From Branchiostoma floridae (taxonomy: Eukaryota > Chordata > Leptocardii > Amphioxiformes > Branchiostomatidae): a stretch of DNA of 64,000 nucleotides. The notes beneath the pieces are model-generated. The model saw only the letters and a program-made list of their open reading frames with translations. It did not search any database and had not been told where the DNA came from. This document shows positions 1 through 64,000 of this stretch, piece after piece. The stretch covers positions 17,406,564-17,470,563 of the forward strand of contig NC_049988.1 in the NCBI RefSeq assembly GCF_000003815.2, given 5' to 3'. The translations under genes and the position numbers were made by a program. Numbering within the stretch: the stretch's first letter is position 1; every line of letters starts with the position of its first letter.

Positions 1-3000
1 GTCTCTGTAATAGAAAGTGAAGTCTGAGAACAAGTCTTTCAAGCCGAAACATCCAGGCTTTGCCAAGGAAAACCCATAGTGTGTGACTATGACAGTTAAT
101 TGCATAGCTATGGATTGCAATGACTATTACTTTGAACTTAAGACATCTCCCTGGCTTTCTGAGAAGGCAGGGCAGCACAAGCATATGGTGTCTAGACTTG
201 AAGGGCGGGACTTCAACCCTGTCTGACCTTCACATTTAGGGGTTGTCCAATATACCTCTGATCATGACAAAAACTTCAATGGCCTAGTCATAAAGGTGTA
301 CCAACTGTCAATCAAAAGCTGTATTTGCAAGGCTTTTAAGACACGTTTGCAGAGTCTGACACAAAACTGCATTGCTAGGTGTTAATTTGACAGAACAGCA
401 ACGTTGTTGATACTTGGTCTAGGACCAGGATATAGCTACTAAGTACAGGCAAAGGAACAAGGAACTCTTATGTTTACATGAATATATCGCTCCCATCTGC
501 CAGAGTATAAAGGATACATTTTGTTGAGGCAACATTGTTTTGTCTACTGGCTAGTTCCACGAACAATCACGTGGGCTGTCGGCACTTTAAAATTGTCCCG
601 CCAAATTTTCAAAACCCTATGACGTCACTACAGTTTAAAGGGACGAGTGAAACCATGGTGTATAGTCATTAGTAGCTGCGGTAAATGTACACTATTCTTT
701 TGAAGTTAAAGAAAATCTTCTTGCAAACTGCCTCAATGTCAACTGCACAGTGTGTTGTCTTCATTGAAATGCAACTCATGTTTCGCATGGAAATAAGTGG
801 TGAGATCAAATTATGAGCCAGCATTCCTACAGTCAAACGCTGACGTAACTTATCCTTATGTCTGTTGGCGAGAGATAATACAGTTATCTGCCACAATCTG
901 ACTGAAAACGCAGAAAGACAGATCATATTCAGGTGCATTGTAATTAGTTTTCTTCTGAACTGCTTAGTCATCCCAAACGGGCGCATGACAGCCACCTCCA
1001 AATTACAAATATGAAGACAAATTTATGTCTATGATAAAGTCTGGCTGGCTTATGTAGCTGCTCCTACTGTGTCATATCATATGCCATCAGCTAGGATTAT
1101 TTCTGTATCACACAGGGTCTTCAGACATCTTTAATAATTAATACTCTAAACACTGGAGGGATGCTTTTTGTCCAATTAAGGCAACACTTTGACTATTCAT
1201 TAATCATACTTTATTTTACAATATTTCATATTTCCTATACATATTTTCTTAAACAATTTCTGTTTGTTTGCGTTGTCTTTTCTGTTAATTATGTATTCAT
1301 TTTTTGGTTGTTCTTTCCTTTCTCCTGCTGATGACCTTCTCCAAATGACCTGTGCAGATAAAATGAAGTTCAATTTGGTTAACCCACACTGACCTCAGGG
1401 TGTCAGAGAGGATGAAAACTGGGACTTGCAATCAGCGGCCGACATCTAGAGGGTAAAGTCCAAAACTTTTCAGACACTGAGCATGGTTACCCAACAGAAA
1501 GGGTCCTAGAGGAGAGTCTCTGACACATCTAGTGACCGTACCTAGGCACTCTGCACAGCTGGGTGTTAGACAAAGCAAGCCCGTTTATTTTTGGTGTCTG
1601 GTACCTGACCGCAGCGTCAACAAACCAAGTCTGTCTCGGCCCCTCCCCCTGTCTTCCCACCAACTGAACCCTACAAGATAAATGAGGATTACTTTGTAGT
1701 CAAAGTCAAGTGGTGCTCGTGCCTAGTGGGCACTGTCTCAGCCTGCTGCCAGCCAATGGAACAAACAAAACTTCCAAGGAGGTGGTGGTACTGGGAGGGG
1801 GTACTAAGCAAGGGAGGGGGGCTCAGCATCTGACTAAACAAGCTTCATCAGTCCTTTTTGCAAAAACGATACATTACACACTAAGTTCAACGTCAAGGAC
1901 TAATAATTTGAAACAAAATCTTTGAAAAAAGAACTGATGTCAGTTGAATTTGATTCATAGCACCCATCAATTTTCAAAAGAGCATTCGCCTTTATCGTAA
2001 ATTTGCAAATGTCAGATTTTCGCCATAACGATCCTTTATGTCACCAAGGCAAACAGGTTGTTACTGATACCATCTAGAACGAAACATGAATGCCAATATA
2101 CTGCATCTCGACAGGTGAGTTAAAAGGAAACCTTAGCTTGTGGTTGTAAGACATCTGTCAGCCGTGTCTGGAGAAGTCCTTCAAATCTTTCAAGACATGC
2201 CAAGAAACTTGAGCGCAAGTCCCCTACTTCACTTAAACTTGAAAGGCAACTTCCAAGTTGTTGGGCTTGTGCCAGGTTCGTGTTGACTGAATTTTAGAAA
2301 CAGAGTTTAAAATAAATCAGTTCAACCGCTGAAATCCTTTCTATTGTGGCATTATTTATTCAGCTTGCTTACATTTTCGTCTACTTCCACAAAATGTTGA
2401 CTGGTGTTATATGAACTTACGTCCCCCCCTAAATAACAGAATGGTTTAGTCCTTTTGGCACAGAGTCATTTCCAAGAATGTTGGCAACATCCTAACACAA
2501 TGGGCTTTCCCAAAGGATGTTGGGAAGGGAACAAGTTTGGGTACACAAGGCGAATTATAAATGGCAGAATGAGATGAAGTCGTGTCTGGGGCTTGCCATT
2601 CAACCTAACTTGCCCTTATATGGTTAAAAACTAGTGTAGCAAGTCCAGACATTTTGGTGTTAGAGTTGCTGGGAAAAGATTAGGTCAACAAATTGTCAAT
2701 TAGTTAAATCAAACACATTACAATACAAGAAAAATATTGCCGTATCGTTAACTATTTCCTTTTTCGTGCCCGTTGGGGTGGCAATGTTGAAGATACATCA
2801 GTTCATAGCATATATCGAAGTTTTTTACAAATTTTTAAAATATTTCGATATCACCTTCTGTTCTGCCATATTTGAATTGAAGGCCTCCTTTCAGAGCCAG
2901 CTACATTTGCATAATCAGTATGTTAAAATGTTTGGAGGCAAATTGTATCAATCTCTTTTTAACAGTCTCTCACTCTCTCCTTTTTATTAATTTTCCAAAA

Positions 3001-5080
3001 GGACACAAAGATGCTGAGCTTCATATTCAGGCTTTCTGCCTGCAGGTGCCCCCCTCCCACTTCCTACAGCTTCAAAACACCAGCTCATGTTAGCTTTGGC
3101 ACTGCAAGTTTTGCCAAATCCCTCCCCAAAGGCCAAGTGGCAATCACTAATTCAATGAAACATAAAGGTGAGCGAGTCTATCCACGCTGGAAGAGCCGGG
3201 AGCAAGGCGACAACAACGCTCGTTTGTGCAGGCTTGACTACCTAATCACTGGGGTAATGACAAATTAGCGCTCTATGGGATACCCATCACGTGGACATTA
3301 GCTGCATGGTTTCGGGCCACTTTGCAGACGACACGCAGGAGTCGGCTCAGCGTCTACCTGATCATATAATGAAATCACACCGGGGAAGGATGGAGTAGCA
3401 TCAATTGTTCATGCCAGCGAGAAACGAGAAACGGCAAGCCGACAAAAATGTAGCCAGGTTTGTAGCCCGACTTTTCCAGTTCAGCAAGTGTTAACATTTT
3501 GATCCGGACAAAAGTCGGCTCATCAAAGGGTCAACACCTAAACCCCCTAGGGCCTCTGAACTGTCAAAATGATTAAAATCTATCTATCTTGTGTAATTAC
3601 AAACAATAGTATCTTTTCCATTTCCCTGCACTTTTCATTGCCTTTAGCGCAATAGCTACGTCCCAAGTTGAACCAAACTGCCTATCTGTTAATTTGGCAA
3701 AATGCAGACATTAAGGCAGACTGTGACGTCTTTACATACACTGAAATATCAGTTATGAGTCGTTAACAGATGAGTTTAACTACGGGAAGTCATGCTGTCA
3801 CATCAGCTATGGTGCAAGGGAATACATTACAACCCACGCGTTATACCTTTTCTAACACCTGATGATTGGATAATTCCCCTACTTTATTCCGTTGCCTGTC
3901 GCGGGGCAGCGGCGGGAAAGCGTAATGCATCTTTCTAAACAAGTGGTTAAGTCTGGCATAAAACTCGCTACCCACTCTCTGCTAAACTTGTGACTTTTCC
4001 TACTTTGTTCCAGTCAATCATATTCCCAAGGTGCACGATAATGCATCGACTTGTGTGCGCCAATCCATTCTTGGAGGACGCGGCGATGAGGCGGGGACCC
4101 GCCGGGAATTAAACACGGTAAACAGAGTCTGCTTGAGACCTTCTAAATGCAGAAATTACAACGATCTGAATGCAGCCCGTGTGGGGATGAAATGGAAGAA
4201 TAAATCAACAAGGGATCATGCTGACAGCACATCATAGCATCTTTAGGCCAGAACATCATACACCCTTAATCATACGTTAACATGGCCAAAAAGAAAAGGC
4301 AAGAATTTTGGGACAAGTTTGATAAAAGGAGCTGCTTTACACTGAGATAAGTGCACTGATGCACAATGGAAATTTCTATAAAAAAATGTCTGTATTGATA
4401 CCTGGGTTTGATCCATTTTGATATTGAACAATTACATCTTGAAAAATTACTAGTAGTTTCTGTGACACCATTACATCATTACAAGTTCTTCAAATCATTA
4501 AATGCAATCAATAATTTTCTATGGAAGCAATTACTTTGAAGTGGAATCTTTAAGTGTCAGTCAGACTGTCTCTAAAATAGATTTTATCAGCCAACTTTGC
4601 ATATGAACATGAAACATGCAAGTTCTATCCCAGCGTATCAGTAGCAACATGCAAATGGTTGAACATTAATCCAAAAGAGCAAGATAATTCTTTGCAACTT
4701 TGCTCATTGACAATGCTATCATCTCGACAATCTACCAAGAAAACTATGTATGCAGAAGATCTGCCAATATTTCAAATCAAAACCATCATCTGCCTTTCCT
4801 TCTCAACATCCAAAAATTATTTAATTCTCAATTTGTCATTCCCCTGGAAAGTGCAACCATATTAAGATAAATTGAACTTTTCTGGTTTAGAAAGATATGA
4901 AAGCAGATCTTACAAAAAATGCATGGGTGTTACAGCAGGTGACAGCAATGATGATTTCTGACATTTATCCTATATGCCATGACTGTATAGAAAGTGCTTG
5001 TTTAGTACAAGATCTTAACTCGCAATCCTGGGAGTGATTGCGACGGACGATTCCAAGATGTTTGACGGGGGTGGACTTAC
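1..5080 (-). other. IGF2BP intron 7 (partial)
   Basis: This is intronic DNA running off the left edge. I searched the minus strand for the second half of KH1 and for KH2-KH4 and saw nothing convincing. Two small CpG-containing patches stand out: 560-630, with CACGTG, CCCGCCAAA and TGACGTCA, and 3280-3480, with CACGTGGAC. Another GC-rich patch at 4050-4125 includes GGCGGGGACCCGCC. No repeat was recognised. Confidence 0.6.
565..630. promoter_or_regulatory. E-box, E2F-like and CRE cluster in intron 7
   Basis: Within 66 nt there is CACGTG at 568, CCCGCCAAATTTTCAAAA at about 598-615 (an E2F-like core followed by a TTYRAA-like element) and a perfect CRE TGACGTCA at 620-627. This resembles the modules in intron 2 but with altered spacing. 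Function is inferred from motifs only. Confidence 0.35.
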
Positions 5081-5167
5081 TTGGCTTTGGTGGCTCCAGT
5101 GATGGTCCTGATGGTCTGACCCCCCTTTCCGATGATGGCACCAACCATGACATTGGGAACGAGCATT
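5081..5167 (-). CDS. IGF2BP: IGF2BP exon 7, first half of KH1
   Basis: This 87-nt exon has acceptor TTTCAG|A and donor CAA|GTAAGT. It codes for the end of residue 196 to residue 224 plus two bases of 225. It contains the KH core VGAIIGKGGQTIRTIT, with the GxxG RNA-binding loop as GKGG (209-212). Vertebrate IMPs have GKEG at this loop, from memory of the family; GKGG is the form common in other KH proteins. The exon breaks inside the KH fold, so at least one more exon must lie to the left. None was recognisable in 1-5080. Confidence 0.92.
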
Positions 5168-8100
5168 CTGAAACAACGGAAATATTTTCATGATTTTCTT
5201 AACACCATCCAAGGTTTTCTCACCAGTTATGAAAATTGTTAACTCAGGTAAATCAGATGATATCCAAAGATCTCTACATACGAATAGCAAGAACTGTCGA
5301 ATCAAACTGATCGAAATTCATTTGCGATCGTCCAGCAAAGGATTCTGGGCTTACCTGAGAGGGAAGTCCTGGCTTTGGCCCTGGTTGCGGTTCCCGTATC
5401 CGCCGTACTGGTTACCGCCTCCGGGGTTGTATCTGTTGCGGTAGTAGTTGCGCCCTCCATTCTCGTTCACATAGTTCACCTGCACACACAAAAAAAAAAC
5501 AATCAAGTTTCAATCAGACTTCTTTGATAATTTAGCTTGCTCCTGGGAAGGAAGACTCATTAAAAAACAAAACACTGAACAAAGTCGTGTTCCTAAGACT
5601 CACTGTAATATGACTCGAGGAATAATAGATGTATCATTTGATTGTAAACATTAGTGTCCCCATTATTCTTCATAAGTGTATGCTGCCTTGTTTACAGAAT
5701 TTCTATAATGAGGAATCATACACATTTTCTTGCCTAGAACTATTTCATGTTCCTTATATCATAATGCATATCAATTGCGCATGTCAATTCAGATAAAGGA
5801 ACTGTGCTTGATATAAAGAACTTCACTCATTAGACAATTACAACAACACAAAATGCTTTTGAAACAACATCTATGAAAGCATGGACGAAGAAGGGATCCT
5901 TGATTGCTTTTTTCTTTTTTTTCTTTGCTACTCCCAATTACTAATGATTTTTCTCCTTTCATAACTGCCATGATGTGTTTTTCTTGCCATACAATATCAG
6001 CGCCTCCAACACCGAATGCATTCTCTAACCAAACAAACCTTATACCTGTAACCAAACACAACATGGTACGGTCCATCCTCCATAATACTTGCCACAGCAA
6101 CTTGACCTTGGTTGCAGGAAATCTTAGGGACTGGCAGACCAATTTTCTATGGAGACTTTCTTGCTTACTGGAGGCTTAACCAAACTGGCCCGTTAATCCG
6201 GACACTAAGGAGCGAGAAAATCCCATTCACCTTGCCCTTCCATGAGAACAGGCATTGAAAATCCTTGGAGAGCAACAAAAATCCTTGCAGAAAGAGAAAC
6301 ATGGACCTTTGGGAATGAAAGGGGGGGGGTGACTGATGTACCTTTTGTAAAAAGCCATAAAAACACTGATAGCAAAATATTCTTAAAATCTTTATAAGTA
6401 TGCTACTTTGACTTAAATGAATTCTAACTGCAGCCATTAACTCACCTTACTATCAACTTAACATGTGTTTGATACACGACCCATAGCTTTTCCTTGTCTT
6501 TTACATTTTCCACAAGAATACATCAACATATCTAAACTTTGTGTCTTTCCTGTGATAGGTGACCTGCAGTTCAGATAACAGGTCTACAGGGACACACTGC
6601 AACAGGTCCTTAATCCCACAAACCAGCCAACTGTGGATCACGCCAATCTAGAGTCAGATGTCAACTTCAGATCAATGCTTTTCCTTTCTCTTGACTTGCA
6701 TGAAAAGAAAACTTCAGAACGGTATCGGCTTTGATTTGAGCACTGCTACAATATTGTTAAGTCAAACGTTGAACAACAAAGGTATTCCCTGCTTGTTAGC
6801 AATATGTGTGGAGTCTGTTTGGCAACCTAGATGTCTAGTAACCCTTAAAGTTCCTCAGAAGTATACATCTTTAAGTTTACAGAGAACGCTTTGTTTCTGT
6901 TTTTTAAGGCATGTGGGATACAGCACTCCCTGTACTGAAGAGTTTTCATACATTCTTCAAAGTAAGTGTTTCTATTGAGAAGTAGTTCCTAGGAAACATC
7001 AATTCTTTTAGATATTTCTAGTGACATCGGTAGATCTTCTTTTTTTCAAGTCCTACACAGCCTTGTCCATCTATGTGTATGATCAACAAAGATCAGAAGA
7101 TTGACATTGTGCTAAAAAAAGATTGGCATTGTGCTAAATCTAACTAATTTTTTTTCATGGCTACTTAATAAGCCTGTCACTTGAGCAGGCTTTGACACAA
7201 AGGTAAGAGTCAGTCCAGTAATTGCCCATAGTTAGAACGTCTATCCAGGTGTGAATAATACTTACATCAAGGTACGACCCCTCGCAGTACTTGTGGCCAC
7301 GCAGGTGATTCACAGCCCTGGGAACAACATTCACACATCATGAAAAAAGGGCTTGAAGAAAAAGTCAATCTTAACTTGGAACATTCATAAAATTATCACT
7401 GACAATTAACGTCAGTACACCTTTTTTTTTCAGAGAAATCTGTTGTTTTAGAAACAGAGTATTTGGAGATATCACGTCAACGGGCAATGGTTTCAAACTG
7501 CAACTTTTGAAAATATTGCAATTTGAAACCACCATCTGTCCATTCAATATTCCTAAATACTCTTTCTAAAAACAATGGATATATGTTGGTCAACAGTATG
7601 AAGGAACAAAACTAACATTACATGGAAAAGTTTTTGTAACTGTAAAAGAGCAATATAACTTACTGTGCTGCTTGTTCTGGGGCTTCGTAGGTGACGCTGG
7701 CAGTTTTGGTGTCGTTCATTTCGTGTACTGCAGGGAAACAATCATTAAGCAAGTCTAAAACTCTGATGCACACAAAAATATAGGATAAATGTTGTTGTAC
7801 ATAGAGGCTGGGGTTAAGAACAATTCCTTATTATCCTTGGACAGATTGAACAATCCAAAATTATACAAACTGGGTTAGGGTCAACTTAACTGTGCTACTA
7901 ACCCTAACTGTTTGTTTGAACCTTTATTTATCTATAAAGATTACCAGTACCAGTAGCGATTGTCCTAGGATCCTGATCACAATCAAAACAGATTCTAGTT
8001 TGTCCTAGGGCAGATTGCGATCGCAATCTGTAGTTGTAGAATCAAAATCATAGATTGTCCTAGGACAGATACCAATGCACATGTGTCCTGGAAGAGACTC

Positions 8101-11100
8101 TGTTTTATCTGTCATAGGACAATGGGTGGCCGTAACATACACATATAGATATAAAGAACATTATTCTTAAACTTCACAGAGCAATTTACATGCACACAGG
8201 CAGACCAAAACATCTAATTCAGACTGAACACTAATTTCCTTCCCTTTGAAACATGATGATTAATAACACATTTTACAGAACATAAATGGTCTATGCTGCA
8301 CTAATGTCTTATGGGAGAAGTTCTTCAAGGCTGTTACATCAAGAACTAAGTGCTATTCCTCTGATTTAATGCTATATCTATGTCACATGACATGGCATGA
8401 ATACACAAAGTTATCATCAAGTTCTCTGAGGACAGAGGATGATGTACTCACTATGGCATTCCTTGATGGTACCAAAAGTTGAGGCCAAGTGTCTGACGTC
8501 CTCGTCCGGAGCCTGAATCGGGATGTTGCTGATTGACACTTTGGTTGTGCGGCTTCTGGGTCAAAGACAAGAGCATGTCGTAAGTAAGTGTGAATAACAA
8601 GTCGGATCATTTACGCTACAACTGTTGCTAATTTCTCACTCTAAAAACTTACAGTTGCGTAAGCACAACAAATTAGTTCTGCTACGCTAACGACTTACCG
8701 CGAGAGTGCTAGGATTAACCAATAATAAATAACTAAACACCTTTTCCTCATTAATTTTTCAGGTTGCATCTTACAATACATACTTGCTTTTCCTGGACAA
8801 AAGTGGATACATTAACAAACTTTTAATTAACTCAAACATGTGAAAACATAGACATCTACTCCAAGCGCCAGGACTTCATATTCTTCAAGAGTTACAGTTT
8901 TCATTTCACTTGCAAGTTGAGCTCCTCAGAGATAAAGTAACACAGTCTTAAGTAACCTTATGCGTTTCTATGAAAAAGGTTCTATCAAGCAAAAAGGATT
9001 GGAAATATTTGCAAATCTGAGCAGCAACAGAAGGGCACTAAGGCTTGGAAAATGGTATTTGAGATGCAGAATGTGGAAGAAAGTCCTAACACACTTCAAG
9101 CATAATCATACCTGTACTTAGTGCCACATCGTTACAATAACGCTTCTAGTATTAGCACTAGCTATTAAAGTGTTTTTCTAGATTCTATGGACGTTAATAG
9201 CCTTGGTCATCTTAAACCATCTTTTCCAAGTAAGTATTGAATACATCTAGAAGATCAGCAGCAAGATTTTCTCCCCTGGCTGTGCCCAAAAACAAGAAGA
9301 GGTGTTACTGTACACCTGAGTTAAGATGACTTTTTTGTGCCCTCCGTTCACCTGCATGTTGAAGGTATTCCTTAACACACTTCCAAAGAGCCCAGACAAC
9401 AAAGACTCCACCTCGAGTTACTTTCTCAAGTATCAACAAAAATTTCTTCCCTCTTGTTTGCAGAGACCCACCATTTATCCTCACAACACAATGCATTCAC
9501 ACTCCTTTCTTCAGAAACAGGAGCGTCTGTTTCTTGTGTCTGATGAAAAATCATCAACAAACTTATCTCAAAACCGAACGCACGACAGAAACGCAGAACC
9601 GGTCTCGGAGGAAAATTGCAGGGGAATATAACGGATGGCGGGACCTTTCTGTTTTGAATGAATGCCATCTTCTATTACCTACTGTACAAATCAGCCCTCC
9701 TCCCGCATGCCTCAGAGTGAAATTGGGGCTGACTAATGCTGGAATAATGGCTGATTACACTCAAGCTGTCATTTACGACCCCTCCCCACCTGAACAGGTC
9801 AAAGGCCAATAACAGATCTTCTCTGGGCATGTTATCTCCTTCCTATAGGTGTGCAAACTATACCACCCCACTTTGTATGGCACTGCCCCAAAGATGAGCT
9901 AATTTTTTCCGCTCCAATTTTAGCTTCTGACACCATACTTTTGACATGCACTTGTCAAACATGTTATGGGTTCATGCATAACTAACCTCTACCACACAAT
10001 GGTAAAAGCAGCGAAACACTCTAGTGAATTCATCCTGAAAAACACGACCTTTTTGGCCCTTCTTTTTGGTTAACACAGTATACAATTTATAGACAATTTT
10101 ATTGAAAGGCTTAAATAGCGTATGAAATTTTACTGGGACACCCAGCCTTTGAAACCGTATACTACAGGGCTCTCGCTCGCTTTGAAGTGGGCCCCACCCT
10201 GCAATGCTTACGTCAATGGATTAAATTATATCTAAGTGCTCCATACCAATCAGACTAACTGCATCCTTAGAGACCGCACGATATACAGACAAATGCTAAG
10301 TCAGCGCGCTGTTTTCTAGAACGTCTGTCTTTGTTGTTGCTACGAAACCTGTAAATTATAACCCTTGCAAAGTTAGTCTTTGAGTTTGGGTTAGGAGAAG
10401 AATATGCCTCTTCTGAACTTATGTCCAGTGACATGGATCTAAAGAACATGTTCCATGTACATAATCGTGAGCAGTTTCCAGAACCGCATCGTTTTGTCAC
10501 GATAACCGCTGCCAGTCAGTTTATACTCCTCCCAGGACCCATTCACTTAAGCCTACCCTCCAGGCTGTCAGAGGCTTAGGAACAGGCTCTAAAGTCAAGT
10601 AATGCGATTATGCACAAGGGTCAAAGGGTTCCCCTACTATCACACACAGAGGTCTTTCTTAGGTAGACTAGATCTCTCTGAGATCAGGAACATCTAACTG
10701 ACCATGCACATGAATGAACAGGGCACATTTCTTCACTGGCCATGACCTCTAACCTTTGGAATAAAAAGGTGACCTTGCTCTCTTTTTGGGCCTGCATTTG
10801 GGACAATTTTCCCTCATTAGGCATACTCAGGCATGTGCGGCTGTTTTACATATCTGGGTCATAAGCTTTTTGCAGCAGAATTAGATAAAATATGCAAGTT
10901 GCAGTGCTCTGGGAATAGGAGGTGGCAGCAATTCCAATGCATTAGTGCATGACAAATGCTACTGTCAATTTTGGGAAAGATTGATAATCATGTGCCTACC
11001 AGGAATCCAGTCTGTATTCATACTCGGTGGGGATCAGAACTGCAGAAATCTTAATAGCTTCACAAATGTGCTAGAATTTCAGCATTGAACCCCTGGGGGG

Positions 11101-14100
11101 AAACAAGGCTATAGAGGTGGGGAGGTCACATAGCTCCCTGACAATAAGATTTTTCTATTTTAGCTGGGAAAATATGACTTCAGGCAGACTGGGAACATTA
11201 AGGGCCCCAAGGTACCCGGAGTTCCCCCGACGGAAAACATCCAACTGAGAATTAACACCCCAAATTTTGTGCCCACATCTGCAGCAATTTGTGACACATC
11301 TGCGCTTGAGAGCGTGAATTCCTCCAGCGCTGCGCACTTCAACTGAAATGTCACACTCAACTTGTCTAGCGAAGATGTTGCCGGGGCAACCCCAACCAAA
11401 TTTATCTTGACTGTCATGGTGCGTGAAACTTATGAGGCTTTTAAAAGTCCCAGCTACCTGCTTTGAATTTGAATCAATCCTCCCCGAAGAAGGTAGAAAT
11501 CCCTGTTTTCCGCCTCCCTAGGTCTCTTCCTCACAAATTACCATCCTGTGATCATCGCCTGGAAAAGCCCACCTGGAGACTCTGCGCGCAGAGCCCAACC
11601 ACCCACGATCGCAAAATGCCCTACTTTCAAATCCTCTTAACCTCAACCTTATGGAAAACCTCTCGTAAATCGGCACAGAAGAAAGGAATTATGAAATCAA
11701 ACACTGAGCCGCTATCCAGAGGACAATACACCCCACACAACAGCCAACAACAAAAACTACTGAAAGCTGGCTGGGATTGATTCAATGAATGACCTGGATG
11801 GAGCGGACGCTGACCGGACGCTGACCACAGTCCGGCTAAGTTCAGAGTGCATCTCAGGTCAACAGCCGGCCACCTAACTGACCCACAAATTATTGCAGCA
11901 CTGTTACCAATCAGTTTAGGTCATAAAATCTTTGCACAAAGGATAAACTTTAAAAAGACGGAAAAAGAAGAGTTTCAAAAACAGTGCTTTTACACGTACT
12001 GGCCGTCAACTTCAAGTGGTGGAGAAATTGATGGTGTCTAGACCGAGTGTCAACAAAACAACATGCCCCATTTCACAGGCTGGCCTGTAGAGTTCAAGGG
12101 TTGCACCAACCGGACCCAGCGGAGCTTTCGTGCCAACACAGCCTGCATTATCACACCTAACGTAACCACCAATACTTCAAAGTCTTGGTCCATTGACTGA
12201 AAATAAAACCGTCATGGTGACAACTTGCCGACCGAGCAGGCATCCTGCATGCACAAGGTTTTAGGGGAGTCCAAAATGGATTTCCTATCAAAATCAAAAT
12301 CCTTTCAAAGGAAATACATACATCATCCGACAAGCAATTACACAGAAATCAATATCGAACGCCATTCCTGATGCCTAAATCTCATTTCGCACAGGTGTAT
12401 TTACGAAGAGTCGAGCAAAGACATATCGAAGTACATTCGAGAATCCATCACAGCATTTTTCATTGTTTTGATTTCTACCCTTTTGTCTTCAAAATGTCTT
12501 CAAGTAACAAGAATGACAGTCCTGGGTAACCTTAAGGCATAACATTCAATTCACGGAGCTCCTGACATTAGTGACAAGTTGATGTTGTCATTACTGGGTA
12601 GCTGTTGGGTACGGTTGAACACAGATCCCCATAATCCCTTCACAACCTGGGCTGCAAATTGTCTAAAAGCTCGAGCACAGAACGTTTCAGTTGCTACACG
12701 TCTGTCAAATGCGACCACAATGTGTAATAAACACCGTCTGCTGGTACAAAGCCGGAATGGTACACCTGTGCTGAATGGTTAATCTCGCACAGGTGTCTAC
12801 AACCAATCAACAACATAGTATTGCATAATGACATCAAGCTTCAGATGTCAAGAGTCAAGTTGGGGTTCATTGACAGGGTTCCCTTTCGTGTCAGGCCCAA
12901 ACAGTGAAACCCCTTGTGGGGCCCACTTTTCCTGGCACCATGTTTTTTCTTTTTTATCAAGCACGACTATGGATGTAATCAAAAAACACATTTCCTCTGC
13001 CTGTCATTAGAAAATGCCAGTCTGGCACCAGAGTTGATTCAGAATGACTGTCCAACCCTCACACAATCACCCCTGGCTGCACTTCAGCATGCGTGGCATT
13101 TAAACATGGCAGCCTGCATAGCAATAAGGTGCCAACATCTAAGCCCAGACTGTCTAGAATACCGAGAAGGAATACGGCGAGCAGAAAAGGCCCCTAGATG
13201 ATCCTATCTTATCCTGCTACCCTTGAGTGCTGACAATTCTAATCAACCAAAATTACAACTAGCAGCCTTGCGTGGGTAGTAATCATGTGAAACTATACAC
13301 ACGCCCGATCAACACACCAAATATGGCGGCCGACGGGGACAAAGGGAAGGCATCGGAAGGGACAGAAAGAAAACGTTACAATACCACATGAAATGCGCAC
13401 CAGAGAAACTGTAAGGTTGCCACGGCCTTCCATAGTTGTTCATCCACCAGTCCAAAGGTTCTGGGCACAAGTCCAAGTTTCCAGAAAGGACAAAAGCTGC
13501 AATATACAGCAGCTGCCTGAATAGACGCGGCACCAGGAAAACAGCAGCACTGAAAAGTCGTGGACTTGACCCGGTGACCCTTGCGAAGAGGGGGAATCTG
13601 GGAGTCTACGCACGTGAGGGATGGCGGGAACGAAAGCGCGGGTAAAAAAACGGGACGCCGCTCGATTCAAAACCGTGCCACGTGCCCGGTGCGGGTACGC
13701 GGCACGCGTAGAAACTACGAACTTCGCGAAGAGATTCCGCGCGTTCGCCGCGAACGCCAAAAACGATACAGAACCTATCGACGCCGGAGGCTTAACACAT
13801 TTCGTCACAAAAGAGCCGCCCAACATACATTAACGGAGCTACAAGTCAAAACGGAATAGAGGCTCTTGCCTACTCGCCTTCAAAAAAGTAGCGTTCACTG
13901 TCATTACAACTACATCGCGACATACTGCACGATACGTGTAGTTATCACTTTCTGCTTTAAGACTAAGAGTAATGAAACCGGACTAGTACTAGTAGGTTTT
14001 CTCACAAATGGGCTAAAAGCAGACATCCCTTCCTGTATTTGGGCTTGGCTGGGTGGGCCCAGACAGTCACGTACAACAATGTTGAAATGAAAGAAGCAAA

Positions 14101-17100
14101 CAGTCTAAATGTCATGGCCTGGGGGAGCCAAGTACACTGCTTCAAATAAAAAAAGATTTAAGGGAACAGACTAATACTTCTCCCATCGACTGGCTTATGA
14201 ATAGTAACAAGCGGCTTTAAATACCTTAAAACGGAAGCGCACCATGCGCACAGCGTTACACGTGCGACAATACAATCACTGCTTCAAAAGAACTTGAACT
14301 TCATCACAAGCTCATCAACTCGGTTATTTTCAAATACTATCACACAGGAAAACCAACCCTAAATTAGAATTACAGAGAGACACGGCAGCAACGACGGCCA
14401 ACCAAATGGTCGCGCGCGAAATTCAAACTTTACCACGTGCTGCCAGCCCAAATTCAACCAACTTCGCACAAGTAGGCGATCGTCAACCCAGCAAGAAAAA
14501 AATCATAAAGTGACAAGCTGTTAACTATTCTCAGTCACTTGTGCGTGAAACTAACCAGAAATTCCGGTTCAAATCTACAAATTTGCGTTGCCGTCTGTGC
14601 CCGCCGGCCAAACAAAAAGTGGTACAAACCGAGAGTCCGCTAGCTCGAACTCCTCGCTCTGGGTCGATCTGCTTTCCTCACTGCTGGTGGACATTTAAAC
14701 GGCAGCTTTCTCCGGCACTCCTACTATCAAGATCAACTGCACTCACAATGCACAATGGGCACATACCTAAGCGTGCTCAGAATGTCTCATGACTGACCTT
14801 GGCGACCTTTCAAAGAGTGCTCCGGCTTTTGTGACTACTGCAGTACATGCACTTGGCATGCCAAACACTGGGGCAACACAACACACCGAGGCCAAAATAC
14901 CCTCCTATAAGCGAGGTCCCCTCCCGCACCTAGTAACTGATCGGCTCTGACGAGGTAACGGTTTCCCCCCGCACACTATCTACCCAGCTGATGTCGACGT
15001 CAGCATGCCATCTGGCCACTCTCAGATCGTTTACAATCCTGCTAAACTTGGCTCCTGACCCTACCATAACAACACGCCACAAAAAATCAATGCAAACTGC
15101 GTAGCAACACCTCCCAAATGACAGCACAAGGATCATGCGGCCCCTAAATGAGAGATAGCAACTCCCAGCCACCTCCCACTGGTCAAATGATGGCACCAAA
15201 GTCCTTGAACGCCTGTGGTTGGTTTGCCCTGACATAGTATGTCACGGGGCTACCTACATTTGTCAGCTACAAGCCCCCAATGGTCCGAGGTCAAAGCAGG
15301 TCAGCCGGGCAGCCAGAACACGTGAACCGGCCAGCTGATCGCAACAGCCACTGGCCAGCAGCCCGCCACTTTTTGAAATGGCCACGCAAACTTTTGTCAA
15401 CCTTCCCCGTAACGTTGTTATCAAAGTTGTGCTGGTAGGCACCCCGTTATTCCATAGAACACTATAAAATCCCCAAGCTACATTAGTAATTCATTATTCA
15501 TTGCTTTCCAAAGAAATTTGCAGAGAACCATCATTCATGCCTTGTCTTTCCTTCATGCCTAGAAACTCAATTTTACAAGAATAAAACCCAATATTACCAT
15601 GATAGCGAAATACATCTCCCGGTAAAAGGCTTTAATAGTACCCTCTGAAACATTCCATTTGAGAGTCTAACAAAATTATCCCTCTTAGCGGATCTGTGTG
15701 GATTTGCCTCAAAAATATGGCCCCCTCTGCAAATTGAAGTTTAATATAACAAAGCGCGAGCGCGCGTTGCTTATTGAAGTCTGTTTGGGGAGATAACTTA
15801 AGTGTAACACATGACTTGGCTGTGTACGTGACTGCCAGTCTTAATGCACTTGACACCTCACCCCCTATGCAATACATCCATAAATTGAATGCGAAGCACA
15901 TAAGCACTGGAGGCACCTTTTGGGGAAAAACTACAAAACCTACAGCACTGGGGCACAAAACAACACAGTCTCCCTCCCGTCTAGCAACAACATGGACTGC
16001 GCGAGCCCAGCCAACACGTGTCCGTGTTTGGATGGGAACGACTATCATGTACCTTGACCCCTTGACCTGAAGCAAACTAGGCTGTCTGGGCGTCTACGCA
16101 CGTGAGACCAATAAACGATAGCATGGCAACCAGAATAGCGGGAGTTTTAAAAAAAGGCACGTGGACGTTTGGACGGCGTGGGGCGGTATGTCCGAGAGCG
16201 CGCTGCCGTGAAGTAGCGCATCGCCGTTCGCCGCCGAACGTACCACACTCGCCCGGTCTGTGAAAAAGCGGCCAGGTACTGAGGTCTTGGCAGCGGTTGT
16301 GTAAAAGCGGGCAGCGTTGTGACTTGAATTTCTTCCAACTATACTGACAATGAAAACCACACATGGAGAGAGAAGTACGTGACAGAATACAATAGCTTTG
16401 AACTTGCCCTCTGCCCCTGTGTCTAAACTGGGACTAAAGATACAACCCTGATACAAACAGTACCCCAGACATTGGCAACGTCAACATGAGCTGGGGGCCT
16501 CAACAGGAGACAGCAGCGACATGAGCGCAGACTAATTCTCCAGGCTTTTGGATATTCATGATGTTCTCCACAGGACTCTAGTGAAAATAGATGGGCGCAA
16601 CTTGGTTAACTCCCACGAAATAATATCTCACACTAGGAAGCAAATCTGAAGCCTTCCTAAGCTCTTTGGTTCACCACAGATGTTTCCAAATTTAATATCT
16701 TCCACCCACATGTCTCGTTGTAAACACACGCAGCTTCTGAGTTGGGAAGAATTAGTACCCTAAGCTGGGGGCTACCTTGGGCTGTTTCAAGAAGACGAAA
16801 CATACATGCAAGCATTGAGAGGGAGAGTTTTATCCAGCTATAGAACAGGGGTAAACAAAAACACAAGTGGTGAGTTCAACTGGAGTTTTGTTCGTCATCT
16901 GGTTGTTTGTTTTGTTCGCCGTAAGAGTAGCACCCATTACAAAACAAGCGTCTCCTTTGGTATGAATCACATAACATTTTGCAGACCAATATTAAACTAA
17001 CCAGACTATGTTAAAACATCACCCTCAACAACACAATCTAATCCTACAACAGACAGACTCGTTTCCTGCTCGCAAAACTTACAAAGATCGCAGCCAACAG

Positions 17101-20100
17101 CCAACGAGATCGCAGAGATTGCAGCCAACAAAACCGTAGAAAGTAAAAGGGCCACATTTTATCTGTTTTGTTATAGCAATAAACTTGATACTGACACCAA
17201 CTGGCCAACAAATATCGCGAACCACGTGAACATATCGCGCAATGTCAGCGCAAAGGCGCGAAGTTCAAACTGACCACGTGCAACCGAAGCGAACACGTGC
17301 GAGCAAAGCTCGAAGTCTAGGCGCAGATTCTTCCAAAGCAAAACATGACACGAGGTATTCCTAATTCAGCAGAATAGCATATTAGGATTGGGTATGTTGG
17401 ACTTGTGCCAGCAAACTCAGAGGACAAAATCCCAGTGCACATACAATCACTTCTGCTAATGTAAGCACAGATCCGCAAAAGCCTAAAAACATGGAAGTGT
17501 CTATTTTGGACTCTAGAAACACCAATCAGGCTTACTTGTAGCTGGATGTTGTGCCGAATGCATCAGTGAAACGTTCCCCAAGAGCGCAGCTATCTGCAGG
17601 AGGCTGATAATGCTTTAGAATCCTGCCCGCCACGAGCTTAATTTATCCTATGTGATCAGACAGCACAAGCAGGAGCGTCATATGTCGATGGATTCAAGCC
17701 AAAAACACTACAAAACTGGCCACTGTCCTTGCCAAACTGCCCGATCGGGGTAGCTACCGAGTAACCAACCGTGCAAAACGTCTCTTTGTGCAACAGTAGT
17801 TCCGTCCACGTGTTGCGCGCTTCTGCCACTCACCGAAAAAGGTAACCAAAGACGCCTCGCGGCGAAATCACGTGGATCGCGTTAGATAAAAAGGACAAGT
17901 TCGAAATCCTGACAGTTTCAAGAAGGGGATGGCTAGAATTTACCAACACGTGACTCGAGAAACGTACGCGATTCGATAAAAGTATACGGCGCGCGAACTT
18001 TAAACTGCACGTGCAGCAGCGTACATCGCAAATAATCGTAAAACAGCACAAGCAAAATGACCAGTAGAAAGGTATATATAGCAGACAGGAAATGGAAGCA
18101 TACCTACATGTACATGTGTGTAGTCATGCCCTTCCAGACATAACAGCCTAATCTGACTCCGTCTGGGCACGTAATCAAAAATCTGCACACGCCCGGGAGT
18201 GTGCCATTATATATTACTCATTAATCATGCTTTTAAACTCCATCATTTATGCACGACTGATAAGATTATTCTATTATCACCTGCTAGGAGCACAAAAAAT
18301 TGGCTGAAAGCAAACTCCTAGAATACAATTTGTCTTTGCTGTTGGTAGGAAATACATGAACTCATAACCTTTCCATCTGTACACTCCAACATGCAGAGGA
18401 TATCCTGTGGATACCTCTCTTTCAGTCTTTGTAGCTCTGGGTTTTCAAATGTGCCGCCAACGCAATATGCGCATGGCACCGGACACTGTTGTCCCAAAAG
18501 CGCCACGAGAAGCGGATACTTTTCTCGTGTGAAATGTAAAATCTATCCTGCCCCGACATGGATACCGCCTGCCCTGGCACCTAGGCAGAACATGCCATGT
18601 TGTCCTATGTGACCTTCAAATTGTGCTTCACTCTAGATTGCGTTGGGCCCCTTGCCAAGTTTACCCATTTAACATGCACCACACATGATACTTTGATTGC
18701 ACACAAGCTGTTGTGTGATATGACAAACATTAATACTTTCTGCTTTCATGTTCAACATTTCCCTTGAACATCTTCGCTACTAAGACGTCTCCATCTCAAT
18801 CTGTCAGTTCCTCGAGCCCGCTAAAAATCGTGACTGAAAACCGACCAATAATACTCCAGGGGCGTCCGCTACGAAACTAATCCTCAAGCAACAACAACAT
18901 GTTGAAACCTAAGCCCTGTCTTGCGCGCGAAACTTGAAAAAATCCGGAGCGCAGTATCTCTAAGTCTCCCCTGAGCTCACAGCAACAGCGCATACCTGTG
19001 CGTGCACCCCATGTCCCCTGCGACCTTGACGCAAGACAATACAGTGAAGCAGACAGCAGTGCCAAGTGCTACACTCTAATGTACATAGATGTCTGCCACC
19101 TCTGAACAGATGGCACGTTTCATGGTGGTTGTACCAGACTGCGAGCAAAGTGTCGCGAACTACAAAAAAACGTGATCGCTCCAAGTGAAAAACACATCCA
19201 AATATCTAAACGACATCTACGCAACAAGACATCCCCCAATGTGCATCTTACAAATGGCACTTTTGGTTGGTGCCTAGTGTTGATCAGAAATCATTTAGAA
19301 CCAGCAACAAGGCTGTAAAGAATGTCAACCTGGCTGACCATCAAAGCCTCCGACCAAAATAGATTTGACCTGGAAGTAAATTGCCCTGAACTGACCCGAA
19401 CCTCACAGCTGGGAAGGAACCCAAATAGCAGTGACCATTTACAGGCAATCGACCATCTTTGGTCGACCCGCAAGACTATAAAATTATTGATTTACAAAGC
19501 AGCCTGAAACCAATTAAAATGGACAGGCCAGGGATAACAACTGGTACAATAAAGTCACTGAAAATGCAGAAACTAAGATTTTTTTTACTGACAGAATCTC
19601 TTAAATTTTCCATGTTTTGTTAACCAAAAGGGAAGCAAAACCTTGTACAATGTTTGCCGCACCAGTTCCACGGCTTTATATGCAGCAGTTCTTACCCAAA
19701 AGCGTCATCTAAGATTTCCCATGGCTCATTTGAACTTGACCTAGGCTGTGAAAGACGACACTCTCAAAACACGCAGTAAATCTACGGGCTCACAATGCGT
19801 TGTCCATTTGATTTTATGGTTTCCAAAACTAGATTTCTATCTGCGGGCCCACAAGCAGCGCGCCCGCACAATGCTATATTTGGACCACCATCACATTTGT
19901 TGTACATCTCGGCAGAGGGGCATGAAGCAGACCTCTCCATGGACTTGTAAATCTACAACAACATAAAGGCACCGTATTGACCGTAATCGAACTTGACCAT
20001 GACTGCTGGATAAAAATACAAATGGAGCCAGGCTCCGTGGGGCGACACAAAACCCATCATTTTCCCCGAACGCAACCTACTTGACACCGCTGGTGAATGT

Positions 20101-23100
20101 GCTTGAAATCGACCATCATGAACTTGAAGTGAACAAAGGCCCTGACCATGACCTCGGCGAACTCTCGGCAGCGTGTGGTATGCTCTTAACACAAACATGA
20201 GGGACTCCCATCCTGGCACTGTGGGACCACCAATTACCGCATTGCTACACACCTAATGACCACTATTAGGACTTGAAACAACCTCGCTGTCTTATCCTAG
20301 ATCTTGGAGACACTACCAGCAGAAGATTTGTCTCAGTAGGTACATTTCTGCCGACTTTGACCAATAACTACGGGAGCGTTCAAACCTGTTTAACAGTATG
20401 GACAGTTACAGACAGTTAATCAATTCCGCTCCAATGCCTAAATGACACCCCTCTGCACTAGTGACATAGGTCATGTTTTACAAGCGCTAATGTCCGGTCC
20501 GCTATTGACCACTTGTTAACCTGACAAATTAATCGCTGTAATAAAAACACGAACACATAAATTAATTCACATCTACATGGCATGTAACTTGTACGTACAT
20601 GTATTACAAAATGACGTTAACACACAATAAATTTGATACACATGATACAAAATGCTCAGCTAGTTTTGAAAACATCTAGATCTAGGCGTAGAATCCTTAC
20701 CGTCTTAACGGGTACAAACGCACAGAAACAAACTTGAAATTAGTGGTAAAATCCTACAGTGTACGAGTTGCGGGTAAAAGCGACGTAAAACAAGCCTTGT
20801 CCACGCGTTAGCCACGTGGCTTACAATCTACATTTACAATAGTACAATGAGACGCAACTCAAGACATTACAATGTGCACGCCATTTTCATTTGAACAATA
20901 CAGAAATCAACGAAATTGACATTGTTCCAATGCCTCCAGGCCAGTTAAGAGCACATGTTAACCAACGGCAAAAATCTAAAAATTACGTGCCAGCAAAAGA
21001 TTTTGTAACCACCGCTTATCAATTTTAAAGAGGCAGCTTAACGTCAGTCATCCTTGCACTTGAAATTGATATATACATATCTATATACTTACCACAGGTT
21101 ACATGTTAAATCTTGTGCTTTACGATCTAATGCCGCAGTCATGAGCTTGGTCGTTTAACATGCCTTGTGGGTCCTTTAAACGAGCAACAAGTGTCCATGT
21201 GGCTAAAGTACACCTCAACGTTTACGAGGCAACCGATAAGTAATTCACCTCCATAAAACCAGCTGACATGTAAATATTTCATGCCCTAACCATGACACAA
21301 ATTAATTACATGGCATTACATTCCTTAACGATTACCACTAAAATCAAAATATAACTATTCCTTGGTATCTACAATCTTTATGGCGAGAGCGTTTCACCTC
21401 AGCTGCACACAAATCCTATGCAATAAAATTAAGCCTTCTGTTTTATGACCGCTTTCGATAAAACAACAGACGCTGTATGGTAAACTCATGGCTGTTACTA
21501 CCCTATAGTATGACAGTTGCCAGCAATTAAGTCCAAATGTCACCAATTTACAATGATCAAAGCCAACGTTGTTGAACTTGGGTTTTTGATATGCCTCTTG
21601 GGTCAGCAAGCATCCGCATGTTCGTGTTTAGAACTTCTTATATGCCCTGCCAAATTGTCACAAAAGCAAGCATGCTCAAAATCAAGGCAGAGAGGTTAAG
21701 TTTTGACATTTCTCAACCATCCTTTCAAGCTGAGGTGAACTTGGCAACCACAAAGACTTTGCATGCTTTGTTGTTTAATAACGTTGCGGTACGTACAAAC
21801 AACTTCAAGCATCACACAGGAAATGTTACACTTGACCTTAGACTTGTCTCCCATGTCATTTTGAGTGAATAACAAAGCTAGCGGAACATAGACGTACTCA
21901 CTTACCTTGTCAGCATTGCGCATCATGCAAAATATCAACTTGAGCTTGATCACGAATCAATCCGCGAACACGAATAAAACGGTCTAACCCAGCTCTAACA
22001 TTGCCACAGCACACTGAATGTACGGGACAGTACAAGATTCCGACATGTTCCAAGTCTACCTCTCCTGGACATTCGCCAGCGAAACAACACTGAAGTCGCT
22101 TAGAACAAAAGGCTGCACTGTCGCCAATGTACTATGAACACGCGCCAAGGCACATAACTTCGAGATCTAAGTCAATATCAGGGGCTTGCCAATTACCAAT
22201 GTCCGCCTTGCCCAAAGAAACAAAAGATCCACATGCCTGTCTATGTCACTGAGAAACGAGAAAAAGACCAAGTCTGATAATCGAGTCCCTAGCAACAGAC
22301 TATAAAACTGCTAGTAACAACATGCGCCATTTATAGTAAGCCATAAACGGAGACTATAATGCTTTCTCGTAAAACCGAGTTCACTAGCATCACTAGCCCC
22401 AGAAATATCCATCTACAAACTTTGCTGCGTACGTTACAAAGGCTTTGGCACAGATCCAATAACTTTTCAAGGATACAATAGTCTTCCGGCAAATCTTTCG
22501 CTGGTAGGTTCAAAATCAAATGTTCCCTTTCTATCGCGTACAACTACACTTGGCGGTAAAACAAGATGTGTAATATGGAAACATTTGTGCTGATGATACG
22601 CAAATATCAAATGACGTATTACATCATGATGCATCATGACACGAAAATCAAATGCAAAACGCATGAACATGAATACTTTTTAAGCAATACATACACACGC
22701 GTAACACAAAACTACATACTTCAAGACATGAACGTAATGGAAAAACTATACCTTCTACATGTACGCACAAGCGTACGCATGAACGTCCGATAACCTAAAC
22801 TGGTTCGGCAGGTAAGATACCAACTATTCCTTACAACTTGACCTTTCCTGACCTACACGTGCATGCTACATACTCCAACCCACCCAAAACCGCCCACACA
22901 TTCTCTCGATTCTTTTTCTCTACGAATCCTCAAACACATTAGCAAAGACGGCGATGTAAACAACGAACAAACGACAGCAAAAAAATTCAACACCACCAAG
23001 ATTGAAATACCGTCAACGCTATGAAACGCTGTTGAAACAGCGTCACCATACGTCTGTGCGTTAGGAGCAAAATTCTGCATTATTCGTTACTACGCGAACA

Positions 23101-26100
23101 TCTAAAAAATGGGCGACAAAACCATCCGTAAATGGCGCTACATATCAACAGACGTGATCCTTGACCAGTTGTCCTCACATGACCCCACAACAGAATAGTC
23201 CTGTCCAGCCCGACAACGTGATTGGTCAACGTTGCTATACTATGGACCAATCACAGACGGGATACAGACATGCTAATGACCTACCTTTCCTACAGGTGGT
23301 AGCTACCTACAACTTACCGATCGCACGAAGATCAGGTGCCTCATACTCCTCAGACGTTGTTTTGTTTACTAATCTCGTACGGAAGGCTCTTTCTAACGTC
23401 CGAAAGTATCTATCTTACAATAACGGGCGTTTTCTTCGCTTATCGGAAAGCGGGGGCGCGAATTTCGAACGCTACACGTGCGCGTGTCGCTATCGGTGCA
23501 ACAGGCTGAACGGGAAACACTCCTTGGCAAAGTATTCTGTGTACGTGTTACAATTACCTTATCTCTGATGACCCGAGCAATACAGAGCAGCCATTTAATA
23601 CCAAACAAGTACTCACGGCCATTGAAAATACATCTTGAACATGACCGCTATCTACGGGCGACTGAGATTCCTCCCCGCACCCACGTTAGCTAAACTTGAC
23701 CCCTACTGACCCAACTACTTTCCTCTAAATTGCCGACAATCTAGCCTAAACGCTGACATAAAACACACCGGTTGTCAGAAAAGGCAGCAACATTTTTCAG
23801 TTGCACAACAAACACACCAAACCTGGCAGGACCCCTCCATGTCTGGAGCAGTAACACAGAAAAAACCCAAAGATTTAACCTTGTCACACATGAAATACGA
23901 CCCCTTCAGTTGTTCACACATAGATCACGGAGAAGCGGATCCGTCAGAAACCTACTTTTGTGTGGGAGCTTCCTGCCGGTCGAGCGACATTGTGCTCTAT
24001 TATGGCAGACTGCTTGTCAGAAACATCCACTCAGCTACAGGGGAGATGGTTGGACTATGCAATTCATTTTCCACCAGAGAAATTACCACGTTCGCCCAAT
24101 ATTTTATTCTGCTCATGTACCAGCCCGGCTCAAGTAAGCAGAAACACATTCAAGAGGCATTTAATGCTCCACTTTGAAATCTTTTGTTATGCAAGATTTG
24201 GATACGTGAGGTCATACCAAAAGTTGAACTTGACCCATGACCCACACATAACAATGCAGCTAGGGGATTTAAAAGGAGGGCCATGTGTTTGCCAGCATGG
24301 GGTAACTTCCAACTTCAAGTCCAGCGATTTTCACTGCTTTCACAACTTCGAGAACTACGCAATAGCGCGGGAATAATGGCGGCGCAAAATCAAGCGAACT
24401 TGTCCGAGAAGGCAGACAAGTTTATATCCTAATTAAGGTCACAAGTACAATCCCCTGACCCCACGACCTTTATCAACACAGCAGAAAAGGGTGTGTGCAC
24501 GTGAGGGGAACACCAATGGGAGGAGGGCCAAAACAAATGCGGCTCCCGCGCGAGACACGAACGTCGGGACCGAATTTTTTCGAAAGATTCACTTGTGGCG
24601 GGTTTACGGCAACATGGCTGACAAACAATTAACCATGTGTCGCGTTCCATAATTCCGGGAAAATTACAAAAGCGTCGGCACCATCACTCCTGACAGGCAC
24701 CTCCCCTGAAATACTGCCTTCCCCCTGCAGCTACACCCCTCTGACCCGACATTCTAGACGTCTGAAGTGTGCAAAATGTCACAAAGATCCTGTTTACGTG
24801 CAGAAACGCATCCAGATGGAAGCCAAGAGTATTAATTTTGGCATATTAACAGGATGGGGCCCAGACAGGTTGTGCATACAAATGAGTTGTTGAGTCATCA
24901 ATACTTGCCGGCTGACTTTGAACGTGCAGCCAGCAACAAGGCACGGCAGGAGAGGCCTGCCATTGTTTCTTCTTCCAGGTGAGACTAAACAAACAATTAC
25001 CAGACAAAAAGACGTGATGGAATGAGCACCAACTGAACTTTGCTACAAGTGCCACTGGAGCGACAAAAAAACAGGCCCAACCTTTTGTCTACTGCCTACA
25101 TTGGCAACCAACTTGGCCAGCTAGCAAGTTACAGCTGGCAATGAATGAGCGCGGATAAAAACAATAGCACGTGGTATGCCACGCCATAGTGGGCGCTACA
25201 ATAACCCCGGCAAAAGCGCGCCGCTTCGGACTTCGCGCACGTGGACATCGGCGTGTTTCGGAAAGTCGCGCGCCAAATTCAAACTCTACACGAGGAAAAG
25301 CAAAAAATGCTACCTTCGAAAGTCCTCCTTCCATAATGGACTCACAGTGAGCCATTCCGCCAAGCGCTACAAGCCTATGAATGTAGGGTAGAGTATACTA
25401 CGCCGCGTACAAGCTGTGTTACATCTCCCACCAAAACAAGCACAAAAAACCTTTCCTTTCTGTGAAAAATACACGTGAATCCGTTCTCCAAGCTACAAGC
25501 ATGCCGCAGAAACTTTCCGACATAAACGAAATACGCGAAAGCGCAACGCTATTCTATACTACACGCGCTCGTACGCGGCTCAGAAACGTACCCAGAATCC
25601 AGCATTGCGTTGCTACACCACCTTCCCTGTGCAGAAATGTACTACACTACCAGACATGCAAATTAGGTTTAGCCACGCCTGTGCCCTGCTGACCCCATAA
25701 CCTGGCTTCGGGTCATCTTGGACTCCGTAGTCAGGTGACCAGCTACGCGCCACCTTCAAATCTCCCCACGTGGACAAACGGAACGGCCCGTTGACAAAAC
25801 TACGTCGTCTTTTGTACCTTCCTTTACAATCATAAAGGTTCATGCAAAAATTTCACAGGGTGTGGGGCTTCTTAGACGAGGTCAAATCGACTGTTTACGT
25901 TGCGTCTGGTCTATGTTCATTGCAACCTCCACTCACGTGCCTGCAACTTGTCGGCACCTTCGCAAATTGAGCTCTTTCCGTTGTTTCTTTGTTCCAAAAG
26001 CAGCCAAGATTATCTTCTAAAGGCTGCAAGTCCAGCAGTCTATACACGGACTTTCTGTCTCCTTAAAAGAGCGTCTGGAAGTAAACACAAACCAGACATA

Positions 26101-29100
26101 ACACACGTGTACAGACTTTTAAACCTAGCCTTGGGACAAGACTGGCTCTTTTTCTTCCTTTTCAGACTTTGTAAAGCTCCATTGAGAAAAAGAGAATGGG
26201 CAAGCTAGACTGAGATCTACAGGAAGGGGGTGTTAGAATGAACGTTCAAGTTATGATTTCTGTCATTGTTGTTTTTTGTCTTTTTTGCACATGACAATTG
26301 CGTTAACCTTGTTAGAGTTAGCAAGGACATCATAAGACTCACACTAGTATAATCTTAAATATCTATGCCTTTCCATATGCAGTTAAGAAAAAAATTCTGC
26401 TTCAAAAGTTTTGGTTTTTCATAACTGTTTATCAAACAGTTGTTCTTGGATTGGTTTTGTGCCTCGTTTCAAGTTCCAATTAAAATTCTCTGCGGTGCCA
26501 CAACTTGCAATCCACTGTCTCAGTGTGTTATGATTAACAAACAACCTCATTGGCCCCTCAACATAACATGATGTTTTTTCAACCAATCACAATGGGAAAG
26601 GCAATTTTGAACTCAATGGAGGAATGATGCATTATGTCATTGGCACCGTAATCACAATGTCGTGTCGTTCAAATCATAAACCATTAACAGACAGTCTTTG
26701 CTCGCTCACGCTCTGTAAACGCCTGACACACTTGGGTACCTTTGATCTATTGTTTGCACACCTCTGCAATGTTGAGTACAAATCACCTGGGAGAACCTGC
26801 AAGGGGAATTAAGCGCCAGCATGTCTAATTCCAAACAGCATAAAGGAATATACCTTTGCTAATGAAAACCCCTTCACCTGGCCTCTTGAAGACTTGAGTA
26901 GGATTCGTGAAGCTAAAATGGCTGGTGAAATTATGCTTAATGACGTGTAAAGGTAATGCTGTCTCTGGTACAGGTTAACAAAAGAAAAAGCGACCTTGAC
27001 CGTCTGGTTTCCATAGCCAGTCCAAAAACAAGGAGAAAATAATATACTTAGGCCACACCAATTTAATTTCTTGGTTCACGGATTTTTTCATAAAAAATAT
27101 GGAGCGAGAGGGCGAAATAAAAATAAAAATAAAAATTGTAAAATGGTTGGGGTAAAGGTAACGGCTAATCCAAAAAAAAAAAAAAAAGTTTTCAGCTTGA
27201 AAAAAGTACAAAAACACTATATTTGTACAGTAACAGCACCTGTACCCACACTTTAAGGAGCTTATAATATAAAGGCCAATTTGCTACACCAGAAAGTTGG
27301 TGAATGGTTTCATTAATGGTGAAAATTTGCTGAGTGGTAATTTTTATTTTTATTTTTTTTCCCAAAAAATAGGAGCGAGCGAATCCGTGAACCAAGAAAT
27401 TAAATCGGTGTGGCCTAATGCGAAATTATCATACAATACAGTTGTAGCTATTTTCAAGATAATAGTCTTATTTTCAGATAACAATAGCTATTCACAATGT
27501 TACATTGGGCATTTTTGTCTCACCAAAATTAGCCATGAACAATATTACTTCCCAAAATTACTTCCCAAATTGCACTATGTGTCTACCAGGGAGACACACG
27601 CACACAAAACTGTCTAAAACACACAATAACAAATTAATAATACAACAAAGCCCAACAGTACAATAGTGGCAGATGGTAATGCATGCATTAAGAGTCTAAT
27701 GTTCTTAAGCATCTTGCTGTTCCAAACACAACCATAAAAAAAGGTTTATAAAAGCAATTTACAAACTTTTCACAAAATCAAACGTTATCTTTTCAACCGA
27801 TAGAGCGGTCCTTTTGGTCTTGATAGAAATAAAACGCACAAGGTCCAACCACCTGCTGACCTTCACATCATCAAAATGCTCGACAGGTGCACTAAGTAGT
27901 CAGCTGGGTTTCATCTGTCACTGTCATCTGTAAGCCCCCCCACTCCCCAAACCTCACAGCCATCTACTGTCTATCCATCAAACCAGCAAAAATCCTACAC
28001 AAATCTCGCAAAACATTCCTGATGAAACTTAACCGCAGTGTTTAACTGATTCGCGTTGAGACTAACGTTTTTTGTGTAGAATACCAAATAGATTTGAATC
28101 TTAAATCCATTGTTGGAATTCACTGTTTACCGACATTAAATTTTTTTCAGACTCCCACAGCTGAACAATAGAAATGACCTGCACTTGGTCCTAGAAGTCA
28201 AGGTTTCCGACCTTTGGTCTGGTTGTAGGTCTGGGCATATTTTTGTGGGTCAGTTCAATTCAACTGGAACACAGACATATGATCACACACAATACTAGTA
28301 ATATGGTATGTTTGTTGCAAATTCCTTAGGGTTAAATATTAACATATTATCTGCAGATTTTGTTTCAAATTCGAGGAATTTCTTGTTTCCTTCCGACGGT
28401 AACTTCTCAACATCCATCGCAAATCGAGTTCCAGCTTGTCAACCTTTCATTAAACACCGCTGGAACTGAGGGAGCAACTATTTATGGACAGTTGCTTGAC
28501 GATCAATGAAAATGTTATCTATCGCACGCTAGGAGTGATTAAAAGCCCCAACAACACACGGCACGCTGTCCGGAGCATGGCCTGGACTCAACCACGTGGA
28601 CATCAACACAAAGACACTCGAGAATCACGTGGAGATCCCAACGTGGTCGGACAGACGAAAACAAACTAGCGGGGACGTAACGAGCGCTTTAACGAAAACT
28701 TAAATGGATCTTGTTTTTATGGTCGCTTAGGAGTTTTACAACATTGTAAATTGATCGCGGAATACCTAAACATTCTTTCAACTATGAAGATTAAAATATC
28801 TTCAATTGTATTTGCAGCTAGCATGTGTCAGTGTATGTTTCCAACGATTTACACGACGATGTGATGTGTTCCTCTGAAAGCTGATCTCTCAGAATCATAA
28901 TCCAATCACAAAATTCCATATTTTTCATTAAGGCAGCATTTTAATTAGTCTATCTTTCACAGCAGGGAGAATATAAAATGGCTGACATCTTCTCTCTCAA
29001 GCTGAGAAGCCCATTATACATGCTAACAATCTATGACTTGTCATGTGACTTAGCTCGGTTCCAAATAATAAAGTATCTCAATATTACCGAGAGAGACTTT

Positions 29101-32100
29101 GCCCTGCGGCTAAGTTGGGAAGATTATTATATTGTGTCCTAGGGTGGCCCTGTTCTATTGATCAAGTACCGGCCCTGGGTGTGTGCTGCCAACATGCAGA
29201 TGAACCTGGTGCCTAGGGCAATGTCTGGTGCCTACAAATTACAACTGCTCACTGTGGTGTTTGGGAAGAAAACCCAAGAAGGGCCCCACCAGACAGTTAC
29301 AGAGTACGCAGGCAGACAGACATCCTGCATTCATTTTCCTCTCTTTCACCCTTAAAACCTTGACCTAGCCCACCCACCACCCATTGTGCACAGGATCTGA
29401 ATACTAATCGGAACCTTCTTCTGTGTCTGTACAACATGGTGCCAAACAGACAATTAGCCAACGTCCCCATCTGGTCCTCAAACCAACTCCAACAATCCGC
29501 AAAGACGTGCCCAAGTCCACGCAGCTTGAAAAACCCGCTCCCCACACTTGGATCCGATCGCCAGCAACAGGCCTGTGGTTCGATATCATGTGTAAAAGCC
29601 GCGTACACGTGAGGGTCAAGTCAAAACAAAAGCACGTGGGTGGCCACGCCCCCCCCACAAACCGGACCAGTTGGCCGAACTAAAACTCCGGGTCCCCACG
29701 TGATCGGCGGCGTGCTGTGCGAACCTCGCGTCTTGCGTTCGAACATATCGCGCATTTCGCGCCTTATCGGGATACTTCAGCCTGCTTAAAACAGAGGGAT
29801 ATCCCAGAAAGGACACAATTTACAAGCTCATTTACTTCACACACTCTATACTCAAAGAATGTGAACCTTGGCCTTGATACAACATGTGCATACTAATGAG
29901 TCCATAGCTCAATATCCTTTATTTCCCAAGTTCATGTTCATGTCAGAACGATTGGATTTCTGTCCATACATCTTGTTCAATGAGAAACAGCGAAGACTGC
30001 ACCCGCGGACCTTATCTGAATCGCTTTGCTTCGGTAAGACGAAAGGCATTCGAAATACCTCAGCATAGAGATATACTAGTGGAAGGGAGGGGAGGACTTG
30101 ATCATGTGCAGATCTAGTCACAACATACGCACGTGGCTAGCACGCTGCAAGCCGTCCAACCAGCTGGGCACACCAAATCTACCGTTTTCACGTGGACGGC
30201 GGCGTGAAAGGTACTCAGCACGCGGAAGTAGACAACCAAACCTGTGCCGCACGCGCAAGACATCCCGCAAAGACGCCCGTTTCACGACAAACACTGTCTT
30301 TTTCGCTAAACCTGAACCCTTTTCGTATTCACGACATTCTGACCATTTTGAAATGGCGTGCAAGCAGTTTTCGAGATTTACATACAACAGTGTATAGTCG
30401 TCAAAACAGTATCTTTTTGAGATCTCAGTCAGAGTAGCGCTTCAGCTTGAAGCATGGCCGCTATGATTTTTCAGTTAATGTGTAACACTGTAAGAAAATC
30501 CTTTGGTCAATCACAACGGAAGTCCGGTCAAAACAAAACAAAGCGCACGTGCTAGGCTACAAGTTCAGTTTAGTTCAGAGGTGGCTGGCTTGTTCATGTG
30601 TGCCACATGTGAAAGATCTATTCCCACTACTTTATCCCCTGCTTACTTTTGAGTGCAGGAAAGGGGCATTTCGGGGTTTCTTCCAAGATGCAATCTGCAG
30701 CCATATTTTAACTTTAAGCAATCTATCCCCAGCTAGAAAGCCTCAGTGTTAACCTTTGGTTACAAATGTACCAGTTACGCAACAATGACATTTCGTCTAC
30801 TTTCCTAGTTATGTACTAGAGACAAATATTCGCCAAAAGCACGATAAAAGCAGCATCAAAGACGTCAGGTTTAGAGTTGCCCTTAAAAGAGGCCCCTAGG
30901 ACTTTACAAACCAAAGTGGCTCCATGGCAGAATTCCAAGAAGTACACTAGAAATGACTACTTACAACAATTTGCTTTTTTCTTTGTGATCAGTGTATTAT
31001 CATTATTAATACCCGCCCAAGTTGAGTGCGCTTTCTTCCAAATGAAGCCATTCTTAAGGATTTTGTTGTCGACAGTGAATGTTCTGATACAGCAGCCAGT
31101 TCATCATGATCTATGCTCTGGGACCCAGGAGACATATTCCTACGATTTGAAAAATGGCGGTTCAGTAAGATTAACATCGTATCTTCCGTATTGGGTAGAA
31201 AAGAGGCACAAACCGTAGCCGTTCTCATAAAAATGACAATGTCTCATGCATGCAGATCAGCCCAGTTACATGTCGTGAATACAAAAACAGTCCTGTTTTT
31301 CTCGCTACCCTATTCACAACACAATATGGCTGAACTCCATTGTCTGTTGCTGAGTCAAGTTCAAAAGCGCTTCCTTGTGACTTGTCTGCTGTACTTATAT
31401 CACAACAACGTACAAAGCCCTCTGGCGTCGTTAAAATATGCCGAATTTCAAGGGACCATCTTTGCGGTGTCTTGACCCTTTATTTTGAAGAATGATGGCA
31501 TGTTTTCAATTATTCCCAAACTTGCAGGAGCTCAATGACATGACCTTGTTTCACTGCAGGGGGGTTTTAGATGCACTTTGCATACTGAGTTACAGCGTTC
31601 GTCAGAGTCATTCTCTTCGCAAGTTTCTCAGAAAGGAAATAATGGGTAGAGCCCTGCATTTTTATGAGTTCAGCGATTAAAGACATCTCACAAATGGAAC
31701 AAGTTTTGGGGGGGCTCCCAACGAGAGTGTGCGAGATATTTTCTTTCAAAATTGACTGCGCTAGGAGCAATAGTTTACTATCAACAAATTCCAGCCATCA
31801 TATGTACGGACACTTTCTTTCTATTTCCTTTACCTAGTATTTTGGGTTCACAACTTGAGATGTTACAGTCTCGTGTTCTACTTGCGCAAAAAACGTCGCG
31901 CCTTTCTCCGATTTCCCTTTCAATTTCGTCAAAGCAACATCAAATCTTTGTTCCTTACGTAACTTCTCTTGTATACATACAGAAGGAGCAACCTTCATGT
32001 TCACAGTTATTAACTACCACCTGACTGCGTTTTGTGCATTAGAGCAATACTGGTAGTAAAGGAAGATTTGTCGCCACCTATTCTCGAAGAATGAGTAAGA

Positions 32101-35100
32101 GGTTAAAATCAGTGTCCACCAGAGCGACGTCACCAAACACGTGAGCGTTTAAAAGGAAAGGCGCCACATTCAAAAACAGCACGAGCGTACGGCTGTACAA
32201 GCGTTTCAGTTTTACTACTCCCACTCTATCTGATAGCTGATCTTTTGGATAGCTTAAACAGAATCTAGCATCTGGGAAATTTTAAACTTGGCCTCTGCGC
32301 ATATCCGACATGTTTGTGAGGACAATGTCCATAGCCGGAGACATTCCAGACTTGGGTAAGACAGTACGCCGCGCTCGAATACAGCTCAAAGAGCGGCCGT
32401 CAAAACATGACCTCACCCAGTACCTGACCTTTTGGTAAGACAACCTTTCACCCACAGAGTCAGTCGTGAGAGGGAGGGGTTGGTTTCAAATATTTAAAAA
32501 AGAAAAGCAAGCAGTTACTTGCGCTGGGAACTTAAACTGACCACTGCTGCAGCAAACATGGCTCTACTGCTAGCCCAGACATGCAAATCAGGGCACGAGA
32601 TATCACTCCAGCCAGACCAGCGACCCTGACCTGCTAACCCGGTTAGTCTGGGTCACTGCGGGAGTCACTACAAGTTGACCTGGCTAGTTTTCAAACAGAC
32701 GGTAGCACAACTTACACACACAGTAGCTAACATCACTTCCTTTTCTTTGGCAAAATATAACAGCCAAACTCAATACGCCATGTACAGTGTTGTAGTGTGT
32801 AACAACATCATCAAAGTCTAGATTTCTAAAAGGACCATGGGTGAATATCTAATGTTTAAGAGGACTCGAAGTAGGAACAATTACTGACTAGTCATGTCAC
32901 TTCCATGGTCAAAAATAACAATTCCATGTCAACATAAAGTCCTTGGCTATATTTTGACAATTTTTTTGGCACAAGTTACAGTGCAGGTTAGCCCGTAGTA
33001 TTTTATTTTCCATTCTTATGATTCTACAGTCATCAACATCAGGTAAACACTCTTTTCCTAGACAATGCGCCAAGGCAAAACGGAAAATGCTTTACTATCA
33101 AAGCCAGAAGTGTGACATCTTTTATGTATCCTTCTTCAGGCAAAGACTGTGCTGTCAGTAAAAACTATGGGATGAAAACAGCCATTACCTGTTCCTTTAC
33201 GACAGTGTATGTTTGAGTTTATGGTAGTATTTACTTTCTGCTTTATGGTTTTTGAAACCTGCCATTTTCTCCCGAAAGTTACAGTAAGAATAACTCCTTA
33301 AAACGTCTACGCAAAAAGATGACAAATTCGACATACTACCAGTAACACTACTACTTATACACAAGTTCATGCGTTCACACAAAAGGCACACACATAAAAG
33401 AGAGAACTTAAGTCACGAAAATTGCTGCCCAGCTATAACACAACTACAACATCAAAAAACGCACAATGGATCTCTGGACAAAAGCCTGTAGTTCAACTAC
33501 ACTATCCCGACAAAGGAAAAATGACGACCTTTCTTATGGAAAGAAGACGGGGTCTCTCAGGCCAAGAACCTCTAGCCTAGCGCCGCCCCCAGCCTAGGGC
33601 CTGACACAGAGGCAACCTGGCACCTAGACATGCAAATTATGTCCTGCTTGAATGGCGCGCCAATGACCTTGCAACCTACTGCCCCCTTTCCTGAAGGTCA
33701 TCACCGTCCCCACGGTCACGTGACCGGCGGGCGATCAATGGTGGGAAGGGCGCGCAAGCACAAATCCGCACGTGGACGAACCTGGACTGAAGTGCGAGGG
33801 AAAAAAGTTGCAGTTTTTTGCTGCATTCTATCTGTAGCTAAGAATGTGAAGGGTCAAGTAAACAGTCTGGAGTTAGGGAGAAAACATTTCACGGTCACCA
33901 AGGATGAAAGAAAACATGGACTAGCGCCTCTTCTGTACGGGAATATAAGACATTACACCACAGAACTAAAGGCAAGATGCTGAGTTTCTTCATCAGAGTG
34001 TTTTTAGCCACATTGCTGGGCTCTGGGCCTGTGCGTTTGTGCTAGACATGTCAGTGAACTTGCCCAGAACTAATGAAAGCCTGTCTGGAAAGTGTACAAT
34101 AGTCTGAGTGAAAAGATTAACACAAGTACAAACATTCACACTGAAATACGCCAAGTTGCCGACTACAAAACTCCTTCCAAGAGTACTTACTTATGCATTT
34201 ACAGGCCAAGGAATAGTGTAGATCTAACTTTGGAAAAATGTTATAGACTTTCGATAAAGGTATTTTACATATTTGCAAGTTGTGACTGAATCAAGAAACA
34301 AGTTCTCTTCAAAACTGTTTATGACATCCAAGGTACATGAAACCATCCCCATCCACAAAATTTCTGACACTTGGCATATTTGTTTATTTTTTCAGCGGAA
34401 ACAGTGGCTACTATCTCCTAACTCTGTATTGCAGGGCATACCAGAGGTCAGAGGTTACAAAGAGTAAAAAGGGGAGGGGCTGACTTTTAAGAAGCCATAT
34501 CTCTTGCAAGATTTCATAATTGTGAGTTTTGAGAAATACAGTTATGGTCCAGTCATAGGCTTATGAACCATTATACGCCTATTGGAAAATACTGCACGAG
34601 TATGTTATGACGAGGGTACAAATGTGTGTGTTAACCTATTCAAACAGGCCTCTCGCTGTGTTTCAGATTCAAACGATACGTCGTATCTTCGTAAGCCCTG
34701 TATTGGTCAATCAGCACAACTACCCTATTGGGTGACATACCAGCTTTACAGGCACATACATATGTATGCCTGTTACAACAGCTATCAACTTCAATCAGAC
34801 AGACTTTACATGTGCAATGTTAAGATAGATCTATATGCCAAGCATCATTTACAAGACGGGGAAATTCGGTTATCAAAAGAATGGGATTATTTTCAACCTA
34901 CGTAGCGATGCACGATACTTACCAAGTGATAAAGCAAGTTGCAATAACTTAGAGCCCGAATTTCACTAATGGATCATAAAAAATTTTGTGATCATTATCA
35001 AATTTGGCAAAAATGAGCTCACCAATCTAACCTGGGCTAACTAAATCTCAAGTACTTGTGAATAAAACACTAATTTCAAGAAGTCCCTTAAGGCATTACA

Positions 35101-38100
35101 AAATAGTAAGAAGGATTACTATAAATTCTTGGCTTTGCTACCAAAATCCTACCAAAGCTTTCGAGCATTACCAATATAGAGATTAGGAAAAAAATTCTCC
35201 TATCTGGATGTCCAAGGTTTGAAACAAATTTTGACCTTTATCGTGGAAATTAGGAAAAGAATATCTCCTAATCTAGATGTTCAAGGTTTGAAACTGAAAC
35301 ACTTCTCTTCTGTAGGTTGGATCTTAAATTGTAACAACTCCCCTTTACTACAAATACATGCATGGGCTGAAGCATAGCCGGCCATATTAGAAAAAGCAAC
35401 CAACCATTGGTTTCTGGGTCAGAGAACTCTGCAACCATAACAGGATACTAAAACAAAGTGGTCTCATTTTTCTTCATGCTAACATATGCCGATCCATTGC
35501 ATAGGTCAACATACATCTCCTACATTGAAACTACATACTAAAAGACATTTCAAGAGGTAATTAGCACTTGTATCTTTGCTAAAAGAGTGTCCTAGATCAT
35601 TTTGGAATGCAAGCCTTTCATTTTAACGACCTCTCCTAAGCTTCAGAAGCTTTGGCATTGTGACAGCGCTAAAACTACAAACTCAATCCTTCTTTCAAGA
35701 AGACCATACCAAATGCATACCATGGGTGTGGATTAGAAAATGTGCAAAAGAAAAAGACCCTCCCATTTTTTTGCAGCCATGTTGGCCAACACCCGGCAGC
35801 CATCTTCTTCTAAAGGGGTCGGCACACAATCAAGACCACTAAATTAACATTCCTGCGGCCGTACCCTGATCACCATTGCTGATCAAACAAGAGGAGATTT
35901 TTCCTTCTCACAATCTAGCCTGCAAAGATGCAAAGGAAGAAATACAGAAGTTGTCTTTACCTAGGGTATTCCAGCATTCTGGTGTGACGTGGGAGTGTAA
36001 ATGTGACGTAGGATGAGGTCCTAGGGATTCATGTACATGCGGCTTGGCCCAATCTTGCCTCCCTGCCACGTGGTCAGGCCTGCTCTCAACCTGATGACCA
36101 TCTGACACCCAACTGGTCAGGGGGTCATGAATATTCATGTAACCACGCCCTAAAGGGTCAACAGGTATCCCAGGAACCATTGTGGTGGTCAGGACCATTA
36201 GAAGTGACCAGGGGAGGTTTGCCATATAATAAATCTTAGCAAGAATTATTGGGAGACATTCTGTTGAAGACCAAGAAAAAATACTATAACAACATACCTG
36301 ATGCAATTATACAAAAATTAGGTTTTAACTTTAATGCAAAATTTTTCTCTATTGTCTTAAATACATGTTCCAAAAGTGGCACACAAATTGTTTTGTGAAT
36401 GAAGAACTTTGTGTTTTATGGCTTTTATGGCCAACAAAATAGTGCCAAAGGATATCTATACCTTACATACCTCTACTGCAAATGTTATAATTGAACAAGT
36501 TCATAGTTTTCGATACACAGTAAAATGTTTACACTCCTGTATCATTTTCTTGCCGGCAGGCTATTTCGGTTCATTTGAATTGTTCATTCTAGGTACACTG
36601 AAGAGTGATAGATGTCACTCAAAACGTCCAGAATTTAACCTGTTTTTTATCCAGTTGTAGAGATTGAATATTGCATTTGAATGTTATTTCAAAGCATCGA
36701 AGTTAGACTTTGGATTCAGTGACGGGTGCATAGCAGGCTGATGGGGAAAAGAACGGTCCTTAGTGGAAAAGCACTTTTAAAACTTTCCCGAACACCTAGC
36801 TGAATTAAATTTGCATGACTCCTGTCACCTCTAACAATGTGTCTAGCGTTCAAAAGCCTTTCATGCTATTGTGAAATCAAACCATTATAATGTCTAAGCT
36901 GGTAGCAAATGGAACATTTCACAAAATGAACAATCATGTGAGCAGAGTAAAAAACCTCCGTGTACCACTTTTTATCGGGACACTACCCACATATGTAGAC
37001 TGATACTTGATCAACCTTTTCTCGCAAAGCTAACAATAATCGTTACAGAGTGCTCTGCTGATATTACATTTTGCTGATTAGTCCTTGGAACGTACATTAT
37101 TGGGAAGCAATTGTTGCTCTCCTGATTACAACATGTCCGAACAAGGCTCCACAATAAGATTAAAGTCGCATCAAAAACCAAAGACACTAAACCATTCCAC
37201 AAATACCCCGCCAAAGCGTCCCAGGCAATTACAGATAATATCAAAAGCTGTGATGATTTTGGCATTTGGGTGTCTGGGCTGCCATTGTGAAAGTTTGAAA
37301 TCCCAGTTGCCACCAGCGGTAGTTCCCTTATCAGCGCCAACATTTGTCGGGCGCGCTAGACACAACGTCGCAACAATGACATCGTCAAATGGAACTCTTC
37401 TGCCACAGTGACATCATTGCATAAGTCATGTCTTAACAGGCTCTCAGGCACCATCTTGTTTGCAGCTACTTGTTTGCAGAAATTTTAACCTTTCGAAACT
37501 TCCTTTCCAACAGATTGCCGCTTTCTTGCGAAGCACTCAACAGCTACATTTACCTACAGGGGATTCCGTCTGTCTTGCTAACCGATTTTGCATGGCTGAC
37601 AAAGTAGACCAGCATTTATGAATGATGACAGCCTAACAATTTTATCTACGATTGCAGAGTGGCACAAGATCGCTGAGAAGCCAGCACCCATGCGAGATAA
37701 CGCAACAATTTCTGGCTGCTCCGTTGGATCCATCCCTCACTGACAGATTATTGCTATAATTCGATACTTCAGTAGACGACTGCACAATAAAGTATTCTGG
37801 GGTCAAGAAGAAAGTCTTCCTCTCAGCGATAAACTAATTTGGCCTCTTAGATCCCTACAGATTGTCTGCAGAATAAGTCTATTTCCCTCATTTTTTTCCT
37901 AGTAATGTAAGATAATTGAGGTATTTACCATGACCCAGGAAAATTAGAATACTAGGATCTTTTCCGTGTTGAAAATGTTTATAAACTGTACTTATTATAC
38001 AATACATTACCTTGTCTTAATCAAATTAACAATCAGGAATATAACTATAATCCACAAAACGAAATATTAAAAAAACTTCTTTTGCTTTCCTTTCCTTTTG

Positions 38101-41100
38101 TAGTCCATAACATGAATTAGCCACTGGTGTAAAATATAACTTAGTTTGTTTTCACAGGAAAAAAGCTAGATGTTACAAGTTGGTACATGTACGCTGATCT
38201 TCTGACACTTGCGTAATTTGAATATACGACTAAACAGCTGCTGCAGCTGACCTTTGCCCTGTGATGCAATGAGGTCATGGGATGACCTCACACTGGCATG
38301 ACTAAAATGTGGGCAGAAAGGATTCAATTCAGTGGAATCATCAACACTTTCTATTTATCAGGAGGCCACCGCAAGAGACATCTTCATGCAAATCAGTATA
38401 CAGATTTATTTTTTCATTCTCAAACATCTTTACTGTGTATGGGAATTTTCCAAGAGGACATGACCCCAAAGCTGGTGCCAAGCCATGAATTTCTTTTTAT
38501 CTTATCGTAGGTGACCACTTGCATCATAAAAATATCTTCATCTGCTAGCTTAAATGGCCGGCTCTCTCATATCATAATTGGAATAAAACAGGCACCACAG
38601 ATCGATAGTTCCACTCACTAACGTCAATGGTGATAAGGAAATGGGTAGGAAAGTGGGGTTTTGATTTGGTCAGGCTAGTAAAAGTAACTTGTTTTAATAA
38701 GCATATACATGGCGTAACATACGATATGGCACTTGCAATTGACAAGAATATCATTATTTCCAAGCTAGGTTTTGAGAATCATGTGCCATGACCTTCGTCA
38801 AGGACAAGAATATTTTCCATGGGTGAAAATGAAAAATAACCATAAAACTACAATATGAGCAAAGTCATTTTTCCATCAGTCAATATTTTATTTCAGAGCT
38901 CTTGACAATATGATGGAAATCTACACCAATGCATTATCTCACTGGAAAACCATTTGTTTGTTTATTTGTATTGCATATCCGGTAAACCTCCTCATGACAT
39001 AACACACCAGGATTGTACTAGTTTGAACTGCTTTTTTATTCACTAACACTGGGAAGGACCCCTTCTATTTTCGATAGGCGTGGTGGGTTTTTAAGATGCT
39101 CGAGGTGTGGCTCTCCTCAAACACAGGACCTCCATTTAATATCCTATCGGAGTGATGACCCTAACCAAAGCTAGGTACTCATGTTCACCTGAGTGAAGAG
39201 AGGAAAGTCCTGTAAAGTGCCGTTTCCAAGGGCGCACGATCGGTGGCACATCAACCAAGAACCTCAGGTTTTTGAATCAAATTGTACCACGCGACCCCAC
39301 ACTATGTAGTACCCAACCTTTCCTTCTATCTATATGATCTGCTACAAATTAGGTTTCTTTCCAGTATTTTCCCAACTTCCAACCAATGTTGGTATTTGGA
39401 AAGAAAATCCAAAAACATTTGCACGCAGTCTGAAGTGTGGATCATGAGATGCTGACTTAACTAATGGCAGAGGGTTCTACGCAAAAGTAATTCCATCAGC
39501 CTTCGTTAGCATCTGTTGGTTAACCAAGCTGGCAAACATCCATACTCTCGAAAAGTTCCTTTGGCTCAAGGCAGATCCGAGAATAAGACAGAGCTTTTCT
39601 TGTCTGGATTATAATTACAAGTATTAGCTAGATCAAAGCCGAGTCATTCTTTCTGGACGTTCCAATGCGAGGAATTTCAACCAAGTCCATGTGAATTCCC
39701 CAAGGCACACTTAAAGACTTCTTGGCAGGAAATGTAGGGAGAAGTGCCAAGGTTTTCACCATAGACCATGCCCAGGTGCTGGGCTCAATCTGTCGCCCTT
39801 CGAGGCAGCACGGCTAGACAACGAACGGCTGCACGTCCTGTGTAGNNNNNNNNNNNNNNNNNNNNNNNNNNNNNNNNNNNNNNNNNNNNNNNNNNNNNNN
39901 NNNNNNNNNNNNNNNNNNNNNNNNNNNNNNNNNNNNNNNNNNNNNNNNNNNNNNNNNNNNNNNNNNNNNNNNNNNNNNNNNNNNNNNNNNNNNNNNNNNN
40001 NNNNNNNNNNNNNNNNNNNNNNNNNNNNNNNNNNNNNNNNNNNNNNNNNNNNNNNNNNNNNNNNNNNNNNNNNNNNNNNNNNNNNNNNNNNNNNNNNNNN
40101 NNNNNNNNNNNNNNNNNNNNNNNNNNNNNNNNNNNNNNNNNNNNNNNNNNNNNNNNNNNNNNNNNNNNNNNNNNNNNNNNNNNNNNNNNNNNNNNNNNNN
40201 NNNNNNNNNNNNNNNNNNNNNNNNNNNNNTGGCATCAATACTTCTATCAGACTTATCTTTATAACATCTAGCCCGCTTTAATCTGTCATTACATCTAATG
40301 GCAGGGAACCATTCAGCTATCTATCTGCACTACGGTGACTTTCTCAAGCCTACAAGGATTGCTTGCTCAGTGTCTGAGGAGGCATTGTTTGGTGCTGCAA
40401 GGTCCCCCCCACCCTACCGACAGTAAATATTTTCACAGGGCGACATTTCACTAGTTCCGCCTACGTCGGCGCTGATACAAACAAGCCAGATTTTAATTTC
40501 ACCCTGTCTGACATTGTTGTCTGCGACAAGCTCAATTACGGGGCACCAGTAGGGTTGTCCTCTTGCTACTAGGCACTGCCATATGCGAGAAATCCTATCA
40601 GGGACTGTGGTGAAGTCCCAAGTTCAAGTATCCCGCCAAATGCACTCTCTTTCCACATCATTGTGCTTTGTTGTGATTGGTCATGGCAGTCCAGCGATTG
40701 GACACTCCAACCCTTCATTTTCGATTCAGCATGCATACTCAGTCAAGGTCATTACCAGCTGACATTACAGAACACAGAAAAATCAATATACAAAAACATA
40801 TGAAGCCTGGAGCTTTCACATGGTCTACTCTGGGAATAAAGTCTTACGCAGTTGCCTCGGTGCGCAGGCAAATACGTGCGCGACTTAGACAAGAAGTAGC
40901 TTCGTGGGGATTCCGGAATTTTTTCTGGACGGAAACAGAGTTCGCATGTTAACTATACGAGGAGACAAACTCGAATATAACATACACATTTGCGCAAAAA
41001 CTTCTACCCAAGATTCTCCGGGAACGAGTAGCAAACCGTTACCAGGGCGCGAACTTTAAACTTCGAAAGCGCACCACGTGCAACTTAGAAGTGCCAGAAC

Positions 41101-44100
41101 ACGATAAAACTTACCTAGTGCGAGACATACCACTTGATAGTTGAGTTGGCGGCAAGCAATCACAGCTCAAAATCTTCCTTCCTCTGCCTGTTGGCTTTCA
41201 AAGATTCTTTCCTTACGTTTAACAGCGCAGATACAGAGAAATGCGGCGTCCGGGTTACCAGCGGTCCGCTAGTTACTCTGGTAAATTTTGCGGCACAAAA
41301 CCAAAACACACAGAAAAGGTTTTTGCAGCAAGTTCAGCCAGAGAGAATTTGGAGTTGTGCCCAGGGATTATGCATGCAAACCTGTACTTGGATATGACCC
41401 CACACTATTTTCAAATTCACAATTTTCATTCAAGACAGTAACTGTCTTTCCGGACCTGCAACACGTGTGCAACTTTCCACGTGTTACAGACTACGATTGC
41501 GCAAACCGTAGTTGCGATGTTTCAGCAAGTTTCGAAGTGGAAACAATAGCACGAGAAGTCCCGCCCTCCCACATTGACAGCTGATCATCAGTTGCTATTA
41601 TCAGCTTGGCCTCTCACAACGTTGCTCTTTAAACTATGACCTCCATATTTATTGTTGTGTAAAATATTACGATCGTGAATGATATTGCAAAACAGACGAG
41701 GCATGATCACTTCAGCAAATACACCATCCCATCTACAACATAGTAAAACTGTCCAAATACAGCAAAGTCTGATGCTGTGTTTGAAAAAACATGACCAATA
41801 CGGGCAAGCAGTTTACGTCTGGCTGCCAGCATAAGCACAGTACTGCCACCTGGCGCTGGGCCAATAAGATAAACCTTCTGAATGTAAATTATTCAGCTGT
41901 GCATGTGTACATTTTTGCAAGTTCACTCCCTCCCAGGCAGCTTTGTTATGGCTAGGAAACACACAAGGAGAGTCCAGACAATCTCCAATACATGTTAACG
42001 AAGTTTTCCGAGATGAATCGGATCGGGACCTCACCTGCATGGTCTGTGGCCCTCTAACGGGGGCCGTTTGAACTGCAGGAACGTGCGTGTGTGTGTGTAT
42101 ATATACACAGTACATGCAACCGTGAACCCGCACAGAATGCTTAAGTAGATAATAGCCCGGATCTGTTCCTTAATACCCACTTTGCGTGTGATTTGTATTG
42201 CAGTGAAAACTCAATGAAGGGTAGACCTCATTTTTCTTCAGGTTACGGCAAAGCCTTCGCTCACGGTTACAGTTTAAGTGTTGGGAAATCGTGCGAAGTA
42301 TTACAAGCCACATAAAGGCGCCAGATAAAGAACAAACCATTGCTACACAGTTAATGCTCCATGACCCTAGAGAAAAGGGAGGGCTTGTAATTCTAGCTTA
42401 TAGCTTTGACCTCGTTTAAATGGGCACTCGGTCAAGTTCAAGGGAGACAAAAGGTATTGAACAAGCGGTGCCACGTTCGGGAAGGGTGCTTACGTAGAAT
42501 CAGCTGATCAAGGCGCTAGAATTGAACTATCCTCGTGGACAGGATAGAACTTGGTTCCGAGATATCCACGTTTAATAGCATACCTACACAGAATAAACTG
42601 ACTTGGCAAGTCAACGCATTTTGGCTCCAGGCAGTCCTGAAAGCATTCAAATCCGTGATCACGTCAACGATTTCGTAATACCTAGACCTGAACTCAAGTA
42701 ACCCCTGCGGTCCACGCAGCCAGGTAACATTCAGTGAAAACCCGGAAGTGATGTTTACCAACCATTGTGTGAGCACTAACAGCTATATAATCAGGCCAAT
42801 CTTTAACACTTCGTCCTGACACATTGCAGAAAATGTTTCAACAAAATAAAACAATTTCCTATGCGAGACAAACTAACCTTACTTCGCCTTGAGGCTTGAC
42901 AGATAGCACACTATATACCAGACATGTGAACACAATTCTAGTTTTGTTTTTCAACGAAACTTTGGAAGTATAGTTACAAAATTGTTTCAACACAAACTTT
43001 CAGACACTTGAACCATGAACTACAATGGAATGTAGATCCAAAGCTGCAAGAAATTATAGTCCAGGTCCTACAATGTATGTGTGGGCACCATGAAGTGATA
43101 CAGGGCCTTGATAAGACATATGACCCCCTTCATACCTGTCCTGACTTAAAGACGCAGACATTGCGGTCTTGCTTACTTCCTGTTTTGTCCTGTTTCCTTA
43201 GGAATGTGGTCTACTTGGGACGCTCAAAAACCTGGGACCTCAGACAGACTAAACTTGTCAAACCACCCACAATGGCGAATAAGATGATATGAACTAGACA
43301 GTCATATCTGATCAAGACGACGTTTCAAGACAGGTTTTGTCTAGTGAAAGGTTCTTCACACGATAATCTTTAAATAGTAGCTTCCAGAAAGATCTACAAG
43401 TATGAAGACATTTTAGGAGTATCAGATCTTCTAGTTTTGAGGTTTTGAATTCAAGGTGACAGTTCCCAACCAAGAACTGACTTCTCTGTTATTCTCAAGA
43501 GAGTTACTCAACTTCCTTTGTATCCTCCAGAACAGTAGGAGAGAGTAAGATGGTAGAGCACTGAGTGTAAACCTTGATTTAGATGGTATTAAAACTGAAC
43601 TTGAATTTGATTGGAAAATGATTTATTCCATGCCATATTTTTTGCAGTTAAATCATAGCCTTGTACACTGAATGACAGAGAGAGAGAGCATTTAAAATGT
43701 TTGTCTTTACTTAATCCCTACATACACTGTGCTTGAAACAGACCCCTGTATAACATTTGTATGTTCTATTTACCTCACAATCTTCCAAACAACGACAGAA
43801 ACAGTTGATACATGTGTAAAATAATTTCTCAGGGACAAAATTTATTCCGCTGTTAAATTATCACCACAAAATGCAATATCAGGACACTGTCTAAAGTCAA
43901 CATTATATGGAACTTCTCACGGTTCCTACCCTGACATCTTGACATTTGTGTAGCCAACAACTAAACCATCTTTCAGGTACAATCACTCTCCAAACTGCCC
44001 AAAACCTCTCAGAGTCCGAGTTTCTACATAGCAACACCAGAAAAATATGACAGAACCCCATGAAGGCCACACCACTCCCACTAAAGTCTGCAATAAGGTT

Positions 44101-47100
44101 TTAATAGAAATCTGACCAAAGGTGCAGGATTTGGATATCAATGTCATCCTTGACTTTCACCTCTTGCAACTTCTCAGATATCAATGTCTATCTTAGCAAG
44201 GCTGGATGCAAGTCTTGGTTCAACTGTCCAACTAAAACTGGTAAAAGGCCTGCAATATAACCTTGACCAGTCAACTTGCCATTTGAGTCCCATTTTTTTC
44301 AATTATCTACTTAAAAACTATATCTTTTATGGCACAAAAGCTATGCTCAGTTACTAGGAAGGGAAACACTACAGAATACTCTATATTCTCATGGTTTCAC
44401 TTACATTTACAACTGTAATACAGAAATGGCTGGATTTATTTATGGTACAATATCGGTTCTGGCCAGGATTTTATTTTAGCCAAAAGTAATACTAGTAGCA
44501 ATGTCCAGTCAAGATCAAGATGAGATGTGACCAATTGAGGTGATGGTGTGGAGGGGGGGTCTTGGTCCTTTCATAGTGAAGAGATTTTAAAAAGGGAGGT
44601 AAAGAGTTGTCATTCTAAGGGTGTCCATGGGGTGACTTAATTCTTTTTAGAACACTTAAAATGAGAAGGATTTTTCGTAAGTTTGGAGGGTCATTTGAAC
44701 ATTTTTCCCATTTTACTCTCATATTATCACACAAGCAAATACTAGCAAGGTACCATGATTATGCCATTTGGCATAATGGTCCTAATTTAGCATGGTCATC
44801 GCAAATAACAGCATGATGGCCCAACGCCCTAAAATGCATTAGCTAGAACCCTGGGTACAGCGACAAATGAATATGCAATTTTACCTGGGTTGTCCATGTT
44901 TTTGTACATATACATGTACATGGCAAGCTAGAGTAGTCATTCTTACTACCCCTCTGGAATTGTTACGACTGTGTTAGTGAATATTTTTATCCGTGACCCT
45001 GTACCAACATCCTAGCAAACGTTAAACCATAAAATGGATTTCCAGTTTTAGCATTATCCAGATCTCGTCTCAAACCACAAGAACCATTCAGTATCAAAAA
45101 TATAATGCTAACCATTTGATTAAATGGGCAATGGTGCGAAGATGTTGACATAATAATTCTTGTACCGGTATTTTCCTACGTACAGGAACATGGAACAATA
45201 CATATCAAGGGGGAGGGGGGCACAAACTGACAATGCTATTTGCTCTCTACTTGCTCTAAGTCTAACATCTAAATTCTTCTAAGTTTTTCCAGTTTGAATT
45301 TGAATCTTAAGGACTCCTTGTAGAGTCAAAATCTTTGTGGACAGGTAGTCAGTAGTCTATAGACAAGATGCTTGTGCTAATGAGAAAAATTATCTAAGGC
45401 ACCACCAAAACATGGCCACATTGGCAAAGCAGTCCTTAGATAGAGGTCGTCACTCGTACAGATTTGACTGTATATAAATGACCAGGTGGTCCTTATGTAG
45501 AGGTGGTCACTAGTAATGGTTCAATAACATGGTGGTAAAGGTGGCAACTAGTACAGGTTTTTTTTACTGTATTTTGTTTTCCAATGGACGGATAATTCCT
45601 TACAACTAAACAAATCATCGGCGAGTGGTGTTTCCAAAAACAACTTATGTACCAGTAATGTATCTTTATATACACAGACTAGTCATGGTAGTTTCCCAGA
45701 GGACAACAAGCCAGGTGTTGGAAACCTGCTCACTTCCTGTTTTGTCCGAAAAGGCGTAATGTTCACCTGACTACACCTGTGTATACAGAAACCCGTACAC
45801 GAACAGGTGTTCAAGTACAGTTGTTTTACAGCGGTTTCTCGCTGTGACATTATAGTATGCTCTAAACAAGACCAAAGTCAATGACCCTGTCTCAAGTTTC
45901 CTCTCCCCAAACAGATACCCAAGGTCAGGTACAAGTTAAAACCTTTTATTCTTTGTCATTTGCCTGCTGATGAAAAGTTTAGGCTCAAGTATCTGAAAGG
46001 GATAAACCTATTTAGCGACAGATAACACTCTTAATCCCATGTTTCGTTACAAGGTGAACTTGGGGGGGAGAGAACCATGTGTTTTTCTCTCACGTCCTTG
46101 CTCGGGTGTCAAGGGTCAAAGAGCGCCTATTATTCAGGTATGCAACAACCGGACACAAACATCTAAGTTCCCTTTGTCATAGCCTGTTGGGATGTAATTC
46201 AAACCCAGAACGTCAGTTATCAAAGTGGTCTCAAGGACTGGACACTGTTACCTGTGCATACCAGTCTCCACCTGAAGCTGCCCCTTCAAACCAAGACATC
46301 TTGGTTTCTCCTTATTTTTCATGTCTTGGCTTTTACTCATTTTCGTGTCTTATCATTTCCCAAGCCATAACAAGAAATAAATTTGGTATAGACTAGGACC
46401 TGATAGTGATAAAATACTCCTAAGGATGTTTGGAAAAACTTCAATTTTCAAAATGTCCATGTCCAAACTGGTTTCAAACACAATTTCTAAACCCATGATC
46501 TCAAATATCATATTTTTGGAGCCTGGCCAGAAACAATTTTCCAGACAGGTTTCCTGGATAAAGAAAAGCCGGTGTTGGTGCAAGTCTTGCGCCAAACCGG
46601 AACCTCTGTTCAACGCACGTCACATTCAGGGTTATTTTTAGAAACCAAAATTTCAAGAAACCAGATTTCATCTCAAGTTCATGTGGATGAACAGGAAGCA
46701 AGAACCAAGAAGTAACAAAATTACCCAGCCCACAGATATGTAAAAAGGACCGAAACTTCTAAAACGTAAAAGAGATAATATGGCAAAGTACAATTTGCCA
46801 TTTTCTTTTCTCACTGCTTGGACAAGAAAACAGAACTGTTCCAAAATGTCAACTTAGTTCATTTTCAGCCAAAAATATTGTCCACGATTCCACCTACGTA
46901 AAACGATAAGAGCTGGGAACACGCCCAAGAATAACCCCAGAACAATCTACCACTTTTGACCAAGTGCCAAGGACTTTAGCCAATCTATATAAAGTGAGTT
47001 CTTTACATGACCAGTGGGTTTTTAAAAACACATGCCATTTGCTTGGCAGTACATCTAATGTACTTATTCGATTCATAGACAACTCAGGAAAAGGCCGGTT

Positions 47101-50100
47101 TCCTGATTGCATTGTTTCATAGAAAGTTCTGATCCTCTGACTCACAATATCTGACAAACCGGTCCTGATGTCATAGACATCAGCTTATGATACGTCTTTC
47201 TCGTTTTTTAATTCTCATCATCATCTTTTTCCTGACTACAAGGACTTAACCTTCAAGAAACTGCTGTCATTTTCCTATTCTTTTTTACTGATAGCCTTGT
47301 TCAGTAACATATTTACACATAGACCAGACATGACTTCATTTTGTTCCAATGTCAGACAACTTTGAGAGATAAGCCACAGAACAAGCCTGTACATTGGTAC
47401 AGAAATGAGCTGATTTAACAAAGGCTGACAAAATCCTCGCACAGGTGTTTTTGAGACAGAACTTGAGGCTTGGGTTTGGCAAAACCTTGGCAACTTCCGT
47501 GGCTGATCAAGTATGACCTTGTCCGCTATCAGGGCATTCACCTCACAACCCAAAAACAAGGACACCCTCCTCCGTGACAGGTGTCGGCAGCCAGAAAACC
47601 AATCCCTACAACTTCTCTCAGAGCTTAGCGAGCAAAAAGGCGGTATCGCTAAAGCTTTAGCCTACAGATAAGCCTTCGATGAGTCGCCAAAAGAGCTGTG
47701 AAAGTCGGCGAGAAGGCAAACGCCCCCCTCCCCACCTGACCTACTTTTATACCAGCAAGAAAGCGGGCGGCCATTTCTGAAAGCTGTCAGACAACAAAGG
47801 CTGGCCACGCCACTTGTGAGTGAAGATTTATGGTCCCCAAAACAACACTCCAAGCTTTCCCTTGTCCTGAGAAAACCTTGACTTTTGTTTTTGTGCAAGC
47901 CCAGATAAAATCCCAAGTGCATGGGCAAGCTTGGAGCTATAGGATACTGAGAAGGCAGTGACTGGTGAGTGAGAGGTAGATGAAGAATTAGCATGGAAAG
48001 AGTCTCAGCAAGTAGGTCATATTTGCTTCATGCAAAGAAGCCTCTGTCCTGTCTGCTTTTTTCTTGTTTTCTCTAGATGTCATTGCAGGAAATGAGACAT
48101 TTTTCATCACCATCTTGAGGAACTAAGTATACAGAATTTCAGTATATTCCCACACAATCCAAACATGCACTGCATGGTAACTTCACAGAAGAGATGTTAG
48201 TATTGTTACAACACCTGAATCAAGGTCCTCAAAAGATTCTTTTCTAACATTTATATTTTACAACATTATCCTGTCACTGTGTGAAAAACATTAAAACGAT
48301 GATGAAAACATGACAAATATCATCATGAGAGAACTGGACAAAAGGATGTCAGCAAAAATCCTGAAGATTTGTCTAAGCGAGAGCACCAAAGGCTAAGCGA
48401 AAGCCTTCATAATTTCTTTGACTTTGGTCATTTTTCTTCTTTTATCATCTCAGAGATGGCCTGAATGGGCAGTAATGCCATAATAGTGACCACACCACCT
48501 TTGTGTGGTCAGCTGCCCTATGGTGAACCTATGGACAATAGATACTATTGTTTGTAAGAAATACCAAAAATAGAAAAGCATGGGTTTTAGCAGGTGTGAA
48601 TCGCATTAGCCTTGGTGCTTGTATGTTGTTACTTCTACCATTGGGAAGATAATATTTTCACACTCAAATTTTCCCATCATTTACATCTTTTGCCCGGCCA
48701 TGTGGTCAGTTCAGTAGTATGCAAGTTTTGCCTATGTAAACACTGAATGCCTGCAAAGGTTTCTCACAAATTCTGGCAATATTTGTAGCCAGATAGAAGC
48801 TAGGAAGTTAGAGTTTTCTTCTATCTGAGTTCTGTCCAAAGATTTTTCCTGCAAATATTTCCTTGAATTATCTCTGAATGAGTAAAAAAAACTTCAGTTT
48901 CTCAGACTTTTTTTCAGAACACAAAGGAAGGATTGATAGTGATACATAGAAAAGAACTACAACAACACAAAATGACCAGTTTTCTTGTGCTAGCTTGTGA
49001 AACCGTGGACATTTCAGGACAAGCTTGGACATTTGCACTGGCTAAAGCCACTCACTCGCCACTTGTGAATTTCAGCAGATTCTAATGTTAGATAGGAGTG
49101 TTAGAGGTCAGCCACCACAGTGTTGGGGTGACAGATACTGTTTCCCCTAGTCTGAAAACAGTGGAAAAGTGAGGGGCACTTGCACTTTCTACTAGCTTCA
49201 ACACTACAGATGAAAAACCCTCCCAAGACTCCTTCAAACTCAAGACTATTCCTTCTTTTCTCTCTGTCTTGAGCACTTTTTTCTACACAACACAAAACAA
49301 CATTTCATACGATATATCAATCGAACTAGACTCATACAAACATTGATTTTGTAACACTCTTCTTTTAGATTTGACAGAAAATTCTCCAGGCAAAAGTCTG
49401 ACAGAAGGCGAAGAAAAAGTCTTGTATTTCGTGCACTACAGATGGTCGTACTATATTTTTTCTCCAGGTCATCTGGTGACAGCAGACTACCTGACCTTTC
49501 ACCTACTAGTACTGCCACCAAAGCAATGAATGTTCTCTACAAAATCTTCTTGTTTTAGTTCCTATATCACTCCACAAGAAAACATAGCACAACTGCTTCT
49601 GTGGTAAGCTCTGAAATACCAAACAGGTTACAGAGAGGGGGAAGGGAAAACCAGAGGCAGGAAGACAATTCAGCTGTTTGTATCTTTGAATTTTAACAAT
49701 CTGTCTACTGTGTCATGACCCCTGCATGGCCCTATCTGGTGTCAACTGACCATATGGTAACCCCAACTGCATTTCCAGGCCGGAAAAACACCCCTATACC
49801 ATCCTGTACCAACCCTGTATTCCCAATTTTGACACAGTAGGTAAAGTTGGAGGAAAATTCTGGAACGTTGTCCGGCGATGGACGTTTCCAAAGTATGCCT
49901 GCCCTCCCCAACATGACCCCAAGGGTAGTAGCCAGGCCATGTGGCCACAATTACCCTGTATTCTCTGCTGTAGAGGATTAAAAATGGAGGACAGCCCTGC
50001 CATTTTCTCAGCAATGGGAGAAAGACAAATCTACCTCACAAAACACAAATCAAAAATGGTAACAGCACTCCTACACTGTGCTTCTCATATTTAGAGATAA

Positions 50101-53100
50101 AAAATACCACAAAGCTGTGATTCTTAATCTAAATAAAAGATAAATAATACAGAAATGATAACTTAGCTAACAGCAAGGAGCTCCTTGCTAACAGTGTGTA
50201 GATACAAATAGCCATCACTGATAGCTAAGATTAGTAAGAGTAGAGTAACCTGGTAATATTCACACTTTTTGTCCAGGGTAAGCAAGAACACTCACACATA
50301 TTGTAAATGTGAATCACTCAATGCACCACAAATTCCCCACCTTTATTTACAAGACTGTTGTATTGTGGCAATTATAAAACATAAAATAACATTTTACCTT
50401 TTTTTACGCTAAAAAAAGGCACAATCCTATCTTCTCTGAGATGCCATGAAAAGCATAGAAATCTTCTAACTCAAACAATGCTGTAACTTGTAAGATTCAG
50501 ATATGTATGACTAAAGTGTTTAGAACAGGATTCGATACAACACAACAACATGAAAGTAAAATCATGTTGTTTGTACCAAAATAATAACATGTAGTAAACA
50601 CCTACCTGCCACGATTACGCTGGACTGAGTGTTCCACAGTGATCACGGACCCATGGAAGTTGTAGCCTAGAAGAGGAATACAGTCAAGAAATTGGTACTA
50701 CATTTCTGGTTAAGTATTTAGTAACACACCTTGAAACAACCAATGTACAGGAAGAGTAACATAGACATGGCACTTGTACACTAGTCATATATATAGGTAA
50801 AAATTTAATACTTCACAAATTAACAACTAGCTGATAATTCATATTTTGTAGCGCCATGCCTGACCATTGCACGCCTTGATATAAACCACAATTTGTGGTG
50901 TTTTGTTTCAAAAACTGAGAAAAGGTGGTATCTTTTTTAACAAAGCAATTTTATTTGGGGTTGCAAAAGCAATTCATAAATTTATTCTTTCTCTGGATGA
51001 AGGAAATATGCTTTCAATGACAAAATTATGATACACATTACATAAACTTGTAGTTGTATTTGAGCCATACATTGGGCTATAGAGACTCTACATTTGGTTG
51101 AAACTGAAGGTTGTACTTTTACCAATGAATTTTCACAAAATGACAAATGTTTTAAATTTGTTAACTTCTTGCTTCCGAGACTCAGGGGTCCAAATACTTT
51201 GTTTTCTAGTAAATTCTAAATTTTAATTAGCCTCTAAACATGTAGTTGTACATACTAATACGACAGTGTATTCCTTCACGTAAACCAAGTTGTAAGTTGC
51301 CTCTATTTTCTAAGCAATTTCAAAACATTTAAGAAAATATTTTATACAAAAAGCAGCAAGGTATTTCCAGCAGTATGCACTACATATTACAAAAACTTTG
51401 TCTTCCTTCAATCATAAATACTGTCCAAAAGCAAGTGGCCCACAGCTCTAGTACAACAGCTATATAACACAAAATAGTCTATGTGAACATTTAGAGTCAA
51501 GTGTTTCAACTAATACTAGGAGTGGGAGTTACTGTATAGCACGCGTGTAGCTGTACAATACACCTTCAAACAACAGTTACAAGTGAATCATTCTCAAAAA
51601 TAGACGGAAGAACGCACATGACATTTCGCTCAAAATATTGCAATGTGTATCACTTTGGACAATTTTTATCAGTTCAAACATTTAGAGTTTAACTTCACAA
51701 AAAGAAACACCTGTTCACTCTGTAGTTTTAAAACATAGCAATAGTATAGAATACTTTGTCATACTTTGTAAAATGCTCATTCAAACAAAAATTTTGTATA
51801 AATAGTAGATATGATATTTAGAGAAAAATTCTGTAGTATTTTGACTCCACTTTTGGATATATTTTTCAACCTATATTTTACATTTCTACATCTGAATCAC
51901 AGATCAGTTTTCTGGAGAATTGGGACTCCACTCTACCAAGATTGTAAGAACTCCTACCAGAATTTTTGACAAATGCTTGTCCACCAATCTCTAAGAATCA
52001 GACAGAGAAATCTCAGCAGAAAGTTTTTCCACTCTCTACTTGTGTTAGCATGCCAAATATTTACTATATTGTCCACACACACAAAAACAGGATGGATTCT
52101 TACAAGATATTGCTGCACTGTTATGATTTTCCTTGTATTGAATCTTACTTTTTATGCTACACTTCTAGAAAGAGTTAGATTCTTCATAAATGATTTCAAA
52201 ACTACACAAAGTTTTGGCAAATTCTGAGCAATTTCTCGGTACATTTGTCAACCACAAGAGTTACAATTTTTAACTTTTTACACAAGTACCAAAACGGTAT
52301 TTCAGCTCAACTTTCTGTTTTGAATATATGGATCCATTCTAGGGTGATATTGAAATCTTTCTGATAAGATATCCTTATGAAAACAGACTGGTTTACGTTG
52401 TGGTTGTGTCTGTATTTGGGGATATATACTGAAATGGCGTGCCACCATTACATCAAAGATTGAGACAGAGATTTCCTGTGGTTTTCTCAGGACTCAATCC
52501 CCAACTTGATCGTTAACTGTCTGTGCAGACAACAAACTTAAACTGTCTACAGAAACACTGGGAATTTCGTGGTTTTCTAAGACTAGACTGAAAAAAATAA
52601 ACTGGGATTTTTCACGCTGGCATCAAAGAAGAACTGATTTGCCTATCAGTCAGCACTATCTACAACACAGACAACCGAACAATCCTTTGAAGTTTTCAAC
52701 TCAAAAACTCTCCTATATTTCCCTATAAACATGCTACAACTATTTTACAACACTTAGAATTCATAAATCTCTTGTTAAATTTTAAAAAAGATGACCGAGA
52801 AAGGTTGACACCGGGTCAGGTTGGCGTGGAAAGTTTGGACCTTTCACCACGCGGTGTCGGTTTTGTGTTCGAAATCGGTTCGAAAATTGACCATTTTGAA
52901 AACGTCGATTTCAACAACACGAGAAAGAAAACAGTTACCGGGGAAACCCTGGAGGGGAAACCCTGCCTGTGGTGGAAACTGGACGGGAAAATGCGGAAAG
53001 AGTGGAGGCTGGGGAAACATCGGGAAGGGCGGGCGTGGCCCTGGGAGCAGGACGGGCGGACAGGGCACCACGGGGCCGGGCACGGCCAGAGCGGCGTCCG

Positions 53101-53970
53101 GAGCACCAGCTGCCATCTTGCTTTCGTACGTTCGAATCCGAACGTTCTTTCACCTCCAAAAGAAAAATGGACGACGGCAAAGAAATAAACCAGGATGAAC
53201 ACTTCATTTCTACTGAGATGGGTTAATGTTGGGTCGATCTGTTGTTTTGTTTGGGTGGAAAATGCGGATGTCATCCCGGCTGGAAGACAAAACCAGGTCC
53301 AAGCTCTGAGGCAAGCCGGGGCGAAATGTAGGTCGCCTGGGCCGCCATGTTTCTGCATCTCCCTGTTGAGGATGTAGCAACAAATCTCGCCATTTCTAAC
53401 CTCGATTCTCAAGCCTAAAGACTTGTTAGAGATTTTCTGGCGTCCCTAGCAAAATGAACTGACTGCCAAAACTTTAAATATCACCGTTATGTGTCCTGCT
53501 CGGAGCTGGAAGCGACCTGGGCTGGACCGTATCTAGTGTATGCTGTTAGAGCTTGGCGTGTGCGTTTTCTTTTACTTTTCAGTCCTTCACAAGCGATGTT
53601 CAACATGTCCGAGCGAAGATCCACAACTATTTGCCGCCTAGAATTTTATCCCGGGGCCAATTCTTACGTGTGTCTACGTAGGTTTGCAACCTCAAGCGAC
53701 CTTCGCTGACTCCTGGAGGGGTGCAAGGAAAGGTCGGTTGAGGTTGCGAACCCGTACGGGGCCAGGAGCGCCCTCCCCCGAGCACCCACCGTGGAGCTTG
53801 CGGATGGTTTCCTCGGCGCTGGCGTTGTCCTGAACTTCCACGAAGGCGAAGTGATTCTTCAGTTGCACGGTGTCGGGCACGATAGGCACGTCATACTCGA
53901 TGAGCAGGTTTTTGAGCATGTCCAGAGTGATTTCTGGGCTCAGGTTGCCAAAGTATAACTTCGTGGCCAT
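5081..53970 (-). CDS. IGF2BP: IGF2 mRNA-binding protein (IMP/VICKZ family), 5' half, seven exons joined
   Basis: Joining 53790-53970, 50606-50666, 8452-8555, 7664-7727, 7266-7317, 5355-5479 and 5081-5167 on the minus strand gives one uninterrupted frame of 674 nt (224 codons plus 2 nt) with GT-AG borders at every intron. The product starts MATKLYFGNL. It has RRM1 (about residues 4-75, RNP2 LYFGNL, RNP1-like NHFAFVEV), RRM2 (about 84-157, RNP2-like VSISNI), a Gly/Asn/Tyr/Arg-rich linker (about 158-192), and the first half of KH1 with GKGG at 209-212. Two RRMs followed by KH1 near residue 195 is the known IGF2BP layout. The family binds mRNAs in cytoplasmic granules and controls their localisation, stability and translation. 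Vertebrate members are about 580 residues with four KH domains, so over half of this protein lies left of the window. Introns of 42 kb and 3.1 kb near the 5' end dominate the gene. Which vertebrate paralogue is closest cannot be decided here; a single pre-duplication orthologue is expected in a cephalochordate. Confidence 0.93.
5168..5354 (-). other. IGF2BP intron 6 (187 bp)
   Basis: This short intron lies between the linker exon and the KH1 exon, with GT at the right end and AG at the left on the minus strand. It contains nothing else recognised. Confidence 0.85.
5355..5479 (-). CDS. IGF2BP: IGF2BP exon 6, low-complexity RRM-KH linker
   Basis: This 125-nt exon has acceptor GTGCAG|GTG and donor CAG|GTAAGC. 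It codes for residues 155-195 and part of 196. After the last RRM2 strand (VNYV) comes a segment rich in Gly, Asn, Tyr, Arg and Gln with GGYGN and RNQGQ runs, then DFPLR, the first strand of KH1. The linker resembles RGG/prion-like segments of RNA-granule proteins. Vertebrate IMPs also have a Gly/Arg-rich linker here, so the composition is expected, though the Tyr/Asn content looks high. Confidence 0.92.
5480..7265 (-). other. IGF2BP intron 5 (1786 bp)
   Basis: This AT-rich intron separates exons 5 and 6. Open frames in it (for example 5789-6142 and 6165-6437) have no protein character. No repeat or RNA gene was recognised. Confidence 0.8.
7266..7317 (-). CDS. IGF2BP: IGF2BP exon 5, end of RRM2
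   Basis: This 52-nt exon has acceptor TTCCCAG|G and donor GAT|GTAAGT. It codes for the end of residue 137 to residue 154, AVNHLRGHKYCEGSYLD. The pattern helix, then LRGHKYCEGS, then strand closes RRM2; vertebrate IMPs have a similar LNGH motif here. The exon ends in phase 0. Confidence 0.91.
7318..7663 (-). other. IGF2BP intron 4 (346 bp)
   Basis: This is a short AT-rich intron between the two small RRM2 exons. Nothing else was recognised. Confidence 0.85.
7664..7727 (-). CDS. IGF2BP: IGF2BP exon 4, middle of RRM2
   Basis: This 64-nt exon has acceptor CCCTGCAG|TA and donor ACA|GTAAGT. It codes for the end of residue 116 to the start of 137, about HEMNDTKTASVTYEAPEQAA. TASVTYE takes the place of RNP1 and lacks the two aromatics of a canonical RNP1, as expected for RRM2 of this family. 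It is followed by the start of the second helix. Confidence 0.91.
7728..8451 (-). other. IGF2BP intron 3 (724 bp)
   Basis: This intron separates exons 3 and 4. It contains three copies of TGTCCTAGG (7961, 8001, 8056) and the 20-bp perfect palindrome at 8011-8030. Confidence 0.85.
8011..8030. repeat. Perfect 20-bp palindrome in intron 3
   Basis: The sequence CAGATTGCGATCGCAATCTG equals its own reverse complement and sits among three TGTCCTAGG repeats. It could be a dimeric protein-binding site or a chance hairpin. Confidence 0.6.
8452..8555 (-). CDS. IGF2BP: IGF2BP exon 3, first half of RRM2
   Basis: This 104-nt exon has acceptor GACCCAG|A and donor ATA|GTGAGT. It codes for the end of residue 81 through residue 115 and the first base of 116. 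It includes the RNP2-like strand VSISNIPIQ (87-95), an acidic first helix (APDEDVRHLASTFG) and the next strand TIKECH. RRM2 of IMPs is a degenerate RRM that packs against RRM1, and the absence of the usual aromatic residue in RNP2 agrees with that. Confidence 0.92.
8556..13300. other. Left part of intron 2, no gene seen
   Basis: This is AT-rich intronic DNA with scattered short frames that show no domain or codon bias. No repeats were recognised. CACGTG is absent here, in contrast to the next 20 kb. Confidence 0.6.
13575..13860. promoter_or_regulatory. CpG-rich intronic module A
   Basis: This is a dense CpG patch with CACGTG at 13611 and 13679, GGCGGGAA and AAAGCGCGGG (E2F-like), a GCCGC-N4-TTCAAA-N7-CACGTG arrangement at 13657-13684, and an inverted CGTTCGCCGCGAACG near 13742. 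It shares the 15-mer GTCTACGCACGTGAG with module B. The Arg/Lys-rich frame at 13621-13833 is best explained by CpG composition rather than by coding. Confidence 0.45.
14413..14439 (+). promoter_or_regulatory. Composite CDE/CHR plus E-box site
   Basis: The sequence reads CGCGC, then GAAA, then TTCAAA, then 6 nt, then CACGTG. The core-N4-TTYRAA arrangement is that of tandem CDE/CHR elements bound by E2F and LIN54 at cell-cycle promoters. Occupancy is inference from motif shape. Confidence 0.45.
16055..16068 (-). promoter_or_regulatory. DR2 nuclear-receptor-like site
   Basis: On the minus strand this reads AGGTCA, AG, GGGTCA: two half-sites in direct repeat with 2-nt spacing, the form recognised by RAR/RXR-type receptors. 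It lies just left of module B. Confidence 0.35.
16085..16345. promoter_or_regulatory. CpG-rich intronic module B
   Basis: This module starts with GTCTACGCACGTGAG (16092-16106), shared with module A. It has a composite AGCGG-N4-TTTAAA-N6-CACGTG site at 16137-16163, GGCGTGGGGCGG, and an inverted CGTTCGCCGCCGAACG near 16226 that parallels the inverted sequence in module A. The order of parts suggests A and B are diverged duplicates. Confidence 0.45.
16137..16163 (+). promoter_or_regulatory. Composite CDE/CHR plus E-box site
   Basis: The sequence reads AGCGG, then GAGT, then TTTAAA, then 6 nt, then CACGTG (followed by GAC). It has the same orientation and order as the sites at 14413, 17255, 17990, 23455, 25746 and 41046. 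Confidence 0.4.
17220..17345. promoter_or_regulatory. CpG-rich intronic module C with three E-boxes
   Basis: CACGTG occurs at 17223, 17275 and 17294. GAACATATCGCGCA (17228-17241) recurs exactly at 29741-29754. A composite GGCGC-GAAG-TTCAAA-N5-CACGTG site lies at 17255-17280. Confidence 0.45.
17255..17280 (+). promoter_or_regulatory. Composite CDE/CHR plus E-box site
   Basis: The sequence reads GGCGC, then GAAG, then TTCAAA, then 5 nt, then CACGTG. It is one of the cleanest copies; the extended text resembles the copies at 14413 and 41046, including ACCACGTGC. Confidence 0.45.
17800..18020. promoter_or_regulatory. CpG-rich intronic module D with four E-boxes
   Basis: CACGTG occurs at 17807, 17869, 17947 and 18008 within about 200 nt. 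The right end holds the composite CGCGC-GAAC-TTTAAA-N3-CACGTG site (17990-18013), whose 16-mer GCGCGAACTTTAAACT recurs exactly at 41047. Confidence 0.45.
17990..18013 (+). promoter_or_regulatory. Composite CDE/CHR plus E-box site
   Basis: The sequence reads CGCGC, then GAAC, then TTTAAA, then 3 nt, then CACGTG. Its 16-mer core is identical to the copy 23 kb away at 41047. Confidence 0.45.
22839..22854 (-). promoter_or_regulatory. DR4 nuclear-receptor-like site
   Basis: This is a perfect direct repeat TGACCT-N4-TGACCT (AGGTCA half-sites on the minus strand), the spacing preferred by TR/LXR-type receptors. It lies next to CACGTG at 22856. Confidence 0.35.
23455..23480 (+). promoter_or_regulatory. 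Composite CDE/CHR plus E-box site
   Basis: The sequence reads GGCGC, then GAAT, then TTCGAA, then 5 nt, then CACGTG. TTCGAA is a canonical CHR form. Confidence 0.45.
23697..23712 (-). promoter_or_regulatory. DR4 nuclear-receptor-like site
   Basis: TGACCC-N4-TGACCC is a direct repeat of GGGTCA half-sites on the minus strand. Confidence 0.3.
24231..24243 (-). promoter_or_regulatory. DR1 nuclear-receptor-like site
   Basis: TGACCC-A-TGACCC gives GGGTCA half-sites with 1-nt spacing on the minus strand, the RXR/HNF4/COUP-type arrangement. Confidence 0.3.
24355..24640. promoter_or_regulatory. CpG-rich intronic module E with YY1-like site
   Basis: This module holds ATAATGGCGGCGC at about 24374 (YY1-like), CACGTGAGGG at 24498, CCCGCGCGAGA and TGTGGCGGG. 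The ATG in the YY1-like site opens an 18-codon + strand frame that is too short to call a gene. Confidence 0.35.
25160..25380. promoter_or_regulatory. CpG-rich intronic module F
   Basis: CACGTG occurs at 25168 and 25238 (CACGTGGAC), with AAGCGCGCCGC between. CGCGC-CAAA-TTCAAA at 25269-25283 has the CDE/CHR-like spacing but is followed by CACGAG instead of CACGTG. Confidence 0.4.
25746..25772 (+). promoter_or_regulatory. Composite CDE/CHR plus E-box site
   Basis: The sequence reads CGCGC, then CACC, then TTCAAA, then 6 nt, then CACGTG (followed by GAC). It fits the composite rule exactly. Confidence 0.42.
27049..27417. mobile_element. MITE-like element with about 36-bp terminal inverted repeats
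   Basis: The left end reads TAGGCCACACCAATTTAATT and continues TCTTGGTTCACGGATT. The right end is its near-perfect reverse complement at about 27384-27417. Inside, A/T-rich AAATAAAAAT runs are also inverted. The TA at each border is compatible with a TA target duplication (Tc1/mariner-like). No transposase frame is present, so the element is non-autonomous. Confidence 0.75.
29590..29790. promoter_or_regulatory. CpG-rich intronic module G
   Basis: CACGTG occurs at 29606, 29633 and 29697. GAACATATCGCGCA at 29741-29754 is identical to the sequence at 17228, and is followed by TTTCGCGCC, a strong E2F-type site. Confidence 0.42.
30120..30330. promoter_or_regulatory. CpG-rich intronic module H
   Basis: CACGTG occurs at 30130 and 30189, the latter as CACGTGGACGGCGGCGTG, which parallels CACGTGGACATCGGCGTG at 25238. 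The rest is CpG-rich with no coding signal. Confidence 0.38.
32138..32165 (-). promoter_or_regulatory. Reverse-orientation variant of the composite site
   Basis: CACGTG, then 4 nt, then TTTAAA, then 6 nt, then GGCGCC. On the minus strand the order matches the other composite sites, but the spacing between the GCGC core and TTTAAA is 6 rather than 4. Confidence 0.3.
33645..33790. promoter_or_regulatory. CpG-rich intronic module I
   Basis: This module has GGCGCGCC near 33653, CACGTG at 33717 (inside GTCACGTGAC, the preferred USF/TFE form) and 33769 (CACGTGGACG), and GGGCGCGCAAG. It is preceded by an octamer ATGCAAAT-type site. Confidence 0.38.
35182..35294. repeat. Tandem duplication, about 67-bp period
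   Basis: Two adjacent diverged copies begin ATTAGGAAAA at 35182 and 35249, and both end AAGGTTTGAAAC. There is no coding potential. Confidence 0.7.
36126..36139. promoter_or_regulatory. 14-bp palindrome CATGAATATTCATG, POU-dimer-like
   Basis: This perfect palindrome has two ATGAAT half-sites. It lies 60 nt from CACGTG at 36067. Palindromic octamer-related sites of this kind can bind POU dimers; the assignment is inference. Confidence 0.3.
39035..39330 (-). mobile_element. Diverged tRNA-derived SINE
   Basis: The minus strand shows the body GCGCCCTTGGAAACGGCACT, then TTACAGGACTTTCCTCTCTT and CACTCAGGTG...GAGTACCT. This matches the same body in the clearer copies at about 56395-56560 and 61450-61640. 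The tRNA head (left of the body on the minus strand, high coordinates) is badly decayed. Borders are approximate. Confidence 0.55.
39846..40229. other. Assembly gap (384 N)
   Basis: This is a run of N inside intron 2. Any open frame spanning it is meaningless. Confidence 0.99.
40860..41110. promoter_or_regulatory. CpG-rich intronic module J
   Basis: This is a CpG patch with GTGCGCGAC near 40878 and, at 41046-41080, GGCGC-GAAC-TTTAAA-N14-CACGTG. The 16-mer at 41047-41062 is identical to that at 17991-18006. Confidence 0.42.
41046..41080 (+). promoter_or_regulatory. Composite CDE/CHR plus E-box site, wide spacing
   Basis: The sequence reads GGCGC, then GAAC, then TTTAAA, then 14 nt, then CACGTG. 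The inserted bases include a second CTTCGAA (TTCGAA), itself CHR-like. Confidence 0.42.
42083..42106. repeat. GT/TA microsatellite
   Basis: An alternating GT run passes into TATATA. Confidence 0.8.
50172..50189. repeat. 18-bp perfect palindrome near exon 2
   Basis: AGCAAGGAGCTCCTTGCT is self-complementary and lies about 420 nt downstream of the exon 2 donor. It may form a hairpin in the pre-mRNA. Function is unknown. Confidence 0.55.
50606..50666 (-). CDS. IGF2BP: IGF2BP exon 2, end of RRM1
   Basis: This 61-nt exon has acceptor TTCTAG|GC and donor CAG|GTAGGT. It codes for residues 61-80 and part of 81, reading GYNFHGSVITVEHSVQRNRG. This is the last helix-strand of RRM1 and the Ser/Val-rich start of the inter-RRM linker; in vertebrate IMPs the same place also reads roughly EHSV followed by basic residues. 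It is too short to show up as an open frame on its own. It was found by following the phase of exon 1 and confirmed by the fit to exon 3, 42 kb away. Confidence 0.92.
50667..53789 (-). other. IGF2BP intron 1 (3123 bp)
   Basis: The left 2 kb is AT-rich and empty. The right part (about 52800-53400) is a CpG island with the Pro/Phe-rich candidate exon (52939-53116) and, on the minus strand near 53350, ACATGGCGGCC (YY1-like) opening a 25-codon frame that ends in TGA. Confidence 0.85.
52939..53116 (-). CDS. Candidate alternative first exon (Pro/Phe-rich) inside IGF2BP intron 1
   Basis: An ATG at 53114-53116, with A at -3 and G at +4, opens a GC-rich frame of 59 codons plus one base that ends at a plausible donor, CCCCG|GTAACT. 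The peptide starts MAAGAPDAALAVPGP and then carries a repeated Pro-Phe pattern (PPFPMFPQPPLFPHF...). Composition and codon choice look like a real N-terminal exon rather than chance. It ends in phase 1, the same as IGF2BP exon 1, so splicing to exon 2 would be in frame and would replace the first 60 residues of RRM1. It could also be the first exon of a nested gene whose other exons I cannot see. I do not recognise the peptide. Confidence 0.42.
53790..53970 (-). CDS. IGF2BP: IGF2BP exon 1, first part of RRM1 with the start codon
   Basis: This exon codes for residues 1-60 plus one base of codon 61. The ATG at 53968-53970 has A at -3 and G at +4, a strong Kozak context, and no upstream in-frame ATG was seen. 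RNP2 (LYFGNL, residues 5-10) and RNP1-like NHFAFVEV (39-46) of RRM1 are both here, joined by an acidic/hydrophobic helix. The donor is G|GTGGGT at 53789. Reading on past the donor gives a Gly/Pro-rich tail unlike an RRM, which supports splicing at this point. The phase-1 end fits exon 2 exactly, restoring Gly61. Confidence 0.93.
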
Positions 53971-54520
53971 GTTGTGCTACTACAGGATTCGAACCAGCGT
54001 GTTCTCGCGCGGTAGGATGGAACTCCGAAAAAGACTGACGCGTTCCCACGACCGGGAGAAAAAAACTGAGAGGTAGAACCGGACTAGGCGGTGTGAAAGC
54101 TGAAGTGAGACTGTCGGGAAGCCTGTGTAGTGAGAACTACACCAAGAAAAGGGACGGCGGGTACCAGAAGTTATGATGTTGTGAAGTGTAGCTGACTCGT
54201 GTGGACCCGAGCTGTCGGAGTGAGTGCAGCGTCGGACCAACCGCCTTCAAATAAAATCCACGCAAATACCACGAATAGTTGAATGGCTGAAAGCCGGCCA
54301 CGTGGTCAGCTGTCTTCACGTGACAGGCCCGGTGCTTCCGTCCCGCCAAAACCAGACCTTGCCAACCTCTCTCATTCATCAAGTACAAACGTACTTACGC
54401 AGAAAACAATCTCTTGTTATCTTTGAAAGATACGCGAGAAAATGGAGTTTTGCTGATTATTCAGTTTGACGTTGGAGATAACTTGACAGTTGTCAATCAA
54501 TTGACCCAGGTCACGTGATT
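53971..54520 (-). promoter_or_regulatory. IGF2BP: 5' UTR and promoter region of IGF2BP
   Basis: This is the CpG-containing sequence directly upstream of exon 1. There is no obvious TATA box; a weak TTTTATTT-like stretch lies near 54250. Three E-boxes CACGTG occur at 54299, 54317 and 54512. Inverted CCAAT-type sequence and GGCGC lie around 54520-54535. The transcription start was not determined, but is probably between about 54100 and 54240. The open frame over 53980-54240 starts at TTG, not ATG, and is not treated as an upstream ORF. Confidence 0.5.
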
Positions 54521-54870
54521 CATTGGCGCTGATTGCCAATCTATTATTGCCTCAGAGGAGGATCTCATACTTTTATCGGAGATTATTTGTTTGCTTGTTT
54601 ATCTATTTATTTCTTTGTTTGCTTATGAGCTTATCTGTGCTTTTGCTAAACAAAAACGCTTAAAAACTTCTAGTAAATTTTGAGAAAGAAAGTTGGACCC
54701 GAATCTTGACACAGAAATGTCATGAATTTCCTTTTTACCCAAAGAATCTCTTGAATTATCCAAAGGATTTTGGTTTCTTCCAACAGACGTGGGAAGAAAG
54801 ATCCAAAATGTTAATTACGAGGTTGCTGAATTCTATGCTGTTGCGGAGATCTGGAGGACCCTGGAGCCTG
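54521..54870. other. Upstream intergenic DNA, no gene seen
   Basis: This is AT-rich sequence between the IGF2BP promoter and the first intergenic MITE-like element. No coding or repeat signal was recognised. Confidence 0.5.
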
Positions 54871-55005
54871 CTCTCCAAACAGAGGTTGGATGGAGAAATC
54901 CTAACATCATTCTATTTCTCAATCATAAAGAAAGCGACCGGCTCTGTTAAAAAAGAAGACAACGACCTCCCTAGTCCCTACCAAACCTCTACTTGGAGAA
55001 TACAG
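54870..55005. mobile_element. Small MITE-like element, CTCCAA...AGAGGTT ends
   Basis: The left end CTCCAAACAGAGGTTGG (about 54872) is mirrored by the right end CCAAACCTCTACTTGGAG (to about 55003). The same terminal motif appears at 62955-63058 and 63806-63976. It has no coding capacity. Confidence 0.6.
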
Positions 55006-55402
55006 GAGTAACTCGATAGCCAGTATGCGCGGACAGGCCAATCCAATAAACGTACTTGTTTCTCGGCACGAAAAAGCAATCAAAGATGGCTACATGGATG
55101 TAAGAGTTATACAGGTTTTTTAATAATTATATGGCGTCATTTGCACCATGGTTAGAGGACACTGTACGTCGGTTTATAATCATGATACACAAGCCAACCA
55201 CCTCTGCTGTACTCCAGCATGGCCACCCGGATTCAAATTACAGCCACCATGACGTCACGACGAAAGCCTGCGCAGATAAAAAGCTATTGAAGGCTGTTAA
55301 GATCAATACCGATATGTCGTCCTCCCGCATTGTTTTCTTCACACATTCGCTCAGAACCTTCTTTTTGCAGGCTGGGCTTATGCGTTATGGGCTGGGCTTT
55401 TC

Positions 55403-55591
55403 TTAATCTTCAAGCAGATCCAACGGTAGCATAAGAGGTCATAAGAGTAAAGCCGGCCTAAGAGTGTGTATGCGACCGGAGGTGCCCGTCTGATTTCCTT
55501 TGGCCGGCTATACTCCTTGGCCAGCTTTTCTACATATCTATACTTTACTTTAGACTACCTTATGGCACCGTATGATCTGCTTGGAGATTAG
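55403..55591. mobile_element. MITE-like element with CTAATCTCCAAGCAGATC-type inverted repeats
   Basis: The left end TTAATCTTCAAGCAGATC and right end GATCTGCTTGGAGATTAG are near-perfect inverted repeats. The interior has GGCCGGCTATACTCCTTGGC, closely matching the copy at 63151-63295. Flanks GCTTTTC/GCTTTTT suggest a 7-bp target duplication with one change. There is no transposase frame. Confidence 0.75.
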
Positions 55592-55732
55592 GCTTTTTAG
55601 ACTTTTTACCTTTTCAGTTGTGGGTGTGTGACTGTGGATGTATGTGGATGTATATTTTGTGTTCTGAGCATGTTGTACTGAAGAGATGCATATCCTGAAA
55701 AAATTGTTTGTCTGTTTGAACCTTTGTTTATT

Positions 55733-55764
55733 CAAGGAGCTTTTATCCTGATAAAAGCTCCTTG
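55733..55764. repeat. Perfect 15-bp-arm hairpin plus third partial copy
   Basis: CAAGGAGCTTTTATC, a 2-nt loop (CT), then the exact reverse complement. TTTATTCAAGGAGCTTT follows again at about 55766-55783, so the hairpin probably arose from repeated copies of a short unit. Confidence 0.75.
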
Positions 55765-56044
55765 GTTTATTCAAGGAGCTTTGTTTATTGCCTTTGCTAT
55801 TTCACCCACCTTCGCATTTACACTTGAAAGAACGAGCCTTTCACGAACACCCAAATATCACAACACATTATCTCAACTGATTGATGATGATTAGCCCCGA
55901 ACAGTTTGCGTCATTTGATTGGATGGTGACCTTTACCTGGACCTTTCCATTGGATGATGACGTGAGATAGTTGGGGGAGTGAGGTCATCGACCTGCATGT
56001 CGCTTGTGGGGTTCAGAGGTTATCAGCAGGGGGGCAGCCGTAAA

Positions 56045-56701
56045 TAATCTCCAAGCAGATGTTCAGAGGGACGGTTGTAAAATTTTCCAGACCGGACGGT
56101 TTTTCGGACCCGGGAAAAAACACAGCCGGTTTTACAAATTTGTGCACATTTTCAAATCTCCTTGGATATTATGTCGTAAATTCTAACCCTCAAAGATTTT
56201 GTAAGAGAAACTTGAAATGCTTTCCAAGGATGGCCATGGGGTACGACAAAATGACGTCCATATATCTTTAATGATTTCTTTTGGAAAGACGACGACAATG
56301 CAACACGGCACTCAAGTTAGTAACTTAACGTTATATCAACAGCGCCGCATACAAAGATAAGTACAGACAGAAAGTAAAAGGTAGTATGTTACCTCTCCGA
56401 CCGAAGTCAGGTTCCCATTTCTACACCTGGGTGAAGTAAAGTGTAATGAAGTGCCTTTCCCAAGGGCACAACTACGGGGGCACGACGGGTGTCGAACTCG
56501 GGACCGTCAGGTTCCGAGCCCAACACTCTACCAGTCATGCCTCACACGACGCCCATATTTGGCGTCGATTGCATGTCATCACCAACGAGAAAAGGGCGGG
56601 AAAGGAAAAATTAAAGCAGATGTTCGGATGAGTGGTTGTGAGAGGAGCCAGACAGTCAAAAATCTTCACCATCTTCCACCCAAACATCTGCTTGGAGATT
56701 G
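56045..56701. mobile_element. Composite repeat with TAATCTCCAAGCAGATG ends and an inner SINE
   Basis: The left end TAATCTCCAAGCAGATGTTC (56045) and right end ACATCTGCTTGGAGATT (to 56700) are inverted. A second internal GCAGATGTTCGGATG at 56616 parallels the left subterminal sequence. A SINE lies between (56395-56560). It is probably two or more insertions of one MITE family rather than one element. Confidence 0.55.
56395..56560 (-). mobile_element. tRNA-derived SINE
   Basis: The minus strand reads a tRNA-like head (ACTGGTAGAGTGTTGGGCTC, then a B-box-like CCCGAGTTCGACACCCG). The body follows: TTGTGCCCTTGGGAAAGGCA, then TTTACTTCACCCAGGTGTAG and AAATGGGAACCTGACTTCGG. The head-body arrangement is typical of SINEs. 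It is not a functional tRNA because acceptor pairing is lost. Confidence 0.7.
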
Positions 56702-57312
56702 AGAAAAAACGAATCAATTAGTGACTCAGCACAAAGTCAAAGTCAATGTCAATGTCAATGTAACACAAAGGCATCCCGCCCTTAATAGACACATATATCT
56801 TCCACACGCGCGCCATTGTGTCCGCCATTGTGTGACGTCAGCGCTCAGTGCCCTTGGATTTCACGGAGTTACCGGCACAATGTTTATCATTCGATGTACT
56901 GCTTGATTCTATGAAACGTTACTGTTTATACCTTAGAAGCAACAGTGTACATGACACGCTAGACTCAACATATGCATGTTGTACTATTTCATTGTGTCAT
57001 ACAGATGTCTTTTATATGTACTGTATATGTACTTCCAACTCTTGGAAGACAGGGAATACTAGTAACGTACGCAAAACCGGATAGTAATGTGAGTGTGAGT
57101 GTAAGTAGTTGTTTTAGACCTTACGAAAGTCGCTGTACTTTTGTTGCGTCTATAAAGATTTCTCAGTATGTAAATGTTCAGCTGTATAAGTATGTGTGTT
57201 CGATGGCACCCAAAATCAGTATTACTGCCTGGGATGCCTTCTGCATTGCTTTGATCTAATTCTAGATAAAATGAAATAAGAATAAATTGTTGTATAGAAA
57301 TGTCTTACATAT

Positions 57313-57535
57313 TATCTCCAAGCAGATGTAAGAATTCGGCTCAATCTCAGTGTTTTTTCCCTGTTCTTGCAGCATTTAGCACTCTTTTGTTCATTAGTGA
57401 TGTTCTCCTATGGGTAACGAAACTTTGACGTGCATTTGCCCTTTTCCGTCTTTTTTTACTCCTAGCACACTTTTGCTGGCCCTTTCTTTTTGTACTGGGG
57501 CGCTTGAACTGCCAGCCCGTAGACGTACAAGTATA
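57313..57535. repeat. MITE end and dispersed repeat shared with 63.4 kb
   Basis: ATCTCCAAGCAGATG at about 57315 is a lone inverted-repeat end. From about 57430 the text CCTTTTCCGTCTTTTTTT... and CACTTTTGCTGGCC...TTTTTGTACTGG recurs in both arms of the hairpin at 63359-63460 and the sequence just right of it. Confidence 0.55.
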
Positions 57536-58139
57536 GGAAGACCCTGTAAAACTTATTATGTACATCAGCTTTGCGAACACGCTTGCTGTTCCGTGGTCTG
57601 CCCAAGGCTATATATAGAGGATAGGGATGGATGGAGGGAGCCGGAGAGAGTCAGCTTCATCCGTGCAAACAGCACGATCAGATGATGATAATGATGATGT
57701 TCGTTAAAAAGTGGACTACTAGAAAATAAAGAGTTTCAAAACAGACGGTGGGCTAGACCGTGATTGGAGTTTGTCTTGCGAAGAGGATCAGCTGGTCTAG
57801 TCCGGAAAAACCACCATGAAATATAATGACAATCATTTCTCACATTCCTTGGATGCAAACCCCATGACGACTTTAAAAATTGTACAGTTTCGCTATAAAT
57901 CAAATCACATAAACGCAACAGCGTCTATATTGTTTATGAGCTACTGATATTGCTCAGTGTCTTTTCTGTGAACAATCATCAATGATTGTTGCCAAACAAT
58001 CAAGCCTTTAGGAACATCGCACTTTTGAAAAGGCACGAATGGACCATGTCACATATGGGTTTTCGGCATCTTCCTCTGCTTCCAAAAAAAGTCAAACCCA
58101 ACCTGTTCAGAAATAGCCAACACTGGTATTCGAGTGGTC

Positions 58140-58640
58140 TCTTTTTACAATGATATGACTATCCATTGTCACATGTATGTTCCCAATGTTTCTACTGTGT
58201 ACTTGCAATTAGCCTCCGAGCATAAACTTGCAAGTAAACTTTCATATTATGAAGACTGTGAGGTTGCTGTCTCATCAGTAGCACAATACTGTCTACCAGT
58301 TCTAGCAAACATGTCTGAGTGAAAGCTCCTAGTATTACAGAACAGAGCCTGCAGATTGTTGTCGATATACCCACTAGAAACGAATGCATCTAGATTGGCC
58401 CATGGTGAGAGAAAGATTCGTGATCAGTACATTGGGTTTTTTTTAGAATACAGTCATTTATAAACGATACAGTTTCATCGTTCCCGTGCATTCAACGCAC
58501 ACATATTTAACTAGACTATCCGATCCTACAGTTTCAGACTATCCAAGCCAAAAACAGCGACTTCATAAAGTGTATAATAAATGTCTGAGAGAGAGAGAAG
58601 CGACTGTATATAGTGTATAATAAATGTCGGAGCGAACTAC
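58140..58640 (+). pseudogene. Possible decayed non-LTR retrotransposon 3' fragment
   Basis: The + strand reads a frame ending ...SVAQYCLPVLANMSE (stop at 58321). It resumes at once in another frame with KLLVLQNRACRLLSIYPLE, which resembles the LQNRAxR segment near the end of jockey/CR1-type reverse transcriptases. GTGTATAATAAATGTC is repeated near 58570 and 58610, possibly a 3' tail duplication. No catalytic motif is present, so this is tentative. Confidence 0.3.
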
Positions 58641-59009
58641 TTTCCGGATGGTACCCAGGCTAGGAAAGACTGAAGTATCGCAATAACCTTCGGAATAAAG
58701 GAAGAAGTTCTGAGAATCGCCCACCTCCAAAACTCGCGTATCAGAAAACGACTGTTATTTCCGAAATGCATCTCGACGCACTACAGACCTTCATTCCGAA
58801 AAGTATGAAAATCTCCTACTTCCTTAGCAAAACTGAAGGAACCTAGCAAGTTAATATAAAGGCTTGAAAAATGAGTCATTCAAAAGAAATCACCCCCGTG
58901 CAAGTTTTTCTACACACGTACTTTGCACTGCCTAAACACGATGCAAGTACAAATATAGTCTTGTAGGAAGACGTTTCTTTCAAGTCAAGACCTTTTCCGG
59001 TCAAGAACA

Positions 59010-59178
59010 AATCATGGACTTCCTCTTTAGTGAGAACGCCGGAAAGAGAAAGAGTAAAACGCGGGAAACTGGTTAAGATACGTACCTTTCATCAAGGACA
59101 AATCACGGACTTCCTCTTTAGTCAAAAACGAAAGAGTAAAACGCGGAAAGCTGGTTTAGATACGTACCTTTCATGTTC
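59010..59178. repeat. Tandem duplication, 91-bp period
   Basis: Two copies run from AATCA(T/C)GGACTTCCTCTTTA at 59010 and 59101, each through AAAGAGTAAAACGCG and GATACGTACCTTTCAT. The second copy is about 13 bp shorter. Confidence 0.75.
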
Positions 59179-59238
59179 GGAGCGTTTCCGTCTCTCCAGG
59201 AACGTTTTGATTCAAGTCAGGATAACGGTTACTAACCG

Positions 59239-59586
59239 TGCAAGGCTCGAAATACTTTTTTTGCATACCTGCACTGGTGCTGGTAACATTGAAAGTTACC
59301 TGCACCTGACAAATTTTACCTGCACCACTATGAATTTAGAAAGTATGGATCATACTAAAATTTTTCAAAAACATTTGCAATTTTTTTTTTCTTTTATACT
59401 TTATATGTGGCTATAGTCAATGCAGCTGATAACAATCCATATACACCTACATCATAGAGCATTTATGTATAAAACCCAGTACATGTCCCAGTGCAGGTTA
59501 GGTGCAGGTAGACACCAGAAATACCTGCACAGCTCCAGTTTTACCTGCACTAACCTGCATATGCAGGTGGTATTTCGAGCCCTGCA
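59239..59586. mobile_element. MITE-like element with GGCTCGAAATAC ends and CACCTGCA repeats
   Basis: The left end GCAAGGCTCGAAATAC is mirrored by GTATTTCGAGCCCTGC at the right. The interior carries many inverted and direct copies of ACCTGCAC/GTGCAGGT. There is no coding capacity. Confidence 0.65.
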
Positions 59587-60072
59587 ACGTCAACGTCAAG
59601 GGCAGCAGGTGCACGCGTGGGCCGTTCACCTTGTATTTCCGGTATCAGGAGAAAGACGCAAGAAGTGTGTAAAGGATAAAACCTATAGTGAGTGAAAGAG
59701 CCTAGGATAAAGTACTTTTATCGTTAAAATGTCAGCCGGTTTGTCTGGGCGTAGGTTGTTGTTGGGAAAATAAGCTATGGGGGGCACTGAGCTGGTAACG
59801 TGAATGTCACACTGATGGACGAAAGGAGGGTGGATTTGCTATTTCGGTGTCTCTGTTGTTGGCGGCTAGGGGGTGAGAGGAGTCGCAGAATGTTATTTGA
59901 GGCAAAGTTGATCATGATTTGGTTGGCCTTTTATCAACTGAACTATGCTCCCAATAACATATCACCTCATTTTTTTATGACTCGGGTTGTCGTTCTTTAT
60001 GAGATTCGGCCGCTGGGTCTCAGGCTTAAAGCTAAACAAAAAGGAAAATCACGAGAGCTGTATACTTTTTTG

Positions 60073-60162
60073 TAGCCTGGTTACCAAACCCCAGCCCGAT
60101 CTCAAGTATCTATCGTGCCCAACACGAAAGATATCTGAGGTTGGGGTATGGTATCCAGGCTA
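60073..60162. mobile_element. Short foldback element (90 bp)
   Basis: The arm TAGCCTGGTTACCAAACCCC...AAGTATCTATCGTG is followed by its imperfect reverse complement CACGAAAGATATCTGAGG...TATCCAGGCTA, giving a long hairpin. It is likely a minimal MITE. Confidence 0.65.
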
Positions 60163-60613
60163 ACTTCTTTGTGGCGTTGTCTCAAACCAAGGCAATGAGC
60201 ACATCTCAGCCGACTGCAGTATGGCATTCAATTTTTTTCAATGAAAGAAGACAATTTTTGATTGTAAATTCATTTACGATGCAACAAGAGTCAGAAAAAT
60301 GACAAGAAGGCCAACTTTGGCGGACACTAGCTAGATATCTGACTTAGAGAGTTGTCTCTTCGGTTTTATGTTGTCTTCGCGTAAAACTAGGAGTAAAGAT
60401 CGTCGCCAACGAGTGCTGCCGTATGCAGACGCGTGCGATTTTCATCAAGTACGGGGCAGCCCGTCGGCAAGGCGTACGTTCTTTTCGTCACAGGGCAAAA
60501 TAATGTTGTGTAATACCTCCTAATTAAAAAAAAAACTTACTAAACTGGAGTTAGAGAGATGGCGATATCCATAAAAGGTACTAGAGACAAAAAGTACTTC
60601 GCACAGTACGAAT

Positions 60614-60687
60614 TGGCCAGTACGGGGATCGAACCCGCGACATTCGCGTTATTAGCAAGACGCTCTAACCAACTGAGCTAACCGGCC
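60614..60687 (-). tRNA. tRNA-Ile (anticodon AAT), one stem mismatch
   Basis: This 74-nt cloverleaf begins GGCCGGTTAGCTCAGTTGG and has a T arm GCGGGTTCGATCCCCGT and an acceptor ending ACTGGCCA. The anticodon loop CTAATAA gives AAT, read as inosine-AU for isoleucine. The acceptor and T stems pair fully (G-U allowed). The anticodon stem TCTTG/CGCGA has a T-C mismatch at 29:41, absent in the copy at 61136. A T5 run about 25 nt downstream on the minus strand could terminate Pol III. Confidence 0.9.
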
Positions 60688-60900
60688 AGACGAAATGCAG
60701 CCGGTAATTACGTTAATAGGTTAATTACGTTAATTAAGGGTAAAGACTGTTGCCGACAAATGCTGTTGTTCTATACTTCAGTTGTATGCAGAGGCGCAAT
60801 GAAACATGTCGTACGATTCTTGTCGTGCAATATTCAGCAAGATTGGGACGGGTCGGCTCGTCGGCAAGGCATACGACGTCCTTTTCCTCAAAGAGCAGAA

Positions 60901-61116
60901 TAATGCTGTATGACACATTTTTATTTTCACCAAAGCAACACTTACTAAACTGGTTAAGAGTTAGAGAGATTGCACTATCCAAAAGTAAAAGGTATTAGAG
61001 ACAAAAAGTAATGCTGTATGACACATTTTTATTTTCACCAAAGCAACACTTACTAAACTGGTTAAGAGTTAGAGAGATAGCACTTTCCAAAAGTAAAAGG
61101 TATTAGAGACAAAAAG
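60901..61116. repeat. 108-bp perfect-register tandem duplication
   Basis: TAATGCTGTATGACACATTT starts at 60901 and again at 61009. The two units differ at only a few bases, so this is a recent local duplication inside the tRNA cassette. Confidence 0.85.
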
Positions 61117-61135
61117 TACTGTTTGTAGTACGAAT

Positions 61136-61209
61136 TGGCCAGTACGGGGATCGAACCCGCGACATTCGCGTTATTAGCACGACGCTCTAACCAACTGAGC
61201 TAACCGGCC
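61136..61209 (-). tRNA. tRNA-Ile (anticodon AAT)
   Basis: This 74-nt cloverleaf is nearly identical to the gene at 60614. The anticodon stem TCGTG/CGCGA pairs fully and the loop CTAATAA gives AAT. The acceptor is GGCCGGT/ACTGGCC with discriminator A and no encoded CCA, as expected for a nuclear gene. Internal A and B boxes are intact. It is the better preserved copy of the duplicated pair. Confidence 0.94.
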
Positions 61210-61449
61210 AGATGAATCAGATCTCTTAATTAAGTCAATAGGATAATTACGTTAATTACGGGTAAAGCGGATTGTTGCCGACAAATGCTGTTTATACTTC
61301 TGTTGTATGCAGAGGTGCCATCAAACATGTTACACAATTCTTGTCGTACAATTTTCAGCAAGGTTGGGACGGCCGGTGGGACCGTCAACAAGTTTGTGCG
61401 ACGTGTTTTTTCGTCACAAGGCAGAAGAATGATACGATGTGGCTTCGTG

Positions 61450-61640
61450 TGTGGCGCGCGTAACTGGTAGAACGCTCGCGGCTTGAGGTCCCGAGTTCAG
61501 TACTCGTCGTGCCCCTGACGTTCTATCCTTGGGAAACGAACTTTGCACGACCTTCCTCACTTCCCCCAGGTGTAAAAATGGGTACCTGACTTCGGACGGG
61601 GCGGTAAAAAGAATGCCTTTACCTTCTGTCTGTACGGTGT
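61450..61640 (+). mobile_element. tRNA-derived SINE
   Basis: The plus strand reads a decayed tRNA head (GCGCGTAACTGGTAGAACGC, then CCCGAGTTCAGTACTCG). The same body as the other copies follows: CTTGGGAAACGAACTTTGCA, then CCTCACTTCCCCCAGGTGTA and AAATGGGTACCTGACTTCGG. It ends in a GTATGTGACACTG-type tail. It sits at the broken end of the tRNA cassette duplication. Confidence 0.7.
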
Positions 61641-62049
61641 ATGTGACACTGTTCATATATTATAATAAGTTACTAAACTTAAGCTTGAGTGCAGTGCCTC
61701 ATTGTCCTCGTCTGTCCTAAAGCAAATACATGTACATAAGCATGTAGGTGTACAGGTAAAATATGTTGCGCGAGACATCCACCACTGCCCCAAGAATATG
61801 TAATCAATTTGCTGTCGTGAACCTATCTAAGGGCGCGTCACATTTGTTGTACGACCGTCATACGATGGCAAACTGGATTCTTGAGACAGTCGTAAATGTA
61901 TCGTGCGATCTTGGGACAGTCTTACATGAGTCTTACATGAGTCGTACGAAATTCAGCTGTCTTTTTGCCTCAAACGCAGTCTTAGATCCCTTTCAGTGAT
62001 TGGTTCTGTCACAGTCTACTTGAAAATTCTACGACTAATGTAACCTCGT

Positions 62050-62640
62050 CCTTTATACCCCTGTCACATTTGGCGAAAATCGATCGGACGACGATTTTAC
62101 AGCGATCGCCCGAGCCTCGCTTATAATAATAACTTGATTGCACAACAATTGTACAAGGTGCAAAGAATGGCTTATATGTATATGTGACAGGGACGGTTTN
62201 NNNNNNNNNNNNNNNNNNNNNNNNNNNNNNNNNNNNNNNNNNNNNNNNNNNNNNNNNNNNNNNNNNNNNNNNNNNNNNNNNNNNNNNNNNNNNNNNNNNN
62301 NNNNNNNNNNNNNNNNNNNNNNNNNNNNNNNNNNNNNNNNNNNNNNNNNNNNNNNNNNNNNNNNNNNNNNNNNNNNNNNNNNNNNNNNNNNNNNNNNNNN
62401 NNNNNNNNNNNNNNNNNNNNNNNNNNNNNNNNNNNNNNNNNNNNNNNNNNNNNNNNNNNNNNNNNNNNNNNNNNNNNNNNNNNNNNNNNNNNNNNNNNNN
62501 NNNNNNNNNNNNNNNNNNNNNNNNNNNNNNNNNNNNNNNNNNNNNNNNNNNNNNNTTTCCAGCGATCCGGAGGTCTGGTAGAGACTAGATATTCCATCGA
62601 TACGCCCGAAGATCGCGGATAATGTGACAGGGGTATAAGG
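62050..62640. mobile_element. TIR element spanning an assembly gap
   Basis: The left end CTTTATACCCCTGTCACATT is mirrored by AATGTGACAGGGGTATAAGG at the right (to 62640). Both interiors have CGATCG/GCGATC-rich text. 356 N fill the middle, so internal content is unknown. TATGTGACAGGGACGG just left of the gap may be a further copy of the end. Confidence 0.65.
62200..62555. other. Assembly gap (356 N)
   Basis: This run of N lies within the TIR element. The long X-containing frames across it are artefacts. Confidence 0.99.
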
Positions 62641-62773
62641 GCGTATGTTACAGATTTAATGGGATGGGGGTTCATTGCCCCTAAGTTTGTACGATATGTT
62701 CATTTTACATTTTCGACTGTTTCAGATTATCTAGCCATAAAAGAGGCATGTAACCTTTAACAAAACATCTAAT

Positions 62774-62847
62774 TGGCCAGCACGGGGGTCGAACCCGCGA
62801 CCTTCGCGTTATCAGCACGACGCTCTAACCAACTGAGCTAACCGGCC
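62774..62847 (-). tRNA. tRNA-Ile-like with anticodon GAT
   Basis: This 74-nt cloverleaf has the same 5' half as the AAT genes (GGCCGGTTAGCTCAGTTGG). The anticodon loop is CTGATAA, so the anticodon is GAT. The anticodon stem TCGTG/CGCGA pairs fully. The T arm is GCGGGTTCGACCCCCGT and the acceptor GGCCGGT/GCTGGCC pairs with G-U at two positions. A TTTT terminator lies about 9 nt downstream. Eukaryotic nuclei normally decode AUU/AUC with inosine-bearing AAT tRNA, so a GAT gene is unusual; it may be a drifted copy. Confidence 0.88.
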
Positions 62848-62954
62848 TGCACCTGTTACTCCAGACTCACCAGCCGAGCTTAGAAAAAAATTCTTCCATA
62901 ACTTAACAACCCCTGGCATAAGGGGTAGGCAATGCCCCTGCTCTATCATACATT

Positions 62955-63058
62955 GATACAAGCAGAGGTTGGGTCGCAGATTTTTACAGACCCGCTTCCC
63001 TCAGAATACGGTTCAAATCCCGACCACCATCATCTCCGCGCCCCAACCTCTACTTGGA
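62955..63058. mobile_element. Small MITE-like element, AAGCAGAGGTTGGG ends
   Basis: CAAGCAGAGGTTGGG at the left is mirrored by CCCCAACCTCTACTTGGAG at the right. It is the same terminal family as 54870-55005. Confidence 0.6.
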
Positions 63059-63150
63059 GAATAGGGAATTTCGTGGGCTCGGGTGGACCCTCATCTTGGA
63101 CATGTTGATTGCATTCATCATTTCGGAGGGTGACGTAAAGCCACATCCGC

Positions 63151-63295
63151 CTAATCTCCAAGCAGATCCACGGTGGCGTAATATAGTATCAAACCCTCCG
63201 GTGCCCGTTTGACTCCCTTTGGCCGGCTATGCTCCTTGGCCAGCTTTGATACTGACTAGTATCTTATGGCACCGTAGGATCTGCTTGGAGATTAG
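63151..63295. mobile_element. MITE-like element (145 bp) with perfect 18-bp inverted ends
   Basis: CTAATCTCCAAGCAGATC at the left and GATCTGCTTGGAGATTAG at the right are exact inverted repeats. Flanks CATCCGC (63144-63150 and 63296-63302) are an exact 7-bp direct repeat, a likely target-site duplication. The interior shares GGCCGGCTATGCTCCTTGGC with the element at 55403. Confidence 0.82.
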
Positions 63296-63358
63296 CATCC
63301 GCCTAAGCTGCATAGAAGCCTCTCTGCAGCTGGGCCTCCCCGTCTTTATTGGCCCATA

Positions 63359-63460
63359 ATACACTTTTGCTGGCCGTTTCTTTTTGTACTGGGTCGCTTG
63401 TACTACGGACTGGCAGTACAAGCGACCCAATAAAACAAGAAAAGGCCAGCAAAAGTGTAT
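63359..63460. repeat. 102-bp long hairpin (inverted duplication)
   Basis: The left arm ATACACTTTTGCTGGCC... runs through GTCGCTTGTACT. The right arm is AGTACAAGCGACCC... through GGCCAGCAAAAGTGTAT, with about 10 unpaired bases between. Arms are about 46 nt with few mismatches. A single-arm relative lies at about 57458-57535. Confidence 0.8.
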
Positions 63461-63805
63461 CGTGAACTGAAAAAAAGACGGAAAAAGCCCAGAGAGCCTG
63501 CTGTGGAGGCAATTATCCGCCCGTGTATGAGTACCAGACTGACTACGCTGGCTAGCATGTCCAGGTCAAAAATGCAAAAAAAAGGGGAATTTCTGCTGCA
63601 GTACCAATGTCACATACCAGGGGACCCAAGATCGAGATTGACCTTCGTCTTTCCAACACCTACCCACATCCCAAATATAATTATAATTCTAATCCACCAA
63701 GAAGTTCTTGAGTTATGATGAACAGAACTATCCGGAAAACCGTGACAAACAGACACACAGACACAACAATAATTACTCGAAAAAGCACATTGACGCTACT
63801 CACCA

Positions 63806-63976
63806 AGCAGAGGTTCGACTCAGATTGTTTTTGTGACGTATTTTTAGGCGTTTTTGTCGGGCTTTCTATCAGCCGACGGACATAAAGAAAACGGTACGTA
63901 TAGTAAGCCAGACAAACTGTACGCCTAAAACACGTCAAAAACAGCCGGAACCGAACGCCTAACCTCTGCTGGAGAG
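63806..63976. mobile_element. MITE-like element, CCAAGCAGAGGTT ends
   Basis: CACCAAGCAGAGGTTCG at the left is mirrored by GCCTAACCTCTGCTGGAGAG at the right. Internal TGACGTATTTTTAGGCG and CGCCTAAAACACGTCA are also inverted, so the element could fold along most of its length. Confidence 0.6.
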
Positions 63977-64000
63977 TACGGTGGTTCTACCTCAATTAGG

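Follow-up and report, generated by a model that had tools for sequence, protein, structure and literature searches.

Known CDE/CHR elements lie at promoters. As PMC4974476 describes it, this element of the DREAM complex consists of a CDE (SGCGCS) and a CHR (TTYRAA) separated by a 4-bp gap. The DRM motif of C. elegans, described in PMC3093354, is a hybrid E2F/DP-LIN-54 motif in which adjacent E2F- and CHR-like halves recruit one complex at many promoters, and it is reported there to be common to worm, fly and human. E2F/MuvB-type and Myc inputs meet on one gene at the AURKA promoter, where, according to PMC9448500, the single CDE/CHR is diverged and lacks the 4-nt spacer. Sites of PRC1.6 (MGA/MAX with E2F6/DP) pair an E-box with an E2F motif (PMC5806899). 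In vertebrates, MYC/MYCN is reported to drive IGF2BP1, and IGF2BP1 to stabilise the mRNAs of MYC and E2F1 (PMC10226260).

Here we describe a cluster of composite sites that share the SGCGCS core, the 4-bp gap, TTYRAA and their order with the CDE/CHR of DREAM/MuvB promoters as given in PMC4974476. They were found in 64,000 nt of Branchiostoma floridae contig NC_049988.1 (hereafter the window), on the plus strand of an IGF2BP-like gene that is itself encoded on the minus strand. Unlike the DREAM/MuvB elements, these sites are intronic, are repeated over 27 kb and have an E-box that follows the CHR by 3-14 nt. Compared with AURKA, they form a repeated array with a narrow CHR-to-E-box spacing in most units, and in contrast to the many promoters of the C. 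elegans motif they form a local cluster with E-boxes. An earlier note on this DNA had named seven sites fitting the rule VGCGS-N4-TTYRAA-N3to14-CACGTG; all seven are letter-exact at their claimed starts on the plus strand, and the minus strand holds none (Table 1). The near misses that it reported at 13657 and 25269 were as described, but the one at 32138, which it placed in reverse orientation, fits better as an E-box lying upstream of a forward site at 32160. It had also assigned the sites to intron 2, a number that is tentative: the sites are flanked by the first RRM1 exon (~53970-53790) on one side and the RRM2 exon (~8557) on the other, but a short exon expected between the two was not found.

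Table 1. Composite sites, E-boxes and exons of the IGF2BP-like gene in the window
Feature	Position	Strand	Sequence or remark	Rule	PWM score
Composite 1	14413..14439	+	CGCGC-GAAA-TTCAAA-CTTTAC-CACGTG	exact match	25.0
Composite 2	16137..16163	+	AGCGG-GAGT-TTTAAA-AAAAGG-CACGTG, weakest E2F half	exact match	14.1
Composite 3	17255..17280	+	GGCGC-GAAG-TTCAAA-CTGAC-CACGTG	exact match	24.5
Composite 4	17990..18013	+	CGCGC-GAAC-TTTAAA-CTG-CACGTG	exact match	24.2
Composite 5	23455..23480	+	GGCGC-GAAT-TTCGAA-CGCTA-CACGTG	exact match	21.3
Composite 6	25746..25772	+	CGCGC-CACC-TTCAAA-TCTCCC-CACGTG	exact match	19.2
Composite 7	41046..41080	+	GGCGC-GAAC-TTTAAA, spacer 14 nt, CACGTG	exact match	24.4
Degenerate composite	13657..13684	+	GCCGC-TCGA-TTCAAA-ACCGTGC-CACGTG
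Near-miss composite	25269..25294	+	CACGAG replaces CACGTG, CDE/CHR part strong		23.9
Near-miss composite	32160..32185	+	GGCGCCACATTCAAA, then CACGAG		20.0
CHR-less pair	25217..25243	+	SGCGCS-N15-CACGTG
CHR-less pair	33749..33774	+	SGCGCS-N14-CACGTG
Upstream E-box, 13657 module	13611..13616
Upstream E-box, 16137 module	16099..16104
Upstream E-box, 17255 module	17223..17228
Upstream E-box, 17990 module	17947..17952
Upstream E-box, 25269 module	25238..25243		doubles as E-box of the 25217 pair
Upstream E-box, 32160 module	32138..32143
E-box-dense, CpG-retaining intronic domain	12500..42000		40 CACGTG
RRM2 exon, IGF2BP-like gene	8456..8557	-
First coding exon, RRM1 start, IGF2BP-like gene	53790..53970	-
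Region upstream of first coding exon	54299..54517	-	3 CACGTG and E2F-type TTTTGGCGGGA (54341-54351)

Within the window, VGCGS-N4-TTYRAA occurs nine times on the plus strand and once on the minus strand, against 0.26-0.39 expected per strand, and a scan of gaps of 0-40 on the plus strand returned nine matches at a gap of 4 and at most three at any other. The full rule had no match in 600 Markov-simulated windows. Across the genome (513,431,437 bases) it had 20 matches, seven of them in this 27-kb stretch, and a reversed-pattern control had 8; the 13 matches elsewhere give an expectation of 0.0007 per 27 kb. Because 7 of the 20 matches fall here, against a control of 8, the composite is specific to this locus: it is a feature of one locus and not a genome-wide element. 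Judged by genome-wide frequency, a general element was almost refuted, since matches outside the locus stay near the control (13 against 8), while frequency at the locus is strongly above it; the addition of the E-box is real and non-random here but is not supported as a general new element. The pattern GCGCSAAHTTYRAAC, which leaves out an abundant inverted-repeat element, placed 5 of its 26 genome matches here (control, 9), CACGTG-N15-45-GCGCSAMNTTYRAA four of five (control, 0), and SGCGCS-N14/15-CACGTG seven of 132, all on the plus strand (control, 87). In a rule-free 6-mer test, the E2F half-site GCGCGA/TCGCGC was the word most enriched near E-boxes, with 12 occurrences in 3,389 near positions compared with 4 in 25,026 far ones. 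Chance and CpG richness were ruled out as the source by the Markov nulls and by other CpG-bearing words. The likeness of the three parts to known growth-control switches and the rarity of their combination elsewhere suggest a putative dedicated control region.

The identification of core-N4-TTYRAA as the CDE/CHR tandem fits the description in PMC4974476 in both sequence and spacing. Columns outside the fitted rule agree as well: within N4, [GC] and A are each found in 9/9 sites, and the consensus that includes such columns is SGCGCSAANTTYRAAC...CACGTG. The CDE form SGCGCS is present at eight of the nine core-N4-TTYRAA sites on the plus strand (the exception, 16137, has AGCGGG). The CHR follows at 4 bp; in eight of the nine it belongs to the type that PMC4974476 gives as optimal, the exception being TTCGAA at 23455. 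A MAFFT alignment of 12 modules gained nothing further. The combination of CDE/CHR with a Myc E-box had been put forward as new; a one-promoter case is known in AURKA (PMC9448500), and among the open-access papers that our searches brought up, none combined E2F, CHR and E-box as a single element in its title or abstract.

E-boxes are themselves concentrated in this part of the gene. CACGTG reaches 13.7 per 10 kb between 12.5 and 42 kb, 8-fold above the 1.65 of ten random genome stretches, and its count of 40 compares with an average of 3.9 across NNCGNN words. In six of the ten units, another E-box lies 16-40 nt upstream. MITF/TFE proteins have a flank preference, which we used when weighing E-box readers. 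At the E-boxes of eight composites, T occupies none of the 16 flanking bases; among all 40 E-boxes, flanking T was found in 16 of 80 and GT in 3 of 80. An E-box without flanking T suits MYC according to PMC8431614, which also describes the USF flank preference, and the eight composites have this MYC/MAX form of CACGTG. USF and MITF/TFE were rejected as readers, since the E-box flanks show no GT or T preference.

From the sequence, we favour with about even confidence a dedicated regulatory array in the intron, with E2F/DP-MuvB and a MYC/MAX-type protein as its readers. The full unit would comprise an E2F site (SGCGCSAA), a CHR 4 nt after its five-letter core and an E-box that in most units follows SGCGCS by 12-15 nt, with the second E-box upstream where present. 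Together, the E2F site and CHR form a candidate element for E2F/DP plus LIN54-MuvB, and the likely readers would be E2F/DP with MuvB and a MYC/MAX-family bHLH-Zip dimer; the MuvB side would act as DREAM when repressing, and activator E2F or Myb-MuvB would act when activating. Transcription of IGF2BP would thereby track growth and cell-cycle state. What the sequence shows directly is where the sites are, how they are spaced and locally clustered, and how dense the E-boxes are; binding by these proteins, a role as enhancer or silencer and the gene acted on are inferred. Local duplication may account for part of the array's growth, with the flanks then decaying and the boxes being kept. Also in favour of the array are the CpG retained in the site flanks, an MGA-domain match and weak LIN54-type CXC matches in the genome, the MYC/MYCN-IGF2BP1 link (PMC10226260) and the action of CDE/CHR and Myc E-boxes on one gene at AURKA (PMC9448500). 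Several observations count against it. The sites lie ~13-40 kb inside the gene, counted from the first coding exon, and not at a promoter or TSS, although an unannotated internal start is possible, and within 150 nt CCAAT boxes are sparse (2/10 modules), as are MYB-type words (4/10). All sites point along the plus strand, which free transcription factor sites do not need. Matches to the LIN54-type CXC domain in the genome are weak, partial or near threshold (E 5e-5, 8e-4), so that LIN54 itself was not identified among them. Finally, no cell-cycle family was found beside the other 21 GCGCSAAHTTYRAAC matches in the 20 neighbouring ORFs scanned (from the larger among 154, at 17 of 21 loci), which yielded one transporter family and one galactosyltransferase family.

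The same boxes could be bound by E2F6/DP and MGA/MAX as a PRC1.6-type silencer array, with TTYRAA secondary. CACGTG and GCGGGAA are both described at PRC1.6 sites (PMC5806899), the genome contains a long open frame, of 2603 aa, that matches MGA_dom (E 1.7e-12), and two loci (25217 and 33749) preserve the spacing between E2F site and E-box but lack a CHR. We nevertheless consider this quite unlikely: the E-box is present, but the E2F6-type GCGGGA occurs in only one of nine cores, the other eight having GCGCS, and the most rigid feature is that the CHR follows after exactly 4 nt. Alternatively, each site could be a promoter, with its own CDE/CHR and E-boxes, for an antisense non-coding transcript of the plus strand. 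This would account for the single orientation of all sites, and in known promoters the CDE likewise lies upstream of the CHR. This reading is improbable, however, as the plus-strand base skew (A over T, C over G) resembles minus-strand transcription, the intron has no Rfam match at the gathering score and no clear common sequence follows 3' of the composites' E-box.

It is possible but unlikely that a single sequence was duplicated locally in tandem and then drifted, in which case the likeness would be inherited and have no present function. Such a history would fit the orientation common to all sites, and one module pair does look locally duplicated, the 22-mers at 13597 and 16085 being identical at 21/22 positions, with no such pair in 20 simulations. 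Over the 60 bp upstream, ten sites also resemble one another somewhat more than random sequence does, with a mean of 23.1 compared with 15.6 (SD 3.3) at random, non-overlapping control positions (P 0.013, or 0.041 without the 13657/16137 pair), a likeness to which shared upstream E-boxes add. The 250-bp flanks, by contrast, are no more alike than random, and this control-level similarity led us to reject a dispersed repeat; moreover, neutral decay would blur boxes as fast as flanks, yet eight sites have PWM scores of at least 19 and the best other match in the window scores 14.6. Transposon origin is unlikely because the flanks are unalike and the two blocks searched, 17150-18100 and 23300-25900 (four of the seven sites), match only themselves genome-wide, in a search that skips very common words. 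That the composites are copies of a transposon terminus is highly improbable: an abundant genomic element, which made up 27 of the 30 loci retrieved with the extended motif, carries GCGCGAAGTTCAAAC in inverted repeats that come in pairs, with a separation of ~1.3 kb in most cases, but this element has fixed flanks (GTGTCTACAGGG...) that are absent at the window sites, and none of its copies fits the E-box rule. The diverged repeat family offered as an alternative in the earlier note is thus disfavoured by the unalike flanks and the two self-matching blocks, notwithstanding the one pair that looks duplicated.

A bolder version of the array read by E2F/MuvB and MYC/MAX-type proteins, tentative and rather doubtful, is that its narrow-spaced E-box / CDE-CHR / E-box module at one locus is an invertebrate hard-wiring of the vertebrate MYC-E2F-IGF2BP loop. 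E-boxes at the gene are common to this locus and the MYC/MYCN-IGF2BP1 loop of PMC10226260; there they concern the promoter in human cells, whereas here they belong to an intronic E2F/CHR array of putative function. If real, the array would be a natural, densely repeated grammar uniting E2F/MuvB and MYC/MAX, two master growth-control inputs, at a gene that supports MYC and E2F mRNA in vertebrates. How old the MYC-E2F-IGF2BP loop is and how it is wired would then become directly testable, and the array would provide a clean case for how DREAM-site/E-box spacing works outside promoters.

A nested gene or RNA was rejected for the intron, as the Rfam matches at the gathering score were three tRNAs outside it and none inside, and three large ORFs from 13-42 kb held no Pfam family (10 ORFs scanned). 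The flanks of the sites retain CpG, with a mean o/e of 0.99 (9 sites) compared with 0.70 for 10-42 kb.

Scanning the 513,431,437-base assembly that contains the window, we found 20 matches to the full rule (VGCGS-N4-TTYRAA, a short spacer and the E-box CACGTG), seven of them in the window, against eight for the pattern read backwards, a generous control because reversing CACGTG gives GTGCAC, which holds no CpG. The frequency scan proposed in the earlier note thus placed the locus far above background (seven observed in a 27-kb stretch, 0.0007 expected at the rate set by the outside matches); elsewhere, 13 matches against a control of eight leave the combination close to chance. Although the rule was fitted by eye, the local excess far exceeds any plausible count of rules tried. 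All seven sites were recovered exactly as that note had listed them, all on the + strand and, as it had claimed, antisense to the IGF2BP-like gene, which lies on the minus strand. No full match was found on the - strand of the window or in 600 simulated windows. The core by itself, VGCGS-N4-TTYRAA, has nine + strand matches in the window and one on the - strand (0.26-0.39 expected per strand); neither strand of ten 10-kb stretches drawn at random from this genome held any. When gaps of 0-40 between VGCGS and TTYRAA were compared, 4 alone stood out. Four of the 13 outside matches are near-identical, perhaps a small repeat family.

In the nine + strand core sites, two N4 positions left open by the rule are fixed, as [GC] and then A, in 9/9; A comes next in 6/9 and C follows TTYRAA in 6/9, which yields the consensus SGCGCSAANTTYRAAC. 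With a scoring matrix derived from all nine, eight of them score at least 19, whereas the best other match in the window reaches 14.6 (33661, minus strand); as the matrix scores its own members, the gap is informative rather than the scores. Site 16137, at 14.1, scores among non-member matches and is the doubtful member.

CACGTG occurs 40 times between 12.5 and 42 kb (13.7 per 10 kb), compared with 1.46 per 10 kb in the rest of the window and with 1.65 across ten random stretches, which hold 16 copies over 96.9 kb. CpG-centred 6-mers in the same interval have a mean count of 3.9 and a runner-up of 13, so CpG retention alone is no explanation. CpG o/e rises from 0.35 at 42-52.5 kb to means of 0.70 over 10-42 kb and 0.99 around nine sites, which would fit a predicted unmethylated domain inside a methylated gene body. 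Without use of the rule, the top-enriched 6-mer within 60 nt of E-boxes was GCGCGA/TCGCGC (12 near, 4 far), a count to which the composites themselves add. SGCGCS precedes CACGTG by 12-15 nt at seven loci on the + strand of the window, two of them (25217 and 33749) without a CHR, and at none on the - strand, where the closest distance is 16 nt (32165); genome-wide, SGCGCS-N14/15-CACGTG has 132 matches (control 87), seven in the window, all +. A second E-box lies 16-40 nt upstream, a range picked post hoc after inspection, in six of ten modules (0.79 expected by local shifting, P 5e-5), and four of the five genome-wide matches to CACGTG-N15-45-GCGCSAMNTTYRAA are in the window (control 0). Three CACGTG and an E2F-type TTTTGGCGGGA are found 5' of the first coding exon.

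PMC4974476 gives TTYRAA as the LIN54 preference and describes many DREAM promoters in which the CDE precedes the CHR by four bp; PMC3093354 reports a hybrid E2F/LIN-54 motif common to worm, fly and human. T is found at 0/16 bases flanking the composite E-boxes, which suits predicted MYC-type binding (PMC8431614). In human cells, IGF2BP1 is driven by MYC/MYCN and stabilises MYC and E2F1 mRNA (PMC10226260). The earlier note had suggested that the combined element would be new; the AURKA promoter, as described in PMC9448500, carries CDE/CHR together with Myc E-boxes, so the pairing has precedent, and it is the repeated array with narrow spacing that is unusual here. Together, the LIN54/CDE match, the MYC-suited flanks, the MYC-IGF2BP1 loop and the AURKA precedent lead us to favour, from sequence, an intronic control array whose putative readers, E2F/MuvB and MYC/MAX-type factors, would act from within the gene. 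PRC1.6 (PMC5806899) is a main rival as reader because an MGA-domain match exists in this genome, but its GCGGGA form occurs in only 1/9 sites. Matches to CXC (LIN54-type) domains in the genome are weak, one partial and one near threshold.

As to how the array arose, all seven sites share one orientation (two-sided P 0.016), as do nine cores against one (P 0.021), which is no requirement of free transcription factor sites. Local duplication with decay of the flanks and retention of the boxes would explain this, as well as a 22-mer common, with one mismatch, to the modules at 13597 and 16085 (none such in 20 simulations) and the 60-bp upstream flanks, modestly more alike than random (P 0.013; 0.041 minus that pair), partly due to E-boxes within them. 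Such duplication is clear for one module pair only. The flank likeness raised only slightly the weight of a rival reading, duplication followed by drift with the likeness merely inherited, which we consider unlikely for the array. The diverged repeat family suggested earlier was not borne out: the 250-bp flanks of ten sites show no excess similarity over random flanks (upstream 86.0, downstream 84.2; random 86.7, SD 4.0), and a genome-wide DNA search with 17150-18100 and 23300-25900 (4/7 sites), leaving out blocks around 14413, 16137, 32160 and 41046 and skipping very common words, returned self-matches only. Genome-wide, GCGCSAANTTYRAAC has 262 matches (control 9) because GCGCGAAGTTCAAAC belongs to an abundant element (27/30 fetched loci), where it sits in paired inverted repeats that are mostly ~1.3 kb apart. 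A transposon terminus was rejected, since this element's flanks are fixed, unlike those of the window sites, and no copy meets the E-box rule. With the element's letter excluded, 26 matches remain (control 9), five in the window; two of the other 21, L044 and L061, look like mutual copies. GCGCGAAGTTCAAAC is itself a CDE/CHR-like word, and the element could scatter such sites across the genome.

Coordinates of features in the window and of related loci in the source genome (G000)
Feature	Position or loci	Strand	Remark
Full-rule sites	14413, 16137, 17255, 17990, 23455, 25746, 41046	+	intron
Further modules	13657; 25269, 32160		degenerate; CACGAG
RRM1 start	~53970	minus	IGF2BP-like gene
RRM2 exon	~8557	minus	IGF2BP-like gene
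KH1 exon	~5172	minus	IGF2BP-like gene
Proline-rich open frame	52940-53120	minus	starts MAAGAPDAALAV
Three tRNA genes	60614-62847	minus	upstream of IGF2BP-like gene
108-bp tandem repeat	60901-61118		area of tRNA genes
Inverted repeat	27048-27418		37-nt arms, 97% complementary, 297 nt apart
Abundant element with GCGCGAAGTTCAAAC	L009-L022, L025-L028, L030-L038		paired inverted repeats
GGCGGG[AG][AG]ATTTGAATATCACGTG	C14:9934750, C16:12696564, C16:13082282, C18:10615510		full rule match

The inverted repeat starts TTAGGCC and has the look of a small MITE. The proline-rich frame, just after exon 1 and ending at a possible donor, is perhaps an alternative first exon. Strand skew is strong at 12000-26000 (A>T up to 0.16, C>G up to 0.19), exceeding that of the promoter-proximal part. 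The half-site words TGACCT/TGACCC, which we take to be nuclear-receptor-like, number 64 in the 29.5 kb of 12500-42000 (43 +, 21 -), about twice as dense as in ten random 10-kb stretches (110).
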